Assembly: GCA_018857735.1 (NCBI GenBank)
Contig: JABMCL010003549.1
Span: forward strand, 86,001 to 150,000
Source of the DNA: Alviniconcha marisindica
Taxonomy: Eukaryota > Mollusca > Gastropoda > Provannidae
DNA: 64,000 nt
Direction of reading: 5' to 3'
Below, piece after piece: positions 1 to 64,000 of this stretch (position 1 is its first letter; each line of letters opens with the position of its first letter). Under the pieces are notes generated by a model. The model did no database searches, was not told the origin of the DNA, and saw nothing but the letters and a program-made list of their open reading frames with translations. The position numbers and the translations under genes are program-made.

Positions 1-15
1 AGCAAGAAAGCCAAG
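1..15 (+). CDS. FANCI: FANCI exon end (tentative)
   Basis: Reads S-K-K-A-K followed by the donor GTGAGT, in the phase needed to join the next exon at 1697. Because the same 27 bases plus donor recur every 44 bp downstream, this may be either the genuine exon edge or the first visible copy of the array. Confidence 0.5.
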
Positions 16-3000
16 GTGAGTTTTTCACACATCTTTTCAAACTCGGCAAGAAAGCCAAGGTGAGTATTTCACACATCTTGTCAAACTCGGCAAGAAAGCC
101 AAGGTGAGTTTTTCACACATCTTGTCAAACTCGGCAAGAAAGCCAAGGTGAGTATTTCACACATCTTGTCAAACTCAGCAAGAAAGCCAAGGTGAGAATT
201 TCGCACATCTTGTCAAACTCGGCAAGAAAGCCAAGGTGGGTATTTTGCACATCTTGTCAAACTCGGCAAGAAAGCCAAGGTGAGAATTTCGCACATCTTG
301 TCAAATTCGGCAAGAAAGTCAGCTTTTGATTATTTTATCAGAGATCTTGTCAAACTTGACAAGAAAGCCAACTTATGGTTAGTATTAGAGATCTTGTCAA
401 ACTTGGCAAGAAAGCCAACTTTTGATTATTATTATCAGAGATCTTGTCAAACTCAACAAGAAAGCCAAGGTGAGTATTCTCAACACTTACATCTTGTGAA
501 ATTCATCAGGAAAGTCCAGTGAGTGTTTTCATTCTCAAACATCTTGTTAAACTCTACTCGGCAAGAAAACCAAGGCGAGCATTCTTGCCATTCTCAAAAG
601 TTAGATCAAACTCACCATGAAAGCCAAGGTTTCCAGCATTCTCAATAATCCATTAGATGAAAGGGTCATTTTCTGTAGTGATAGACTTAATAAGCCAGTA
701 GATGAAAGGGTGCTTTTCTATAGTGTCAAACTTAATCAGCCATTAGATGAAAGGGTCCTTTTCTATAGGGACATCAGGTGAAAGGGTTCTTTTCTGTAGC
801 GACAGACTTGTATCTGTTGTTTCCTTACAGGAAGTGTCTGCAGCTTAAGTTAAACTGTTCATAACTTTGGGGCAGTAAGGTCCATGTGCCCTTGGCTTCC
901 CATCATGTGCCCTTGGCTTCCCATCATGTGCCCTTGGCTTCCCATCATGTGCCCTTGGCTTCCCATCATGTGTCCTTGGCTTCCCATCATGTGCCCTTGG
1001 CTTCCTATCATGTTCCCTTGGCTTCCCATCAAAAAGTTTAGTGAAAGACAGATAATGACTCAAAGTTGTCACTGTTCCAGATCTTCTGCTTCTTTCCGTA
1101 TTGTCCACCATCATTGTTTTGACAATGGGCATTTTCTCTTTGTAATGGTTGAGTGGGTTGTTTGCCTGGATGTCTGGTATTTTAAAATCTTGACTGTGGT
1201 CAGTGTTGTCTGTACATTATCACAGTTTGTAAAATGAAACCCATGAGTTGTCATTTACCTGAATGTCAAGACTGTGGCTGTGCTGTGTCTAGCGGGAGTC
1301 TCTGGAGCACTTTTAGCTTGATGTTGTGTACCACTTTAACCTCAGCCATATGCAGGCTTTTCTTGTTGCAGTCCAACCCATGATATAAACTAACACTGTA
1401 ACAGTTTCTTTACTCAAACTCATTGGCATGGTGAAAAATCATTCAACACACACACACATACAAACATACGTCTATGTTCAAATCATCTTGCTCAGGATTT
1501 TATGCACAACACACACATGCACTAAACTTCTGTGTTCAAATTATCTTGTGCAGGATGTTACGCACAACACACACACACTAACTTACATGTGTTAAACTTG
1601 TCAGAGAAAAGAAATATGAACAGGAAATGGAAGCTCCCTTGTGCTTGAACTGCTGAAATTTTTCAAACCAATAACATGGCCATGGACATCTCTCAGGTGA
1701 ATCTGATGGAGAACATCAAGATGAGCAAGTCACGGGACTTCCGCATCAACGTTCAGATCGTGCAAGAGAGCTTGCAGGTGTCTTCTGATGACGACGAAGA
1801 GCAGGATGACGAAGATGATAACCAAGAGCAAAATGATGCTGGGGAGGCCTCACCAGAAGACGAACAGGTCAGCTGAAAATTGCCTTTGACTTTGAGTCGT
1901 GTCAAACAGGTTTGGTGGAATTCCAGACAAGAATCAATAGCTGTACTCGTCTGTTTTAGAGACTGTCACTCGTGACTTGAAAAGTGGTGATACTGTGTGT
2001 TGTCTGATTTAATTTCAGCATATAAAAAGCAAACTTATCAGTGATACGTATCTATTCTTCCCTCTTCCCCCACTTCCATACCCCCTTTCCCCCCCCCCCC
2101 CCCCCCCTCTCCCCGTCCCGAATAAGCCTTATGGTGTTTGTGGACATTAAGCACCATGTTTACTTAATGGTATGTATGCCTGTAACAAACACTCCGTGAT
2201 TTCTGGTATTGTGTCTTGTGTTGCCTAGGGCACCCCCAGTCGTTTATTGATTTGACTTATCATTGATTGGCATTGTCATTTTGGGGCATGTTTCTGTTCA
2301 GCATTTTGTGTTGATGGTTTTGCTCTGGTCTCTTTTTGTTTTGGTTTTGATGTTGTTTTGGGTTTCCAGTTAAAAGAAAAGCTGAATGGACCCTGGTGTC
2401 AAGATTTCCATAGGAGTATGTGTGCAGATGTCAGACACTGACAGTCATGCAGAGAACATGGACCCAATATGATTTGGCCTGCCTGGTGTGTGTATGTATG
2501 TGCAGGTGTCAGACACTGGCAGTGATGCAGAGAATATGGACCCAGTATGACTTGACCTGCCTGTTGTGTGTATGTCTCTGCAGATGTTGGACATTGGCAG
2601 TGATTCAGAGAACATGGACCCAGTATGACCTACCTGGTTTGTGTGTGTGTGCAGATGTCGGACACTGGCAGTGATTCAGAGAACATGGACCCAGTATGAC
2701 TTGACATGCCTTTTGTGTGTATGTGTGTGCAGATGTCAGACACTGGCAGTGATGCAGAGAACATGGACCCAGTATGACTTGACATGCCTTTTGTGTGTAT
2801 GTGTGCGCAGATGTCAGACACTGGCAGTGATGCAGAGAACATGGGCCCAATATGACTTGACATGCCTTTTGTGTGTATGTGTGTGCAGATGTCGGACATT
2901 GGCAGTGATGCAGAGAACATAGACCCAGTATGACGACATGCTTTTTGTGTGTATGTGTGTGCAGATGTCAGACACTGGCAGTGATGCAGAGAACATGGAC

Positions 3001-3322
3001 CCAGTATGACTTGACATGCCTTTTGTGTGTATGTGTGTGCAGATGTCAGACACTGGCAGTGATTCAGAGAACATGGACCCAGTATGACCTGCCTGTTGTG
3101 TGTATATCTATGCAGATGACAGACACCGGCAGTGATGCAGAGAACATCGACCCAGTATGACTTGATGTGCCTGGTGTGTGTATGTGTGTGCAGATGTCAG
3201 ACACTGGCAGTGATGCAGAGAACATGGACCCAGTGCCAGACAATACTGTGAGGGAGCCCCCCAAGGAACCGGAACCAGCCCCCAAGCGTCGCCGACTGGG
3301 CAAACTGCAGAGGGCAAAGTAG
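1..3322 (+). CDS. FANCI: FANCI, 3' end of gene (partial)
   Basis: Fanconi anaemia group I protein, partner of FANCD2 in the ID2 clamp that is mono-ubiquitinated at DNA interstrand cross-links; nuclear. Only the C-terminus is in the window: exon 1697-1867 (57 codons) and last exon 3194-3322 (42 codons plus stop), both phase 0. The block VNLMENIKMSKSRDFRI corresponds to the conserved VNLMQHMKLSTSRDFRI segment near the vertebrate FANCI C-terminus. It is followed, as in the family, by an acidic tail (SSDDDEEQDDEDD) and a basic end (PKRRRLGKLQRAK) that looks like a nuclear localisation signal. Bases 1-15 read SKKAK before GTGAG and match the preceding family segment LSKKSK, but that copy could be an array unit rather than the true exon end. 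The assignment comes from remembered family sequence; the rest of the gene lies upstream of the window. Confidence 0.85.
16..525 (+). repeat. Donor-spanning minisatellite, FANCI intron
   Basis: 44-bp unit: about 27 bases of exon end (L-V-K-L-G-K-K-A-K in the FANCI frame), the donor GTGAG and about 12 bases of intron. AAG/GT occurs at 16, 60, 104, 148, 192, 236 (GTGGG), 280 and 470; three intermediate units have lost the donor. Copies decay with distance, with remnants to about 640. Confidence 0.85.
526..1696 (+). other. Rest of FANCI intron
   Basis: Non-coding. Holds three or four imperfect copies of a unit with ATTAGATGAAAGGGT (about 650-810), a 21-bp minisatellite (884-1030) and scattered ACACAC runs at 1445-1585. 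No further exon recognised. Confidence 0.6.
884..1030. repeat. 21-bp minisatellite
   Basis: Seven near-identical copies of ATGTGCCCTTGGCTTCCCATC. The period is a multiple of three, so both strands stay open across it; this creates a spurious M-C-P-W-L-P-I reading frame. Lies in the FANCI intron. Confidence 0.9.
1697..1867 (+). CDS. FANCI: FANCI penultimate coding exon
   Basis: Acceptor CATCTCTCAG precedes 1697 and donor CAG/GTCAGC follows 1867. The 57 codons start VNLMENIKMSKSRDFRI and run into an Asp/Glu-rich tail ending ASPEDEQ. Phase 0 on both sides. The Met at 1676 lies in the intron, so it is not a start. Confidence 0.85.
1868..2427 (+). other. FANCI last intron, proximal part
   Basis: No coding signal. 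Contains a C-homopolymer at about 2087-2107, directly followed (2115-2160) by a copy of the dispersed AACCATAAGGCTTATTAGGGAC element in reverse orientation, then unique sequence up to the first unit of the acceptor array. Confidence 0.6.
2115..2160 (-). mobile_element. Core-element fragment, copy C
   Basis: CGTCCCGAATAAGCCTTATG, then GTGTTTGTGGACATTAAGCA, next to a C homopolymer. Reverse orientation. Confidence 0.5.
2411..3235 (+). repeat. Acceptor/mini-exon minisatellite, FANCI last intron
   Basis: Eleven units, with exon-type starts at 2428, 2506, 2584, 2655, 2733, 2811, 2889, 2965, 3043, 3115 and 3194; spacing is 71-79 bp, mostly 78. Each unit has a T/G-rich tract ending in CAG, then a 39-nt segment encoding MSDTGSDAENMDP or a close variant, then GTATGA. 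The segment is phase 0 and GTATGA could act as a donor; if it is read through it gives V-stop. The last unit is the real terminal exon. Confidence 0.9.
3194..3322 (+). CDS. FANCI: FANCI last coding exon
   Basis: Acceptor TGTGTGTGCAG precedes 3194; stop TAG at 3320-3322. Encodes 42 residues, MSDTGSDAENMDPV followed by a Pro/Glu-rich stretch and the basic end PKRRRLGKLQRAK. It is the final and only terminal-exon copy of an 11-unit array. The ten copies upstream have CCAGTATGA where this one has CCAGTGCCA, so only this copy continues past the PV codons. Confidence 0.85.
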   Translation: MSDTGSDAENMDPVPDNTVREPPKEPEPAPKRRRLGKLQRAK

Positions 3323-3945
3323 ACCACTCCTGCTGGGGTTTCCAGACAAAGCTCACATCCACCAAGGCCTGCCAAGACTCAGAATGGTGTATCAGCTGTA
3401 CTGTAGGCACAACATGCCGTTTGAAAAAGTGCATGATGCAGCAGGAAGTGACAGAAAGAAAGCAACAAATGTGTGGATGAGTTTAGAGAACTGTGCGAAA
3501 TGGTGCTGAACGGACTAGTGATCGGACTGACATAAGCAAAGCTTTGAACTATTGTTCTCTGCTCCACCTCCCCGCCCCCCACAACCACCTCCCCTGCAGG
3601 ATTATCCCCAAGGAATTATCATTCATTGGTTTTTGTGTGATAGATTATGCTTGATGGAGTGGAATACAATACAGGGGCTTTCCCCAACTTTCAGATGACA
3701 TCTTGACCACAGGGTGGGGAGGTCTGCTGTGGTAAAGATAGGTTTCAGTATATCGACACTACTCATGAACAAAACCGTTCATCACAAGACTGGCAACAGT
3801 CCTACACCTAATGGTGCTATTACTAACAACATTGTAATGCATTCAAAAGAGCAATACATCTTTTGTGTACATGTTGTGCAGTCTTCATGTCATCTGTGTG
3901 ATCAACTATCTTCAGAGCAATAAAATTAATATGAAAAAGGAACTT
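3323..3945 (+). other. FANCI: FANCI 3'UTR
   Basis: Unique, non-repetitive sequence between the TAG and an AATAAA hexamer. The last 20 or so bases after the hexamer are an estimate of the cleavage region. Confidence 0.6.
3919..3924 (+). promoter_or_regulatory. Poly(A) signal AATAAA of FANCI
   Basis: Canonical AATAAA about 600 bases after the FANCI stop, in AT-rich context followed by T-rich sequence. Confidence 0.6.
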
Positions 3946-5300
3946 TTCTTCTTGCTGTTGATTGCTTTTATATAGTGCTAGTCTCCACTCTCGAGCAGAC
4001 TCACTGCTTGCATGTGATTCTACATTAGTGAATAGCTTTTTATAGCACACTTTTGAATATCCGCTGAAGTGGTGTACTTATGGTGATGGCATGGCTGGTG
4101 CCGCATAAAACTGCTGCGGTCTCGGCGCGGTCTCTGTACACGATACAACCATGCACCATGTCGCTTCATGCAAAGACACACACGTGGTTGTATTATCTTG
4201 TATTACCAGTTTGTGTGAAACAGAAAACCTTATTTTCTGTAACTGGTAATCATCCCCAGCCTTCCTTTGGGATTGTTGGTGGTGGTGATGACAAAAGTGT
4301 CAATGGTGTGTGCATATTCCAGTAAAGTTATATATGCAAATTATCCTTCCATCTTATATATATTTGGCCATGTTAAACCTGTGCTTAATTGGGTGAACTG
4401 TTACAGTGTTAGTTCGCCAAACATACTTTGCAGAGTTCAACGAACTATAATTTGTTTCTTAATTGAGCTCAGATGAACTTTTAGTTCCCCGAACATGGTT
4501 CAGACAGTTCAACGAACTATACTTCATTTCTTAAGTGGCTTCTAATGAGATCCAAACTTGCGGCAGAAGCAAAGAAGACAGCATGATCCAAAATGTAGGC
4601 TGTTGGTCAGTTCCCTCCGAAGCGAATGAAGTATTGATACTGTCATCCATTTTTATTTTTGCTCTCTTTGCTCTCAACCAGTCAGAGGCAAGGTTTGCCA
4701 AACTGGGCGAATATTCCCAGAACATGTTGAGCAAAGCTTTTTGAACCCCAAACATAGCTTCATCACAGTTCGTCAAATACCTCGACCTAGGTTCACAAAG
4801 CAAAACTTTGCCCAATTAAGAATGGGCTTTACTACAGTTACTATGTGTACTTGCGTCTCCATCTTAGGGTTTCCAGGGCAGTTGTATGTGGGTTGCATTG
4901 CTGTGTAAATGCATTTGCACTTTTAGTTGATGCATTATCCTGGGTGGGAATTTTTTGTTTTTGTTTTGTTGGCATCACATGCAAATTTTCATTTATTCAA
5001 AAACAGTTGTAATTGACCAATGAGTGGAAAGGCAGATTTTCTTGCCACCTGACCTATTCAGTGGGCCTATTTCCAGAGCTATATGTTGGAGTTAGTCTTT
5101 AGTTACTTCTCTAAGCAGAGTGACTATCAACTGTATAACAAAATGGTATGTGTTGAAGAAATTCACTAGGTTTTTTTATGGCCGCACAGAGAGTATGTGC
5201 TGTGTCTGGCACTGTAAAAAAAAACTAAAAAAACAGCACGCACTTTAAGCTGTTCATATATTCAATCACTTGTACATAAAATAAACCACTGCAGGATGTA
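3946..5300. other. Intergenic region between FANCI and the TRIM-like gene
   Basis: Convergent intergenic spacer. Apart from the MITE at 4383-4825 I see only unique AT-rich sequence; no open frame here looks like a gene. Confidence 0.5.
4383..4825. mobile_element. MITE-like element, copy 1
   Basis: About 440 bp, bounded by CTTAATTGGG on the left and CCCAATTAAG on the right (inverted ends). It has internal imperfect repeats of GTTCAACGAACTAT and AACTTTTAGTTC. A second copy in the same orientation lies at about 41640-42182. No coding capacity, so a non-autonomous DNA transposon is inferred. Confidence 0.6.
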
Positions 5301-5330
5301 TTCAAAACTTTATTTTTGCAATTATCTTTT
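5300..5330 (-). promoter_or_regulatory. Candidate poly(A) signal for the TRIM-like gene
   Basis: TTTATT on the plus strand (AATAAA on minus) at about 5308. If used, the 3'UTR would be roughly 5.6 kb and hold all the tandem arrays between 5.7 and 10.9 kb. Not proven. Confidence 0.3.
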
Positions 5331-5744
5331 ACATCAAACAAATCTGCTCTCTTTACAGAAACTGAAAGACTAGTGTTGATTTTTGATTGGAAGAAATTGC
5401 CTGAGAAACATTGTAAATGAAACGATAATACACACACACACCAAACAAACAAAACAAGACAATGAAGGAACAAGCACAAAAAAGTGACTGTATGAAATAA
5501 ACTGAAACAAGAAAAACATTAAGGTTTTCTTAAACAAGAATGAGGTCCCAAAAAATTGGGAAACAAAAGAATTCTTTTTAACATATTTACAAGTACCAAA
5601 CAACATTGGAAAAAGTGATTAACAAAAGTTTATAACCAGTAATAAAGCAATGAGGCTGACCATGTTTCAAACTAAGTTATTCCACCACCCTCATACATCT
5701 CACTTGTCATTTTTAGCTTTAAACCTGACATTTTGCTCTTGCAC

Positions 5745-6345
5745 TGGACTTGTCCATCCTACCAAGCTCTTGTACTGGACTTGTCCGTCCTACTGAGCTC
5801 TTGCACTGGACTTGTCCGTCCTACTGAGCTCTTGTACTGGACTTGTCCGTCCTACTGAGCTCTTGTACACTGGACTGGTCTACCCTAATGCACTGTTGTA
5901 CCGGACTGGTCTACCCTAATGCGCTCTTGTACCGGACTGGTCTACCCTACTGAGCTCTTGTACTGGACTTGTCTGTCCTACTGAGCTCTTGTACTGGACT
6001 TGTCTGTCCTACTGAGCTCTTGTACTGGACTTGTCTGTCCTCCCGAGCTCTTTACTGGACTTGTCTGTCCTATGAGCTCTTGTACTGGACTTGTCTGTCC
6101 TACTGAGTTCTTGTACGGACTTGTCTGTCCTACTGAGCTCTTGTACTGGACTTGTCTGTCCTACTGAGCTCTTGTACTGGACTTGTCTGTCCTACTGAGC
6201 TCTTGTACTGGACTTGTCTGTCCTACTGAGCTCGTCTGCCAGACTTGTCCATCCTACTGAATCCTACTGAGCTCTCATAATGCACTTGCTATTATCCTTA
6301 TTACTGGACTTGTTCATCTTGCAGAGCTCTTGTACTGGACCTGTC
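5745..6345. repeat. Minisatellite, GAGCTCTTGTACTGGACTTG type
   Basis: About 20 copies of a roughly 29-bp unit containing GAGCTCTTGTACTGGACTTG and TCTGTCCTACT, with a diverged sub-block (CGGACTGGTCTACCCTAATG) at 5865-5950. Downstream of the TRIM-like stop codon. Confidence 0.9.
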
Positions 6346-6829
6346 TGTCCAGGGTACTGTCATGGCAGATCAACTGTTTACTAGACATGTTCAAAAGCTA
6401 TACCAAAAGGGTGCATTATAAACCTCAACAGAGTGCCAACAAAAAAAGAAGTTATTTGGATAAAGAAATTCACACCTCCCTTGAAGAAGTAAAAGTGCCA
6501 AACAAATTGTTCCAAACTATTTCAAACCAAAAAATGATCAAAAGCAAGGCTGCTGGCTGTCACCTGGTTTGGCTGTCACACCGGGTTGGGTTTTGACATC
6601 TCCAGTTAACACAATGCCATATCCATTCCACTAATAACACACACAAAAAGACAGAAAAGCATTAGTCCTATTCCACCCCTTGCCATTCATGCACCTGGAC
6701 CAATTCTGTAGCTCAGTCTTGGCCTCTTCCCAGGCAGCCTACACTGACAGTAATCTCAAGCCACCACCAGCTGCGTTCTTTAAACCACACCATGTTCCAG
6801 TTTCAGTACCAACTCCTCTACTGGGTCCA

Positions 6830-7610
6830 CAAGAGTGCCTCGTCAGTACTGCATACATCTTTCAGTACAGGAGTGCATGGACAATGCTAGATAGATGTCA
6901 ACACAGGAGTGCCTGGTCAATACTGCATACCTCTTTCGGTACAGGAGTGCATGTACAATGCTAGATAGATGTCAACACAGGAGTGCCTGGTCAATACTGC
7001 ATACCTCTTTCGGTACAGGAGTGCATGGACAATGCTAGATAGATGTCAACACAGGAGTGCCTGGTCAATATTGCATACCTCTTTCGGTACAGGAGTGCAT
7101 GGACAATGCTAGAGAGATGTCAACACAGGAATGCCTGGTCAATACTGCATACCTCTTTCGGTACAGGAGTGCATGGACAATGCTAGAAAGATGTCAACAC
7201 AGGAGTGCCTGGTCAATACTGTATACCTCTCGGTACAGGAGTGCATGGACAATGCTAGATAGATGTCAACACAGGAGTGCCTGGTCAATACTGTATACCT
7301 CTTTCGGTATAGGAGTGCATGGACAATGTTAGAAAGATGTCAACACAGGAGTGCCTGGTCAATACTGTATACATCTTTCGGTACAGGAGTACATGGACAA
7401 CGCTAGATAGGTGTCAACACAGGAGTGCCTGGTCAATGTCAACACAGGAGTGCCTGGTCAATACTGCATACCTCTTTCGGTACAGGAGTGCATGGACAAT
7501 GCTAGATAGATGTCAACACAGGAGTGCCTGGTCAATACTGCATACCTCTTTCGGTACAGGAGTGCATGGACAATGCTAGATAGATGTCAACACAGGAGTG
7601 CCTTTTACCA
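6830..7610. repeat. Minisatellite, GGTACAGGAGTGCATGGACA type
   Basis: About 11 copies of a roughly 67-bp unit combining GTCAACACAGGAGTGCCTGG, TCAATACTGCATACCTCTTT and GGTACAGGAGTGCATGGACA. A partial duplication lies near 7425-7445. Confidence 0.9.
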
Positions 7611-7965
7611 CAGGAGTGCATAATGAATGCAAGATACCCCAGATGGTCAATACTACATACCCTTTAAGCACAGGAGTGCATGGCCAATACTACATACCTC
7701 CTAAGCACAGGAGTGCATGGTCAGTACTACATACCACTTAAGCACAGAAGTGCATGGTCAATACCACATACCCCCTAAACACAGGAGTGCGTGGTCAATA
7801 CTACATACCCCCTAAGCACAGGAGTGCATTATCAATGCTACATCCCCTTTAAGCACAGGAGTGCATGGTCAATACAACATACCCCTTTCTAAAGAGGAAG
7901 GCACAGTCAGTGCTAGATACCCCTTTAAACACAGGAGTGCATACTCCACACCCCTTACAACAGGA
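7600..7965. repeat. Diverged repeat block related to the preceding array
   Basis: About nine degenerate units sharing AAGCACAGGAGTGCATGGTC and TACATACC with the 6830-7610 array. Looks like an older, shorter-period relative of it. Confidence 0.75.
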
Positions 7966-8024
7966 AAGTCTGGTTAGTTCTAGCTACCCTCTTCAACATA
8001 GCAGCTGAAGGCCAATAGCGCAAG

Positions 8025-9025
8025 CTGTCACCTTAATACAACTTGACCATCAGCCCAAGGCCAATAGTGCAAACTGTCACCATGGTACAACTTGACCATC
8101 AGCCCAAGGCCAATAGTGCAAACTGTCACCTTATACAACTTGACCATCAGCCCAAGGCCAATACTGCAAACTGTCACCATGGTACAACTTGACCATCAGC
8201 CCAAGGCCAATACTGCAAACTGTCACCATGGTACAACTTGACCATCAGCCCAAGGCCAATACTGCAAACTGTCACCATGGTACAACTTGACCATCAGCCC
8301 AAGGCCAATACTGCAAACTGTCACCATGGTACAACTTGACCATCAGCCCAAGGCCAATACTGCAAACTGTCACCATGGTACAACTTGACCATCAGCCCAA
8401 GGCCAACAGTGCAAACTGTCACCATGGTACAACTTGACCATCAGCCCAAGGCCAATACTGCAAACTGTCACCATGGTACAACTTGACCATCAGCCCAAGG
8501 CCAATACTGCAAACTGTCACCATGGTATAACTTGACCATCAGCCCAAGGCCAACAGTGCAAACTGTCACCATGGTATACTTGACCATCAGCCCAAGGCCA
8601 ATAGTGCAAACTGTCACCATGGTACAACTTGACCATCAGCCCAAGGCCAACACTGCAAACTGTCACCATGGTACAACTTGACCATCAGCCCAAGGCCAAC
8701 AGTGCAAACTGTCACCATGGTATAACTTGACCATCAGCCCAAGGCCAGTACTGCAAACTGTCACCATGGTACAACTTGACCATCAGCCCAAGGCCAATAC
8801 TGCAAACTGTCACCATGGTACAACGACCATCAGCCCAAGGCCAATAGTGCAAACTGTCACCATGGTACAACTTGACCATCAGCCCAAGGCCAATAGTGCA
8901 AACTGTCACCATGGTACAACTTGACCATCAGCCCAAGGCCAACAGTGCAAACTGTCACCATGGTACAACTTGACCATCAGCCCAAGGCCAACACTGCAAA
9001 CTGTCACCATGGTACAACTTGATTG
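8025..9025. repeat. 49-bp minisatellite
   Basis: About 20 highly similar copies of a unit with TTGACCATCAGCCCAAGGCC and ACTGCAAACTGTCACCATGG. Variation is limited to a few sites (AATACTG, AACAGTG, AATAGTG), so it was homogenised recently. An NcoI-type CCATGG lies in almost every unit. Confidence 0.95.
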
Positions 9026-9329
9026 TCCACTCCAGTCAGCTGTCTGTGCAAGCTATATCCAACATTTCAGAGGTTTTCATACAGATCCTCGTTTTCCTCA
9101 TGCATGTGAGGATAAATGACGTTTCACCCCAACAAGAGTTTCTGCCATTTCCCACCAAAGCTGTAGAAGTCTGTAACCATCCATGAGACGCACAACTAGA
9201 GCTCGTAGCAATGTCCTCCATTAAATAAGAACACTGTCCACCATTTATCAGAGGTTAACCAACACTAGAGCTTACTGCCATATTCTACATTTGACTAAAT
9301 GGAAATGAGAATACTACCCACCATTACTG

Positions 9330-9895
9330 CATTGTTCTCTGCTCTGTCATCATGAAAATGAGAACACTGTCCATCACGTTTTAGCACTCAGACCCATGAC
9401 TAGAGTTCACTGCAGTGTTCTCTGTTCTGTCATGATGAAAATGAGAACACTGTCCATCACGTTTTGCACTCAGACCCATGACTAGAGTTCACTGCAGTGT
9501 TCTCTGTTCTGTCATGATGAAAATGAGAACACTGTCCATCACGTTTTAGCACTCAGACCCATGACTAGAGTTCACTGCAGTGTTCTCTGTTCTGTCATGA
9601 TGAAAATGAGAACACTGTCCATCACGTTTTAGCACTCAGACCCATGACTAGAGTTCACTGCAGTGTTCTCTGTTCTGTCATGATGAAAATGAGAACACTG
9701 TCCATCATTTTGCACTCAGACCCATGACTAGAGTTCACTGCAGTGTTCTCTGTTCTGTCATGATGAAAATGAGAACTCTGTCCATCATGTTTTTGCACTC
9801 AGACCCATGACTAGAGTTCACTGCAGTGTTCTCTGTTCTGTCATGATGAAAATGAGAACACTGTCCATCATGTTTTAGCACTCAAACCCTCGACT
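9330..9895. repeat. About 84-bp minisatellite
   Basis: Six to seven copies of a unit containing CATGACTAGAGTTCACTGCA, GTGTTCTCTGTTCTGTCATG and AAAATGAGAACACTGTCCAT. Copies are nearly identical. Confidence 0.9.
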
Positions 9896-9899
9896 ACAG

Positions 9900-10240
9900 C
9901 TCTCTGTAATGGTCTCCATTTTCCCGAGGTGACCTGAGAAGACTGTCATTTACTGCAGTTTAGACACATGACTAGAGTTCACTGCAAGGGTCTCCATTTT
10001 CCCCAAGATGACCTGAGAACACTGTCTGTCACTTACAGCAGTTTAGACACATGACTACAGTTCACTGCAAGGGTCTCCATTTTCCCCAAGATGACCTGAG
10101 AACACTGTCTGTCACTTACAGCAGTTTAGACACATGACTACAGTTCACTGCAAGGGTCTCCATTTTCCCCAAGGTGACCTGGGAACACTGTCTGTCACTT
10201 ACCACAGTTTAGACCATGACTAGAGTTCACAGTGATCATC
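9900..10240. repeat. About 87-bp minisatellite, same superfamily
   Basis: Four copies with GACTAGAGTTCACTGCAAGG, TCTCCATTTTCCCCAAG and GAACACTGTCTGTCACTTA. The unit aligns along its length with the 9330-9895 unit, so the two are diverged sub-arrays of one family. Confidence 0.85.
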
Positions 10241-10369
10241 TCCACTTGCACATGGTAAACAAGAAAACATTGTCCACAATTATCAGTGTTCACACTCATG
10301 AATAGAATTCACTGTGATCTCCATTTGGCCTGCTAAGAATGAAAACATTGCCCACTACTTATTATAGTT

Positions 10370-10905
10370 AAGACCCAGCTAGAGTTCACTGCAATGTTCT
10401 CCATTTTCACATGAACACCACTATCCATCATTTCTTTGAAATAAGACCCAGCTATAGCTCATGTGATGTTCTCCATTTTCACATGAACACCACTATCCAT
10501 CATTTCTTTGAAATAAGACCCAGCTAAAGCTCATGTGATGTTCTCCATTTTCACATGAACACCACTATCCACCATTTCTTTGAGATAAGACCCAGCTATA
10601 GCTCATGCGATGTTCTCCATTTTCACATGAACACCACTATTCACCATTTCTTTAAGACCCAGCTATAGCTCATGCAATGTTCTCCATTTTCACATGAACA
10701 CCACTATTCACCATTTCTTTGAGATAAGACCCAGCTATAGCTCATGCGATGTTCTCCATTTTCACATGAATGCCACTATTCACCATTTCTTTGAGATAAG
10801 ACCCAGCTATAGCTCATGCGATGTTCTCCATTTTCACATGAACGCCACTATCCACCATTTCTAAGAGGTAAGACCCAGCTATAGCTCATGCAATGTTCTC
10901 TCCAT
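10370..10905. repeat. About 72-bp minisatellite, same superfamily
   Basis: Seven copies with GACCCAGCTATAGCTCATGC, GATGTTCTCCATTTTCACAT and GAACACCACTATCCACCATT. The order of motifs matches the two preceding arrays. Confidence 0.9.
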
Positions 10906-10981
10906 TTTGGCACAATGACAAAGAGAACAGAGTTCAGACACATGCTGACAGTCTGTGCCATGGTGTTGCTGGGACAGTGAC

Positions 10982-11137
10982 TCAAAATGTGCCAAGCTTA
11001 AAGACCTTGATGACAGAATCCCAGTAATTAATGACATAAAGCAGGCCGTCACTAGTCAGGTGGATTCCTGATGGGCGCCGAACTGACTCGCCAGAAAACT
11101 GCACACTGGCCATGAAGTAGCCATTCTGGGCAAACAC
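10982..11137 (-). CDS. NHL exon 5 (blade 6, stop)
   Basis: Acceptor GTGTATTTCAG; 51 codons then TGA. Encodes VFAQNGYFMASVQFSGESV, RRPSGIHLTSDGLLYVINYW and DSVIKVFKLGTF, which closes the propeller at the extreme C-terminus as is usual for TRIM-NHL proteins. Confidence 0.9.
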   Translation of the reverse strand: MFAQNGYFMASVQFSGESVRRPSGIHLTSDGLLYVINYWDSVIKVFKLGTF

Positions 11138-14100
11138 CTGAAATACACACATGTAGGATCACTGAGAAAAGTCACAAAAATTAAGTATTCTTTACATCAG
11201 AAATGCCATTGACATTCTGCACTGTCAATAATTATAACAAGCAGTTGAGGAAACCTTTTTTTGTTAATTGACGAGAGTCACAGACAGTATAAGTTTATTT
11301 ATTTTTCAGTTTATCTGTAGCGTAACACATTCCATACCACCCCACCCTAACTTTTGCTCCTCTTAGCCCAATAATATTACTGGGGAAGCAATTTACTCAG
11401 AATTACTTGGCAGGATTTTTTTAAAAAGAATTATGTCCTCCCTTCTCTTATGCTCCTGAACCTTTTAGTCTTGCTACTCCCTGAAAACCTACCACCCAAT
11501 CTTCACTCATCACGCGCCTGTGGCTCTGGCCTGACTGTGTACCTGCACCCTGTGGTTCCTGCTGTCGGCAACCACCCAGTTTCCCATGCTGTCCACCGCC
11601 ACACCTGCTGGTTCATTCATCTCCCCGGGACGCTTGCCTCTCCGCCCCAGTGTTTTCAGCAGCTCCCCCCTCAGGCTGGTCAGGTACAGACAGCTCCGGC
11701 CTAAACATTCACCCGGCGAATTCAAAGCACAACACACAAAGATGTACTTTTTAACAAGAGCCCAGCTGTCTGTCGGACATCACTGGACAGAAACGATGTA
11801 ATATACCTACTCTGGTATTACCGTTTATTTCTGCCTTGCAGAGCAGGTATGTTTTCAAGACCAACAAAGAAAACTGACATGCACTTAAAAGACATCACAT
11901 AAATACAACTACCTGAACTGCCTAAATTAACTCTCACCTGGCATGTGAGTAAATACAAGTACATAAATTCCACCAAAGGTACATCCTCAAAGGTGAGGAC
12001 ATTTTCAAGATGAAGAGTAAAAGATGCACTACACAGGTGCAGACAGTCACGCAAATCTAAAATTGGCTCCATAAGCCATAAAAACAAAGTTGTTTTTTAT
12101 GTCGTCATTGGAAACAATGGACTGCCTTTAAATCTGACACAGGTGAACTCTGTCAGTGACAAGATTCTTGTTTTCTACATTCAGGATCTTTGACTGAACT
12201 GAGGCTAAATGTGCCAGAATTCAGTGGCCTTGAGTGAAGGGTTATTAACACAGAAACTGAAAACAAGAGTAAAGTTGTGTTTAAACTGACATGATCTTTC
12301 TTGACAAACATCTAGTCTGGTATCACAGGTTCCACTGCACATATGTCCATGGGTGCATGCAAGATGATGAACCAGGTCATGAAGAGTTTCTAGCTGCTTT
12401 TCAAACCTAACAAAAGGTAATACCTTGCTACCTTTTATTCTACACCTAGTTCACATATTCAATGTACAGGCATTTTTCCTCTGGATTCTGCTATCTGGAA
12501 CAAGATCAAATTTTCAGGAAATCCGGATTCAGGCAATCCACATGTACTTTGCTTATCCTGATCATTCCATATTTTTTTCTCTCTTTTATTTCTGCACTCG
12601 AAAATATAGTTCTGTATGCAATTTAAAAAGCACTTTAAGTCCAAGTATCCATTGGGGAATGTTTCTTTAGAAAACAAATTCTTAGTATTATGATATCTTC
12701 TTTTTAGTATTGTGATATGATCTGAAAGCTGACTCAGCATCTCTTACCCAGGTCACTGGTGAGGAGATCCTCTCCGTGCACTGCTAGGAAACGACATTTG
12801 GAGTCGTCATAGCGATTGCGCAGCGGCTGGTAGGGGTACGTGTCAATGGCCCCACTCTGCTGGAAAATGTGGATGCGAGCGTTTGAATACAGCGCATCCA
12901 CCACAACCAGCTGCCCTCCTTTGGTCATAGCAAGACCTGAAGCAGACCATCAGTCAAAGCAGTTAGTTTTAGTCAACAGGCCTGAAGCAGACCATCAGTC
13001 AAAGCAGTTAGTTTTAGTCAACAGGCCTGAAGCAGGTCGTCAGTCAAAGCAGTTAGTTTTAGTCAACAGGCCTGAAGCAGGTCGTCAGTCAAAGCAGTTA
13101 GTTTTAGTCAACAGGCCTGAAGCAGGTCGTCAGTCAAAGCAGTTAGTTTTAGTCAACAGGCCTGAAGCAGGTCGTCAGTCAAAGCAGTTAGTTTTAGTCA
13201 ACAGGCCTGAAGCAGGTCGTCAGTCAAAGCAGTTAGTTTTAGTCAACAGGCCTGAAGCAGGTCATCAGTCAAAGCAGTTAGTTTTAGTCAACAGGCCTGA
13301 AGCAGGTCGTCAGTCAAAGCAGTTAGTTTTAGTCAACAGGCCTGAAGCAGGTCGTCAGTCAAAGCAGTTAGTTTTAGTCAAAAGGCCTGAAGCAGGTCAT
13401 CAGTCAAAGCAGTTAGTTTTAGTCAACAGGCCTGAAGCAGGTCATCAGTCAAAGCTGTTGGTTTTAGTCAACAGGCCTGAAGCAGGTCATCAGTCAAAGC
13501 AGTTAGTTTTAGTCAACAGGCCTGAAGCAGATGATCAGTCAAAGCAGTTAGTTTTAGTCAACAGGCCTGAAGCAGGTCATCAGTCAAAAGCACTCAACAG
13601 AAACTATACAAAACTTAACTATGAAATTACAAAAGACAAAAAACAGAATGACTGCTAGCGTTCTAAAACAAGACCAAAAAAACACATAAAAGGTTTAAAA
13701 CACATGAATGGGATTAGCATGTTGTGTTTTGTCCTGATAAATAGCGTTCCTTTGAACCTTTTATGTGTTTGGATCTTAACTAAGAAATGTCCTCACAAGG
13801 GTTAATGATTCAACTGAGCCATCAGCTGCCTTTTGAATTCAACTGACTGTTGATTTTTGTCCCACCAGTAACTCATGGCTCACCCGAAGCTGGGTGTGAT
13901 TTTGCATACACAAATGTTTTCCTGCCATAAAAGCATGCATATATATCACATGCTACTTAGGCAACATGCTGACTTAAGAAGGATGTATATATTACATGTA
14001 ATATATATACAGTAAAAACATCCCCCTTAACCCTTTCATTGCCAGCAGCGCATGCAAAGTATACACCAGGAAACCAGCAGTGCAGAAGCACATTGCAGCT

Positions 14101-16051
14101 CAGAACCAGCTGTGTTAGGGTGGCTGCTCAAGACTTTCTTCAGATGCTGCATTGCAGATCACTACCTACCTACTTTAAACTGCTGTATCTTCTCAACCAC
14201 TCATCCAGACATCAATTTAAAGACAACTGAATGGAGCAAGACATTGGTGGTTTATTTTGAGATTAAAGTTTGATTTTGATATAGAGTTGATGGAATGCAC
14301 ACGTACAGTGTTTTGGCATAATTTGTTTACAATTCACTCACAATAAAGTCAACAAAGAAAATCTCAAACTGAACCGCTGTCACTCTCAGCAGCAAGTACA
14401 TTCGGTGACTGATAGTCCATAACCACGCTCATTGCTTGCACTGTACTGTAACAAACAGTTGCAGGTGAGGAACTGCTTATTGATGAAGTGCTGGCCATTT
14501 TTGGAAGATGGAAAAATATTGAAAACCATAAAAAATTGAACAAAGACAACAAGATTTCAGCGCCAAATGAAAGCCAGTCTTGTTTTTGTCACGTGACTAA
14601 CTTTGGGACCACATGTGGCTTCATTCACAAAGGATTCAAGAGGTTTAGTAACTTCGCTGACCCAAGTTGCCAATCAGCAACTTTGGCATTCTGGCTACAA
14701 GTCACTGCTTGGCGACTTTGGCATTCTGGCTACAAGTCGCTGCTCAGCAACTTTGGCGTTCTCACTACAAGTCACTGCTCAGTGACTTTAGCAATGAAAG
14801 GTTAAAAATCAAGACCAAAAACCAGGTGATGTCTCTCATCAGGGTGGTCTTTTATCAGGGCAACCTCTCATTAAGGTGGTCTTTTATCAAAGTGTTTTTT
14901 GTTAGGGTGGCCGCTCAACAGCGTGGACTCTCTTCAGGGTGGTCTCATCAGGATTTTCACTGTACTACATGGCTACTTGCAGTCTCAACACACCTCAAAT
15001 GAAATACTTGGCAGCGTACTGTGGTAGATGGTGAAATCAGACTACAGTGACTGAACTGAACTGCATGCAAAACTGTACTGTATAGTTTAAACATCATTTG
15101 CTAGATTACATGACATTAAATGGTTGTCTACTAGATGGGACAAGAATTGGAATATATATACAATAATTACAAGATCAATACATCCTTTCTAATATTCCAA
15201 CAGTAACATGCACCATCCTTTCTAACATTCTAACAGGCACTTATCATCTCTGCCCCAACCCCTTGCCCCCTTTCTTTCCCACAAACTAGACTGACAGCGA
15301 CAAGTGTTACCCACCATAAGGGGCATTCATCATCTTCTTTCCCATGGTCTTGACAAACTGTCCCTCTGAGTCAAAATGATACAGACAGTGGTCGTCTTTC
15401 ACAAAAATCTCATCTTTCTCATTCACCACCACCGCTGAAGGGCGCCGCATCTGTGTGATAAATCAGTCAGTCATTAAATCAACCAGTCAATCAGCACCTC
15501 TGGTATCATTCTTATCAAACCACAATGGAACCCAATGAAACGCAACCCTAGGGATCAAGTTGTAACACTAACAGAGATGCCACCTTAACTGAGAGATTTG
15601 AAGGTACTGCTGAACACATTGTATCCACACCAACAATGTACCCACAGTATACAGTAACCACACCCATAGTGTGAAGTAACCACACCCACAATGTACAGTA
15701 TCAACCCACAACATATGGTACCCTCACCCACAATGCACAGTACATACCCACAATATATGGTAGTTGGTACCCACATCCACAATGTACAATAACCACACCC
15801 ACAATGTACAGTATCAACGCACAACATATGGTATCCACACCCACAATGTACAGTATGTACCCACAATATATGGTATCCCCATCCACAATGTACGGTATAT
15901 GTTCTCCCCAAGAGGATCAAGGAGAAGGACTCCAGTCTTTCAGACCTTTGCTGAAAACCCATTTCTTTATCTAGGCATGGTAGTCGATGTGAATGTGTGT
16001 GATATGCACTTGCACTGATTTGCTGAGTGAAGTATGTTACCATAATTACTT

Positions 16052-16094
<43 letters not shown>

Positions 16095-17390
16095 TTTTTT
16101 TCCTTCTATTATCAATATTTTTTAACTCTGTATATATTTTTACTTTTAACTACTATGTATAGTTGCACTTTCATGAAGGGGTGGGTGCGTAGGGGCTGTT
16201 TGTACTTTATTGGTATGAACATCTTTCGGTAGTTTCAGCTTGCGAGAGCTTGTATGCATGCACTGTCTGTGTGTGCATGCACTGAGTCTGTGTGTATCTG
16301 GCGCTGAGAACACGCAAGGTTTTGTGTGGAAGTTTTTTTATGTACCATATATAAATTTTCACTCATTCATCACAACAAATGGTATCCACACACACACAGT
16401 GTACAGCATGGACCCACAACATATGGTATCCACACCCACAATGTAAAGTATCCACACCCACAACATATAATAATAAATCAATAAATAATAGTGGGGTCTT
16501 AGAGTGCCCTTTCTCAACTGAACCCTAGGCACATACATTTCATACTCAAGATAAAAAACAACCGACATCAAAACACACAGTATCAATATACACAAATTTG
16601 TCATCAATCATCACCCCACCTCCCTCCAAATACACACACACACACACACACATTCACCCACAACTTTTCATAAAAGTTAGAACGCTTGCTGTGAAATGCA
16701 ACAAAATGACTAGAGGAGAAAAAGTTTACTGATTCTGAATTTAATGATTTCAAACTTGTTACTCACTGTTAAGACCTAAAAGACACTAATGATGGTACCT
16801 TGAGGTCTGTTCCAAACTTGTTGATGACTCTGCCATTGTTGTACACCTTGATGATGTTGTTGCTGGTATCGGCAACAATGACGTCACCTTTACTGTTGGT
16901 GCACACTCCAATGGGGTGGTCAAAGTCACCTCGAATCTTTTCCACACACTTTGCGCTGATTTCTGAGAAGAAGAAAAATCCACAAAACAGCACCAATATT
17001 GGCTATGATACTGGGCATCTAAACCCTGTACACATACAAAAGTAGTCTGTATAAATGTGTGAGAAAATGAAAGCAAGTTTCCCTTACATTTTATTTTACA
17101 CGATCAATCAGTGACTGAGCTGTACATTTTTCAAACTGGTGTGACAACTAATGAACTATAAGGTGGTGAAAAAGGTTCACAAAAACCGGTCAGATAATCA
17201 GCGTAACCAGTCAGATACACAGCTGTCCATACTACCATTACAGCCGCACTAGCAAACGCACAGCCCCCTTCCCCCACGTAGAATGCACACACACACACAC
17301 ACACACACACACACCACACACACACACACCACACACACACACTCTCTCTCTCTCACTGTGCTGTGTTTTTTTTTTTGTGTTGTGTGTTGT

Positions 17391-17445
<55 letters not shown>

Positions 17446-20194
17446 ATTCTGAGAACTGATAGAATACCAGCTGGTGCATCTGACCAACTGTTGATTTTCT
17501 AAACATTAAAATACTGGAAATTACCAGTAAATCAAACCCTGTCAATATTATAATACAGGAACTACAATCATAACCTGTTGCTTTGATTATTGTACCTCTG
17601 TGTAAAGCTGGTGATGTTTGCAGCATGAGTATTTGCATGCTTTCTATAAATAGGCAGTACATGTGAACTGCATGTAACATGCCATGTGCAATGCGCTGGT
17701 TCAATATACTCTTAAATCAAGGTACTGAACTTTACTTACTAGTAGTTAATCATTTTCATGTGTGCTCACACACAAGGCCACCAACCACAGTTTTAAACAA
17801 CTGACAACTCCTTTCTGCCTGTGCCCCTTTAACAAGCCAGAACTAATAACCTGTTAATGTTAGAAGTTATGCACTGAGTTTCTCTACCCTTGCTGTTCCA
17901 CTTCTGGAACCTGATCCTGACTGCAGTTCAATATCTGGAGTGACTGGCTTTCATTTTCACGTCACAATTTTGTTTCAGGTAAATTGTGTCAAAATGAATA
18001 GGTGTGAGAATGCACTCACCAAACAAACCACCGCCAACATGTTCCAACATATGGCTAAGGTCCAGGCGCTTGCTGCGAGTCTTGAGAGGACGTGGAACTT
18101 CAACACCCTTGGGTACAGCAGCCTCTTCTGGCCCTGTGTCAACGGGCTTGGACACAGCAGCCTCTCCCAGCTCAGTTTCAACAGGCTCAGCCTTTATACT
18201 GACAAATCCCATCTCTTTTCTCATTTGCAGTTTTGAATCTTCCTGTTTGACATGCAGATTTGCAGCCTCTTCATTTACGTTCAGTGTTGCTTGCTTAGCT
18301 TTCTCTTCCTGGGCTTCCACTGGCCGGCACTTCTCTGTTATTGAGCGTCCAGACTCCTCTCTGACTGGGTGCTGGCACTTATCTGAGGTCTGGCCTGAGA
18401 CGATGTTGACATCTGCGGTTGTTGGGCAGCTGGTGGTGTTGGGGCAATGTGGATGGTCACCTCTGTCAGGCACTGAACACCTGGAAATGGACTGATACTC
18501 AAAGGTCTTCAAGGCTATGTTCTTGGAGCCCGGTGGGCCTAAACCACCACTCAGTGCTCCACTGGAGGACTTTGTCCCAGGGTCTGACAAGTGTAAACAA
18601 TGTGAAGCACCCTTCACACTCGTTGATCCAGAAGCAGATCTACCTGCATCTCCTGCAGAGGGCTTCTGGGGGCTGTGTGGGTGTTGTGCAAGTTTTGCTG
18701 AACCCAACACCAATTTACAGCTCTCTACTCTGACACAAGGAAGTGCTGCTGGTTTGCTGCTGTGAGACGTCTTCATGTCCTGCACTGTTTGTGGCGGCGC
18801 TGAGCTCAGCTCTGACTGGGCAGTATGTTCACTAGTGCCACTGCTGTCTGTCAGAGAAGTCTTCTCAGAACCTTGCTCTGAACTGGGGACATCGGCAGAG
18901 TCATCAGACTCCCAAATAAAGTCCTCCTCATCTCTGGGTCGTTCTGCTGATTTGGTTGCCTTGGGTATGCTTTTTGAGCTCTCAGCAGGACTTGAACATG
19001 ATCTGGCAGACATGGATGAGGCATAGGATGAAGCTGCATTGGGCTCACTGGAGGCAGGGCTTGTGTCTGGGTTGGAGACACCACTGAAGTCATCACAGCA
19101 GCAACCCGCTGACCAACAGTCTGTGCCCTCACCAGAAATGCGACCTGACAGACTACTGTCTGAAGAAATGTCTGGGCTGGACAGTGGGTTGATGCTGCGT
19201 TTTATCGGCAGCTGCATGTTAACATCTGCATGGGCGTATCTGCTGGGTAAGTCACATGTCTGCAATGGCAAAAAACCTGGGGGTGGGGGAATAACACTGG
19301 AATCACTCTTGGCAGCCTTCATCTTGTTGACACAGTCCTTCACAATCTCTCTATCTAGACACAAATCTACTTCACGAATGTGAACAACGTCGATGGATGA
19401 GGCCAGTCTGCGCTTCAGCAAACCTACCCTCTGCTCTCTGAAAGAGCTGTTGTCCTCTGGGACTTCTTGGATGGTTGCCAGCGGAGGTCTTGGTGGCTCA
19501 TGTGAGCCTGCAGACTGCCATGATGCAGCAAATCTGTTGTTGTTAAAACTGTCCACATGGTTTGAAACCAAAAGGTCAGACTCCTTCCTGTCCATCTGCA
19601 GCTCTGATGGTGAAGTTTGATATCCAGACCTATCCACCCAGAACTCGTCAACCTCTACCACTTTATGGTATCTGTCAAAGTGCTGGAGTTTAGCCACAAA
19701 GGTGCTGGAAAGAAACTGCTTCATGTTGTTCTGGAACTCAAATGCAGTTATGCCTTCAACATCTATCCTCTCAGCAGCATCTAGCTTAAACCTGGCCTTG
19801 TCAAAGCTGTTGAAAAGTCGCTGGCACGATCTGCCCAGCAAGTCATCATTCCTGCCCCTAAGAACCTTGTCAGCCTCAACGCAGACCTGAACCAACTTAG
19901 CATAGCCATCATGGATCTCTTTCTTCTTGGCATCAAGCTGTCTCTCCCGCTCAGTCACAGTGGCCTTGACCGTGACCTCAATACACTGCTGGAGCTGGAA
20001 GAGCTGGGCTGTGGTTTGGTTCGTCATGGCCTTGACATCTTCAAGAATTCTTTCTTGCTTGACCTTCAGCTTGGCTCTGCATGTCTCTACCTTTGTGATA
20101 GAGTTCTTCATTTTATTGATGCGCTCATAACCTGCGGTCAGCTTGCGTCTCACCTCGTCTAGGTCCATTGTTGTGAAAAATGGTATGTTCCCAC
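10982..20194 (-). CDS. TRIM-like coiled-coil protein with six-blade NHL propeller
   Basis: Six exons: 18020-20194, 16799-16962, 15315-15450, 12748-12936, 11543-11700 and 10982-11137; all have GT-AG ends and the phases close. The protein is 983 aa from Met at 20168. Residues 1 to about 200 are helical and coiled-coil, resembling the region after the B-boxes in TRIM proteins. About 200-690 is Ser/Pro-rich and probably disordered, with a basic patch PRPLKTRSKR before the NHL part. Residues 717-983 give six NHL-type blades (for example HPIGVCTNSKGDVIVADTSN, EPAGVAVDSMGNWVVADSRN). NHL propellers of TRIM proteins bind RNA or protein; this one's partner is unknown. No RING or B-box is seen in this exon or in the minus strand up to 26 kb. 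Eight codons (GNIPFFTT) are open upstream of the Met to the acceptor at 20194, so an upstream coding exon cannot be excluded. Confidence 0.85.
11138..12747 (-). other. Two TRIM-like gene introns
   Basis: Introns 11138-11542 and 11701-12747. Unique AT-rich sequence; no repeat array, RNA gene or extra exon recognised. Confidence 0.5.
11543..11700 (-). CDS. NHL exon 4 (blades 4-5)
   Basis: Acceptor GAATGTTTAG and donor CAG/GTACAC. Encodes RSCLYLTSLRGELLKTLG and EPAGVAVDSMGNWVVADSRN, the second being the clearest NHL match in the protein. Phase 1 in, 0 out. Confidence 0.9.
12748..12936 (-). CDS. NHL exon 3 (blades 3-4)
   Basis: Acceptor CTGCTTCAG/GTCTTG and donor G/GTAAGAG. Encodes GLAMTKGGQLVVVDALYSNA, RIHIFQQSGAIDTYP and CRFLAVHGEDLLTSDLG. 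Its acceptor is the head of a 45-bp array in the adjoining intron (12937-13592). Confidence 0.9.
12937..13592 (-). repeat. 45-bp acceptor-carrying minisatellite
   Basis: About 14.5 copies of a 45-bp unit. On the gene strand each unit reads CTAAAACTAACTGCTTTGAC, then GACCTGCTTCAGG: a branch-point-like CTAAC, a short pyrimidine tract and CAG/G. The array abuts the real acceptor at 12936/12937. A 272-codon open frame on the plus strand across the array is a by-product of the 45-bp period. Confidence 0.95.
13680..13775. repeat. Palindromic (hairpin) element
   Basis: Inverted arms AACACATAAAAGGTTTAAA and GAACCTTTTATGTGTTTGGA separated by about 45 bases. Relatives occur at 29425-29500 and, one arm only, at 38150-38180, so this is a dispersed hairpin family. 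Confidence 0.55.
14660..14960. repeat. Two short imperfect tandem blocks
   Basis: 14660-14800 has about four 36-bp units with ACTTTGGCATTCTGGCTACA and AGTCACTGCTCAG; 14835-14960 has about four units with AGGGTGGTCTTTTATCAGGG. Confidence 0.75.
15315..15450 (-). CDS. NHL exon 2 (blade 2)
   Basis: Acceptor ATCACACAG and donor G/GTGGGTAAC. Encodes RRPSAVVVNEKDEIFVKDDH followed by CLYHFDSEGQFVKTMGKK. Phase 0 in, 1 out. Confidence 0.9.
15610..15900. repeat. Degenerate CACAATGTACAGTA repeat
   Basis: About twelve units of 20-40 bp with CACCCACAATGTACAGTA or CACAACATATGGTA. The same motif resumes at 16375-16465, so the intervening 15900-16375 segment looks inserted into the array. Confidence 0.8.
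15900..16375. mobile_element. Probable insertion inside the CACAATGTACAGTA array
   Basis: Splits the array in two. Begins near TTCTCCCCAAGAGGATCAAG, includes a (GT)n at 16056-16093 and a block (16240-16360) that resembles 58250-58350 (ATCTGGC-CTG-GAACACGCAAG). Retroposon 3' end suspected; family unknown. Confidence 0.35.
16463..16798 (-). other. TRIM-like intron segment
   Basis: Unique sequence with a short (CA)n at about 16633-16653. Nothing else recognised. Confidence 0.4.
16799..16962 (-). CDS. NHL exon 1 (blade 1)
   Basis: Acceptor TTCTTCTCAG and donor AAG/GTACCA. Encodes CVEKIRGDFDHPIGVCTNSK, GDVIVADTSNNIIKVYNN and GRVINKFGTDLK, a canonical NHL repeat. Phase 1 in, phase 0 out. Confidence 0.9.
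16963..18019 (-). other. TRIM-like intron with inverted dinucleotide runs
   Basis: Apart from the (CA)n/(TG)n pair at 17282-17445 this intron is unique AT-rich sequence. The long open frames across it are dinucleotide artefacts. Confidence 0.5.
17282..17445. repeat. Facing (CA)n and (TG)n microsatellites
   Basis: (CA)n at 17282-17340 is followed by a short CT run and T-tract, then (GT)n at 17388-17445. The runs are inverted relative to each other and could pair as a hairpin with a loop of about 45-50 bases. Confidence 0.85.
18020..20194 (-). CDS. TRIM-like gene, large first coding exon
   Basis: Acceptor CTGTTCCCAG at the 5' edge and donor G/GTGAGTGC at the 3' edge. First Met at 20166-20168. 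Starts MDLDEVRRKLTAGYERINK, with heptad-like helices to about residue 200, then a long low-complexity Ser/Pro/Glu region. Ends HMLEHVGGGLF plus one base (phase 1). Confidence 0.85.
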
Positions 20195-21029
20195 CTGGGA
20201 ACAGAGAAAAAGAGTTTTTGTAATGTCAGCACAGTGTGAGAGATGTGTGCAGGTTAGGCATGTGCTAGGCTGTATTTGTAACAAATTATATAACCCAAAG
20301 TATAAATAAAATTCATAACAAATTATATAACCAAAAGTATAAATAAAATTCAATCAATAAATGCCAGAGCTATGAAAAAGATATTCTTTATCAAGTCAAT
20401 ATACTTTATTCAACTTCAAGAGGTCATGGCCATGTTTCTTCTTCAAATGAAAAACAGTTTGCCAATATCCCCTCTCTTTGGTGTTTAAAAAAAAAAAAAA
20501 AATCCTGGACAAAATATATAATACATAATCTTTTCATGTAGTGAACACATCCCTTGACTCTTGACTGCCGCCTCTCTGTCTGCTCCAATGATGCGCTGCT
20601 GGTGATCTGCTTTGAAATGATGATGTAGAGCTTAATGTCCTCGGATGACGGGTTGACATATTAGGGACAAACCGTGACCAATGCCTATAAGCATGGTTCA
20701 ATGTTGCTTTACGTCCCCAGAAACCATAAGGCTCATCAGGACGGGATGCCCAGGGCGGCCACCTCCACTTTCACACAGCTCCTGAACTCTGCTTTGAAAT
20801 GGATTTTAGTCGCTATTTTAGTTGGTGAAATGGATCAGGTGCCGGGTGTTGGCAGTTAGATCTAATGACATCCCAATCTGAGTGGTGCATCTTACCAACA
20901 GTGAAAGCACCATTCACATAGGAGCCCCTGCAACCAATTTCTGCCACATGTTGGTGTTTTATTCACTAAAGTTCTGTAAATCATGATGGCTAACTAGTGT
21001 AGACAATTTAGGGTAAAATCCAAGGAGAC
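20195..21029. other. 5' side of TRIM-like gene
   Basis: Presumed intron or 5' flank of the TRIM-like gene. Contains a duplicated AACAAATTATATAACC block (20280-20350), an A-tract (about 20489-20502) and a dispersed SINE-like copy (20630-20812). No RING or B-box coding sequence seen on the minus strand. Confidence 0.45.
20630..20812 (+). mobile_element. Dispersed SINE-like element, copy A
   Basis: Matches 51480-51645 over about 165 bases in the same orientation, including GCTTAATGTCCTCGGATG, AGCATGGTTCAAT, AACCATAAGGCTC and CACAGCTCCTGAACT. The core also occurs at 2115-2160, 60653-60700 and 61179-61227. No RNA polymerase III boxes were recognised here. Confidence 0.6.
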
Positions 21030-22510
21030 GGTCGGAAATTCCTGGACCATTTTAAAAGTTATTCTGGGTCACAAATATCATCACGATGAAACTGTGCGGT
21101 CGGCAAAAAGAGTTCTCAATTGTGCGGAATCGGGAAAGGAGGTACGATACGATATTTACTGCAGGATAACGCAAAGTTTTATTCCCGGCGTCCGCGTCTG
21201 CACCTAATGTGAAACATTCCTCTGCTGAAAATGCTCTCCAGGTGACAAAAGGAAAAAGAGGTTGGCAAATGGTTGCCAATGGGGGTCTGCATCAGGACTT
21301 TACTTTCGATTCTACTCTCTGCTGTTGGCAAAATTGTGCTACGAAGCGACATTCCAGTTCTAAGAGAAAGAAAGCCATGTTAAAACAAATAAAAACAGCA
21401 TTTCATACCGTGTTATTCGGCTCAGAATATCGTAGTTTCTATATGTTGTCAATCTCATTGACGATATGAACATAGATTCACACACTGGGACAGTGAACAC
21501 TTGCAACAGAACGTGCGTATGTATTCTTGAGCGCAAAGTTGGACTTCTTTCAGTGAAATATTGAGCAGACGACAATTCTGTGCGAGGGGTATGCTAAAAC
21601 TAATGTACCATGGAACTCGGCAACGTCGACCATTCCGACACCGCTGATGCTTCGTTTTTACGTCGGTAGGACTAGCTTAATGATAAATAACCAGTTTAGA
21701 GACAGTAAAAGAACAAGGGCCAGGAGGGGTTGGGGAGCGAGGGGGGAGGGGCGGCGGCGGAGCCGCAGTGAGTGGTGTGAGGCACGCGCACCTTGCTGCA
21801 TTTGATCACAAAACATAAGAATGGGATAGATAACCAGGAGGCAGTTTGCTTTCTTGTAACAAATCACTCCCCATGATTGCCGTTAGCATGCTTTCCGTTA
21901 CATTTTGTTTGGTAACCTACATAATGAAGTTCAGTTGGTACGCATGCACTTCTCACGATGCTCATGTAATCTTAGCCACTGATTCCACTTAGAAGCAACT
22001 GATTCCACAGAATGACTGGAAAGCGGTGATCTATATCAAACAGAAATTCCTGGTACTGTGATAGGGGTGCTACTCTTCCTGTTGGTGCCGAGCAGAGATC
22101 TATTCCAAAACATGTTTTTTGTCGAGTTGGTAAGATACGGACATTTCAAACGCCATTTCGGGTCACTGAATCACTCAAATAGGCCCATAATAAGCGAATG
22201 AAGCCAACATTTGAACAAAAGTGGGTTTGGTTACAGATTGTAACAGTAAAATAATGGGTGAGTACACGATTGATTGTTTTGCCGACATCTGCACGCAGGA
22301 AGCGTCATGATGCAGGCTTACTAAGAAACTAGATCTAGATCAAATGTTTGAAAGGAGCATATAGGCACACCGAAAGACACGAATATGATATAAAACTCGC
22401 TTTTTGTTGCAAATTTTGGATTTATTCCCTTGATATGACCCAGTCTGGGTGATTGTTATGATATTTGTGACCAAAAATGGCGTGTAAAAATGTCCCAGGA
22501 TTTGCCGACC
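21030..22510. mobile_element. Candidate element with inverted ends around the head-to-head promoter
   Basis: Left arm 21030-21090 and right arm 22452-22510 are inverted copies (about 75% over 60 bases), both containing TCACAAATATCAT and a GGTCGG end. The 1.48-kb interior has a GC-rich patch (GGCGGCGGAGCCGCAG near 21750) and the proposed first exon of the plus-strand gene. May be an old transposon or a duplicated regulatory block. Confidence 0.35.
21610..21665 (+). CDS. Unrecognised gene, proposed exon 1
   Basis: ACCATGG context; encodes MELGNVDHSDTADASFLR and leaves two bases (CG) before GTAGGA. Phase agrees with exon 2, which happens by chance one time in three. Confidence 0.4.
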
Positions 22511-24551
22511 GCCACATTGGAAAAAATTGTGGGTTTATATTAAAACACTTTGCTGAATGAAGTGATAATGTTAATCATTTCTTGGCAGTTTGTTTGATCA
22601 ACCATAGTCAAGTGTAGTGACCGACATGATGCATACCACCAGTCTCATTGATGCTGGCTTTAGGCAGTGTGAGCATGCATGTCAAGTCAGCCATTGCCCT
22701 GAGGAAAGAACACCTTTTCAAAATTCTGCATGCACCTATGAAATCAAGCCTAGAAAATCATTGAAACTGTTTGTTTTTTAATCCAGACTGCTGTGCTAAA
22801 GAAATACCCAATTAGTAATAAGAAGTGAGCATAGTGTAGCTGCATTCAGAACTCAATAGGTTGGTCATTGTAGAACCCACAACCACTGCAGACATTTTGG
22901 TCATAATTAAGTGGTAATGAAAAAGTGGCTGGTGATGATCACTTTACATAAAACTATTCACCTACATCAAGTCAGCAAGTGTTTCTGTATAAATGCTTTC
23001 CAGTCAAATCTACCACCCTTTTCAGCAGAGGCCAAAATCTCAGTGGATCTGCTGGGCATGTTGACATCTACGAGCCAGCCCAAGATATACTGGATGCATG
23101 CAACAGAGATCTGGAAGAATTGAGAATGAAAATTCTCAAGTCAAGTGGTAAGTCCATTATCTCTGTTTGACGCTTGAAGAAAGATGGAGCTGTTATTTGG
23201 TAGTCAGTAATAGTTATACATCCTCACCTGGTTGTTTTACACACAGTTTTCCTGATTTGTTTGAAGGGTTACTGTCAAGTTCACCAGAGCATGCTGTTGC
23301 TGTGCTGTTATTTGTTGTTGTTGTTTTTCCTTCTTTCTTTGTTGCTATTTCTGCCTGTAGCTTTGTTTATATATTCTTGTCCTTACTATTTTTGTGTTTA
23401 TTGCTGGCAGAACTTGCAGTGTCACACTCTTCACAAGACAGGACAAGGTGAGAGTGAAGGAGGAAACTAATACTTTAATTCTGCCCTGCAGACACCAGTC
23501 ACTAACTGCAGTCCACTTGTCCCGCCACTTTATTCCCAAATCAATCTCAACATCATCAAAGATGTTGACCACCCTTGAAGTTTGACCTCCAGTGACAGTG
23601 ATCAGGTCTTTTGAAGTAGCAGAGGATGGAAATGTCTCAACCCAACGGAACCCAGCAAAACAGAGAACAGGAAATCTGTAACAAATAAATGCCCAGTGAG
23701 TCAGACTCACAAGAAACGGTCACCACTATAAGCATTCACCTCCAGATCCATCCTGGGCTGACCTGAACTTCCAAAACTAACTGTGCACCTCAAACAAGGT
23801 CTCCAGACATTTTTATCAATTAAACTAGCTTGCAGATCAAACTAATCACTAGGTACTTCCTATACTCTTCCGATCATAGCACACTTGTATTACTGACAAC
23901 AGCTCACCAGCTGAGCTCATAAAACATGGGCCACATTTAAAGCACAGGTGTCACCATTCCCACTTGACTGACCTGGCAAAACAATTTGTAAAGAGAAACT
24001 GCTTGACCTGCATGTGCATGACACTGTTATGAAACAGTTCCACATCACATGTTTGTTTTGCATGTTCTTGTTTTTTTGCAGTGCGATGTCATATGTTGGA
24101 AGTGGATCTTGCAACACAGTTCAACCCACAAAACCAGCAGCTGTATGCAGATGCTGAGGAAGCCTGCCAAAAGTGTTGCGAAGCCATCCACAGCATCAGT
24201 CAAGATGTTTCCCAAGGAAGGACCACACAAGCTGCCACGCAGAAGCCGGTCTCCACAACACCAGCTACAACTGAGCAGCAGGTTTCTGTCGTGAGCATCA
24301 CACCCACCATTGCTGTGCAGCAAGATTCCAGCATGACCATCACACCAGGCATCAGTGAGGAACAAGGTACCATTGCAACCGTCACAACAACTGTAGGAGA
24401 GGAGCATGTTTCCACTGCAACCACCACACCAGCCATTGCTGAGCAGCAAGTTTTGATGGAGAGTGCAACACCACCAACTGAGAAAGGTTTGGCTGGTGAT
24501 TCTCATGATTTCAGTGTTGTTGCTGATTGCATGGAAGAGGGAAGTCAGTAA
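21610..24551 (+). CDS. Unrecognised 215-aa protein, three exons
   Basis: Model: 21610-21665, 23026-23147, 24082-24551 (stop TAA). Junctions are CGTCG/GTAGGA, TTTTCAG/CAGAGG, AGTG/GTAAGT and TTTTGCAG/TGCGAT, and the phases close. Residues about 35-60 (DILDACNRDLEELRMKILKS) and 60-105 (VRCHMLEVDLATQFN, then YADAEEACQKCCEAI) are probably helical. Residues 119-188 are five 14-aa repeats of the form TP-I-EQQ-S, Thr/Ser/Gln-rich and probably disordered; the end is ADCMEEGSQ. No signal peptide or membrane segment. I do not recognise the family. Exons 2 and 3 are well supported by reading frame and splice sites; exon 1 is weaker (phase-compatible ATG in ACCATGG, but inside a putative transposon). Confidence 0.55.
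22511..23025 (+). other. Intron 1 remainder of unrecognised gene
   Basis: Unique AT-rich sequence after the right inverted arm; nothing recognised. Confidence 0.4.
23026..23147 (+). CDS. Unrecognised gene, exon 2
   Basis: Pyrimidine-rich acceptor CCACCCTTTTCAG and strong donor GTAAGT. Encodes RGQNLSGSAGHVDIYEPAQ and DILDACNRDLEELRMKILKS; phase 2 in, 1 out. Confidence 0.6.
23148..24081 (+). other. Intron 2 of unrecognised gene
   Basis: Contains a T/G-rich stretch (23290-23400) and, on the minus strand, an open segment at about 23480-23685 preceded by an acceptor-like TATTTGTTACAG. That segment (FRWVETFPSSATSKDLITVT and so on) has no partner exons, and I do not call it a gene. Confidence 0.4.
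24082..24551 (+). CDS. Unrecognised gene, exon 3
   Basis: Acceptor TTGTTTTTTTGCAG. 156 codons ending TAA at 24549-24551. Contains a Cys-containing helical block and then five in-frame 42-nt repeats (24258-24467). Confidence 0.6.
24258..24467 (+). repeat. In-frame 42-nt coding repeat
   Basis: Five tandem 14-codon units: TPATTEQQVSVVSI, TPTIAVQQDSSMTI, TPGISEEQGTIATV, TTTVGEEHVSTATT and TPAIAEQQVLMESA, then a partial unit TPPTEK. Codon positions are kept and there are no stops. Confidence 0.8.
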
Positions 24552-27462
24552 TTGCTGAGTCAGTTCCAGTATTGCCAAGGTTAGCAGTCAAGCCATTCTC
24601 AAATGCATTTTTTTCCGCATGAAACAAAGATGGACTTCTTCTCTTAATTTTTTTTTGTATTTCACTTAATCTACAGTGTATCAACTTGTTTCTATAGAAG
24701 CAGACATAACAACATAGTTTTGGTGGTGGCTTGAGCCAGATATTCTTTATTTTCTTAAATCCATTCCTTACTACCATTCCATTCCATACATACATTTGCA
24801 GACATGTACAATCAATCATAATGGAGGGAAAGAGGTATGGGCAGTTTTCCAGATTGTTCATTCATCTTTAAAAAAAACACTTGACTTTACTTGACATGTG
24901 GTAAAAAAAAAAAAAAGTTAAAATCTCACGTGTCTGATGTAATAAATGAAATCAATCCAAACTGTTTCTGATACAACCGATTCTATGAAATAAAAACTTG
25001 TGTTCAAGAACATCCACTCTAAATGAAATTGGTGGTCAAATCACACACCACCCTCTTTCTCATTACATGTATATATATATACATGTGTTAAATCTATTTG
25101 CTTTCCATGACTGTCACTTTCAGTGAAAATAATCATCCCTTTGTATATGGGCATCACTGTCATATATTTTATAGCACAGAAAACTTGCATTGAAACAGAC
25201 CAACTCAATAACTTATCACAATGAACCAACTCAATAAATTATCACAATCAGCTACTGGCACATCATAAACAATGATTAGTTAATTAGTAATTGGATTTTA
25301 ACATCTTGACAACTGTGCAGGGTCACCTCAAGACAATCAAACTTGACTACAATTTCATTAATCTACATGCTGTAGTAAAATACTGTTAAATCCCATTAAG
25401 TTGCTGAGAAAATGGTATCCAGTTTTATCTGATTCTATGTTAAATTATCACAAATTATTTCAGAAGTCATCTGTTTAAAGTATAAAATGATCAGCCCTGT
25501 GCAGCAAATTTCAGCATCACATGATCATAGGTTGCATAATTTCAGATGTCAGAGAGAAGAGAGTACCATGATTTCTGTACTACAAGACGCTTCTCAGTAT
25601 CTGGCTGAAAAATTAACAAATCTACAGATAAGGTGCTCTGGAATATCCGAGGGGATGAAATTATTGAATGTGCTGGCAGTTTCTCAAAATTCACATGCTA
25701 ATCACAAAAATGGCATTAAGCGTTCACTAACAATCTGTCCTGCTTTTGCCACTCATTCAAAAGAAAGCTGGAAGGATGCCTTGCACACCATACAATTAGA
25801 GGCTTTGACGTGTTGGGATGATGCTGGAGAGCAGAATGTCTGTGTGACAGACTGGTAGGTTGTGGCTGCATCACTGCCAGATGATCGGAACTGTTCCTGA
25901 CCCACTCCACAGCAGGTGCCCACAAGTAATGACCAGCAGCAGGATCGTTACATCACTGTCACATACCTGCAGAACAGATTTTGGCCAGCAACAGCCACTG
26001 CTGACACCATCTCTGTCTGAAACCATTTGTGTGAGCACGGCTTACACTCAAGGCGCCCTGCTGTTTGTCCACCCTCAGTACTGAACTGGGTCATTTTCAA
26101 AATGACCCCATGCTGACAGAAGTGGCAGAGGAAAACCACCTGTGACATCATTTTTGACTTGTTTCACCACTCAAATAATTAAATGAATTTTCTTCAGCTC
26201 AAATTTTGTCATATAATTTGAATAAATAAATTAATTAACCATTAGATTTAGAATTACTTTTTGTGACAAGCACAGCACGCAGATAAATTTCATTCTGACC
26301 ACTCACTTCTTTCAAAATCACTACAGGACATCTGTGAGAGAAAATGAATGGCAGTCTATACAGCATTGTGACCATGGCACAATTAAGCTGTGACTGAGGC
26401 ACTGAGTTATGAAGTAAACACAAAAAGAATGAAAAACAATAGCTGATATAAATTCTGGGCAGCTGTAGAGTTCATACCCCCCCCTCCCCCATTCATACTC
26501 CTCAGAATCTGGTTAGTTAAGGATGTTTTAGCACCCAGTCACCTACAAAGGTCATGGGCCAACCCAAAAACTGGTTGGTTAGTTGCTGGATTCTTACCAC
26601 ACAGACAACCACAAATGTCAGGGGGCAAACCTAAATATCTGGTTGGTTGGTTGTTGGATTCTTACCACCAAGTCAATGACAAAGGTCATGGGGCAAACTC
26701 AAAATCTGGTTGGTTAGTTGCTGGATTCTTTCTACCCTGTCAACCACAATGGTCACGGGGCAGACTTAAAGTCTGGGTCATGATTCTAGTAAGGTCTGAA
26801 TACCACAATCTATTCAAACAGTGATGATTATAGTTGGTATGGCACTTGCCACCATGACTTCCCCTACTTCTGAGGTCTAGAAGTTGCTGAACAGATAACT
26901 GTTACAACCCAACACCCCTCCACACCCACGCACAACAAAAGTACAAATAATGGCAGGAGGCTGCAGCATACAGCTACATCATATAAATGCACACAAAAGC
27001 ATGTTACACACACACACACGCACGTATACACACCACACCATACCTGTAACACCAAATCCAACAGGAATGACTACATGAGGCTGGCCACATTACTGGAGGA
27101 AAGTCAAATCTCCTCCATGTGTTCATAAAATAAAGATGGCCTCATCCCAAAAAATTCAGGGCTTGTAGAAACTGATGTGATGACACAAACATGACAATTC
27201 CTTAGAATGTACAGCAGTAAATGCAGTCCTTTTTGTAAGAACATTTTGTTCACAGAGTTCAAGTCTACACAGTCCTTTTGCTGTGCCTGAAAGTAGTCCC
27301 AACACCAAAAATGCACTGGAGGAGGGTAATTAAAGCGACCCTGCACTTGTGCATTTGTTCACAGCAGTCTTGTTGCACTAGTTGCCTTTCTTCAGCAAGT
27401 CTGTACCAGTCTATTTGTTCAGCAGTCTGGTTGCAGCAGTGTCGGGTGGGAGCCCTGTTTGT
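24552..27462. other. Convergent spacer and 3'UTRs
   Basis: Downstream of both the unrecognised plus-strand gene and PERK. AATAAA-type hexamers on plus near 24937 and 24987, and TTTATT (minus AATAAA) near 24746, are candidate 3' ends. Also holds a 72-bp-unit tandem block (26530-26770). The 123-codon plus-strand ORF at 25487-25858 has no recognisable domain. Confidence 0.4.
26530..26770. repeat. About 72-bp tandem repeat
   Basis: Three and a half imperfect copies with CTGGTTGGTTAGTTGCTGGA, TTCTTACCAC and ACCACAAATGTCA. Confidence 0.75.
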
Positions 27463-27636
27463 TCAGAGATCCGAGTGGAGGATGGGGTCAGAGTGAGAAC
27501 TGGAGCTAGAGATGGTGCGGGAGCGGGAGCTGGTTCTGCGGGGAGAGAAGTCTTGGAGCAAGCTGTGCTCCAGGACCTGCTGGGTGGTCGGTCGCTCCTG
27601 AGGATCGGCTGACATCAGCTGTCTCACCAGCTTACT
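27463..27636 (-). CDS. EIF2AK3: PERK exon 17 (C-lobe end, stop)
   Basis: Acceptor TTTTCTTTTCAG. Encodes [20 protein letters not shown], then a Ser/Arg tail ([17 protein letters not shown]) and TGA at 27463-27465. The Ser-rich tail parallels the vertebrate PERK C-terminus. Confidence 0.95.
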   Translation of the reverse strand, partial: SKLVRQLMSADPQERPTTQQVLEHSLLQDFSPRRTSSRSRTISSSSSHSDPILHSDL

Positions 27637-30600
27637 CTGAAAAGAAAAAACACACAAGCAATCAAATTAATACGCAATCAAAACCATGGCTGTGGAATGC
27701 ACAGGCAAAAAAGCAAATTTACACATGTGGTCACTACTTTATATATGTGCCTGGGAATGGGGGGGGGGGGGGGGGGGGGGCAGTAATGTAAAAGTGAACC
27801 CCACCAGAAAGCAATAAGTGTTTTGTGTTTTCTGACTTGCTCACCATTTTTTATTTTTTAATGCAACTCTGCAAGTAGTTAGGTCATTTGACTCCATCTT
27901 AGAATTTGCTCTTGCTATTCTGCGTACCTGCCCTGGTATAACCATACTGGTTGACTGGGCGTAAAATACCAAGTTACTTACTATTCTGTGAACAAAGTTG
28001 TCCCAACTGGGAAATGTTTCCCATGGAAATCCAGGTTTGTTTCCCTCAAAAAACGCAAGTGGAGACAGATTCATGATACTCGCGCTACCAGTTCCAATCC
28101 CATGCGGAATTTTGCAAGAACAGCATTTCGCTGCTGTGAATCTCCCATCCCCCTCAAACCTTCGTTCGTCTGGCTCCAGCTTAGCGCACCAGATATGCAT
28201 TTTTGTGTGTCATGATCAACGCTGGTTCATTGTGCACATACCTCGGCAGGCAGTTCCCTGCAGAACCTCTTAGGAAACACACCCTTTCTGGCACTCTGCA
28301 GCGTGGCAATCCGCTCCATGCCCGTAGAGAAAGGCATCATCAGTTCCAGAAATATCATGCCCAGGGAAAAGATGTCCACTTTTTGGTCATATGGCTTTTT
28401 CTGTACCTGTGGCACCATACCAAAAAATACATCACCACTTCCAGTTCTGTTCACATGGATTCTTATCAGACAGTTGTATATTCCAGTTCTGTTCACATGG
28501 ATTCTTTTCAGAAAGTTGTATAACTGTACATCTGCACATTGCCAGTTACCTTCAATGTAGCTGATGTGCACATACTGAACTACACATACTGATCAGTTGA
28601 TACTGTAGAAATAAATGTGACAAAGCAGAACAAAACTAACAACAACAAACAAAAAAAGATTGGGGGAGGGGGGGTAAAGAAAACTGAAACACTACCGGTC
28701 CTCAATGTGTCCAAAAGTATGCTTTCTGAATTTTGACAATGAAGAGTCATAAAATATTTAAATGTCACCCAGTTTCAATCATTCAATACAAATATCCCAT
28801 CTCCACTTCACCAAACAGAATAACTTTTCATCATAAAAAATACACTGCAGTACATGTCTCCTAAATCAGATGAACAATATACTTCAGCAGAAGAGCAGCA
28901 AGGAAATGCCTCATTGATCTTTGTCTAAAACACCAGGATCTGTTCCTGGCGGTACTAATGTAAAAGCTGAAGATGTTGTATGGCTAATTAATTTATAGAC
29001 AGTATCCCTCTGAAATGGGTTGTATCAACACATTTCAATTTCTAAACCTGTCACTGACATTGTTGACAGCTGATCATTTTACATCATGATTCAGGTGAGG
29101 GCTCCCAAGAGCAAATGTGTGAAGACTTTACTGAAAAGTTACCAAGGTCATAAACATGGTAAATGTGTATTAAAGGGAAACCCAACTGATGAAGCAACAC
29201 GGGTCCTATTGCCAGGAATGGAATAAGACACATGGCAGTTTTTCACTCGACTTCTGGTCTTTTTTGTCAAAAATCTATGTTTTAAAGTCACTCAGGGTTG
29301 CTCAAAAACAACCCAAAGTGCTGACATTTTGCACCCAGCAGTCAATATCAGTGATGTCATGAACAAGGCCAGAATATATATGTACATGTGCCAGATAATC
29401 AAATCTGTCATGAAGAACACACACATCAAAACACAAAAGGTTAACAAATTAATCATATTAGCATTCCTTTTAACCTTTTACATGTTTTGATCAAATCTGT
29501 CATGAGCCCATCTTTTTCTGCTTCTCACTGTCAAAGAGCGAACAGATACAGAAGCAGCTCCAATTCAAATTTAAAAAAGTACCTCTTTCTTTGAGTACTG
29601 ATAAAACAACAAATGAAGCTGCAGATGGAAATGTTTACATGTTGTCAGACCAACTTGGTTTTTCACTTAGCTTCCCCTTTAATGTGCTCAAGGTCAATCT
29701 TCAACATATGAAATCTCAGAGATGTGTCCTGGTTGTGAAGTGTGCACTGTACCTGTTCTGGACTCATATACAGCTGAGTCCCCACCTCAGCAGTGTGCTT
29801 GACTGAAGCTTTGCTGGCCGGTGACTGGTCACCGCTCTCTGGCAGGTTTTCTGCTGCTGTCACCAGGCCAAAGTCACCAACCTTCACTGTGCCATCCAGG
29901 GCAAAGAAGATGTTGGATGGCTGGAAACACAAGGATGTGGATTTCACTTGGACATCTGACATTGAAACACAATATGGCTAATACCATCAACGTAAAAATG
30001 GAATGTTTCTGTTAAATGTCTTAATCAAAAAGGTTTTTAACATTTCAGCAGCAGCTATACATATACCTTTTGGTTGGAACAGACCCAAAATCAAAAGTTT
30101 TCCACAAAAAACAACAGACTGAAACAATCACACTGAAAGACTACACCAAGTTCTAGACTTCTACCTTACCTTGAGATCCCTGTGAATGAGTCCCTTTGAA
30201 TGTACGTAGTCCACAGCACTGACTATCTGCTCAAAGAAGTCCAGAATTACACTTCGCTCTCTGTTTAGTGTGTTCGCCATCAACCAGTCTTTGAGCGACT
30301 CCCGGCGGCACAGCTGCATCTGGAGGTACAAGTACAGCTTTGGCACCACTGCTTTCTCCTTTTTCACTTTGTCTTTCCTTTTCTTCTCCTCCTCTTCGCC
30401 AGCACCATGCTCAGTGTTATCATGACTGGACAGCGTGAAGTCTACAGTGCGCTGACCGTTTCTGAGATTGTCGCTGCTGCCAGTATCACCCATGCTCCCA
30501 CCGTAACTGCTGTCTGCAAATGCCACTGATTTGGATTGGTCGCAGAGACTGGAATGGTTTTTACTGTTGCTGCCTTGGGAGTCTTCAAACACAATACTGT

Positions 30601-33600
30601 AGGAATCTTCCTGAGGGTCCAAGCCAGCATCAGACCCTGAAATGGCAAACTTACTCCTGTTCTGTTCTGTTGTGAAATTTTGGAATGGAATCACAGGATG
30701 ACCACTGCAACTCGCATCACCCATTCCCTCCCTGCTAACACTGGATTCTGCATCATCAGAGTTCTGGAACACTACACTAAGGGAGTCTTTGCTCTCCTCA
30801 CACTCCAGGTCTTTGTGCTCGTCCCCACCCAGACTGAAAGACCCGCTCTCATCAGTAGACCGCTCTACATCGGAATGCACAGAAAACTCCCCGCTGCCAG
30901 TGGCATTGTGGGTCAACAGCTCACAGTCCAGGTCTCCTGCTGCACATGGCATGATGTCGGCCAGCAAAGATGGATGCTGCCTCAGCGGGTTTTCCTGTGT
31001 AGCAGATGATTGAGGAATGCTGGAAGACAGGGATTTGTGGGTCAGGTCTGTGCTGGGCATGGAGGAGTCCATGGTTGGGCTCATGCAGTCACCACCCCTG
31101 TTAGTGAGCAAAATGCACAATACAACATTACTTTTTTCCAAAACACGGATGATGTGCAAAGCTAGCTCACAAAACCGTAAGTGCACAGCTGGCTTCAGAA
31201 TGTGAAACATTAAGAAAACTTTTAAACAAAAAATTGTATCTGCTGAACTAGAGGCTACATTTACAGGTTCCATGGAAACTAAAATGATCAGATCCCTGAT
31301 GAAACAAAACTGCCGCCAAAATGCATACCAGCAACAAATGAGTACTGAATGTATACTTTAGCAAGGTTGTTCAAATTCAACAGAATCGGTATTAGCATCA
31401 TATCATTCTGCCAAGTACAGACTGGTCTACATTTTTATACATCATACAACAGGAAGATCTGAGCAACCTTTAACACACTGAGCATTTATTTTTTTATACA
31501 TTGTACAACAGGCAGACCTGAGGAACCTTTAACACACTGAGCAGTTTGTGCTTTGCAGGTCTACATTTTTATACATTGTACAACAGGAAGACCTGAGGAA
31601 CCTTTAACACACTGAGCAGTTTGTGCTTTGCAGGTCTACATTACACATTGTACAACAGGAAGACCTGAGGAACCTTTAACACACTGAGAAGTTTGTGCTT
31701 TGCAGGTCTACATTTTTATATATTGTACAACAGGAAGGTCTGAGGAACCTTTAACACACTAAGCAGTTTGTGCTTTGCAGGTCTACATTTTTACACATTG
31801 TACAACAGGAAGATCTGAGGAACCATTCCCCTTTTGCAGATGGACACTGCCTGCATTAACACACTGAGCAGTTTGTGCTTTGCAAAATAGAATGTGTACT
31901 TGTCTGGTAGTCACAGTGAACTTGGTCATTAAGGAAACTGAAGACCTTCACCCTCATTGTATTACTATTCACAGACATAGTGGTTGCAAACATCACATGT
32001 AAATGGAAATGCACCCAAACTATCTGAACAACTACTACTTGCACAAATAATATAACAGTTTCCTAGCATCATTGACAAATGCTTTGAGCCTTGCCAGCTC
32101 AATCTGATCATGTCAGATTTCCAGCATTGCATTACAAATCTATTGAGAAGTAATGCATCCTGTTGTTTGTGTGGATGACATACCCCAGGGTTTGGCTGAA
32201 CTCTCTGTCCCTCTCCTCCTGCCATCCGGGTGGCGGGTCCTCCATCCAAGAGTGGAAGTAGCGCACAATGCCGGTGTGATCCAGTTTGGCCAGGGTCCGC
32301 ACTTCACGCAGCATTTTCTGCTTGATGGCACCATCACTGAAACAACCCACTCGATATTCAGTAAAGGCTTGCCACAGGGCATTAATCAGAGCCTTTCAGC
32401 AAGGCTGTTGCCACAGTACTGTCTTGCACACTGCAAACCTGCATACATATATATATGTGAGGCCAATGAATGCCACCACAGAGATCCACAAACAGTCTGA
32501 GAGAAAGCCAACAATAAAGTAAGTGCCACAGCCAAACAAATGGACACTAATTATGACAAACATCTTTTTCATGCAAGATGCAAATAAAAAGTGAATCATC
32601 ATGTTATACAAAACCAGGCAACCAAGTGCTAAACCCTTTTAAGATAAGATGTAAGCATTGCACAGGTGACCCATGGATGAACCAAGATTTCAATGATGGG
32701 TAAAAGCCTGTTCACCTGGTGACCTCCAGTATCACACCCATCCTGCAACCAGTAACAACAGAAAGGAGAAGCTTTCTGTCCACACAAGGACTCTCTCAAC
32801 CCTTGAGTCCCACAGCCTGTCAACTGTATATTTTATATGCGCCTGTAGTTCATTTCATCACACCAAAATAATCATGGCACACGTCATTGAAGTTCTGCTT
32901 TACTGTGTTACAGCGTACCTGTTTGGGAGAGCTATCCTTTTCACAGCATATTCTTGATCGTCCACTTTGTTCCTGACATGGAAGACAATTCCATAGCCCC
33001 CCTTTCCAAGACAGGCTATGCAGTCAAACTCATCAGCAAAGCGAGACTTGAACTCAGCAGGAGTCTGTCTGTCTTCCCCTAGTGTTGGACTGCTGTCACT
33101 GAATTGCAAAGAGTCACTGCTGTCCATCTTATCCAGACTTGGGGAACTGCCCTGGAAGTGAATCAACAGTAAACAGGTTAGGATGTGTGTATCAGCTGCT
33201 ATTGTAGCAATGCCTCAAAAGACAGCCTGCTCTCAGTTTGTTCCATGGGGCGGGGGGGGGGGTACCAATATATTTTCAGTCAAACAGTTAACATTCCTTG
33301 CTTTTAGAGATTTGTACACTTACAGTTACACATGCTTATAAAATATCTTCAATGGCTAAATCTTTGACTAGAAATGAACACAAATGCCATCATATTAAAT
33401 TCAGTTTTGACAGACAGCATCACAAATGACTGAACTGTTATGTGTCAATAAAGACCCACAAAACAACCACCAATTGCTTCTGTTCAAAAAAGTGACCCCA
33501 CAAACCAAACACCCAGCAACAAGATACTGTCTGAACCAAAAACTATCCAAGTCTTACCTCGGTAATCACTGTTCTGTGAATGAAGCGAGTGAGAATAACA

Positions 33601-33770
33601 TGGACAAGCACTGATGTCAGCAAACTGATCGCAACAACTTCTTTCCTGAAAACAAAATACCAGTTGGGTAAAATGGGTAGCCATTGTATGGAATGCCAAG
33701 AAAAATAAGCCTGTTTTGTTTTTTGGACTCAAATGTTGCTTTGGGATTTTGTGACATTTTCTTTTGAACA

Positions 33771-33822
<52 letters not shown>

Positions 33823-35968
33823 TTGATTGGTAGGCTGTTTCAAAGGCTGGTTCTTGTTGGTAGATTGTCAGGGTTATACTACTCATGACTGACAAAAGAA
33901 AAAGATGATTCTGTGCACAAAAACGCAAATGTAGCATGGAAAGTGTAATACCACAGTACCACTATTCTGCCAGTAGTACCCACACCCAGGAATAAAATCC
34001 TACGAGCTATTCCACCACCCGACTGCTGTACCCCTACTCTGCCCCTCGTACCCACACAGGGAATAAAACGCATTAACCTCAGAGCTATTCCATCGCCTGA
34101 CTGCTGTACCCCTATTCTGCCACTTGTACCCACACAGGAAATAAAATGCATTAATCTCAGAGCTACTCCATCGCCTGACTGCTGTACCCCTATTCTGCCC
34201 CTCGTACCCACACAGAGAATAAAATGCATTAATCTCAGAGCTACTCCATCATCTGACTGCTGTACCCCTATTCTGCCCCTCGTACCCACACAGAGAATAA
34301 AATGCATTAATCTCAGAGCTACTCCATCGCCTGACTGCTGTACCCCTATTCTGCCCCTCGTACCCACACAGGGAATCAAATGCATTCTCAGAGCTACTCC
34401 ATCGCCTGACTGCTGTACCCCTATTCCGCCCCTCGTACCCACACAGGGAATCAAATGCATTCTCAGAGCTACTCCATCGCCTGACTGCTGTACCCCTATT
34501 CCACCCCTCGTACCCACAAAGGGAATCAAATGCATTCTCAGAGCTACTCCATCGCCTGACTGTTGTACCCTCTGCTTCTCACAACCACACAGGGGAGCTA
34601 CTCTGCCTTCTGGTAGCTGTTGTACCTGCTCTACCTTTCACATCCACACAAGGAAATAAAACGTATTATCTCTAAGCTACTTGCCTTCTGGTAGCTGTTG
34701 TATCTACTCTAGACTACCTTTCACATCCACACAGGGGAATGAAATGTATTATCTTGGAGTTATTCCAGTGACCCAATTGATGTACCACATACTTTAACTT
34801 GTGCACTAACAGAGACTGAATGCGATCTGACAGAGCTACTCAGTCTTCCAATCCCTCTACCATCTACTTCACACCTTCCATCCACACAAAGGCAAAAAAC
34901 AACAAGAATGCAACAAACAAGCTTACCACCACATCCACAGTTCTACCATCTACTTCAGACCTTCCATCCACACAAAGGCAAAACACAGCAAAAATGCAAC
35001 AAACAAGCTTACCACCACATCCACAGAGAAGCAGGAAGGACATCCATGATGCCTTCTTCCTCAGCAGGTGGCAGCTCCCACTTGGGATGTGTCCGCTTTT
35101 CAGCATACTCAGGGTACAGGTAGTATCCCACATCTGTGACAGCAAACATTCTTTTCAGTACACTTGGGGGACTGGTAGTAACCCACATCTGACAGCAAAC
35201 ATTCTTTTCAGTACAGTTTGGGTACTGGTAGTAACCCACATCTGGCAGCAAACATGGTTTTCAGTACACTTGGGGTACAGGTAGTATCTCACATCTGTTT
35301 CAACAGTAAACATTGTCTTCAGTACACTTAGGGTACAGGTAGTATCTCACACCTGTTTCAACAGCAAACATTGTCTTCAGTACACTTGGGGTACAGGGTA
35401 GTATCTCATATCTGTCTCAACAGCAGTCTTCAGTACACCTGGGGTACTGGTGATAACCCACGGCTGTATCAACAGCAAACATTGTCTTCAGTACACTTGG
35501 GTACTGGTGGTAACCCACATCTGTACCAACAGCAAACATTGTCTTCAGTACACTTGGGGGTACTGGTAGTAACCTACATCTGTATCAACAGAAAAAAATG
35601 GCTTTAGAGGTGAGCAAAATCAAAAAGAGTTATTAACATCAGATTCAGTAATGGAAGAACAAATGGTAATTTAAAAAGTCTGATTGGCATAATTTAGTGT
35701 TACAAAACAGACAGTCATTACGTATTGCTTCATCTAAGTGCAACACGTGAAATTTATTCCTCTTATGTTCTTTCTGAATTTCCCAACACCAATAACTCTC
35801 TCTCTCTCTGTCTCTCTAGTGTTGCTGTGTGTCAACAGGGACAGATCTATTTAAATAAAAAGCCAACATGTACTTATATCTTTATCTTGAGTAATAAAGT
35901 ATTATCTTTCCTTATCTATTTCTCTCTTTCACTTTAAGTATCAAAGTTTTTAAGCTCTCTCTCTCTCT

Positions 35969-36001
<33 letters not shown>

Positions 36002-39000
36002 ACACACACACACACATGCACACATGGACACACACACACACACATGGACACACACACAAACACAAACACAGGCATGCACGCACACACACACACACATACA
36101 CACACACACACACACAGCGTATGCCCATAGCCCATTAATAAATGCATTATCTTACCAAAAGGATAATGATCATGCCAGATGGTGAGTGACTTGGTTGACA
36201 CGTCTGGATCATGTTCTGGATCGTGTAAACCTTCTGAATCTTCATTTTGACCCAGCAAGGGAATCTTCGGAGGCTTGTTCCCACCAAACAACGGTGTATG
36301 GAACCCTGCTACATAATTGAAACAAACAAGGAAAATGGACTTGCCAATACAAAAAATGACAAGCAGGAGCAAGTATACAACAGAGAATGGGAGAAAAGGT
36401 TAACAGCCTATACTGTTCTGGCACTGGTTTGGTAGACAAATAGTAAGCAACAGAATAAAAAACCAACCAAATAAGCATGAAAGTACCACAAAACTAGATG
36501 ACAATAAAAGCAAGATGCCATTGCACACACATACACACACACACACACACAGGTCTTCAGATGCTTTGCTAGGTCTTCAGATGCAGGGCTTGCCTTGTAA
36601 CTGTCACGCTCAGTGTCAAAATATAGACAGTCTTTCAATAGGAGGCATACACTGGCAACTACACAGTTATAAGATACAACACTAGGACTCTCAGTTCATA
36701 TGCAGTGACTCTCAGTCAGTATGCAGTGACCAGTTATGTGCAATGGAGGTTACAGCATACACACTAATGCTACTGCTAGAGCTAAGGTGCAGCATCCACA
36801 CTGATGCTACTGCTATTGCTAAGGTACAACATACATACCAGCGCTAAGATAGGGCCTCCACGTCACACGAGGAACAGGAGCCACTGCATCTTGACCCGGA
36901 GACTTGTTACGTATCCATGGTAACTCTTTGTCACAGCTGTCAGGATCAGGGTCTTGCTTCAGAACATAAAGCTGCCTCTTGTGTGTCCCTGAAATAATGG
37001 CAAGATTTAAACTTCATGTTCACATGATCATTTTCATTGCTTGTGTGACACTGACATGCCTTGGATGACCAGAGAGATAACTGATTCTTAATGGCAAGTC
37101 AGTCCACATGGTTACAGACCAGTCAGGCAACCTCTGAAACTGTTTCAAGGGTGATGATGTGCAAATTTCTGGAGAGGAGAGGGGAAATGCAGACTTTCCT
37201 GAATGCTTAATAGGAACCCGAGGTGAAAGCACAACTTGGCCTGAAAACAGAAAATGTGTTTGGAAGAATAACATATTAACCCACTTGGCCCCAGACCAGC
37301 CGCTGCCCTTTCGCTACGAAATCCCTTGAGAAGGGAAGTAACTGTGTCAAATGATCCCGGTATGCAACTTTAAAAATCAATAATAAACACCAAACAAAAG
37401 TTTCAGCTCACTTCGTATTTTTCCCAGTTTGCGAATACAGTGTGCTTGTATATCCAACAGGTTTTGTTTTATTTTCACTAAAAAATAAAAGCATTAATTA
37501 ATTAATTTGTTTAATCCCAAGTCAGAAATGTCCCCATCTGAATGTCAGGTTTTGGGGGGCCTATGGGGTAACCGACTTTCAAAATTTCCAGTTTGAATCT
37601 CCAAAGATGAAGCTCCGTGAGTATGTTAGGGTGCCCACAGTAAACGACTGAGCCAAATTTCAGTTCAAATCTGAAAGGATGAAGCTCTGATGCTAACAGT
37701 AGGGCTTTTGTTTATTTTCAGGCATCTATCGCGTGTCCACCTCGCAACTTTGAAAATTCACAGCATCTCTCAAACTTCACCGAACTTCGAACAAAGGACA
37801 TCACCGGAAGTAGTAAACAATAGCGGAAATGAGGCTACAAGTCTCACGAGAATCCCGTTCCTATTTGCATAAGCCGAGATGCTAGTATGGAGCGTCTGCT
37901 AGCCGGCTGCTACCGGGCGGTCTGGGGTTTCGCGGTAAGGCAAAAGAGTGGGCGGTGACAGGCGGTCTGAGGCCAAGTGCGTTAAGACTATGTAGTAATG
38001 ATCATTCTTCCAAACACTTGGAACAGACCCAAACTGAAACCAGATAAGTACATTTTCATTTTTTTACTGTTTAACTGTTCTTTTCTTGCTTGAAAAAAGG
38101 GCTTACCCCCAAAATTCCCACGTTTTGCATCATCATATTGAATTATTCTTCCTTTTAACCCTTTTATGTATTTGGATCTTATTAACTACTGAGTTAAGTG
38201 AGGACCTACCCAAATAAAGCACAGGTTCATCCCTGTTGCCCCGGAAGGGCTGGAAAGGGTGGGAGGAGGACAGGGAGGGCACAACCTTGCTGTCAAACAG
38301 GTTGATGCTCTCCAGCTTGCCACGGTGCAGTATCCATGCCTTGGCCACAGGACTCGCAAACTGAAACACACACAGAACACTGAACTGAAACGCACACAGA
38401 ACAGTGAACTGAAACACAGAACAGTGAACTGAAATACACACAGAACAATGAACTAAAACACACATAGAACAGTGAACTGAAAAATGCACAGAACAGTGAA
38501 CTGAAACACAAACAGAACAGTAAACTGAAACACACACATAACAATGGTCTGAAACACACACAGAACAATGAACTGAAACACACACAAAGAACAGTGAACT
38601 GAAACATAAACTGAAATACAAACAGAACAGTGAACTGAAATACAAACAAAACTGTGAACTGAAACACAAACATAACCACACAATTGCTACTGCACAATTT
38701 GTACAGAATCCACACTCTGAATGTGAAGATGAGTGTGGGCGGAAGACCATGACATGCATACAAGAACATATTGGGGTACCTTGTTGTGCATTTTAACTCG
38801 CAGTATCTGTAATCACACAGAGCTATGACTAACAGCCCATGTAGGCCCCGAGTACACATGCCAGGTGAGAGTTATCATAGGCGACTCGGGTCTTTATTGA
38901 TGTACTTGTATTACGTATTTCGAGCACTGATTAACTCCCTTGTGTGTTGATCCCGTGCACATCCATTTAGAATGAGACCTACCCTGTGACCATGCAAGGC

Positions 39001-40380
39001 TGTAACAATGACAGCTCCTCGAGACCTGGTCTGCACATAACTACATGTACCACTGTGCATGACATGTACCACTGTGCATGAGATGTACACTGTGCATGAC
39101 ATGTACCATTGTGCAGGACATGTACACTGTGCATAAGAAGTACCATTGTGCAGGACATGTACCACTATCCAGGACATGTACCCTGTGCAGATATGTACCA
39201 CTACTGTGCAGTCTTATTGTGCTAGGCACAACAAAGCAGAGCTGAACTAGGTTTTTTCTTGCAGTCTTTGAATGGCATGCTTACCTTGTGTGACCAGGAC
39301 ATCTGATTGGGGTCGTGTGGATTCAAACTCACAACCAGGCCATTGGAAACCACAACCCTCAGCCGTCGCTTCATCTGCTCCTCTTCCTCCAAGTCCGTCT
39401 CATCCTCTGCACACAGGGGTAAAAATATTGCTTTGCTTATTTTATCTTAACCCTCCTTCCCTCAGTCCTTCCCCTTCTCTCTCTCTCCCCCTCCCTTCCT
39501 CTCTCTTTCTTCATTATCAATTGAATTAGTCCTCCGTGGGCTACAGCTGGGTGTAAAAAGACCCTGAATTTAATCTGCTATCCTCAGAATTACCCTGAAT
39601 TTAATCAACTACCCTCAGAAAATAAAGTTTATTCATTCGTCCATTCTTTCCACTTGCCCCTCCCACCCCACCCCCCACCCCCCTCCCTGCTAGCCCCCTG
39701 TTCTCCCTTCCTTGCTCTCTCACTCCACCCCCTCCATCCCCCTGCCCCTTCAAACATATAGATCACATATATACCTCAGCCTTTGTAAATAATCTTAAAA
39801 CAAACAGCAATTTGACAGTGACAAGCAAACATGAATCTTAAATCATGGTTATTCAATCTCAAAAGCACTGATCAATCAAAAGACAAGAAAGAAGTTTCAA
39901 GCAAAGCTGACATACCTGATGGCATACAGTTTACAAGTGTGACATCCTCGTCATCCACCTCAGGGGTAGCATCCTCATGCTCAAGGCCAGACTTTACCTT
40001 CTTTGATGTGACAAACAGCATGTCATGCTGCCCCACACTGAAGTTCCACCTGAAACATGCACCTTTGTTTTTCATTTACTGTGCACAGTACAGTACAGTA
40101 ATACCGTATACAACAGGCAGGAAAACACAATTCCCATTTATGGGATTAAGAAAGGTTTTGGGGTTAAAAAAAAAATTATGACTTAGTTCATTGTTTTTCA
40201 AAAACTGAGCAAAGAAGTTTATTTTTTAATATAATTCAGTTACACATTCAGCGTCATGCCATTATGAAAGTATTCTGTGTAACCTCCAACATGTTAGTAC
40301 TCAGAGTTACCTCCGTCATAAAATATATGTTTTCTCCCCCCCCACTCCCCCCACTTTATTCCTTTCTGTGCACCAGTGTG

Positions 40381-40423
<43 letters not shown>

Positions 40424-42347
40424 GGAGATGGGTTGGAATGTGGGTAGATGGATGTGGTGCATGAGGAATACAATATCATGTTTTTATACTATTTTCACTG
40501 TTTTATGAAACATTATTGTGGATCTCGTAAAGCGCGGTGTGCTCATCCTTGTCAGTGAAATACAGCACCACAGAAATGGCAGCTATTGTCATTATTAAGC
40601 ACTCAGTGTTACTTCCATTATATAAGCATTCAGGGTACCTCCATTGTGTCAGTATTGTGCTAGTTCTGCTTTAATGTCAGTGCTCTGTTACCTCCAGGAA
40701 ACAAGTGTTCAGCGTTACCTCCATCATGTAAGTATTCAGGAATACCTCTGTTACTTAGTTAACTAATCAGTTACCTCCATAATCTTCTATTCCAGAAATA
40801 TTCACTGTTACCTCCATTACATAAATACTCAGAATTAGACTATTACCCCCAGCACATAAGTATTCAGTGTTCCCTCTACTAACTAACTATTCAGCGCTAC
40901 CTCCATTACCTAAGTACTCAGTTTCACCTGCTGGCTCTTGGCATGGTGCCTGTAAAGACCTCTGTTAAATACTAAATGGCGATTGAGAAGAAGAACAATG
41001 AAAACCACTGACACTTCTCCGGGCCTGAGTTGATGTCCACCTAAAGACCTCTGTTATAGTTTATACTGACATTGAAAACCACTGACTCATTTCTCCAGAC
41101 CTGAAATGACATCCACCTAAAGATCTCCATTATACTAATAATGAAAAGCACTGACTCACTTCTCTAGGCCTGAGTTGACGTCCATAGCACGGACAGTCTG
41201 CATGTTGCGTGTGATGACCAGCATATCCCCTTCCACGCTGCCCGCTTCACTCGTCTCTTTGCAGCCAACTGATGTGCACTGGTAGACCATCTGCAAGATC
41301 ACCTCCATGAGTGCTAGATCATCTGCAAGATCACCTCCATAAATGCTAGACCATCTGCAATATCACCTCCGTAAGTGCTAGACCCTCTGCAAGATCACCT
41401 TCATGAGTATTAGACCCTCTGCAAGATCACCTCTATGAGTGCTAGACTATCTGCAAGATCACCTCCATGACTGCTAGACTATCTGCAAGATCATCTCCAT
41501 GAGTGCTAGACCATGATTTTCAAGATCACTTCCATGAGAGCTCTAGTTCAGTGGAAATGGCTGTTCTATACTACAGCACAGACACATACAGAGGTTCACA
41601 CACTCATAACACAATACATACATAATATATACAGCAAACCTGGGCAAATGTTTGTTCGCCGAACATACTTCGGACAGTTCAACGAACTATGATTCGTTCC
41701 TTAATTGAACTTTTAGTTCGCCGAACATGGTTCGGACAGTCCAAACTTTACTTCGTTCTCAACTGGCTTGTAATGAGATGCAAGCTTCGGCCCGAACTTG
41801 CGGCAGACGCGCAGCAGACAGCATGATCAAAATGTAGGCTAAAGTCAAGTCAATATACTTTCATCATCCCTCACAGAGTAATTCAACTAACTACTATCTC
41901 ATTCTGGGTCTCCGAGACAAGGCTGCGCCTCCCACAAGTCAACAAATAAACAAATTCCCTCGAAGCGAGTGAGAACCCAGTGACAGTCATCACTTTTTAT
42001 TTTTATTTTTCTTCATCCACAGGAGAGCTCTGCTCTCAGCCAATCAGAGGCAATGATCGTCGAATAGGGCGAATGTTCCCAGAACATGTTGAGCAAAGCT
42101 TTTTGGACCCCGAATATAGCTTTGCCGAATACTTCCAACCAGGTTCGCGAAGAAACATTCACCCAATTAAAAACAGGCTTAAGACAATCAGAACAATATT
42201 ATATATATATAAATACACACACACACAGAATGGTCACACACTACACACGCACTCACATAAGCACACTTACAGGTACATGTACACACTACACACACACACT
42301 CACATAAGTACACTTACACAAGTTACAGGTACAGGTACATGTACATG

Positions 42348-42416
<69 letters not shown>

Positions 42417-45400
42417 GTTGTATTCACAATGTAAAATGAACATGAACCTCATACTTACACACAACAAACCAAGTAAGAGTAAAACTAAAGTACAAAAACT
42501 CGTAACAACAATAGTCTGATCATTCCTAACCTCTTCAAGTTTGTTTCCACTATACATGTAAATCAAATTCTATCTGAGGCTTTCATTAATTTCATACACC
42601 TGATTGTTTTCAACCAAATTTCCACCATTGGGGTGCTGGGCAACTAACTTTAAAAAATCTTGCCACACTCATGCTCATATCCTTCATGTGCTCGCCAAAG
42701 CAGTGGACTGAACGGCTACTTTACCTGCCCAGTTTTAATATCCACTCCATAGCTGCCCACCTCCTTCCCTCCCACCATGACGCAGTTGTCAGTGATGCGA
42801 ACAGATGAGGAGAGAAGGGACTCTGCCGTCATGGGTATTGCGTTCAAATCCTCTCCATTAAATTCATAGAGGCCACCATCTAGTGATGGAATCAGACGAG
42901 TCTGTAACCCATGTCTTTCAACCTGCAACAGGATCACACATTGATAATAAATGAACATGTAACTACTGTTTAAGTATATATTATATTATATATGAAGAAG
43001 AAAATACCAGTAATCACAAGCGATGCATTTAATATATATCTGCAGGAATATATATATAATGGGTCATTATGCTGAAAACTGGACCAAAGAGGGTGCCGCT
43101 TTCCCGATGAAATATTTTTTTTACAACAACATGAAACTTTTTAAACTACCACTATATTTCTGATATAATGTGTTTGGAGAAATAAGGGAAATGCCACAAT
43201 GGGTAAATGCATCATTATTTCTTGCGCTGTGAGCCTTTTTTGGTAAAAATCGCGACATTTTCATGCCTGCCATTTGTGACATGGCTTTGGGAAGGTTAGC
43301 TGGTCGCAGATATTTCCTTGGAATCTTTCATGATTGAATAAAAACAGGTTTCATGAGAAGAAGGAGGCCAGTTCTTACATACAAATGGTATTTACTGTGT
43401 GTTGCTTGCTATTAACAGCTCCAAACAAAGGAAAGATAATCAGTGTCTCGCACGTTACCATGGTGTCTTCTAAATGTGTATCACGATATTGTGACTTGTT
43501 CACATCGGAAACTAAAAAAAATGTATTTTTTTCATCAGCTTAGTAGATAACCACATTTCACCTTATTTTTAATGCTTGTTTTGATGACAAAGAGAATATA
43601 CGAAATAAATTACAGTCATTTCTTCAGGGGTGGTTACGTGGTGTCTTACAATGGTGTAACATGTGAGCATACAAAATAATTATTTCTGCTTATACCATTG
43701 ACTTTCAACCTACCCTAACTACCAGTCCACATCAGCTGACTTGCAGCAGCAACGTTTGACCTCTTTTTGCGCTGTCTGTGGTGTATTATTTTACTAGAAA
43801 AGGGAAAGCACTGTGGTGTCTTAAGGGGTGAGGGATTAACGCTCGTGACACATATTTGTTCCCACTCGACTGAGCATTTCTTTGCAACCTTTTGTAACCA
43901 AACTTGGTATTGAGGTGCACCACCATGAGCCGGAATTCAGCAAAAAAAATGGGATTCTAACTTCAAGGTCAAGGTCACAGTGTGGGCTTATATAATCAAA
44001 ATATGACAGTTTCTACATATCTTTTATTAGTTCTAAACCAGTGAGTCTTTTGCAACCAAACTCAATTTGAGTGTAGATCATAAGCAAATAAGTGTCCAGT
44101 GAAAATGTTGGATTGCTGTGTTCAAGGTCAATGTCACAGCCAAGTTAAAAGTTTTAGTTAATGTTAGTTTGGATGATATCTTATGCATCGCTGAACCATT
44201 TGTAACCAAACCCAGTATGATGAGGGCATCATTATAAGCCAGAGCGTCATATGTGAAAAATGGGTTTCTATCTTCAAGGTCAAGGTCACAGTAACTGAAT
44301 TTTGGTTCATACAATCAAATATGACTATTTCTATTATATGTTCTGAACTGCTGATTCTTTGGGGCGACCAACTTAGTTTGACAGTGCATGTTCATAAGCT
44401 GGAGTGTCTTGTGAAAAGGTTGCTTTGCTGTATTCAAGGTCAAGGTCACAGTGAAGGTTCTGAACTTCAGTGAATGTTTGCCCGAACAATATCTCTGATT
44501 GGTCAAACTTAGTATGGTGATGCATCATCATCAGCCAGAGTATCATTCAAAAATATCATTTTGCGATGTTCAAGGTCAAAGCCACAATCGTTTCTACTAG
44601 ATCTTCAGAAATACTGAAACTTTTGCAGTCCAAATTAGTTTGATGGTACATCATCACAAGACAGGGTAAGACACCATGAAAAAAAAATCTTGCTTTTACA
44701 CAGGGCGTGAGACATAGAATATGGCTTGGGGGACTGTGGACTAGATTGCTGCTACTCTTGGCTATCCCAATATCTAAAGCAGGGGTCAATACCGGTTCCA
44801 ATCAAGAAAATGTGGAAAGAACATTGCTTTTGTAATGAATATACCTGCTTATTAAGTTTTTTGGTCAATGGTTCAAGTGTGTTATTCTTATATATATCCT
44901 TTTGTACTTGTGATGATGTTCACATAACATGTGAGACAGATTACTAATTAAGTGGATTGGTTATTAACTTTAGAAAGCAAGAAACAAATATCCCTCTGAC
45001 ATGTATAATTTATATATACGGTTCAGACCAAGTTAGTGCAATGCATTCCCCCCCCCCCCCCCCCAACCCTCCTCCAAATTACTTTGGGGGAAAAAGAAGA
45101 AAAAAAAACTAAGGAAAAGAAATGTGTAATCTATTTCGTAAATGTCTGTACTCCGAAGAAGACATTTTAAACCAAAATCGTTAAAGAGGCCAGACAAAAA
45201 ACAAAAAAAATGTCAGAAGTGACAGATATTCCTTTATTAATTAGGAAATACTGTATAATAAAAAAGGCAAGAGCCAAACTGGCCACTAAGCTGACTCTAT
45301 TCATGCATTTCTGGTGTCTTCTGTAACACGCAAGACACTGACCTATGATGTAACATAATGAACAATTAACCAAGTTCCTGTCACCCTGTCAATTTATGTC

Positions 45401-48400
45401 TTACATTTATGAACACAAGAGATGTCAAGCTTTCATTCCCAAATAAAAGCATTAAAAAATTCACACTCTGAATTTTTACCCTCTATGTCACAATTTTGAC
45501 CAGTTTTCAGGAGAATGACCCAAATACTAGATTCTTCATTCCCTACTACATCAGGGGTCGTGCTGCCTTTTAGAGATTTGAGTCAACCAACGCGAAACAT
45601 TACGTCTTTTGCGTCAATGGCACGAAAAATGCGTACAGTATAACCTAGAATTAACGCACATTACAAAGCCAAAATGATGAAGTAACCTGACGTAACCGGT
45701 CTATAACGTGAACAGACGAAAATAGTAAAAAGAAGGTCTATGCATGCACAAAAAATGTGCTAACGTTCAGTAAATTTGCCAGTCAGAGAAAAGGTTTGAA
45801 CAGATCGGAACATCGTACATGGCATCATTTTCGAGGAAGAACTGCAGCAGACGATGTCGGCAAACCCAGTTCTCGTCTACCGTGGGATTTAGTAATGAGA
45901 TGAAGTTGAAGTTGAGACTGCCGCCATTTTCTCTCATTCGTATTCGGTGTTGACGTGTGTTTTGTTTTCAATTTCGTAGTCTTCTACCTTTGAATAAATT
46001 CTGATATTACATGCTGACAAAGTAGGCATACTGCTTGGTTCCAAATTCCATATCAGGGATCGTGTCCTCCATCGATTGACCGGAAAATATCACTGATCAG
46101 TTCGGCAAAATGTCTGACCAGTCTGATACGGGAACCAATCTTCTTCCAGATCTATATGGGTTTGTTAGAATTCGGTTTAAATTAACTGTTTTCTTTTTTC
46201 AGAAAAGTATGCAAATTTTATTCACAAACAGGGCGCTACCGATAATAAGGCACATGGATAAGATTTTAGGAAAAGTTTCACCGTCGCCCAATAGTCCAAA
46301 AATTATGGTAGCTTACGGGGAGTTACGCATTTATTTCGCTATCCAGATTCCGCCTTTCATTGACTGGATTTGAACGGCTGAGATGACACTGAGTTTGCAA
46401 GCAGATCTAGTGTTGAGTGACATGGCATCCACCAGTGAGGTATAACTTGTTTAATCGGTGTTGTCATTTTGTGTACGGTGACGCAGCGATGTGGCTAAAA
46501 TGCGTACGGCACCCGAAAAATGCAAGATTTACGCAAAATTTTGCAATGAGTGCAACCCCTGTACATCATTTGTTTTTCACACGATGTACATGTAGACTAC
46601 ACATAATCTGAAAAACAACTGATGTAGTATTAATTATTTATCATGATCAATAAAATAAACTGAACATGCTCAACATAAAATTCATTATGTAAAATTACTT
46701 CTTCTTTAAAAAATAAAAATATGAACTGTGTGTACTGCCTCAAGCCAAGCTCTACAGCCTGCAGTACTGTACCTGGATATTGGTATAAAATTAATTAATA
46801 CTATACCTGGGTGTTGGTATAAAACTAATTACTACTATACCTGGGTGTTGGTGCACAGTTAATTACTACTATACCTGGATGTTGATACAGTACTAGTTAC
46901 TACTATACCTGGATGTTGGTATAAAACTAATTACTACTATACCTGGATGTTGGTGCACAATTACTACTATACCTGGATATTGGTACAGTATTAGTTACTA
47001 CTATACCTGGATGTTGGTACACAACTAATTACTACTATAGCTGGATGTTGGTACAGTATTAGTTACTACTATACCTGGATGTTGGTACAGTACTAGTTAC
47101 TACTAAGTACTATACCTGGATGTTGGTACAGTACTAGTTACTACTAAGTACTATACCTGGATGTTGGTACAGTACTAGTTACTACTAAGTACTATACCTG
47201 GATGTTGGTACAGTACTAGTTGCTACTATACCTGGATGTTGGTACAGTACTAGTTAATACTATACCTGGATGTTGGTACAGTACTAGTTACTACTAAGTA
47301 CTATACCTGGATGTTGGTACAGTACTAGTTACTACTATCCCGGGATGTTGGTACAGTACTAGTTACTACTAAGTACTATACCTGGATGTTGGTACAGTAC
47401 TAGTTGCTACTATACCTGGATGTTGGTACAGTACTAGTTACTACTGTACCTGGATGTTGGTACAGTACTAGTTACTACTAAGTACTGTACCTGGATGTTG
47501 GTACAGTACTAGTTACTACTATACCTGGATGTTGGTATAGTACTACTACTAGTTACTACTGTACCTGGATGTTGGTACAGTACTAGTTACTACTAAGTAC
47601 TGTACCTGGATGTTGGTACAGTACTAGTTACTACTATACCTGGAGTTGGTATAGTACTACTACTAGTTACTACTGTACCTGGATGTTGGTACAGAAGCTA
47701 GTACTGTACCTGGATGTTGGTACAGTACTAGTTACTACTATACCTGGATGTTGGTATAGTACTACTACTAGTTACTACTGTACCTGGATGTTGGTGATGC
47801 TGGAAGAGAGCAGAGGACGGTCATCACCTCTGACTGACCACAGGATTTTACCATCAGTGCGCATGTCCAGGGCAGAAACTGACCCATCAATGGTGCTCAC
47901 CAGGAGAAGGAAGCTGTTCACACACAGCACGTTGTGCACACTGGTCACTTACACTAGTTACAGTCACATTTGACAATTTGTTTGCTATGATCATAAATTT
48001 AGGCATGCTACAACAAAAATGAATAAATGAATATGTGTAAATTTGGGTGCACAAAAAAAAAATCACGGTCACAGAATGTGAATGCAGTTATTAGATCATT
48101 ATCATACTTGATTAAGTTGATACTATAAAAACAACATTATAAACACAGTACATTTGTAAAAACCCAAAATTTGGGTGCACAAAAAAACATTCACAGTCAC
48201 AGAATGTGAATGCAGTAAAAACAACATTATAAACACAGTACATTTGTAAAACCCCAAAACGAAACAACAGCTAAACAGGATCAGAAACACTTCAAGAGGA
48301 GAAAGAGACAGATCTCTTTCTTCTCTCTTCTACAGGGGTCACAAACACTTTTTAGAACTTGCATGTATACAGCAAACATAGTGTCTTGAAAAAATGTGTC

Positions 48401-49097
48401 AATCAAATATGACACTACACATGCAGAAAAACTGTTTTCCACAGTCAAAGTTTACTGCATGCTACATGTTATGAGTCAACTCTGTGCCGTCTGAACATAT
48501 CTTTTGATTTCAGTTTCTTTTAATTTAAGTGCTGCCAATTGTTGAAAATCTGTTGTCTTTTTTCCTCCTTCTTCTTTTTTTTTTTTTTTCCTGCTAAAAT
48601 TTACCCAAAATGACAGAAGATTTCAAAATCCAATGCATGAGTAAAATCACTTACAACATGTGTGAAAAGCGCACACACGCGTGCGTGTGTTGTGTGTGAA
48701 AGAGACAGACAGACAGACTGACTGACAGACAGAGAGACAGAGAGAGAGAGGTTGTGAAACTGATGTCCCAGTAAAACTGTAAGATCATGCACGCCCTTTC
48801 TTTGTGTGTAAAATGCGTGAAAAGATGTCTGCAGAAGCACCAGAAGATGTGTCTGTCACACGTTGTGTGCCTGTTGGTGTCAACTCACTGATTATCAGGT
48901 GTGGCCACGGAAGGGCATGCGTGTGGAGGTGGCTTGATTCCCCATTGTGCTGCTGCTGCTTCAACCCCAACGGAAGACGAGACTCCATCTCCAGGTGACG
49001 CTTCCGTGCTGGTCACACAGCTGCAACATATGGCCGCCAGTGACGCTATCACACCCACCAACCTCGATACCCATCCTCTTCTCCGATTCCTGCCCAT
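27463..49097 (-). CDS. EIF2AK3: PERK / eIF2-alpha kinase 3, complete, 17 coding exons
   Basis: ER-membrane kinase of the unfolded-protein response that phosphorylates eIF2-alpha. The exon lengths sum to 3399 nt: 1132 aa plus stop, close to the roughly 1116 aa of the human protein. Residues 1 to about 35 are a signal peptide (hydrophobic core [13 protein letters not shown]). Residues about 70-490 are the lumenal sensor ([59 protein letters not shown]). About 502-520 is the membrane helix, after [11 protein letters not shown]. The kinase has glycine loop GKGGYG (577-582), Lys599 in YAVKRI, an acidic Ser-rich insert (about 645-908), HRDLK with Asp964, DFG at 982-984, activation-loop Thr1014 in [15 protein letters not shown], and SPE in place of APE. 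All catalytic motifs are present, so an active kinase is expected. Five of its splice edges carry minisatellite copies. Identification rests on alignment to remembered PERK motifs, with all junction phases closing. Confidence 0.95.
27637..28241 (-). other. PERK intron 16
   Basis: Contains a G-homopolymer at about 27758-27780; otherwise unique. Confidence 0.5.
28242..28400 (-). CDS. EIF2AK3: PERK exon 16 (kinase C-lobe)
   Basis: Acceptor CACAGGTACAG and donor GAG/GTATGT. Encodes [20 protein letters not shown] and [20 protein letters not shown]; 53 codons, phase 0. Confidence 0.95.
28401..29752 (-). other. PERK intron 15
   Basis: Unique sequence except for a two-copy 42-bp repeat (28435-28520, CCAGTTCTGTTCACATGGAT) and a palindromic element (29425-29500). 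No exon or RNA gene recognised. Confidence 0.5.
29425..29500. repeat. Palindromic (hairpin) element
   Basis: Arms CAAAACACAAAAGGTTAACA and TTTTAACCTTTTACATGTTT. Related to the element at 13680-13775. Confidence 0.5.
29753..29920 (-). CDS. EIF2AK3: PERK exon 15 (DFG and activation loop)
   Basis: Acceptor TTGTGTTTCCAG and donor CAG/GTACAG. Encodes [20 protein letters not shown] and ends [15 protein letters not shown]; 56 codons, phase 0. Confidence 0.95.
30170..31097 (-). CDS. EIF2AK3: PERK exon 14 (kinase insert and catalytic loop)
   Basis: Acceptor CACTAACAG and donor AAG/GTAAGG. 928 nt. The acidic Ser-rich insert includes repeated [14 protein letters not shown] patches ([30 protein letters not shown]). 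It ends with [20 protein letters not shown] and [11 protein letters not shown]. The insert is typical of PERK. Confidence 0.95.
31098..32183 (-). other. PERK intron 13
   Basis: Holds a 71-bp tandem repeat at 31425-31830; otherwise unique. Confidence 0.5.
31425..31830. repeat. 71-bp tandem repeat
   Basis: Five to six copies with TTGTACAACAGGAAGACCTG, AGGAACCTTTAACACACTGA and GCAGTTTGTGCTTTGCAGGT. Deep in the intron, not attached to an exon edge, unlike the other PERK arrays. Confidence 0.85.
32184..32336 (-). CDS. EIF2AK3: PERK exon 13 (kinase N-lobe, alpha-C)
   Basis: Acceptor GGTTGTTTCAG and donor GG/GTATGT. Encodes [20 protein letters not shown] and [14 protein letters not shown], matching MREVKALAKLEHPGIVRYF of PERK; Glu of EVR is the alpha-C glutamate. 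Confidence 0.95.
32337..32918 (-). other. PERK intron 12
   Basis: Unique sequence; nothing recognised. Confidence 0.4.
32919..33151 (-). CDS. EIF2AK3: PERK exon 12 (kinase N-lobe)
   Basis: Acceptor ATTCACTTCCAG and donor AG/GTACGC. Encodes the linker [20 protein letters not shown], then [20 protein letters not shown] and [16 protein letters not shown], with the ATP-binding glycine loop and catalytic lysine. Confidence 0.95.
33152..33557 (-). other. PERK intron 11
   Basis: Unique sequence with a G-tract at about 33249-33261. Confidence 0.4.
33558..33645 (-). CDS. EIF2AK3: PERK exon 11 (transmembrane helix)
   Basis: Acceptor ATTTTGTTTTCAG and donor GAG/GTAAGA. 29 codons, [20 protein letters not shown], then FIHRTVITE; one hydrophobic segment of about 19 residues with basic residues on the cytosolic side. 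Confidence 0.9.
33772..33821. repeat. (CT)n microsatellite
   Basis: Uninterrupted CT run of about 50 bases in PERK intron 10. Confidence 0.95.
33990..34770. repeat. Minisatellite in PERK intron 10
   Basis: About eight good copies (to 34560) of a unit of roughly 70 bp with GACTGCTGTACCCCTATTCT, GCCCCTCGTACCCACACAG and GAGCTACTCCATCGCC, then decaying copies to about 34770. A 218-codon minus-strand open frame across it is an artefact of repetition. Confidence 0.9.
34865..35030 (-). repeat. Two-copy duplication of the PERK exon 10 donor
   Basis: The block CTACCATCTACTTCA, CCTTCCATCCACACAAAGGC, AACAAACAAGCTTACCACCA occurs twice. The second copy carries the real donor (CTGTGGATGTGGTG/GTAAGC on minus); the first carries an intact copy of the same donor about 90 bases into the intron. 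Confidence 0.8.
35013..35133 (-). CDS. EIF2AK3: PERK exon 10 (juxtamembrane, lumenal)
   Basis: Acceptor TTTGCTGTCACAG and donor TG/GTAAGC. Encodes [20 protein letters not shown] and ends [10 protein letters not shown]. Both edges are reiterated: the acceptor with about 34 exonic bases in nine copies including the real one (35120-35585), and the donor region once more at about 34865-34945. Confidence 0.95.
35120..35585 (-). repeat. Acceptor-spanning minisatellite, PERK exon 10
   Basis: Nine copies including the real edge, unit 53-58 bp. On minus each is TTTGCTGTTG-ACAG followed by ATGTGGGTTACTACCAGTAC and CC-AGTGTACTGAA, so about 34 bases of exon start plus about 20 bases of 3' splice site are reiterated. 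Confidence 0.9.
35970..36117. repeat. (CA)n microsatellite
   Basis: Interrupted (CA)n of about 145 bases directly 3' to a short CT run, in PERK intron 9 close to the exon 9 donor at 36156. Confidence 0.95.
36156..36305 (-). CDS. EIF2AK3: PERK exon 9 (lumenal)
   Basis: Acceptor TTATGTAGCAG and donor G/GTAAGA. Encodes [20 protein letters not shown] and ends [14 protein letters not shown]; phase 1 in and out. Confidence 0.9.
36306..36838 (-). other. PERK intron 8
   Basis: Short (CA)n near 36528-36551 and a small repeat (36690-36840) with ATGCTACTGCTA. No gene. Confidence 0.5.
36839..36988 (-). CDS. EIF2AK3: PERK exon 8 (lumenal)
   Basis: Acceptor CATTATTTCAG and donor G/GTATGT. Encodes [20 protein letters not shown] and ends [11 protein letters not shown], matching the family GQLYL and IKWKPL positions. 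Confidence 0.9.
37280..37981. mobile_element. piggyBac-type MITE in PERK intron 7
   Basis: 702 bp flanked by TTAA on both sides (37276-37279, 37982-37985). Inverted ends: left CCCACTTGGCCCCAGACC; right, read inward, CGCACTTGGCCTCAGACC. TTAA target and CCC-type terminus fit the piggyBac superfamily. No transposase-like reading frame, so non-autonomous. Confidence 0.8.
38210..38360 (-). CDS. EIF2AK3: PERK exon 7 (lumenal)
   Basis: Acceptor GTGTGTTTCAG and donor G/GTAGGT. Encodes [20 protein letters not shown], then [14 protein letters not shown], matching the PIASAWLL and VYLG landmarks of PERK. The acceptor heads a minisatellite. Confidence 0.95.
38361..38665 (-). repeat. Acceptor-type minisatellite, PERK exon 7
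   Basis: About twelve units of 19-30 bp. On minus: TTCACTGTTCTGTGTGTTTCAG, that is, a pyrimidine-rich tract ending CAG, then TTCA. The final unit is the genuine acceptor (GTGTGTTTCAG/TTTGCG). Confidence 0.85.
38666..39284 (-). other. PERK intron 6, distal part
   Basis: Apart from the repeat at 39045-39205 only unique sequence is seen. Confidence 0.4.
39045..39205. repeat. GACATGTACCACTGTGCAT repeat
   Basis: About nine copies of a roughly 20-bp unit in PERK intron 6. Not attached to a splice site. Confidence 0.85.
39285..39406 (-). CDS. EIF2AK3: PERK exon 6 (lumenal)
   Basis: Acceptor TGTGTGCAG and donor AAG/GTAAGC. Encodes [20 protein letters not shown] and [20 protein letters not shown]. 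Confidence 0.9.
39407..39915 (-). other. PERK intron 5
   Basis: C/T-rich stretches at 39450-39510 and 39650-39750; no gene. Confidence 0.4.
39916..40049 (-). CDS. EIF2AK3: PERK exon 5 (lumenal)
   Basis: Acceptor CATGTTTCAG and donor G/GTATGT. Encodes [20 protein letters not shown], followed by an acidic segment [10 protein letters not shown]. Confidence 0.9.
40050..41159 (-). other. PERK intron 4
   Basis: Contains (GT)n at about 40380-40422 and a degenerate roughly 37-bp repeat with TTACCTCCATTA and AAGTATTCAG (40600-40930), plus a second weak repeat at 40950-41160. No coding exon. Confidence 0.5.
41160..41290 (-). CDS. EIF2AK3: PERK exon 4 (lumenal)
   Basis: Acceptor GATCTTGCAG and donor AA/GTGAGT. 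Encodes [20 protein letters not shown] and [20 protein letters not shown]. Its first eight bases ATGGTCTA plus the acceptor are copied in the adjoining array. Confidence 0.9.
41283..41520 (-). repeat. Acceptor-spanning minisatellite, PERK exon 4
   Basis: About seven copies of a 32-bp unit. On minus: GCACTCATGGAGGTGATCTT, then GCAG/ATGGTCTA. The unit includes the acceptor and the first eight exonic bases; the genuine exon continues CCAG where copies read GCAC. Confidence 0.9.
41640..42182. mobile_element. MITE-like element, copy 2
   Basis: Same family and orientation as 4383-4825 (GTTCGCCGAACAT, GACAGTTCAACGAACTAT, GAACATGTTGAGCAAAGCTT). It has about 110 extra bases at about 41840-41950 that are absent from copy 1, probably a nested insertion. 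Confidence 0.65.
42350..42414. repeat. (TC)n microsatellite
   Basis: Pure TC run of about 65 bases, preceded by (CA)-rich repeats from 42215, in PERK intron 3. Confidence 0.95.
42725..42922 (-). CDS. EIF2AK3: PERK exon 3 (lumenal)
   Basis: Acceptor TCCTGTTGCAG and donor CAG/GTAAAG. Encodes [20 protein letters not shown], then [20 protein letters not shown] and [15 protein letters not shown]; 66 codons, phase 0 both sides. Confidence 0.95.
42923..43900 (-). other. PERK intron 2, exon 3-proximal part
   Basis: AT-rich, TATATA patches at 42976-43056; the remainder is unique with no exon or terminal repeats recognised. Confidence 0.4.
43900..44720. repeat. About 155-bp tandem units with TCAAGGTCAAGGTCA
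   Basis: Five diverged units, each with TTCAAGGTCAAGGTCACAG or a variant near 43962, 44120, 44270, 44430 and 44565, plus TTTTGCAACCAAACTCA and CATAAGC--GAGTGTC blocks. Spacing is about 134-160 bp. Resembles the roughly 160-bp satellite units known in molluscs and carried by some of their transposons; the match is from memory. Confidence 0.7.
45048..45064. repeat. C homopolymer
   Basis: About 17 C residues in PERK intron 2. Confidence 0.9.
45552..46561. mobile_element. Candidate hAT-type non-autonomous element
   Basis: 1010 bp with inverted ends CAGGGGTCGTGCTG (left) and CAGGGGTTGCACTC (right, read inward). It is flanked by imperfect 8-bp duplications TACTACAT and TACATCAT (6/8). Interior has AAAATGCGTAC near both ends. 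No transposase frame seen. Confidence 0.6.
46775..47783 (-). repeat. Donor-spanning minisatellite, PERK exon 2
   Basis: About 28 copies, unit 29-40 bp. On minus: GTACCAACATCCAG/GTA, then TAGTAGTAACTAGTACT. Each unit carries the last 12 exonic bases of exon 2 (ACCAACATCCAG) and the GT. The array extends 1 kb from the genuine donor at 47784 into the intron. Confidence 0.95.
47784..47913 (-). CDS. EIF2AK3: PERK exon 2 (lumenal)
   Basis: Acceptor GTGTGTGAACAG and donor ATCCAG/GTACAG. Encodes [19 protein letters not shown] and [19 protein letters not shown]. The ACCAACATCCAG/GTA donor edge is reiterated throughout the array downstream of it in the intron. Confidence 0.95.
47914..48888 (-). other. 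PERK intron 1
   Basis: Contains a duplicated block (48035-48150 and 48165-48260, AACAACATTATAAACACAGT) and a T-tract near 48575-48589; no gene. Confidence 0.5.
48889..49097 (-). CDS. EIF2AK3: PERK exon 1 (signal peptide)
   Basis: Met at 49097; n-region [12 protein letters not shown], then [16 protein letters not shown]. Donor CA/GTGAGTTG; phase 2 out. Chosen as the start because it gives a signal peptide as the family requires. Confidence 0.85.
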
Positions 49098-49330
49098 TGG
49101 AGACCTCTGGCATGGGTTGTGAGAACTTGCATCAGACCACGATAAAAGTTTGCAGTTTTGTGTTTACAGCGATTCGAGTGTCAAGTTTGGCACCACGCGA
49201 TTGGTGCATACTACCGGAAGTTTGGTCCCACAGACGTGTTCTTCCACCTCAGCACTTCCTGCCACGAGGCTGTCGAACTGGCCCATCAGCGCCAGTGCCC
49301 TACAGAGGCCAGTTTCACAAGCTAATATAG
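49098..49330 (-). promoter_or_regulatory. PERK promoter region
   Basis: Immediately upstream of the PERK start on the minus strand. Contains a CCAAT box (ATTGG on plus, 49200-49204) and an ETS-type ACTTCCGGT (plus ACCGGAAGT, 49213-49221), about 105 and 120 bases before the Met. No canonical ERSE spacing. Transcription start not determined. Confidence 0.4.
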
Positions 49331-50109
49331 TCATCGGAAATCCGTTATGCTAAATTTAGCGCAACGTCACCGAAGAGTGGAGAATATTCCTTAACTTTGA
49401 ACTTTACAGACTGATTGAATTCTTTCGTATGGTCGTCTGAAAGCATTTCCTCTTATTTGTGTTTACCAATGATGTCAAAAATGAGAAAGTACGAGTGCTA
49501 ACGGCCAGATATGACCGGAGCTAAAGATAGACATGCCAGCTGCCCAAAAGCCCACACTAAACGCGGCACGTTAAAGATCACGGCTGTTGCCCATGTCGGT
49601 GTTCGGTGGACAATGAAAGCACCAAAATAACCCAGCATGCACTAAACAATGTCAGAGTCTTCAAAATGTTACAGTTAGCCACTATACAGAAGAACACATG
49701 AGGTAAACCAATTGGCCTGTCGAACTGACCCACCTTGATAGGCGCGTTCGACAGACTAGCACAGCACGTGCTTGTGACTGTGCAGTGCCCACCTCCTTCC
49801 GCTCCCCCGAACAGCTGGTGCTCGTAAAAGCTGATCCCAAATACACTATAAAAAATATTTTAAAAATCCATTCAGTCTCCGAGCGTTGGCGAAGTATGAG
49901 CAACCGAAAGTAAACTGCGTTGGCGAAGTATGAGCAACCGAAAGTAAACTGTCATAAAAAACAAATGGGATGCATTCACGAGTTACCTCCCGTCCCTCGT
50001 GAAACGCATGGAAGAGAGCGATTGCGGCACTTGCTCAGTCAGCTCAACGATCTGATACAGCGACAGTTCTATGGATCTAGCTTCGTTTCTTTTGTTTACC
50101 TCATTCTTA

Positions 50110-50150
<41 letters not shown>

Positions 50151-50187
50151 TGTGAGTGTGTGTGGTGTGTGTCAGTGTCAGTCAGTG

Positions 50188-50246
<59 letters not shown>

Positions 50247-50770
50247 TCAGCCGTGTGTGTCTGTCTGTGTCTGTGTCAGTGACAGTCATTATTGCCTAAA
50301 GCGCCCCGGCTGTGCTCCATGTCAGGCGGTAGACGGGCGCTCTATAAGTAAATTATTATTATTATTATTATTCTCGGCGGCGGTCCGCATTTAAAGTGCA
50401 GTACCTCTTTCTTCTCAGTCCCGTCAACTGAGTTTCAAGTTATCCCCCAAAAAATGTTTCCACTGAGTAGTCACTGATTTTGCTCTTTTGTTTCGCCTTG
50501 TTCGTTTGTTTTCAACTGTGTAAACAGCCACTCGGCAGTGCAGATGGGACACTGAACTCGGCGTAGTCTGACCACGGTTAGCGGAAAGTGTAACACCGTA
50601 GCCTAAGACGCTTTGAAGGCTGGCAAGATATTAGTGGCCGTTGCTTTTATTTTTTATACTGTAGGCCATACAGTAGTAGTAGTAGTAGCGACGGTAATGG
50701 CAATTTGTAAAGCGCTTAACCCGCGCTCAAAGTGCTGAACCGCAAATATAACAAATATATACCCACACAT
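49331..50770. other. Intergenic, upstream of PERK
   Basis: No gene. Holds a 35-bp tandem duplication (49882-49951, GTTGGCGAAGTATGAGCAAC), (GT)n runs at 50110-50148 and 50187-50244, and a SINE-tail-like GGGCGCTCTATAAGTAAATT with (ATT)n at 50335-50370. Confidence 0.5.
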
Positions 50771-50865
50771 TATGTTACATCGAGATGGAAAACGGTTATC
50801 AGCAATCTCAGTAACAACAGCTAACTGCAATGACATAATGTATACATCAACAAGGGTTCTAGCAT
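50685..50865. mobile_element. Dispersed repeat, copy 1
   Basis: Shares TGTAAAGCGC, TACATCGAGATGGA and ATACATCAACAAGG-like blocks with 62215-62370 in the same order and orientation. Retroposon tail suspected. Confidence 0.55.
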
Positions 50866-50886
50866 ATCTATCAGGCTGTGCAAGAT

Positions 50887-50887
<1 letters not shown>

Positions 50888-50958
<71 letters not shown>

Positions 50959-51014
50959 CTCTCTGTCTCTCTCTCTCTCTCTCTGTAGTCTCTCTCTGTC
51001 TCTCTGTCTCTCTG

Positions 51015-51088
<74 letters not shown>

Positions 51089-51156
51089 TCTTCTTCTCAA
51101 GTTCTTCTTCTTCTTCTTCTTCTTCTTCTTCTTCTTCTTCTTCTTCTTCTTCTTCA
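50888..51156. repeat. Composite (CA)n(TC)n(TTC)n microsatellite
   Basis: (CA)n 50888-50956, then (TC)n with TGTC interruptions to about 51085, then (TTC)n to about 51156. Encodes only homopolymeric frames. Confidence 0.95.
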
Positions 51157-51479
51157 AGCCGTTCTTCTTCTTCTCAATTCTTCTTCTTCCCTGTAATTCG
51201 GCTGGGGATTCGCCGCGTCAGTGTAAAACAAAAACAAAAACACCGAAACAAACAAACGGTGATGCCGCTTTCCGCAACTCAGTTCGTCTTTTTGTTTTCC
51301 ATGACTCAAAAGAACATTCCAGTTCTCTGCACAAAGGCTGGGCCTGTGCTTTGCCGTGTCGTCCACTGAGACTGCCGAAAAGTTTCAGTCCCTGCGGCGG
51401 GCCGCTATCGGAGTCTCGAACCAGCAGAACTGTTGCCGCACGAGGTAGTTGTAGCGGACACTGATGGCAGGTTCGGTTG

Positions 51480-51645
51480 TGTTGCTTAATGTCCTCGGAT
51501 GTCGGTTGACATATCAGGGACAAACTGTGACCATGCCGAAGCATGGTTCAATATAGCTTTATGTCCACGGAAACCATAAGGCTCGTTAGGACGGACAGCC
51601 CACGACGGCCACCTCGACTCTCTCACAGCTCCTGAACTTTGACTG
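51480..51645 (+). mobile_element. Dispersed SINE-like element, copy B
   Basis: Closest relative of 20630-20812, same orientation: GCTTAATGTCCTCGGATG, AAGCATGGTTCAAT, AACCATAAGGCTC and CACAGCTCCTGAACT. Confidence 0.6.
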
Positions 51646-52059
51646 ATGGCAGCAGCCGCACATCAGTATGTTGTGTTGTCATGTTGCCGATCTGATAGGG
51701 GCGGAGTGACTGACCAGATCTGAACCTAGTGAAGAGGTGATGGCGGTTCGGACGGTTGGCTGTACGCAGACTGAAGTCAGCCGCTTACTCTGATCTTGGC
51801 GCGGACTGATGTGGTCAGGGTCAGATATAAAGTAATAATAATAACACAACATAAATTTTGTGTCATCTGTGTTATCATTTACTTCATAAGGCGCTGATAC
51901 AGCCAACATCCAAGGTACACTCGCGGCGTAAACTGATGATGAAAAGTTTATCCTTCCCAACTGTGTCGGTAACTAAGCCGTATCAAATTTTCCGGCATTA
52001 GTTTATGCCAAGGAATGATGGATTGTGTGACGCTAGACTGTGCGTGCGTACGAGCGCGC

Positions 52060-52074
52060 GCGCGCGTGTGTGTA

Positions 52075-52119
<45 letters not shown>

Positions 52120-52122
52120 GTG

Positions 52123-52210
<88 letters not shown>

Positions 52211-52258
52211 GTGGTGCGTGTGTGTGTGTGTGCGCGTGTGCGTGTGTGTGTGTGTGTG
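52060..52258. repeat. (GT)n(GA)n duplicated microsatellite
   Basis: A (GT)n-(GA)n-TGGTGCGT module occurs twice, at 52070-52127 and 52128-52220; an internal duplication of a compound microsatellite. Confidence 0.9.
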
Positions 52259-52635
52259 TTGCTATTGTTGTTGTTTGTTGCGTTATAGTGTCGGGATCTT
52301 GTCACGGCCATCAGTATTCTGAGGCTTCGGTCCGACAGCAACTGAGTGCAACACCCTCGGTCAGAGACAGCGGTCGTGCGGTACCTTGAGCACAGCCTAA
52401 CAAATCGGACTGGAGCACAGGAAGAAAGCAGTCTGAACGAGCTGGCTCCTTTTTGTGTGGGTCACGGGAGCGACTTCCTTTTCACTGCCCAGTGCCTTAA
52501 ACTTCCCGTCCTGTCAGTCCTAGTGCCGTGCGTGGGTCAGGAGTTTTGCCTCCAGACGCCTTGCCGTTCCTCTTCCTGGTCCATTTCTTCTGACTGCCGC
52601 TTCACCCTTCACGTAACTCCTGTGTCCAACTCCAG

Positions 52636-52683
52636 ACCCCCCCCCCCCACCCCCCCCCCCCCACACACACACACAACACACAC

Positions 52684-52732
<49 letters not shown>

Positions 52733-52735
52733 ACA
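52636..52735. repeat. C-tract followed by (CA)n
   Basis: C-rich homopolymer at about 52637-52662 and (CA)n to 52735, followed by a 27-bp direct duplication (CACACCCCACGCACATAAGTCAGCCTC type) at 52746-52801. Confidence 0.9.
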
Positions 52736-52850
52736 CACAACAGCCCCACACCCCACGCACATAAGTCAGCCTCCACACCCCACGCACATAAGTCAGCCTC
52801 AGGCCCAGCTTATGGCCAGCAGTAACTCAAGATGGTTTACTTCTGCCCAC

Positions 52851-53023
52851 AAAGAGGAAGCGCTAGACGATCTTCCTTGAAAGGACGAGTGAGTGCCATC
52901 ATCAATCAGACGAACATTGGAACCGTTTCAAAGGCAACGATGGGGAAACTTCTGAGAGACGCGGTGGAGTGCATATGGGCTTTTCCGAGCGCATAGATAC
53001 CATCTTGAACTGAACTGAACTCT
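52851..53023 (+). mobile_element. SINE body, 5'-truncated copy
   Basis: Matches 62938-63110: GAGGAAGCGCTAGACGATCT, TCCTTGAAAGGACGAG, GCATATGGGCTTTTCCGAGC and a CTTGAACTGAACTGAACTC end. Lacks the tRNA-like head. Confidence 0.75.
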
Positions 53024-53029
53024 GCCCTG

Positions 53030-53080
53030 CTTCAACAAAGAGGTCAAAATTAATCGAGTCGTAATGCAGTCTTTTCCTGT

Positions 53081-53113
<33 letters not shown>

Positions 53114-54180
53114 TTTGTTTTTTCTTCTACACCTTCGTTTTTGTTCTTCTCAGTTCAAATACTGGCGCTGACAATACCCAGAGTTACCTGATGTGTTAAA
53201 AGGTCAAACCGGCATACGACCCTCATGGTCCAGTTAGCTGCCCTGGCCAAGGAGGCCGAAAACCACTATAGGCACAGGAACAAACACACGAACAGACGAT
53301 AGTCCCAGTCTCTACTAATTTCCGGTTCCTCTTTCCAACAACCGAGACCGCCGAGACCAAACCCAGTGGAATGTCATCCTGATGGTTTGATGTTTTCTCT
53401 TCTCTTCCCTCCTCGCTGTCCTCACCCCGGCTCGGGAACCATTTGACGCCATTCATTAGCCGGCAGTGTCGGCGGTGGACATCAAATAGAGTCCATTTCC
53501 AGAGGGCTGGCAGCTCCTTTGGCCTCTTTCTGCTTCCCTGCTTCCGTCCTCAGCCTGCTTCAGTCGCCGGAAACGTGCCGCCATGACGGATGGCATGTGT
53601 TGCCAGGGTAACGAGACCAGTGCCGCGTGCATGGTGGATCATTTTTGGGGAGATTATGCGGGTCTTGGAGTAGGTTAGAAAAGGGGGTGATTTTTTTTAT
53701 AATTTTTTTTTTCTTCCAGTCACGCCGACTCTACACGGTTTTGAGTGGCGAATCTTAGTTTGGCGGTTTTGGTGTTTGTTTCTTTGTCCGTCGGTTTTGC
53801 CACGGAGACAGATTAACTTGATCTTCCCATCATTAACTGACTCACTTACGCCACAGGACATGTGACTGAATCAGAATGGACCAACTCAACAATGTTTCGG
53901 AAGTGAGAGACGCTTTTCCGCGAGGACACACTAACTAGCTGGGCCCTATCAAAGATCGTACAGCTAAAGCCTGTGTAGCTATACGATCTTCTGCCTGTCC
54001 CGGCCTTTTTGCTGAATGCAGTCAGTGATCGCCGGTGGATTCGTAATGCTGGGTCACTGCGAGGAAGGCTCGGTCACTACGGACTCTCTCACATTCATTA
54101 CCGTAACGGCGGAGAAGAAGCAGTCAGGGTGTCTTGCTGAATGTACATTCCGAGGTTTTCAGTACTGCCGTCCCCACGTG
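53030..54180. other. Intergenic
   Basis: (TTG)n at 53081-53111 and T-tracts near 53690-53712; no gene recognised. Confidence 0.45.
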
Positions 54181-54194
54181 CCCCGACCCTGCAG

Positions 54195-54224
54195 CACGCA
54201 CGCACACACACACACACACACACA

Positions 54225-54263
<39 letters not shown>

Positions 54264-54520
54264 GCACGCACGCACACACACACACACACACACGCACACA
54301 CACGCACACACACACGCACACGCGCGCACACACACACACACACATGACGCACACACACACGCGCGCACGCACACATATATATATATATATATATGTATAC
54401 GCACGCACGCACACACACACACACACACATAATATATATATATATATAATATAATATATATATATATATATATATACATACACACACGCACGCACACACA
54501 CACACACACACACACACAAA
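54195..54520. repeat. Compound (CA)/(CG)/(TA) microsatellite
   Basis: (CACG)n, (CA)n and two (TA)n runs (54374-54395, 54429-54476). Alternating purine-pyrimidine throughout, so Z-DNA or cruciform formation is possible. Confidence 0.9.
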
Positions 54521-54529
54521 CACTCACGT

Positions 54530-55460
54530 TATCCAGCCCCATCTCTGTCGTGACTCGGACCCCGGGCACACCCTTCTGACGTGTGTCTGACCTCCACGTG
54601 ACCTTGCGTTCTAATCGTCCTAAGCTTACCCTGCCCAGTGCAGTTAGCAGTACGCTATGAAAACACAAACTGTCACTTCCGCACTTCCGGTCGTCACAGA
54701 AGTTAATCGGCTGCAACGGAAGACAGAAACAATTTGGGTATTCTTGAATCACAATGTCCCAGACTGACATCAAGTGAGCAGTGGATCTTAATACTAATCA
54801 TCAACCAAGCCCCCATCCCCACCCCCCACACTATTTCTCGCTCTCGCATTTTGGCCTGCATCCCCTGATGTGGGTCATCACAGTGGATGTTAAAGGCACT
54901 GACAAGGATTCAAGCAGTGATTACCGTCGATGAAAACAATGGCAAGACTTCCACCCTCAACAGTAATAAACTTGACCACAGACATTTTATGAAAAGTTCA
55001 TATCAAACATAAAGGCTTGCTAAGTTCCAGCCGCCAAAATATCCCACAAATTTTCAATCAAAACGTGTTCCGTTTCCTTTGGCTGAAGATATGCACGAGC
55101 AAACATCAAGGGAGGCAATGCGGGTAATGAGGCAGGCGGGAACAGAAATAAGCGGAAGTAATGGTAGTCTCGGTGTTCCGGGTCACTCGATTAACCGGAG
55201 TAATGGTTTGGGTCAGCCCAGACAAGTCTTATTGAAAAGGACGGAAGAATCACAGGCAAAGATGGGGGCAATGTGTTGTCATCGAGTGCCGGATAATTGA
55301 AACGCCCCTGTCCTCACACAATTCAATGAATCAAACGCATTACAATATCCGGTCTTGAAACTAAACAGGTCATCAGATGAAACCGCGGGTCATTCCAATG
55401 TAGTGACTCTACTCTGGCTTTCTAGTACTGCGACCATGTAAAACTATCTCAAAAAGGACA
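54530..55460. other. Intergenic
   Basis: Unique sequence; the short open frames here show no domain. Nothing recognised. Confidence 0.4.
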
Positions 55461-55463
55461 CAC

Positions 55464-55468
55464 TGGGG

Positions 55469-55500
<32 letters not shown>

Positions 55501-55511
55501 CGGGGGGGGGG
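55464..55511. repeat. Long G homopolymer
   Basis: About 45 bases, all G except for one or two C. Strong G-quadruplex potential; exact length is unreliable in any sequencing technology. Confidence 0.85.
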
Positions 55512-55613
55512 AGGAGATTACTTTTTTAAATTTTATTTTATATTTTACTTTGCTTATATGAATTTAAAGTGTACGAATGACCAAGATAGTCTCAACGGCG
55601 AATTGATTTTCTC

Positions 55614-55703
<90 letters not shown>

Positions 55704-55730
55704 TGTGTGTGTCTGTGTGTGTGTGTGTTT
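55614..55730. repeat. (TG)n microsatellite
   Basis: About 115 bases of TG with two TCTG interruptions near the end. Confidence 0.95.
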
Positions 55731-56051
55731 CGAACAACTGCAGTGTTAATGCTGGCACGGGAAGTCAAGCACGAACCTGCACGTGGCACAGCTCAGCCTT
55801 GAGCTCAGCCTCGGTTTTGAGTCAGAACTGAAAACAGGCCGCAGACAGTCATCCCCTCGGAAGATGTGCAGTGCTTAAGCACGCGACACACAGTCTGTGG
55901 TAGTCAGTGTTGTCCTTGGGGTCACGTCATCGCTCGCCTGAATTCATAAGGAAAGAGACCAATGCCAATAAATAAATAAAATGATAGAGGTCAACGAACA
56001 TAAGGCCATTGTCGGTCAGACAAACTTTAGGACTTTTTTCAAAAGCTTAGT

Positions 56052-56215
56052 TCTGAGACTGGAGACGGTCAGTTTCAACAGACCTATCCTGCATCTATCT
56101 GAGACTGGAGACGGTCAGTTTCAACAGACCTATCCTGCATCTATCTGAGACTGGAGACGGTCAGAATTTAAAGGCTTTTTAGCCTTAGCGGTCAATCTCA
56201 GCAGACCTATCCTGC
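56052..56215. repeat. 53-bp tandem repeat
   Basis: Two full copies and a third interrupted copy of CTGAGACTGGAGACGGTCAG with CAACAGACCTATCCTGCATC. Confidence 0.85.
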
Positions 56216-56337
56216 ATGAAAGGCAACACTGTTGAATCCTTTGCAATGCGTGGAAAGGAGAACACCATGACGTTCTCGGGGCTTAGAAACCATCTCAAGT
56301 TGAAACTGGATTGCATTGAGCGTGCTTAAACCCTATA

Positions 56338-56800
56338 GCAAGTCTGTCCAGAGAGATCACAAACATGTCTGTCTAGAGAGATCACACACATGTCTGTCCA
56401 GAGAGACCACACACTGGTCTGTCCAGAGAGACCACAAACATGTCTGTCCAGAGAGATCACACACATGTCTGTCCAGAGAGACCACACACATGTCTGTCCA
56501 GAGAGATCACACACATGTCTGTCCAGAGAGACCACACACTGGTCTGTCCAGAGAGATCACACACATGTCTGTCCAGAGAGACCACACACATGTCTGTCCA
56601 GAGAGACCACACACTGGTCTGTCCAGAGAGACCACACACTGGTCTGTCCAGAGAGACCACACACATGTCTGTCCAGAGAGACCACACACGGGTCTGTCCA
56701 GAGAGACCACACACAGGTCTGTCCAGAGAGACCACACACTGGTCTGTCCAGAGAGACCACACACTGGTCTGTCCAGAGAGACCACACACTGGTCTGCCCA
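56338..56800. repeat. 25-bp minisatellite
   Basis: About 18 copies of GGTCTGTCCAGAGAGACCAC plus ACACT, with ATGTCTGTCC and GATCAC variants. Contains the palindromic core GGTC-GACC. Confidence 0.95.
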
Positions 56801-57212
56801 CAGCAAGCTGAGTGTCGAGTCTCTGGTCTGTCCACAGCAAGCTGAGTGTCGAGTCTCTGGTCTGCCCACAGCAAGCTGAGTGTCGAGTCTCTGGTCTGCC
56901 CACAGCAAGCTGAGTGTCGAGTCTCTGGTCTGCCCACAGCAAGCTGAGTGTCGAGTCTCTGGTCTGTCCACAGCAAGCTGAGTGTCGAGTCTCTGGTCTG
57001 TCCACAGCAAGCTGAGTGTCGAGTCTCTGGTCTGTCCACAGCAAGCTGAGTGTCGAGTCTCTGGTCTGTCCACAGCAAGCTGAGTGTCGAGTCTCTGGTC
57101 TGCCCACAGCAAGCTGAGTGTCGAGTCTCTGGTCTGCCCACAGCAAGCTGAGTGTCGAGTCTCTGGTCTGTCCACAGCAAGCTGAGTGTCGAGTCTCTGG
57201 TCTGTCAGACGC
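56790..57212. repeat. 34-bp minisatellite
   Basis: Twelve copies of GGTCTGCCCACAGCAAGCTG plus AGTGTCGAGTCTCT; GTCC/GCCC variants alternate. Follows the 25-bp array without a gap and shares its GGTCTGTCCA start. Confidence 0.95.
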
Positions 57213-57265
57213 AGACTGAGTTACTAACCGTCTCACACCTGGCTGACCTCCAGACCGGCCTCCCT

Positions 57266-57895
57266 GACAACGGCCCGGAATGTGGGCCATGCAAGTGACA
57301 ACGGCCCGGAATGTGGGCCATGCAAGTGACAACGGCCCGGAATGTGGGCCATGCAAGTGACAACGGCCCGGAATGTGGGCCATGCAAGTGACAACGGCCC
57401 GGAATGTGGGCCCATGCAAGTGACAACGGCCCGGAATGTGGGCCCATGCCGGTGACAACGGCCCGGAATATTGGCCCATGCAGGTAACAACGGCCCGGAA
57501 TGTGGGCCCATGCAAGTGACAACGGCCCGGAATATGGGCCATGCCGGTGACAACGGCCCGGAATTTTGGCCCATGCGGTAACAACGGCCCGGAATTTGGC
57601 CCATGCAGGTAACAACGGCCCGGAATATGGCCCATGCAGGTAACAACGGCCCGGAATATGGGCACATGCAGGTAACAACGGCCCGGAATATGGGCACATG
57701 CAGGTAACAACGGCCCGGAATGTGGGCACATGCAGGTAACAACGGCCCGGAATTGGGCACATGCAGGTAACAACGGCCCGGAATGTGGGCACATGCAGGT
57801 AACAACGGCCCGGAATGTGGGCACATGCAGGTGACAACGGCCCGGAATGTGGGCACATGCAGGTAACAACGGCCCGGAATGTGGGCACGTGCAGT
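57266..57895. repeat. 31-bp minisatellite
   Basis: About 20 copies of ACAACGGCCCGGAATGTGGG plus CCATGCAAGTG. Two variant classes, CCATGCAAGTG on the left and CACATGCAGGTA on the right, with a transition near 57600-57660. Confidence 0.95.
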
Positions 57896-58106
57896 CCTGT
57901 GTTCACATCTGTTTCACACTTTCAAACAACCGTGGCAGTTGCTTTCTGTTTTGCTTTTCGGGCGGGGAGGCGTCGTTGTCCTCGTTCGCTCCATCCAGTA
58001 TCTACTCCGACTCCAGCCTCCTGGAAGGGTTCCGGATGTGCAGATCCTGTCACGTGACGTGTATGATGGGGCCACACTGTGCTTCGCAAAGCATGGGAAA
58101 GAGTGG

Positions 58107-58122
58107 AGGGGGGGGGGGGGGG
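58107..58122. repeat. G homopolymer
   Basis: About 15 G residues in intergenic sequence. Confidence 0.85.
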
Positions 58123-58382
58123 CATGTTGGTGAACGTTCACTTGTTACTAGACATATGGAGATACCAACCTCTAGCTACGCAGCCAGTGCCGACTCTTGT
58201 TACAGACAGATAATTCTACAGTTTCCTTGTCAGCAGATGGTAGCTGTCGTTGTTTGTAGGTCAGGTGCTTTTATGTATGTACTGTGTGCATCTGGCTCTG
58301 TGAACACGCAAGTATTAGTGTGCACGTTTTTTTGCTCCATGTATACATTTTTCATTCATTTATTTATGTTTCATATATATGT

Positions 58383-59062
58383 ATGTCAATATTTTTGTAA
58401 GAAGTCAGGCTGCAATAAATTTATTTGAAAATACTTATGAGGACATCCTTAATCTGTTTAAAGTGGTTGGGAATAAAAATAATAATTTACCAGCCATACA
58501 GTAGCACTTTTGTGTCGCAATCCCTGACATCCGACATAATACACTTTTCATCTTTTAAAGCTCGTTTTCTCAAAAACTAATAAAGTCGTTATCTTCCACT
58601 TTGAAGTGATGATTACCAATATAGTAAACATTCTAAAAACCTACTTCTTTTTACTTTATTTCATACTTTTTTTCTAACCTACTGTGTCCTCTTTTCATGC
58701 ACACCTTTTGGCACTTAGTCACATGTCAATATTTTTGTAAGAAGTCAGGCTGCAATAAATTTATTTGAAAATACTTATGAGGACATCCTTAATCTGTTTA
58801 AAGTGGTTGGGAATAAAAATATAATTTACCAGCCATACAGTAGCACTTTTGTGTCGCAATCCCTGACATCCGACATAATACACTTTTCATCTTTTAAAGC
58901 TCGTTTTCTCAAAAACTAATAAAGTCGTTATCTTCCACTTTGAAGTGATGATTACCAATATAGTAAACATTCTAAAAACCTACTTCTTTTTACTTTATTT
59001 CATACTTTTTTTCTAACCTACTGTGTCCTCTTTTCATGCACACCTTTTGGCACTTAGTCATA
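58383..59062. repeat. 340-bp direct tandem duplication
   Basis: 58383-58722 and 58723-59062 are almost identical (one-base indel in the AATAATAATTTACC run). Each copy begins ATGTCAATATTTTTGTAAGA and ends GGCACTTAGTCA. Confidence 0.9.
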
Positions 59063-59324
59063 TATATAAACGATGCCTTGTAAAAAAAAAAAAATATATA
59101 TATATAAAATTGGGGGTTGGGGGAGGGAGTTGGTTTTTGGATTGGGAGGGTGTTTTGTCGGGTTTGTGTTTTGTTTTTGTTGTTGTTTTTTTAATTTATT
59201 TTTGTTGGTGTTATTGTTGTTTGTACCCATCAGTAGTGTAGCAAGGACTCTTAGTCGTTAAACAGATTTGATGGAACGTAATCTAAAATCCTTGTAACCT
59301 GAAATTATTATTTTTTCAAGCTCG

Positions 59325-59425
<101 letters not shown>

Positions 59426-60652
59426 CTTCTTTTTCTTTTTCTTAGTCTTTGTTTCGCCCTGGTGGTCATTTGTGGCCGCCTCGTTTTGCAGCAAAAGACC
59501 TGCCTCCTCCTTTATCCTTTGTTTTGTGGGTCTTTCCGCCCTCTTGTTGCCTCCAATGCCTCTGTGTGTCGGGACCCACTGGGGGGTGGCGTGTTCCAGT
59601 GGACAAACACTTGTCCAAAAGTAGGCGTAAAAGAAAGGCAGACAGGGTGCAGTGGAGGAAATGAGAATGCATGCATTCAGACAGCGAGAACTGCTTGTTT
59701 GTTTGTTTGTTAACACATTCGACAATAGGACGAAATGAGAATTCGGCAAGGCGTGGACGAAAGGAAGTGATGTAGCCTACGAGCTAATTTGCTGTCTCGC
59801 TTCATCGCTTTAACGAGACCCAAATGAAAAGGACACGCTTCTTTCAAGAACCCGCCACAGGGATTCCACCCCTGTTGTCCACGACGGCGTGCTGTTTTGA
59901 GACGTGGCGCGGAGAGCGGGCCGCGGAGACCTGTCCATTCAAGCCGGGTTCATCAAAACACGCTGGACACTGGGTGGCCTAGCTCGCAGCTGTCCGGCCA
60001 GCTCCCAGCGGACAGCGAAATGAAGCTAAGAGGAAACGACAAAAATGTCCGGCCTAGTTTACCAAAACACTTGATTTAGGGACCACCGTCGCTGTTTTCG
60101 GCCCCGGTGACCACGATCGGGTCTTAACCCGCTGGGGAGTTGACCTGGTTTTGCCCACAACGAGGCTGCGGCAAGCAGCGCCGTTTTGAGTGATAATAAC
60201 CCGGCTGTGATGAACTCTTTCTGTTCACACCAGTTTCTATGACAATAACCCACTTTCAATTGACCTTGACCCACCAAAATAGCATTACTAGGAGGATACC
60301 GAAGATACAATTCCCGAAACGTTTGTATAATTGTAGTGGTGGACGCTCCAAGCACACGACAAAACCTGTGGTCTGTGTTAGTCGCGGGGTCGTTAACCAT
60401 TACTTTCAGTGTGGGTTACATGTTGGGTCACTGCTGAATGTACCGACAATGTCACAAGCGCAACATTTCAAGCTAGCCAGCTGGTGTCTTCCACTCAAGG
60501 AGGGTGACCTATGCGTTTCCGGTTGTGGAACTTTCACGTTAATGTTTTCCTGGACAGTGTTCTCAGAGACCAGGAGCTGTGTGAACGGGTGGTGGCGGGG
60601 GGGGGGGGGGGGGGAGTCAGTGCCCAGGCTTCATTTCTTATCCCATTCTTTC

Positions 60653-60700
60653 CCCGTCCCTAATAAGCCATATGGTTTCTGTGGACGTAAAGCATCATGG
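60653..60700 (-). mobile_element. Core-element fragment, copy D
   Basis: CCGTCCCTAATAAGCCATAT followed by GGTTTCTGTGGACGTAAAGC. Reverse orientation relative to 20630-20812. Confidence 0.5.
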
Positions 60701-61178
60701 AAGAAGACAGCGTTCAGTGCAGCAAGAGCTTTGGGCCTCCACCTGTTATCGAAGTCACATCATTATGTTACTTGGTACTTCTTTTTGTGCGTTGTAGTCT
60801 TGCGACTCGCTTGAGTAATCATTATTCTGTAATTGCCATACTTTGCTGTACAATAATAAATAAGAAGCTACTTTTGTCAAAACAAACTCAAACGACCGAG
60901 ATGGTCAGCGCTCTGCCAGGTGGCGCGCTGTTTTAACTGAACTAGTCCAACAACTATGAGTGCACGTGATACTCATTGAGTCATTTATTTCAGTACCAGC
61001 AACAGCAGCTTTAGTAACAAGCAAAAATCGGTTTATTCATGATGTCAGCCTTGAGATGATTAATACTTTACTAAAACAAATCTCTGAAATTTCCCTTCTC
61101 CGGGCCCGTACTACTGTGGTGTCCGCACCACTGTGTGTCATTCCTCACAGGGTCTTCCCTGCATTGGTTGCGAAGTAA

Positions 61179-61227
61179 ACATGGTGCTTAACGTCCACAA
61201 AAACCATAAGGCTTATTAGGGGTGGGG
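61179..61227 (+). mobile_element. Core-element fragment, copy E
   Basis: GTGCTTAACGTCCACAAAAA, then CCATAAGGCTTATTAGGGG, followed by G-rich sequence. Confidence 0.5.
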
Positions 61228-62214
61228 AGAAGGGGGGACGGGGGTATGGAGGTGGGGTAAGAGGGAGATTACATGCCTATCGCTACACTGTCACCACATG
61301 AATGACTCCTACACTGAGATGAGCAGCGACGAGACATTTTAATGTTTCATTAATTGTGAGGGACAAAGTCACAAGGCAGTGTCCACAAACCACTACCTTT
61401 CTGAAGAGAAAGGAGAGCCGAAGCGGAATCGAGCCGAGGCCCTTCTGCTTACCAGCCTTACGCCTTACCGCTGGGCCAAACCGGCTCACGGGTCGTTGTG
61501 GAGCTCTTCCTCGCTTTTAGTGTGCCTACATCTCCTCCTGACAGCCAGCGACTCGTCACCTGTTTGGATAAACGACTGCAGGTGACAGTGAATTACTCGT
61601 CCCGCCCACCAATCTAGCCGTTTCGTAATGTCACCAACTCGCTACCATCGCTTCCTTTCTCCGCGCGCGCTGCTCCTTTGGCTCGTCACGTGGTCAGCCT
61701 GCTGGACACCCAAGGCCAGGTCTTGCGGGTGGTCAGTGGGACGGTTGGGTTTTCACCGGGTGTAAGTAGCCGTGAACATTGGTGGATGCCACGATGGTCA
61801 ATGCAAACACCGTTCGCTCGATCTGTCGGGATGAGTGGGAGAGAGGAAACTTAAATTCCGTTCTTAGTTCGCGTCTGACACTTTTGGTATAACAGGTGTT
61901 TCATTGTTGCTGCTAAACGTGAATCGTTTATCCAACAGAAACAGAAAACAATGTTTTATCACTTTCCTTTAGTTTGGGCTGATTAGGGCATTGTCAGGTA
62001 CACGTGTATGTGAACAATTAGAGGAAGGAATCACAAATATAAAAATATTACGATTCTCGTACAGCCTCTGTATGCAAACGCGTACATCAGCATCTGTGCT
62101 CATGTAGAACAACCCCCAAGCATTGGCAGTTACAGCATAGTTTGGAAACACAAAAATACAACACACAGAGGGTCAGCCCTCAAGACGGAACGTGGCTGCC
62201 CAGCAGAGTAGATG

Positions 62215-62370
62215 AAAATAATAACAATAAATGGAAATCTGTAAAGCGCCTACGCCGCGACTCAACGCGCTGAACAAACATAACACACTTAATGTACATC
62301 GAGATGGAGAATGTTATCCGCAGTTTAACCAAAGCTAGCAAGTAATGTACACATCAACAAGGTGCAAATC
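62215..62370. mobile_element. Dispersed repeat, copy 2
   Basis: TGTAAAGCGCCTACGCCGCG, then TACATCGAGATGGAGAATG and ACACATCAACAAGGTGC; relative of 50685-50865. Confidence 0.55.
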
Positions 62371-62809
62371 TTCAACAGACGCGGAAGACAAAAGAAGACG
62401 AACTAAGAAAAGACATTAATAAAATGGGGAAGGAGGAGCGACTGACCACCGGCGAGACGAAGAGAACGGACAAGAACTGACCAAGTGCACTCAAAAGACG
62501 AGACAGAGTACGAAGTGTCCACATCATTATAAATATTGTTTTCTTCGCCCACAGCTACGTACCACTTGCACAGAGCATGGACACTGAGAGAGCATATAGC
62601 CTTGCATGCTTAGCCTGCCCGTGGGGGCAAACAATTTCACATATCAATAAGGCAAAGATCATCCTGCGTTATGTATTTTGTCATCTTTAGCGTCTTATAT
62701 ACGTTAACTTGTTTTGCGTTCCCAAAACTACTCTGTTATTGGTTATTGACATGCTTTCGTGAATAAAGTTATGTTTAATCGAAGCTCAGTCTATTAATGA
62801 CAAGAGCAA

Positions 62810-63110
62810 GGTGGATGTGGCCGAGTGCTGATGCTTTGCACGCTATCGAGAGGTCACAGGTTCGAGTCCCGGTTTTGGTAGTGATCAACCTCTGCCTCTT
62901 CATTCTTAGTCGCGGTGTTGAGAAGGGAGAGGCGTGGAAAGAGGAAGCGCTGGACGATCTTCCTTGAAAGGACGAGAGAGGGCCATCGTCAGTCAGATGA
63001 ACATTGGAACTGTTTCAGAGGCAGTGTTGGGAAAACTGAGGAGAGACGGGGTGGAGCGCATATGGGCTTTACCGAGCGCATAGACATCATCTTGAACTGA
63101 ACTGAACTCG
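62810..63110 (+). mobile_element. tRNA-derived SINE, full length
   Basis: Head has an A-box-like TGGCCGAGTGCTG (62818-62830) and a B box GGTTCGAGTCC (62859-62869), about 29 bases apart, as in Leu/Ser-type tRNA genes. The body (62938-63110) is shared with 52851-53023 and ends in GAACTGAACTGAACTC. The tRNA arms do not fold fully, so this is a SINE rather than a tRNA gene. Confidence 0.75.
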
Positions 63111-63726
63111 ATGTGCTGTGCTTAATGCCTAACCATTCTGAATGAGACGAAAGCCCCAGGTCAGCGCGTGCTTCCGGCTTGTGCAGGTTAAAGCTCCGAC
63201 GGTAGTCGGAAACCGTTGCTTTGCTCAAAAGTACTGCAGGAATTCCACTAGAGAGATGAATCCGTTGGTAGGCTTGGTAGCGTGACTCTGTTTTAGCTGG
63301 CTCCCCCCTCCCCTCCCGCCCCCCTCTTTTTCCCTTTGAAGAAATGAAATGTGCTCCAGGACAGTGAGCCCAGAGACCACTACCACTGCTAATAATAAAT
63401 CAGTTCTGTATAGCGCTGTTCTCAATCTAGACTCTGTCTACTGTCTCCGGTAAAACACCTAAGACGCAATCCCGTCACATTAAAGGGGCCTTATTAATAG
63501 GAACGGAATAAAATAATAATAAAAATAAAAATTGACGCTACGGTAGTCGGTTTCTCGTCTTGTTTGTTAAAATCGACGTTTGACAGCGGCGAAAACACGA
63601 CGGTGAGTGCTGCTGCCCACCTCTTATGCCATCTACAGGGAGATCACTTGGTCTGTTTCAGCCATGAACTGCGGAAAGGCTTCGATCTGCACGGCGTGAA
63701 ACCATCAACCACCCATTGCCAACCGA

Positions 63727-63730
<4 letters not shown>
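63111..63730. other. Intergenic
   Basis: A SINE-tail-like AGTTCTGTATAGCGCTGTTC near 63402; otherwise unique sequence. Confidence 0.4.
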
Positions 63731-63773
<43 letters not shown>

Positions 63774-63903
63774 GCACACGCACACACACACACACACACA
63801 TACACACAAACGCACGCACGCACGCGCACACACACACACACACACATACACACGAACGCACCCACGCACGCACGCATACACACACACACACGCGCGCGCG
63901 CGC
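63731..63903. repeat. Compound (CA)n/(CG)n microsatellite
   Basis: (CA)n from 63731, (CGCA)n interruptions and a CGCGCG end at about 63890-63902. Confidence 0.95.
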
Positions 63904-64000
63904 TAACAGGCCTACTATCAGGAATGCCATACATGCTGCTGACTTTTCAAAGGTAGGTCTTGGGCCTGTTATAATGACAAACTGTGAAACTGAAAATAGG

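Follow-up and report, generated by a model that had tools for sequence, protein, structure and literature searches.

Minisatellites straddling exon-intron junctions in unrelated genes of the gastropod Alviniconcha marisindica

Minisatellites lie at exon-intron junctions of three genes, FANCI, PERK, and an NHL (TRIM-like) gene, in the window (the whole analysed stretch of 64,000 nucleotides of Alviniconcha marisindica DNA, contig JABMCL010003549.1). This locus raises the question of whether arrays are associated with exon edges beyond chance and which process would place them there.

Junctions and arrays at the locus

The FANCI model comprises 19 exons and 853 codons with a sole, terminal stop, and the PERK model comprises 16 exons and 1064 codons free of stops. 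We aligned their 33 junctions to the Babylonia and Littorina orthologs. Most were gap-free within 8 residues, the gaps near junctions amounted to 1–4 residues (FANCI 9/10, 16/17, and 18/19; PERK 8/9, 11/12, and 12/13 in the numbering of the script), and no gap of the size of a repeat unit was found at any of the aligned junctions. Because reading frame and homology agree, the junctions of both genes are fixed, and the two gene models are firm. In regards to the NHL gene, one exon implied by the Littorina protein was not located, and both its edges are absent from the counts; an NHL exon acceptor was taken as 11675 in the straddling test and as 11700 in the array-end count.

Tandem Repeats Finder called arrays at 8/8 places named in a preliminary description of the window, and their sequences repeat the splice junction (Table 1). 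Those arrays had been said to begin exactly at an exon edge; instead, the units straddle the edges, with 1–41 exon bases inside the array (1–48 across the 17 straddled locus edges). Within the window, the true junction lies inside seven of the eight arrays, the exception being the FANCI donor. Position 16, which had been taken for that donor, is an internal copy, and the first intron base (L010:9840, window −160) lies 176 bases further left. The list of eight was also incomplete: many more arrays lie in FANCI to the left of the window, and another lies at the PERK exon 4 donor. Tandem Repeats Finder gave the latter an extent of 40995–41134; the straddling test missed it, and it is therefore uncounted there. 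The constant outward polarity had been offered as evidence, but a junction-spanning array that spares the protein must sit on the intron side of the used site; polarity is thus built in by splicing and carries no evidential weight. Up to ~28 near-identical decoy splice sites stand beside one correct site.

Table 1. Junction arrays of the window (positions in the window unless prefixed).
Array	Extent (strand)	Unit	Copies	Exon bases	Junction
FANCI donor, in-window part (start left of window)	2..478 (+)	44 bp (30 exon + 14 intron bases)		30	L010:9839/9840 (window −161/−160)
FANCI last-exon acceptor	2419..3234 (+)	78 bp	~10.6	41	3193/3194
NHL (TRIM-like) acceptor	12936..13588 (−)	45 bp	~14.5	1	first exon base 12936
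PERK exon 10 donor	34856..35026 (−)	86 bp	2	14	first intron base 35012
PERK exon 10 acceptor	35112..35595 (−)	~53 bp	~8.7	22	first exon base 35133
PERK exon 7 acceptor	38359..38676 (−)	~24 bp		2	first exon base 38360
PERK exon 4 acceptor	41283..41542 (−)	32 bp	~8	8	first exon base 41290
PERK exon 2 donor	46765..47795 (−)	~34 bp	~28.6	12	first intron base 47783
PERK exon 4 donor (exon end + donor, by eye)	40995..41182 (−)		2–3, degenerate		first intron base 41159

Array ends and array coverage at exon edges

Across the three genes of the locus (FANCI, PERK, and NHL), 76 edges had 21 array ends lying between 60 bases inside and 20 bases outside them, and exon-facing ends were enriched 4.8-fold. 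The majority of arrays at the locus are away from edges, since only 21 of the 58 arrays (score ≥60) in C2505:66001-134000 end near any of these 76 edges. FANCI contributed 14 array ends near 37 edges, where 18.8 covered edges are expected.

The preliminary description had proposed a comparison of array ends with random intron positions, and its expectation was borne out in an independent sample, kinase exons across the genome: 14 exon-facing array ends lay near 113 edges, compared with 3.75 expected (3.7-fold, P = 4e-5). For this sample, 69 of 144 matches were looked at (25 + 44); the others were not fetched or were dropped for stops or single-exon frames, L068 being kept despite a stop. The 112 hand-picked edges omit ambiguous ends in L014, L016, L023, L047, L058, L063, and L065, as well as L011 and L024, whose edges were unclear, and L027 (a second copy of L026). 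The L023 edge was added later as the 113th; its junction is 3288 in the 26-array analysis described below and 3291 in the strict straddling test. Hand-picking was done with the arrays already in view and was repeated by rule. The rule-picked set contained 120 edges, recovered 108 of the 112 hand-picked ones (one end was without a passing site), and gave 13/120 against 3.96 expected, with a gene-bootstrap fold of 3.2 (1.6–5.6).

In the pooled samples, 33 array ends lay within −40 to +20 of 189 edges, compared with 7.65 expected from distances of 80–640. The values were 16 against 4.35 expected for donors (96 edges) and 17 against 3.22 for acceptors (93 edges). This similar excess indicates that exon position is tracked rather than one splice signal. 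Under a strict one-unit null, 10/113 kinase edges were straddled against 3.9 expected, and 17/75 locus edges against 3.2. A looser measure that allows unit multiples gave 9/112 against 8.5 in the kinase sample, and the excess is not clear by that measure. Arrays covered 8/112 kinase edges, compared with 15.8–18.6 expected, and 17/75 locus edges, compared with 25.8 expected; array coverage is lower at edges than within introns. The edge association therefore exceeds chance by array ends and does not by coverage.

Origin of the junction arrays

The junction-straddling minisatellites are probably of the type called mirages, in which splicing and protein constraint filter ordinary minisatellite turnover. 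A short tandem duplication across an exon-intron junction would leave the mRNA unchanged while the copy adjoining the exon body is used, namely the first copy for a donor and the last for an acceptor. All other copies would count as intron and could expand like any minisatellite in a repeat-rich genome, and selection would purge arrays that add extra units to the coding sequence. With intronic expansion tolerated and coding insertion purged, array ends would pile up at donor and acceptor edges alike; the exon-proximal site alone would be in use, and the end excess would be due to confinement at edges, not to a mutational hot spot. Because edges are covered less than introns, the arrays ending at edges are within what confinement of overlapping arrays yields, FANCI included. 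In support of confinement, edge-ending arrays are no more numerous than the edges that chance covers (15.8–18.6 of 112; 25.8 of 75). Two observations speak against it. Uniform tandem duplication alone predicts no end spike, yet a 3–5-fold spike is seen, and confinement would presuppose arrays with moving ends. Furthermore, GT/AG retention in unused copies slightly exceeds that of other columns, contrary to pure neutrality. The recurrence in unrelated genes is real, as had been claimed, but a recurrent dedicated mechanism may be superfluous, plain confinement of arrays being enough.

Tandem duplications might instead arise preferentially at exon borders, for instance when repair or replication runs into difficulty where such borders are transcribed, with births several-fold above those in introns. 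The array-end spike at −40 to +20 in two samples is consistent with such a hot spot, and the strict test, read with a seed model in which ends stay fixed, gives a 2.6-fold (kinase) and a 5.3-fold (locus) excess. However, the reduced coverage of edges relative to introns argues against it, as does the similar effect on donors and acceptors despite their differing sequence and chromatin. Nor do the units provide a common motif: no shared sequence or motif was found among 26 units (blastn-short, E 1e-3). We regard a birth hot spot as possible but doubtful.

These 26 arrays, which exclude the PERK exon 4 donor and the L042 donor, a GT-rich array without any exon base, were also used to examine the splice sites in the copies. 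In line with filtered minisatellite turnover, their exon bases were few: the mean exon share of the unit was 0.29 (KS P = 3e-4), a share that is lowered by some units being multiples. The splice dinucleotide was intact in 184/197 other copies, and 172/197 scored no more than 2 bits below the true site; splice signals are thus repeated in many, not all, units. Such ladders could have been retained by selection because multiplied sites improve or regulate splicing, and the dinucleotide is indeed less variable than other columns (382/394 GT/AG positions kept in unused copies, compared with 9148/9843 at other columns, Fisher P = 0.001; at its other occurrences within the unit, this dinucleotide was kept in 989/1083). 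Tested array by array, however, the rank test gave P = 0.14, homogenisation of arrays can produce the same conservation, and some edges carry arrays while neighbouring edges of the same gene do not. Selection for multiplied splice sites is accordingly quite unlikely. A combined reading, in which borders are genome-wide duplication hot spots regardless of sequence and ladders of up to ~28 intact sites are weakly selected and used in splicing, appears improbable. The idea of a preference of unit lengths for multiples of three was dropped, the unit lengths being ambiguous.

Chance in a repeat-rich genome, where 15–27% of such DNA is in arrays and some edges would lie inside them, agrees with the looser measure and with the unraised edge coverage, but both samples show more array ends and more strict straddling than expected, rule-picked edges included, which makes it very improbable. 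An introner-like mobile element or an assembly artefact deserves almost no credence, because the units are mutually unrelated, the copies depart from their consensus at ~7% of positions, unlike false copies, and the pattern recurs across many contigs. A single transposon, which the preliminary description had already discounted, or a single introner is rejected, as none of the 26 units resembles another and no sequence common to copies at different places was found among them. A search of a phage collection gave no match. Two haplotig-like contigs differed in array length (131 compared with 105 bp and 390 compared with 315 bp), and those arrays are away from exon edges.

Significance and comparison with known systems

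The phenomenon is already described in lancelets and is found here in another phylum, in a host that is by homology a caenogastropod, where it is unusually dense. Junction-spanning minisatellites are apparently no lancelet curiosity, being dense in a mollusc, present in unrelated genes, and measurable as an excess of ends. Rows of 10–28 near-identical splice sites offer natural tests of how the spliceosome chooses the exon-proximal site, and the arrays may supply material from which junctions shift or new introns arise. They also endanger gene annotation because internal copies resemble perfect sites, as the misassigned FANCI donor exemplifies. The first paper on mirages is said to be that of Canestro in 2002, and tandem arrays or internal duplications have reportedly given rise to introns (Zhuo in 2007; Gao and Lynch in 2009).

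The minisatellite VNTR6-1 of human TERT is intronic, varies in length, and affects splicing (PMC11830802). Unlike the snail arrays, it is ~3.5 kb away from the exon, and its reported mode of action is via G-quadruplexes; splice-site repetition is not described in the cited portions of that account. In human segmental duplications, internal tandem repeats with minisatellite-type units at an exon-intron boundary can, in the portions cited, become intron (PMC2812944). These repeats and the creation of introns from tandem arrays concern new introns, whereas the snail arrays sit at junctions that match ortholog proteins, with no claim of a new intron. Lancelet PGBD5 carries 60-bp and 108-bp repeats at the splice sites of exons 3 and 4 (PMC3902484). 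As described in the cited parts, these repeats resemble the snail arrays in adjoining or overlapping splice sites, and their copy number varies between two assembly versions; they differ in having 2–7 copies and in that the gene annotation counts the repeats as exon.

The closest system is that of the lancelet mirages, minisatellites at exon-intron junctions of, for example, the globins BflGb6 and BflGb9; regular splicing is reported for the globin and Adh genes that carry them (PMC3087553). In regards to the snail, splicing was judged from open frames and ortholog agreement. According to the cited portions, mirages share with the snail arrays tandem units across donor or acceptor junctions, lengths that vary by gene, and splice signals in many units. 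The corresponding features in the snail are units with both exon and intron bases at the 17 locus and 10 kinase edges straddled, array ends at both 5′ and 3′ boundaries, and splice signals in many but not all units of the 26 arrays. The snail arrays differ from lancelet mirages in occurring in a gastropod mollusc, in reaching up to ~28 copies, in affecting many junctions of one gene, and in an excess that was measured against intron positions.

Gene models and arrays at exon edges

The source assembly comprises 818 Mb in 2806 contigs, and the window corresponds to C2505:86001-150000. The named proteins nearest to FANCI and PERK were those of Babylonia areolata (77 and 63%, respectively) and Littorina saxatilis (76 and 61%). 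For the TRIM-like gene, the named proteins closest to its long exon were from Littorina (41%) and Nucella lapillus (39%), and both matches contain the NHL-repeat family PF01436. These affinities make a caenogastropod the most likely host. FANCI and PERK matched the solved FANCI (E 9e-142) and PERK (E 1e-43) structures. The spliced FANCI model had 853 codons with a single stop at its end, and the spliced PERK model had 1064 codons without a stop. Most of the 33 FANCI and PERK junctions were gap-free within 8 residues when aligned with the Babylonia and Littorina proteins; gaps of 1–4 residues occurred near FANCI junctions 9/10, 16/17, and 18/19 and PERK junctions 8/9, 11/12, and 12/13 (script numbering), and no gap of repeat-unit size was found at any of the 33. 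One FANCI intron has a GC donor (GCAAGT, L010:5073, left of the window), backed by frame and ortholog alignment. The predicted Batillaria attramentaria proteins that match FANCI and PERK are numbered close together (BaRGS_004957 and BaRGS_004959), so snails may share this gene order.

Tandem Repeats Finder detected all eight minisatellites (8/8) reported for FANCI, PERK, and the TRIM-like gene in the preliminary description. The pattern is real and recurs in unrelated genes, but the arrays do not start exactly at exon edges as described; instead, their units straddle the junctions, with 1–41 exon bases per array.

Junction arrays and other repeats in the window
Feature	Window position	Exon bases in array
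FANCI donor array, left window end	starts outside; authentic donor at -160 (L010:9840)	30
FANCI last acceptor array		41
PERK exon 2 donor array		12
PERK exon 4 acceptor array		8
PERK exon 7 acceptor array		2
PERK exon 10 acceptor array		22
PERK exon 10 donor array		14
NHL (TRIM-like gene) acceptor array		1
339-bp block, twice in tandem	58383-59060	
Three adjacent minisatellites (units 25, 34, 32 bp)	56342-57894	
Stretches around GTTCGGCGAAC, TTAATTGGGTGAA	~41640-42150 (-), ~4380-4800 (+)	
TGACCTTGACCTTGAA or close variants	43900-44800 (-)	

In regards to the other repeats, the copies of the 339-bp block match at 99%, which marks a recent duplication. The 34-bp and 25-bp units share the phrase GTCTGTCCA. 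Like stretches around GTTCGGCGAAC and TTAATTGGGTGAA, also seen by eye beside donor 2006 of the kinase-exon locus L045, suggest a dispersed repeat of the Alviniconcha marisindica genome. TGACCTTGACCTTGAA, found several times by eye, is perhaps a degenerate old repeat.

Excess of array ends over chance

We used four measures of excess, which were not all in agreement, on locus edges (FANCI, PERK, and the TRIM-like gene) and on kinase exon edges across the genome. Arrays covered 8 of 112 kinase edges against 15.8–18.6 expected from intron positions, and at the locus they covered 17 out of 75, where 25.8 were expected; edges are less often covered than intron positions, not more. Loose straddling, which accepts multiples of the unit, showed no clear excess at the 112 kinase edges (9 against 8.5 expected from matched points, or 7.5 at a higher score cut, and 5.8 from all points, or 5.3 at that cut); the locus sample gave 17/75 against 10.8 (matched) or 7.3 (locus-wide). 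Strict straddling, based on the smallest good unit, gave 10/113 kinase edges against 3.9 (P 0.002) and 17/75 locus edges against 3.2, a count reached in 0 of 200,000 simulations.

The fourth measure counted array ends facing the exon, with the density at 80–640 bases from the edge as the baseline. Within -40..+20, we found 14 ends at 113 kinase edges (3.75 expected, P 4e-5), 19 at 76 locus edges (3.95 expected), and 33 at all 189 edges (7.65 expected). The fold values by 20-base bin were 2.8 (-40..-20), 6.7 (-20..0), 3.5 (0..+20), and 2.0 (+20..+40); at +40..+80 the fold was 1.4 overall and 2.0 in the kinase sample alone. Between -40 and +80, there were no array ends of the opposite orientation, directed away from the exon. 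Edges chosen by rule had array ends in 13 of 120 cases (3.96 expected, P 2.5e-4), a fold of 3.2 (1.6–5.6) by gene bootstrap. FANCI was extreme, with 12 ends against 1.8. Because straddled edges cluster by gene, the Poisson tests understate P, and the bootstrap is the safer statement of the excess. Exon edges are enriched for array ends, but not for array coverage; the excess of array ends over intron positions, proposed as a check in the preliminary description, holds at kinase edges (14 against 3.75).

Of 37 FANCI edges examined, 34 outside the window, 11 were straddled by the strict test, and 14 array ends lay within -60..+20. Degenerate arrays seen by eye at the first FANCI acceptor (L009) and the PERK exon 4 donor also straddle but were uncounted by the test. 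FANCI (window -19773 to 3330) is extraordinarily minisatellite-rich, with arrays making up 41% of L009 and 47% of L010, the contig segments that hold it left of the window. Over 68 kb (C2505:66001-134000), 21 of 58 arrays had ends near examined edges, the remaining majority lying elsewhere. Straddled edges cluster, and some kinase exons are flanked by arrays on both sides. By the strict test, loci L059 and L042 have arrays at both edges of one kinase exon, and L023 has straddled edges at two exons. The contigs of L026 and L027 hold the same kinase exon and look like haplotigs, with 97.4% identity across the surrounding 5 kb; their array lengths differ (131 vs 105 bp and 390 vs 315 bp).

Decoy splice sites and origin of the arrays

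In 26 straddling arrays, GT or AG was kept in 184 of 197 other copies, and 172 scored no more than 2 bits below the true site, using simple generic matrices of our own. These results indicate that decoy splice sites in these copies are not being purged. As to possible active retention, consensus agreement was 382/394 cells in the dinucleotide columns against 9148/9843 in the others (pooled Fisher P 0.001) and 989/1083 where that dinucleotide occurs at other places in the unit, but an array-by-array rank test on the 16 arrays holding three or more copies gave P 0.14.

If splicing used the first copy, a tandem duplication spanning a donor would not alter the mRNA, and neither would one spanning an acceptor if the last copy were used; the remaining copies would count as intron and could accumulate. 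Donors and acceptors are affected alike (16 array ends at 96 donors and 17 at 93 acceptors), as would follow if duplication across either kind of edge leaves the mRNA unchanged. The outward polarity previously offered as evidence is a matter of definition, since any junction-spanning array that spares the protein must extend into the intron from the site in use. The ends at edges (14 at 113; 21 at 76) do not exceed the number of arrays covering edges by chance (15.8–18.6 of 112; 25.8 of 75), and therefore confinement of overlapping arrays would be enough in size; it would require array ends that move. A birth hot spot for arrays at exon edges is a serious rival. The exon share of the unit (mean 0.29, KS P 3e-4, lowered by a few units that are multiples) is small, which fits either a cost that grows with the amount of exon carried or breakpoints that fall close to the edge. 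The arrays probably arose through junction-spanning duplication tolerated as intron, followed by confinement at edges.

Comparison with known systems

Among the matches listed from the openly licensed literature, we found no report of junction-straddling arrays in molluscs and none that tested for their excess relative to intron positions, which is weak evidence of absence. In lancelets, such junction-spanning minisatellites are known as mirages (PMC3087553). They are likewise described in lancelet PGBD5, in a report that also cites troponin C (PMC3902484). In humans, minisatellite repeats located where an exon meets an intron may give rise to novel introns (PMC2812944). The junction arrays described here are of a known kind at high density, in a phylum that is new as far as the literature searched shows.
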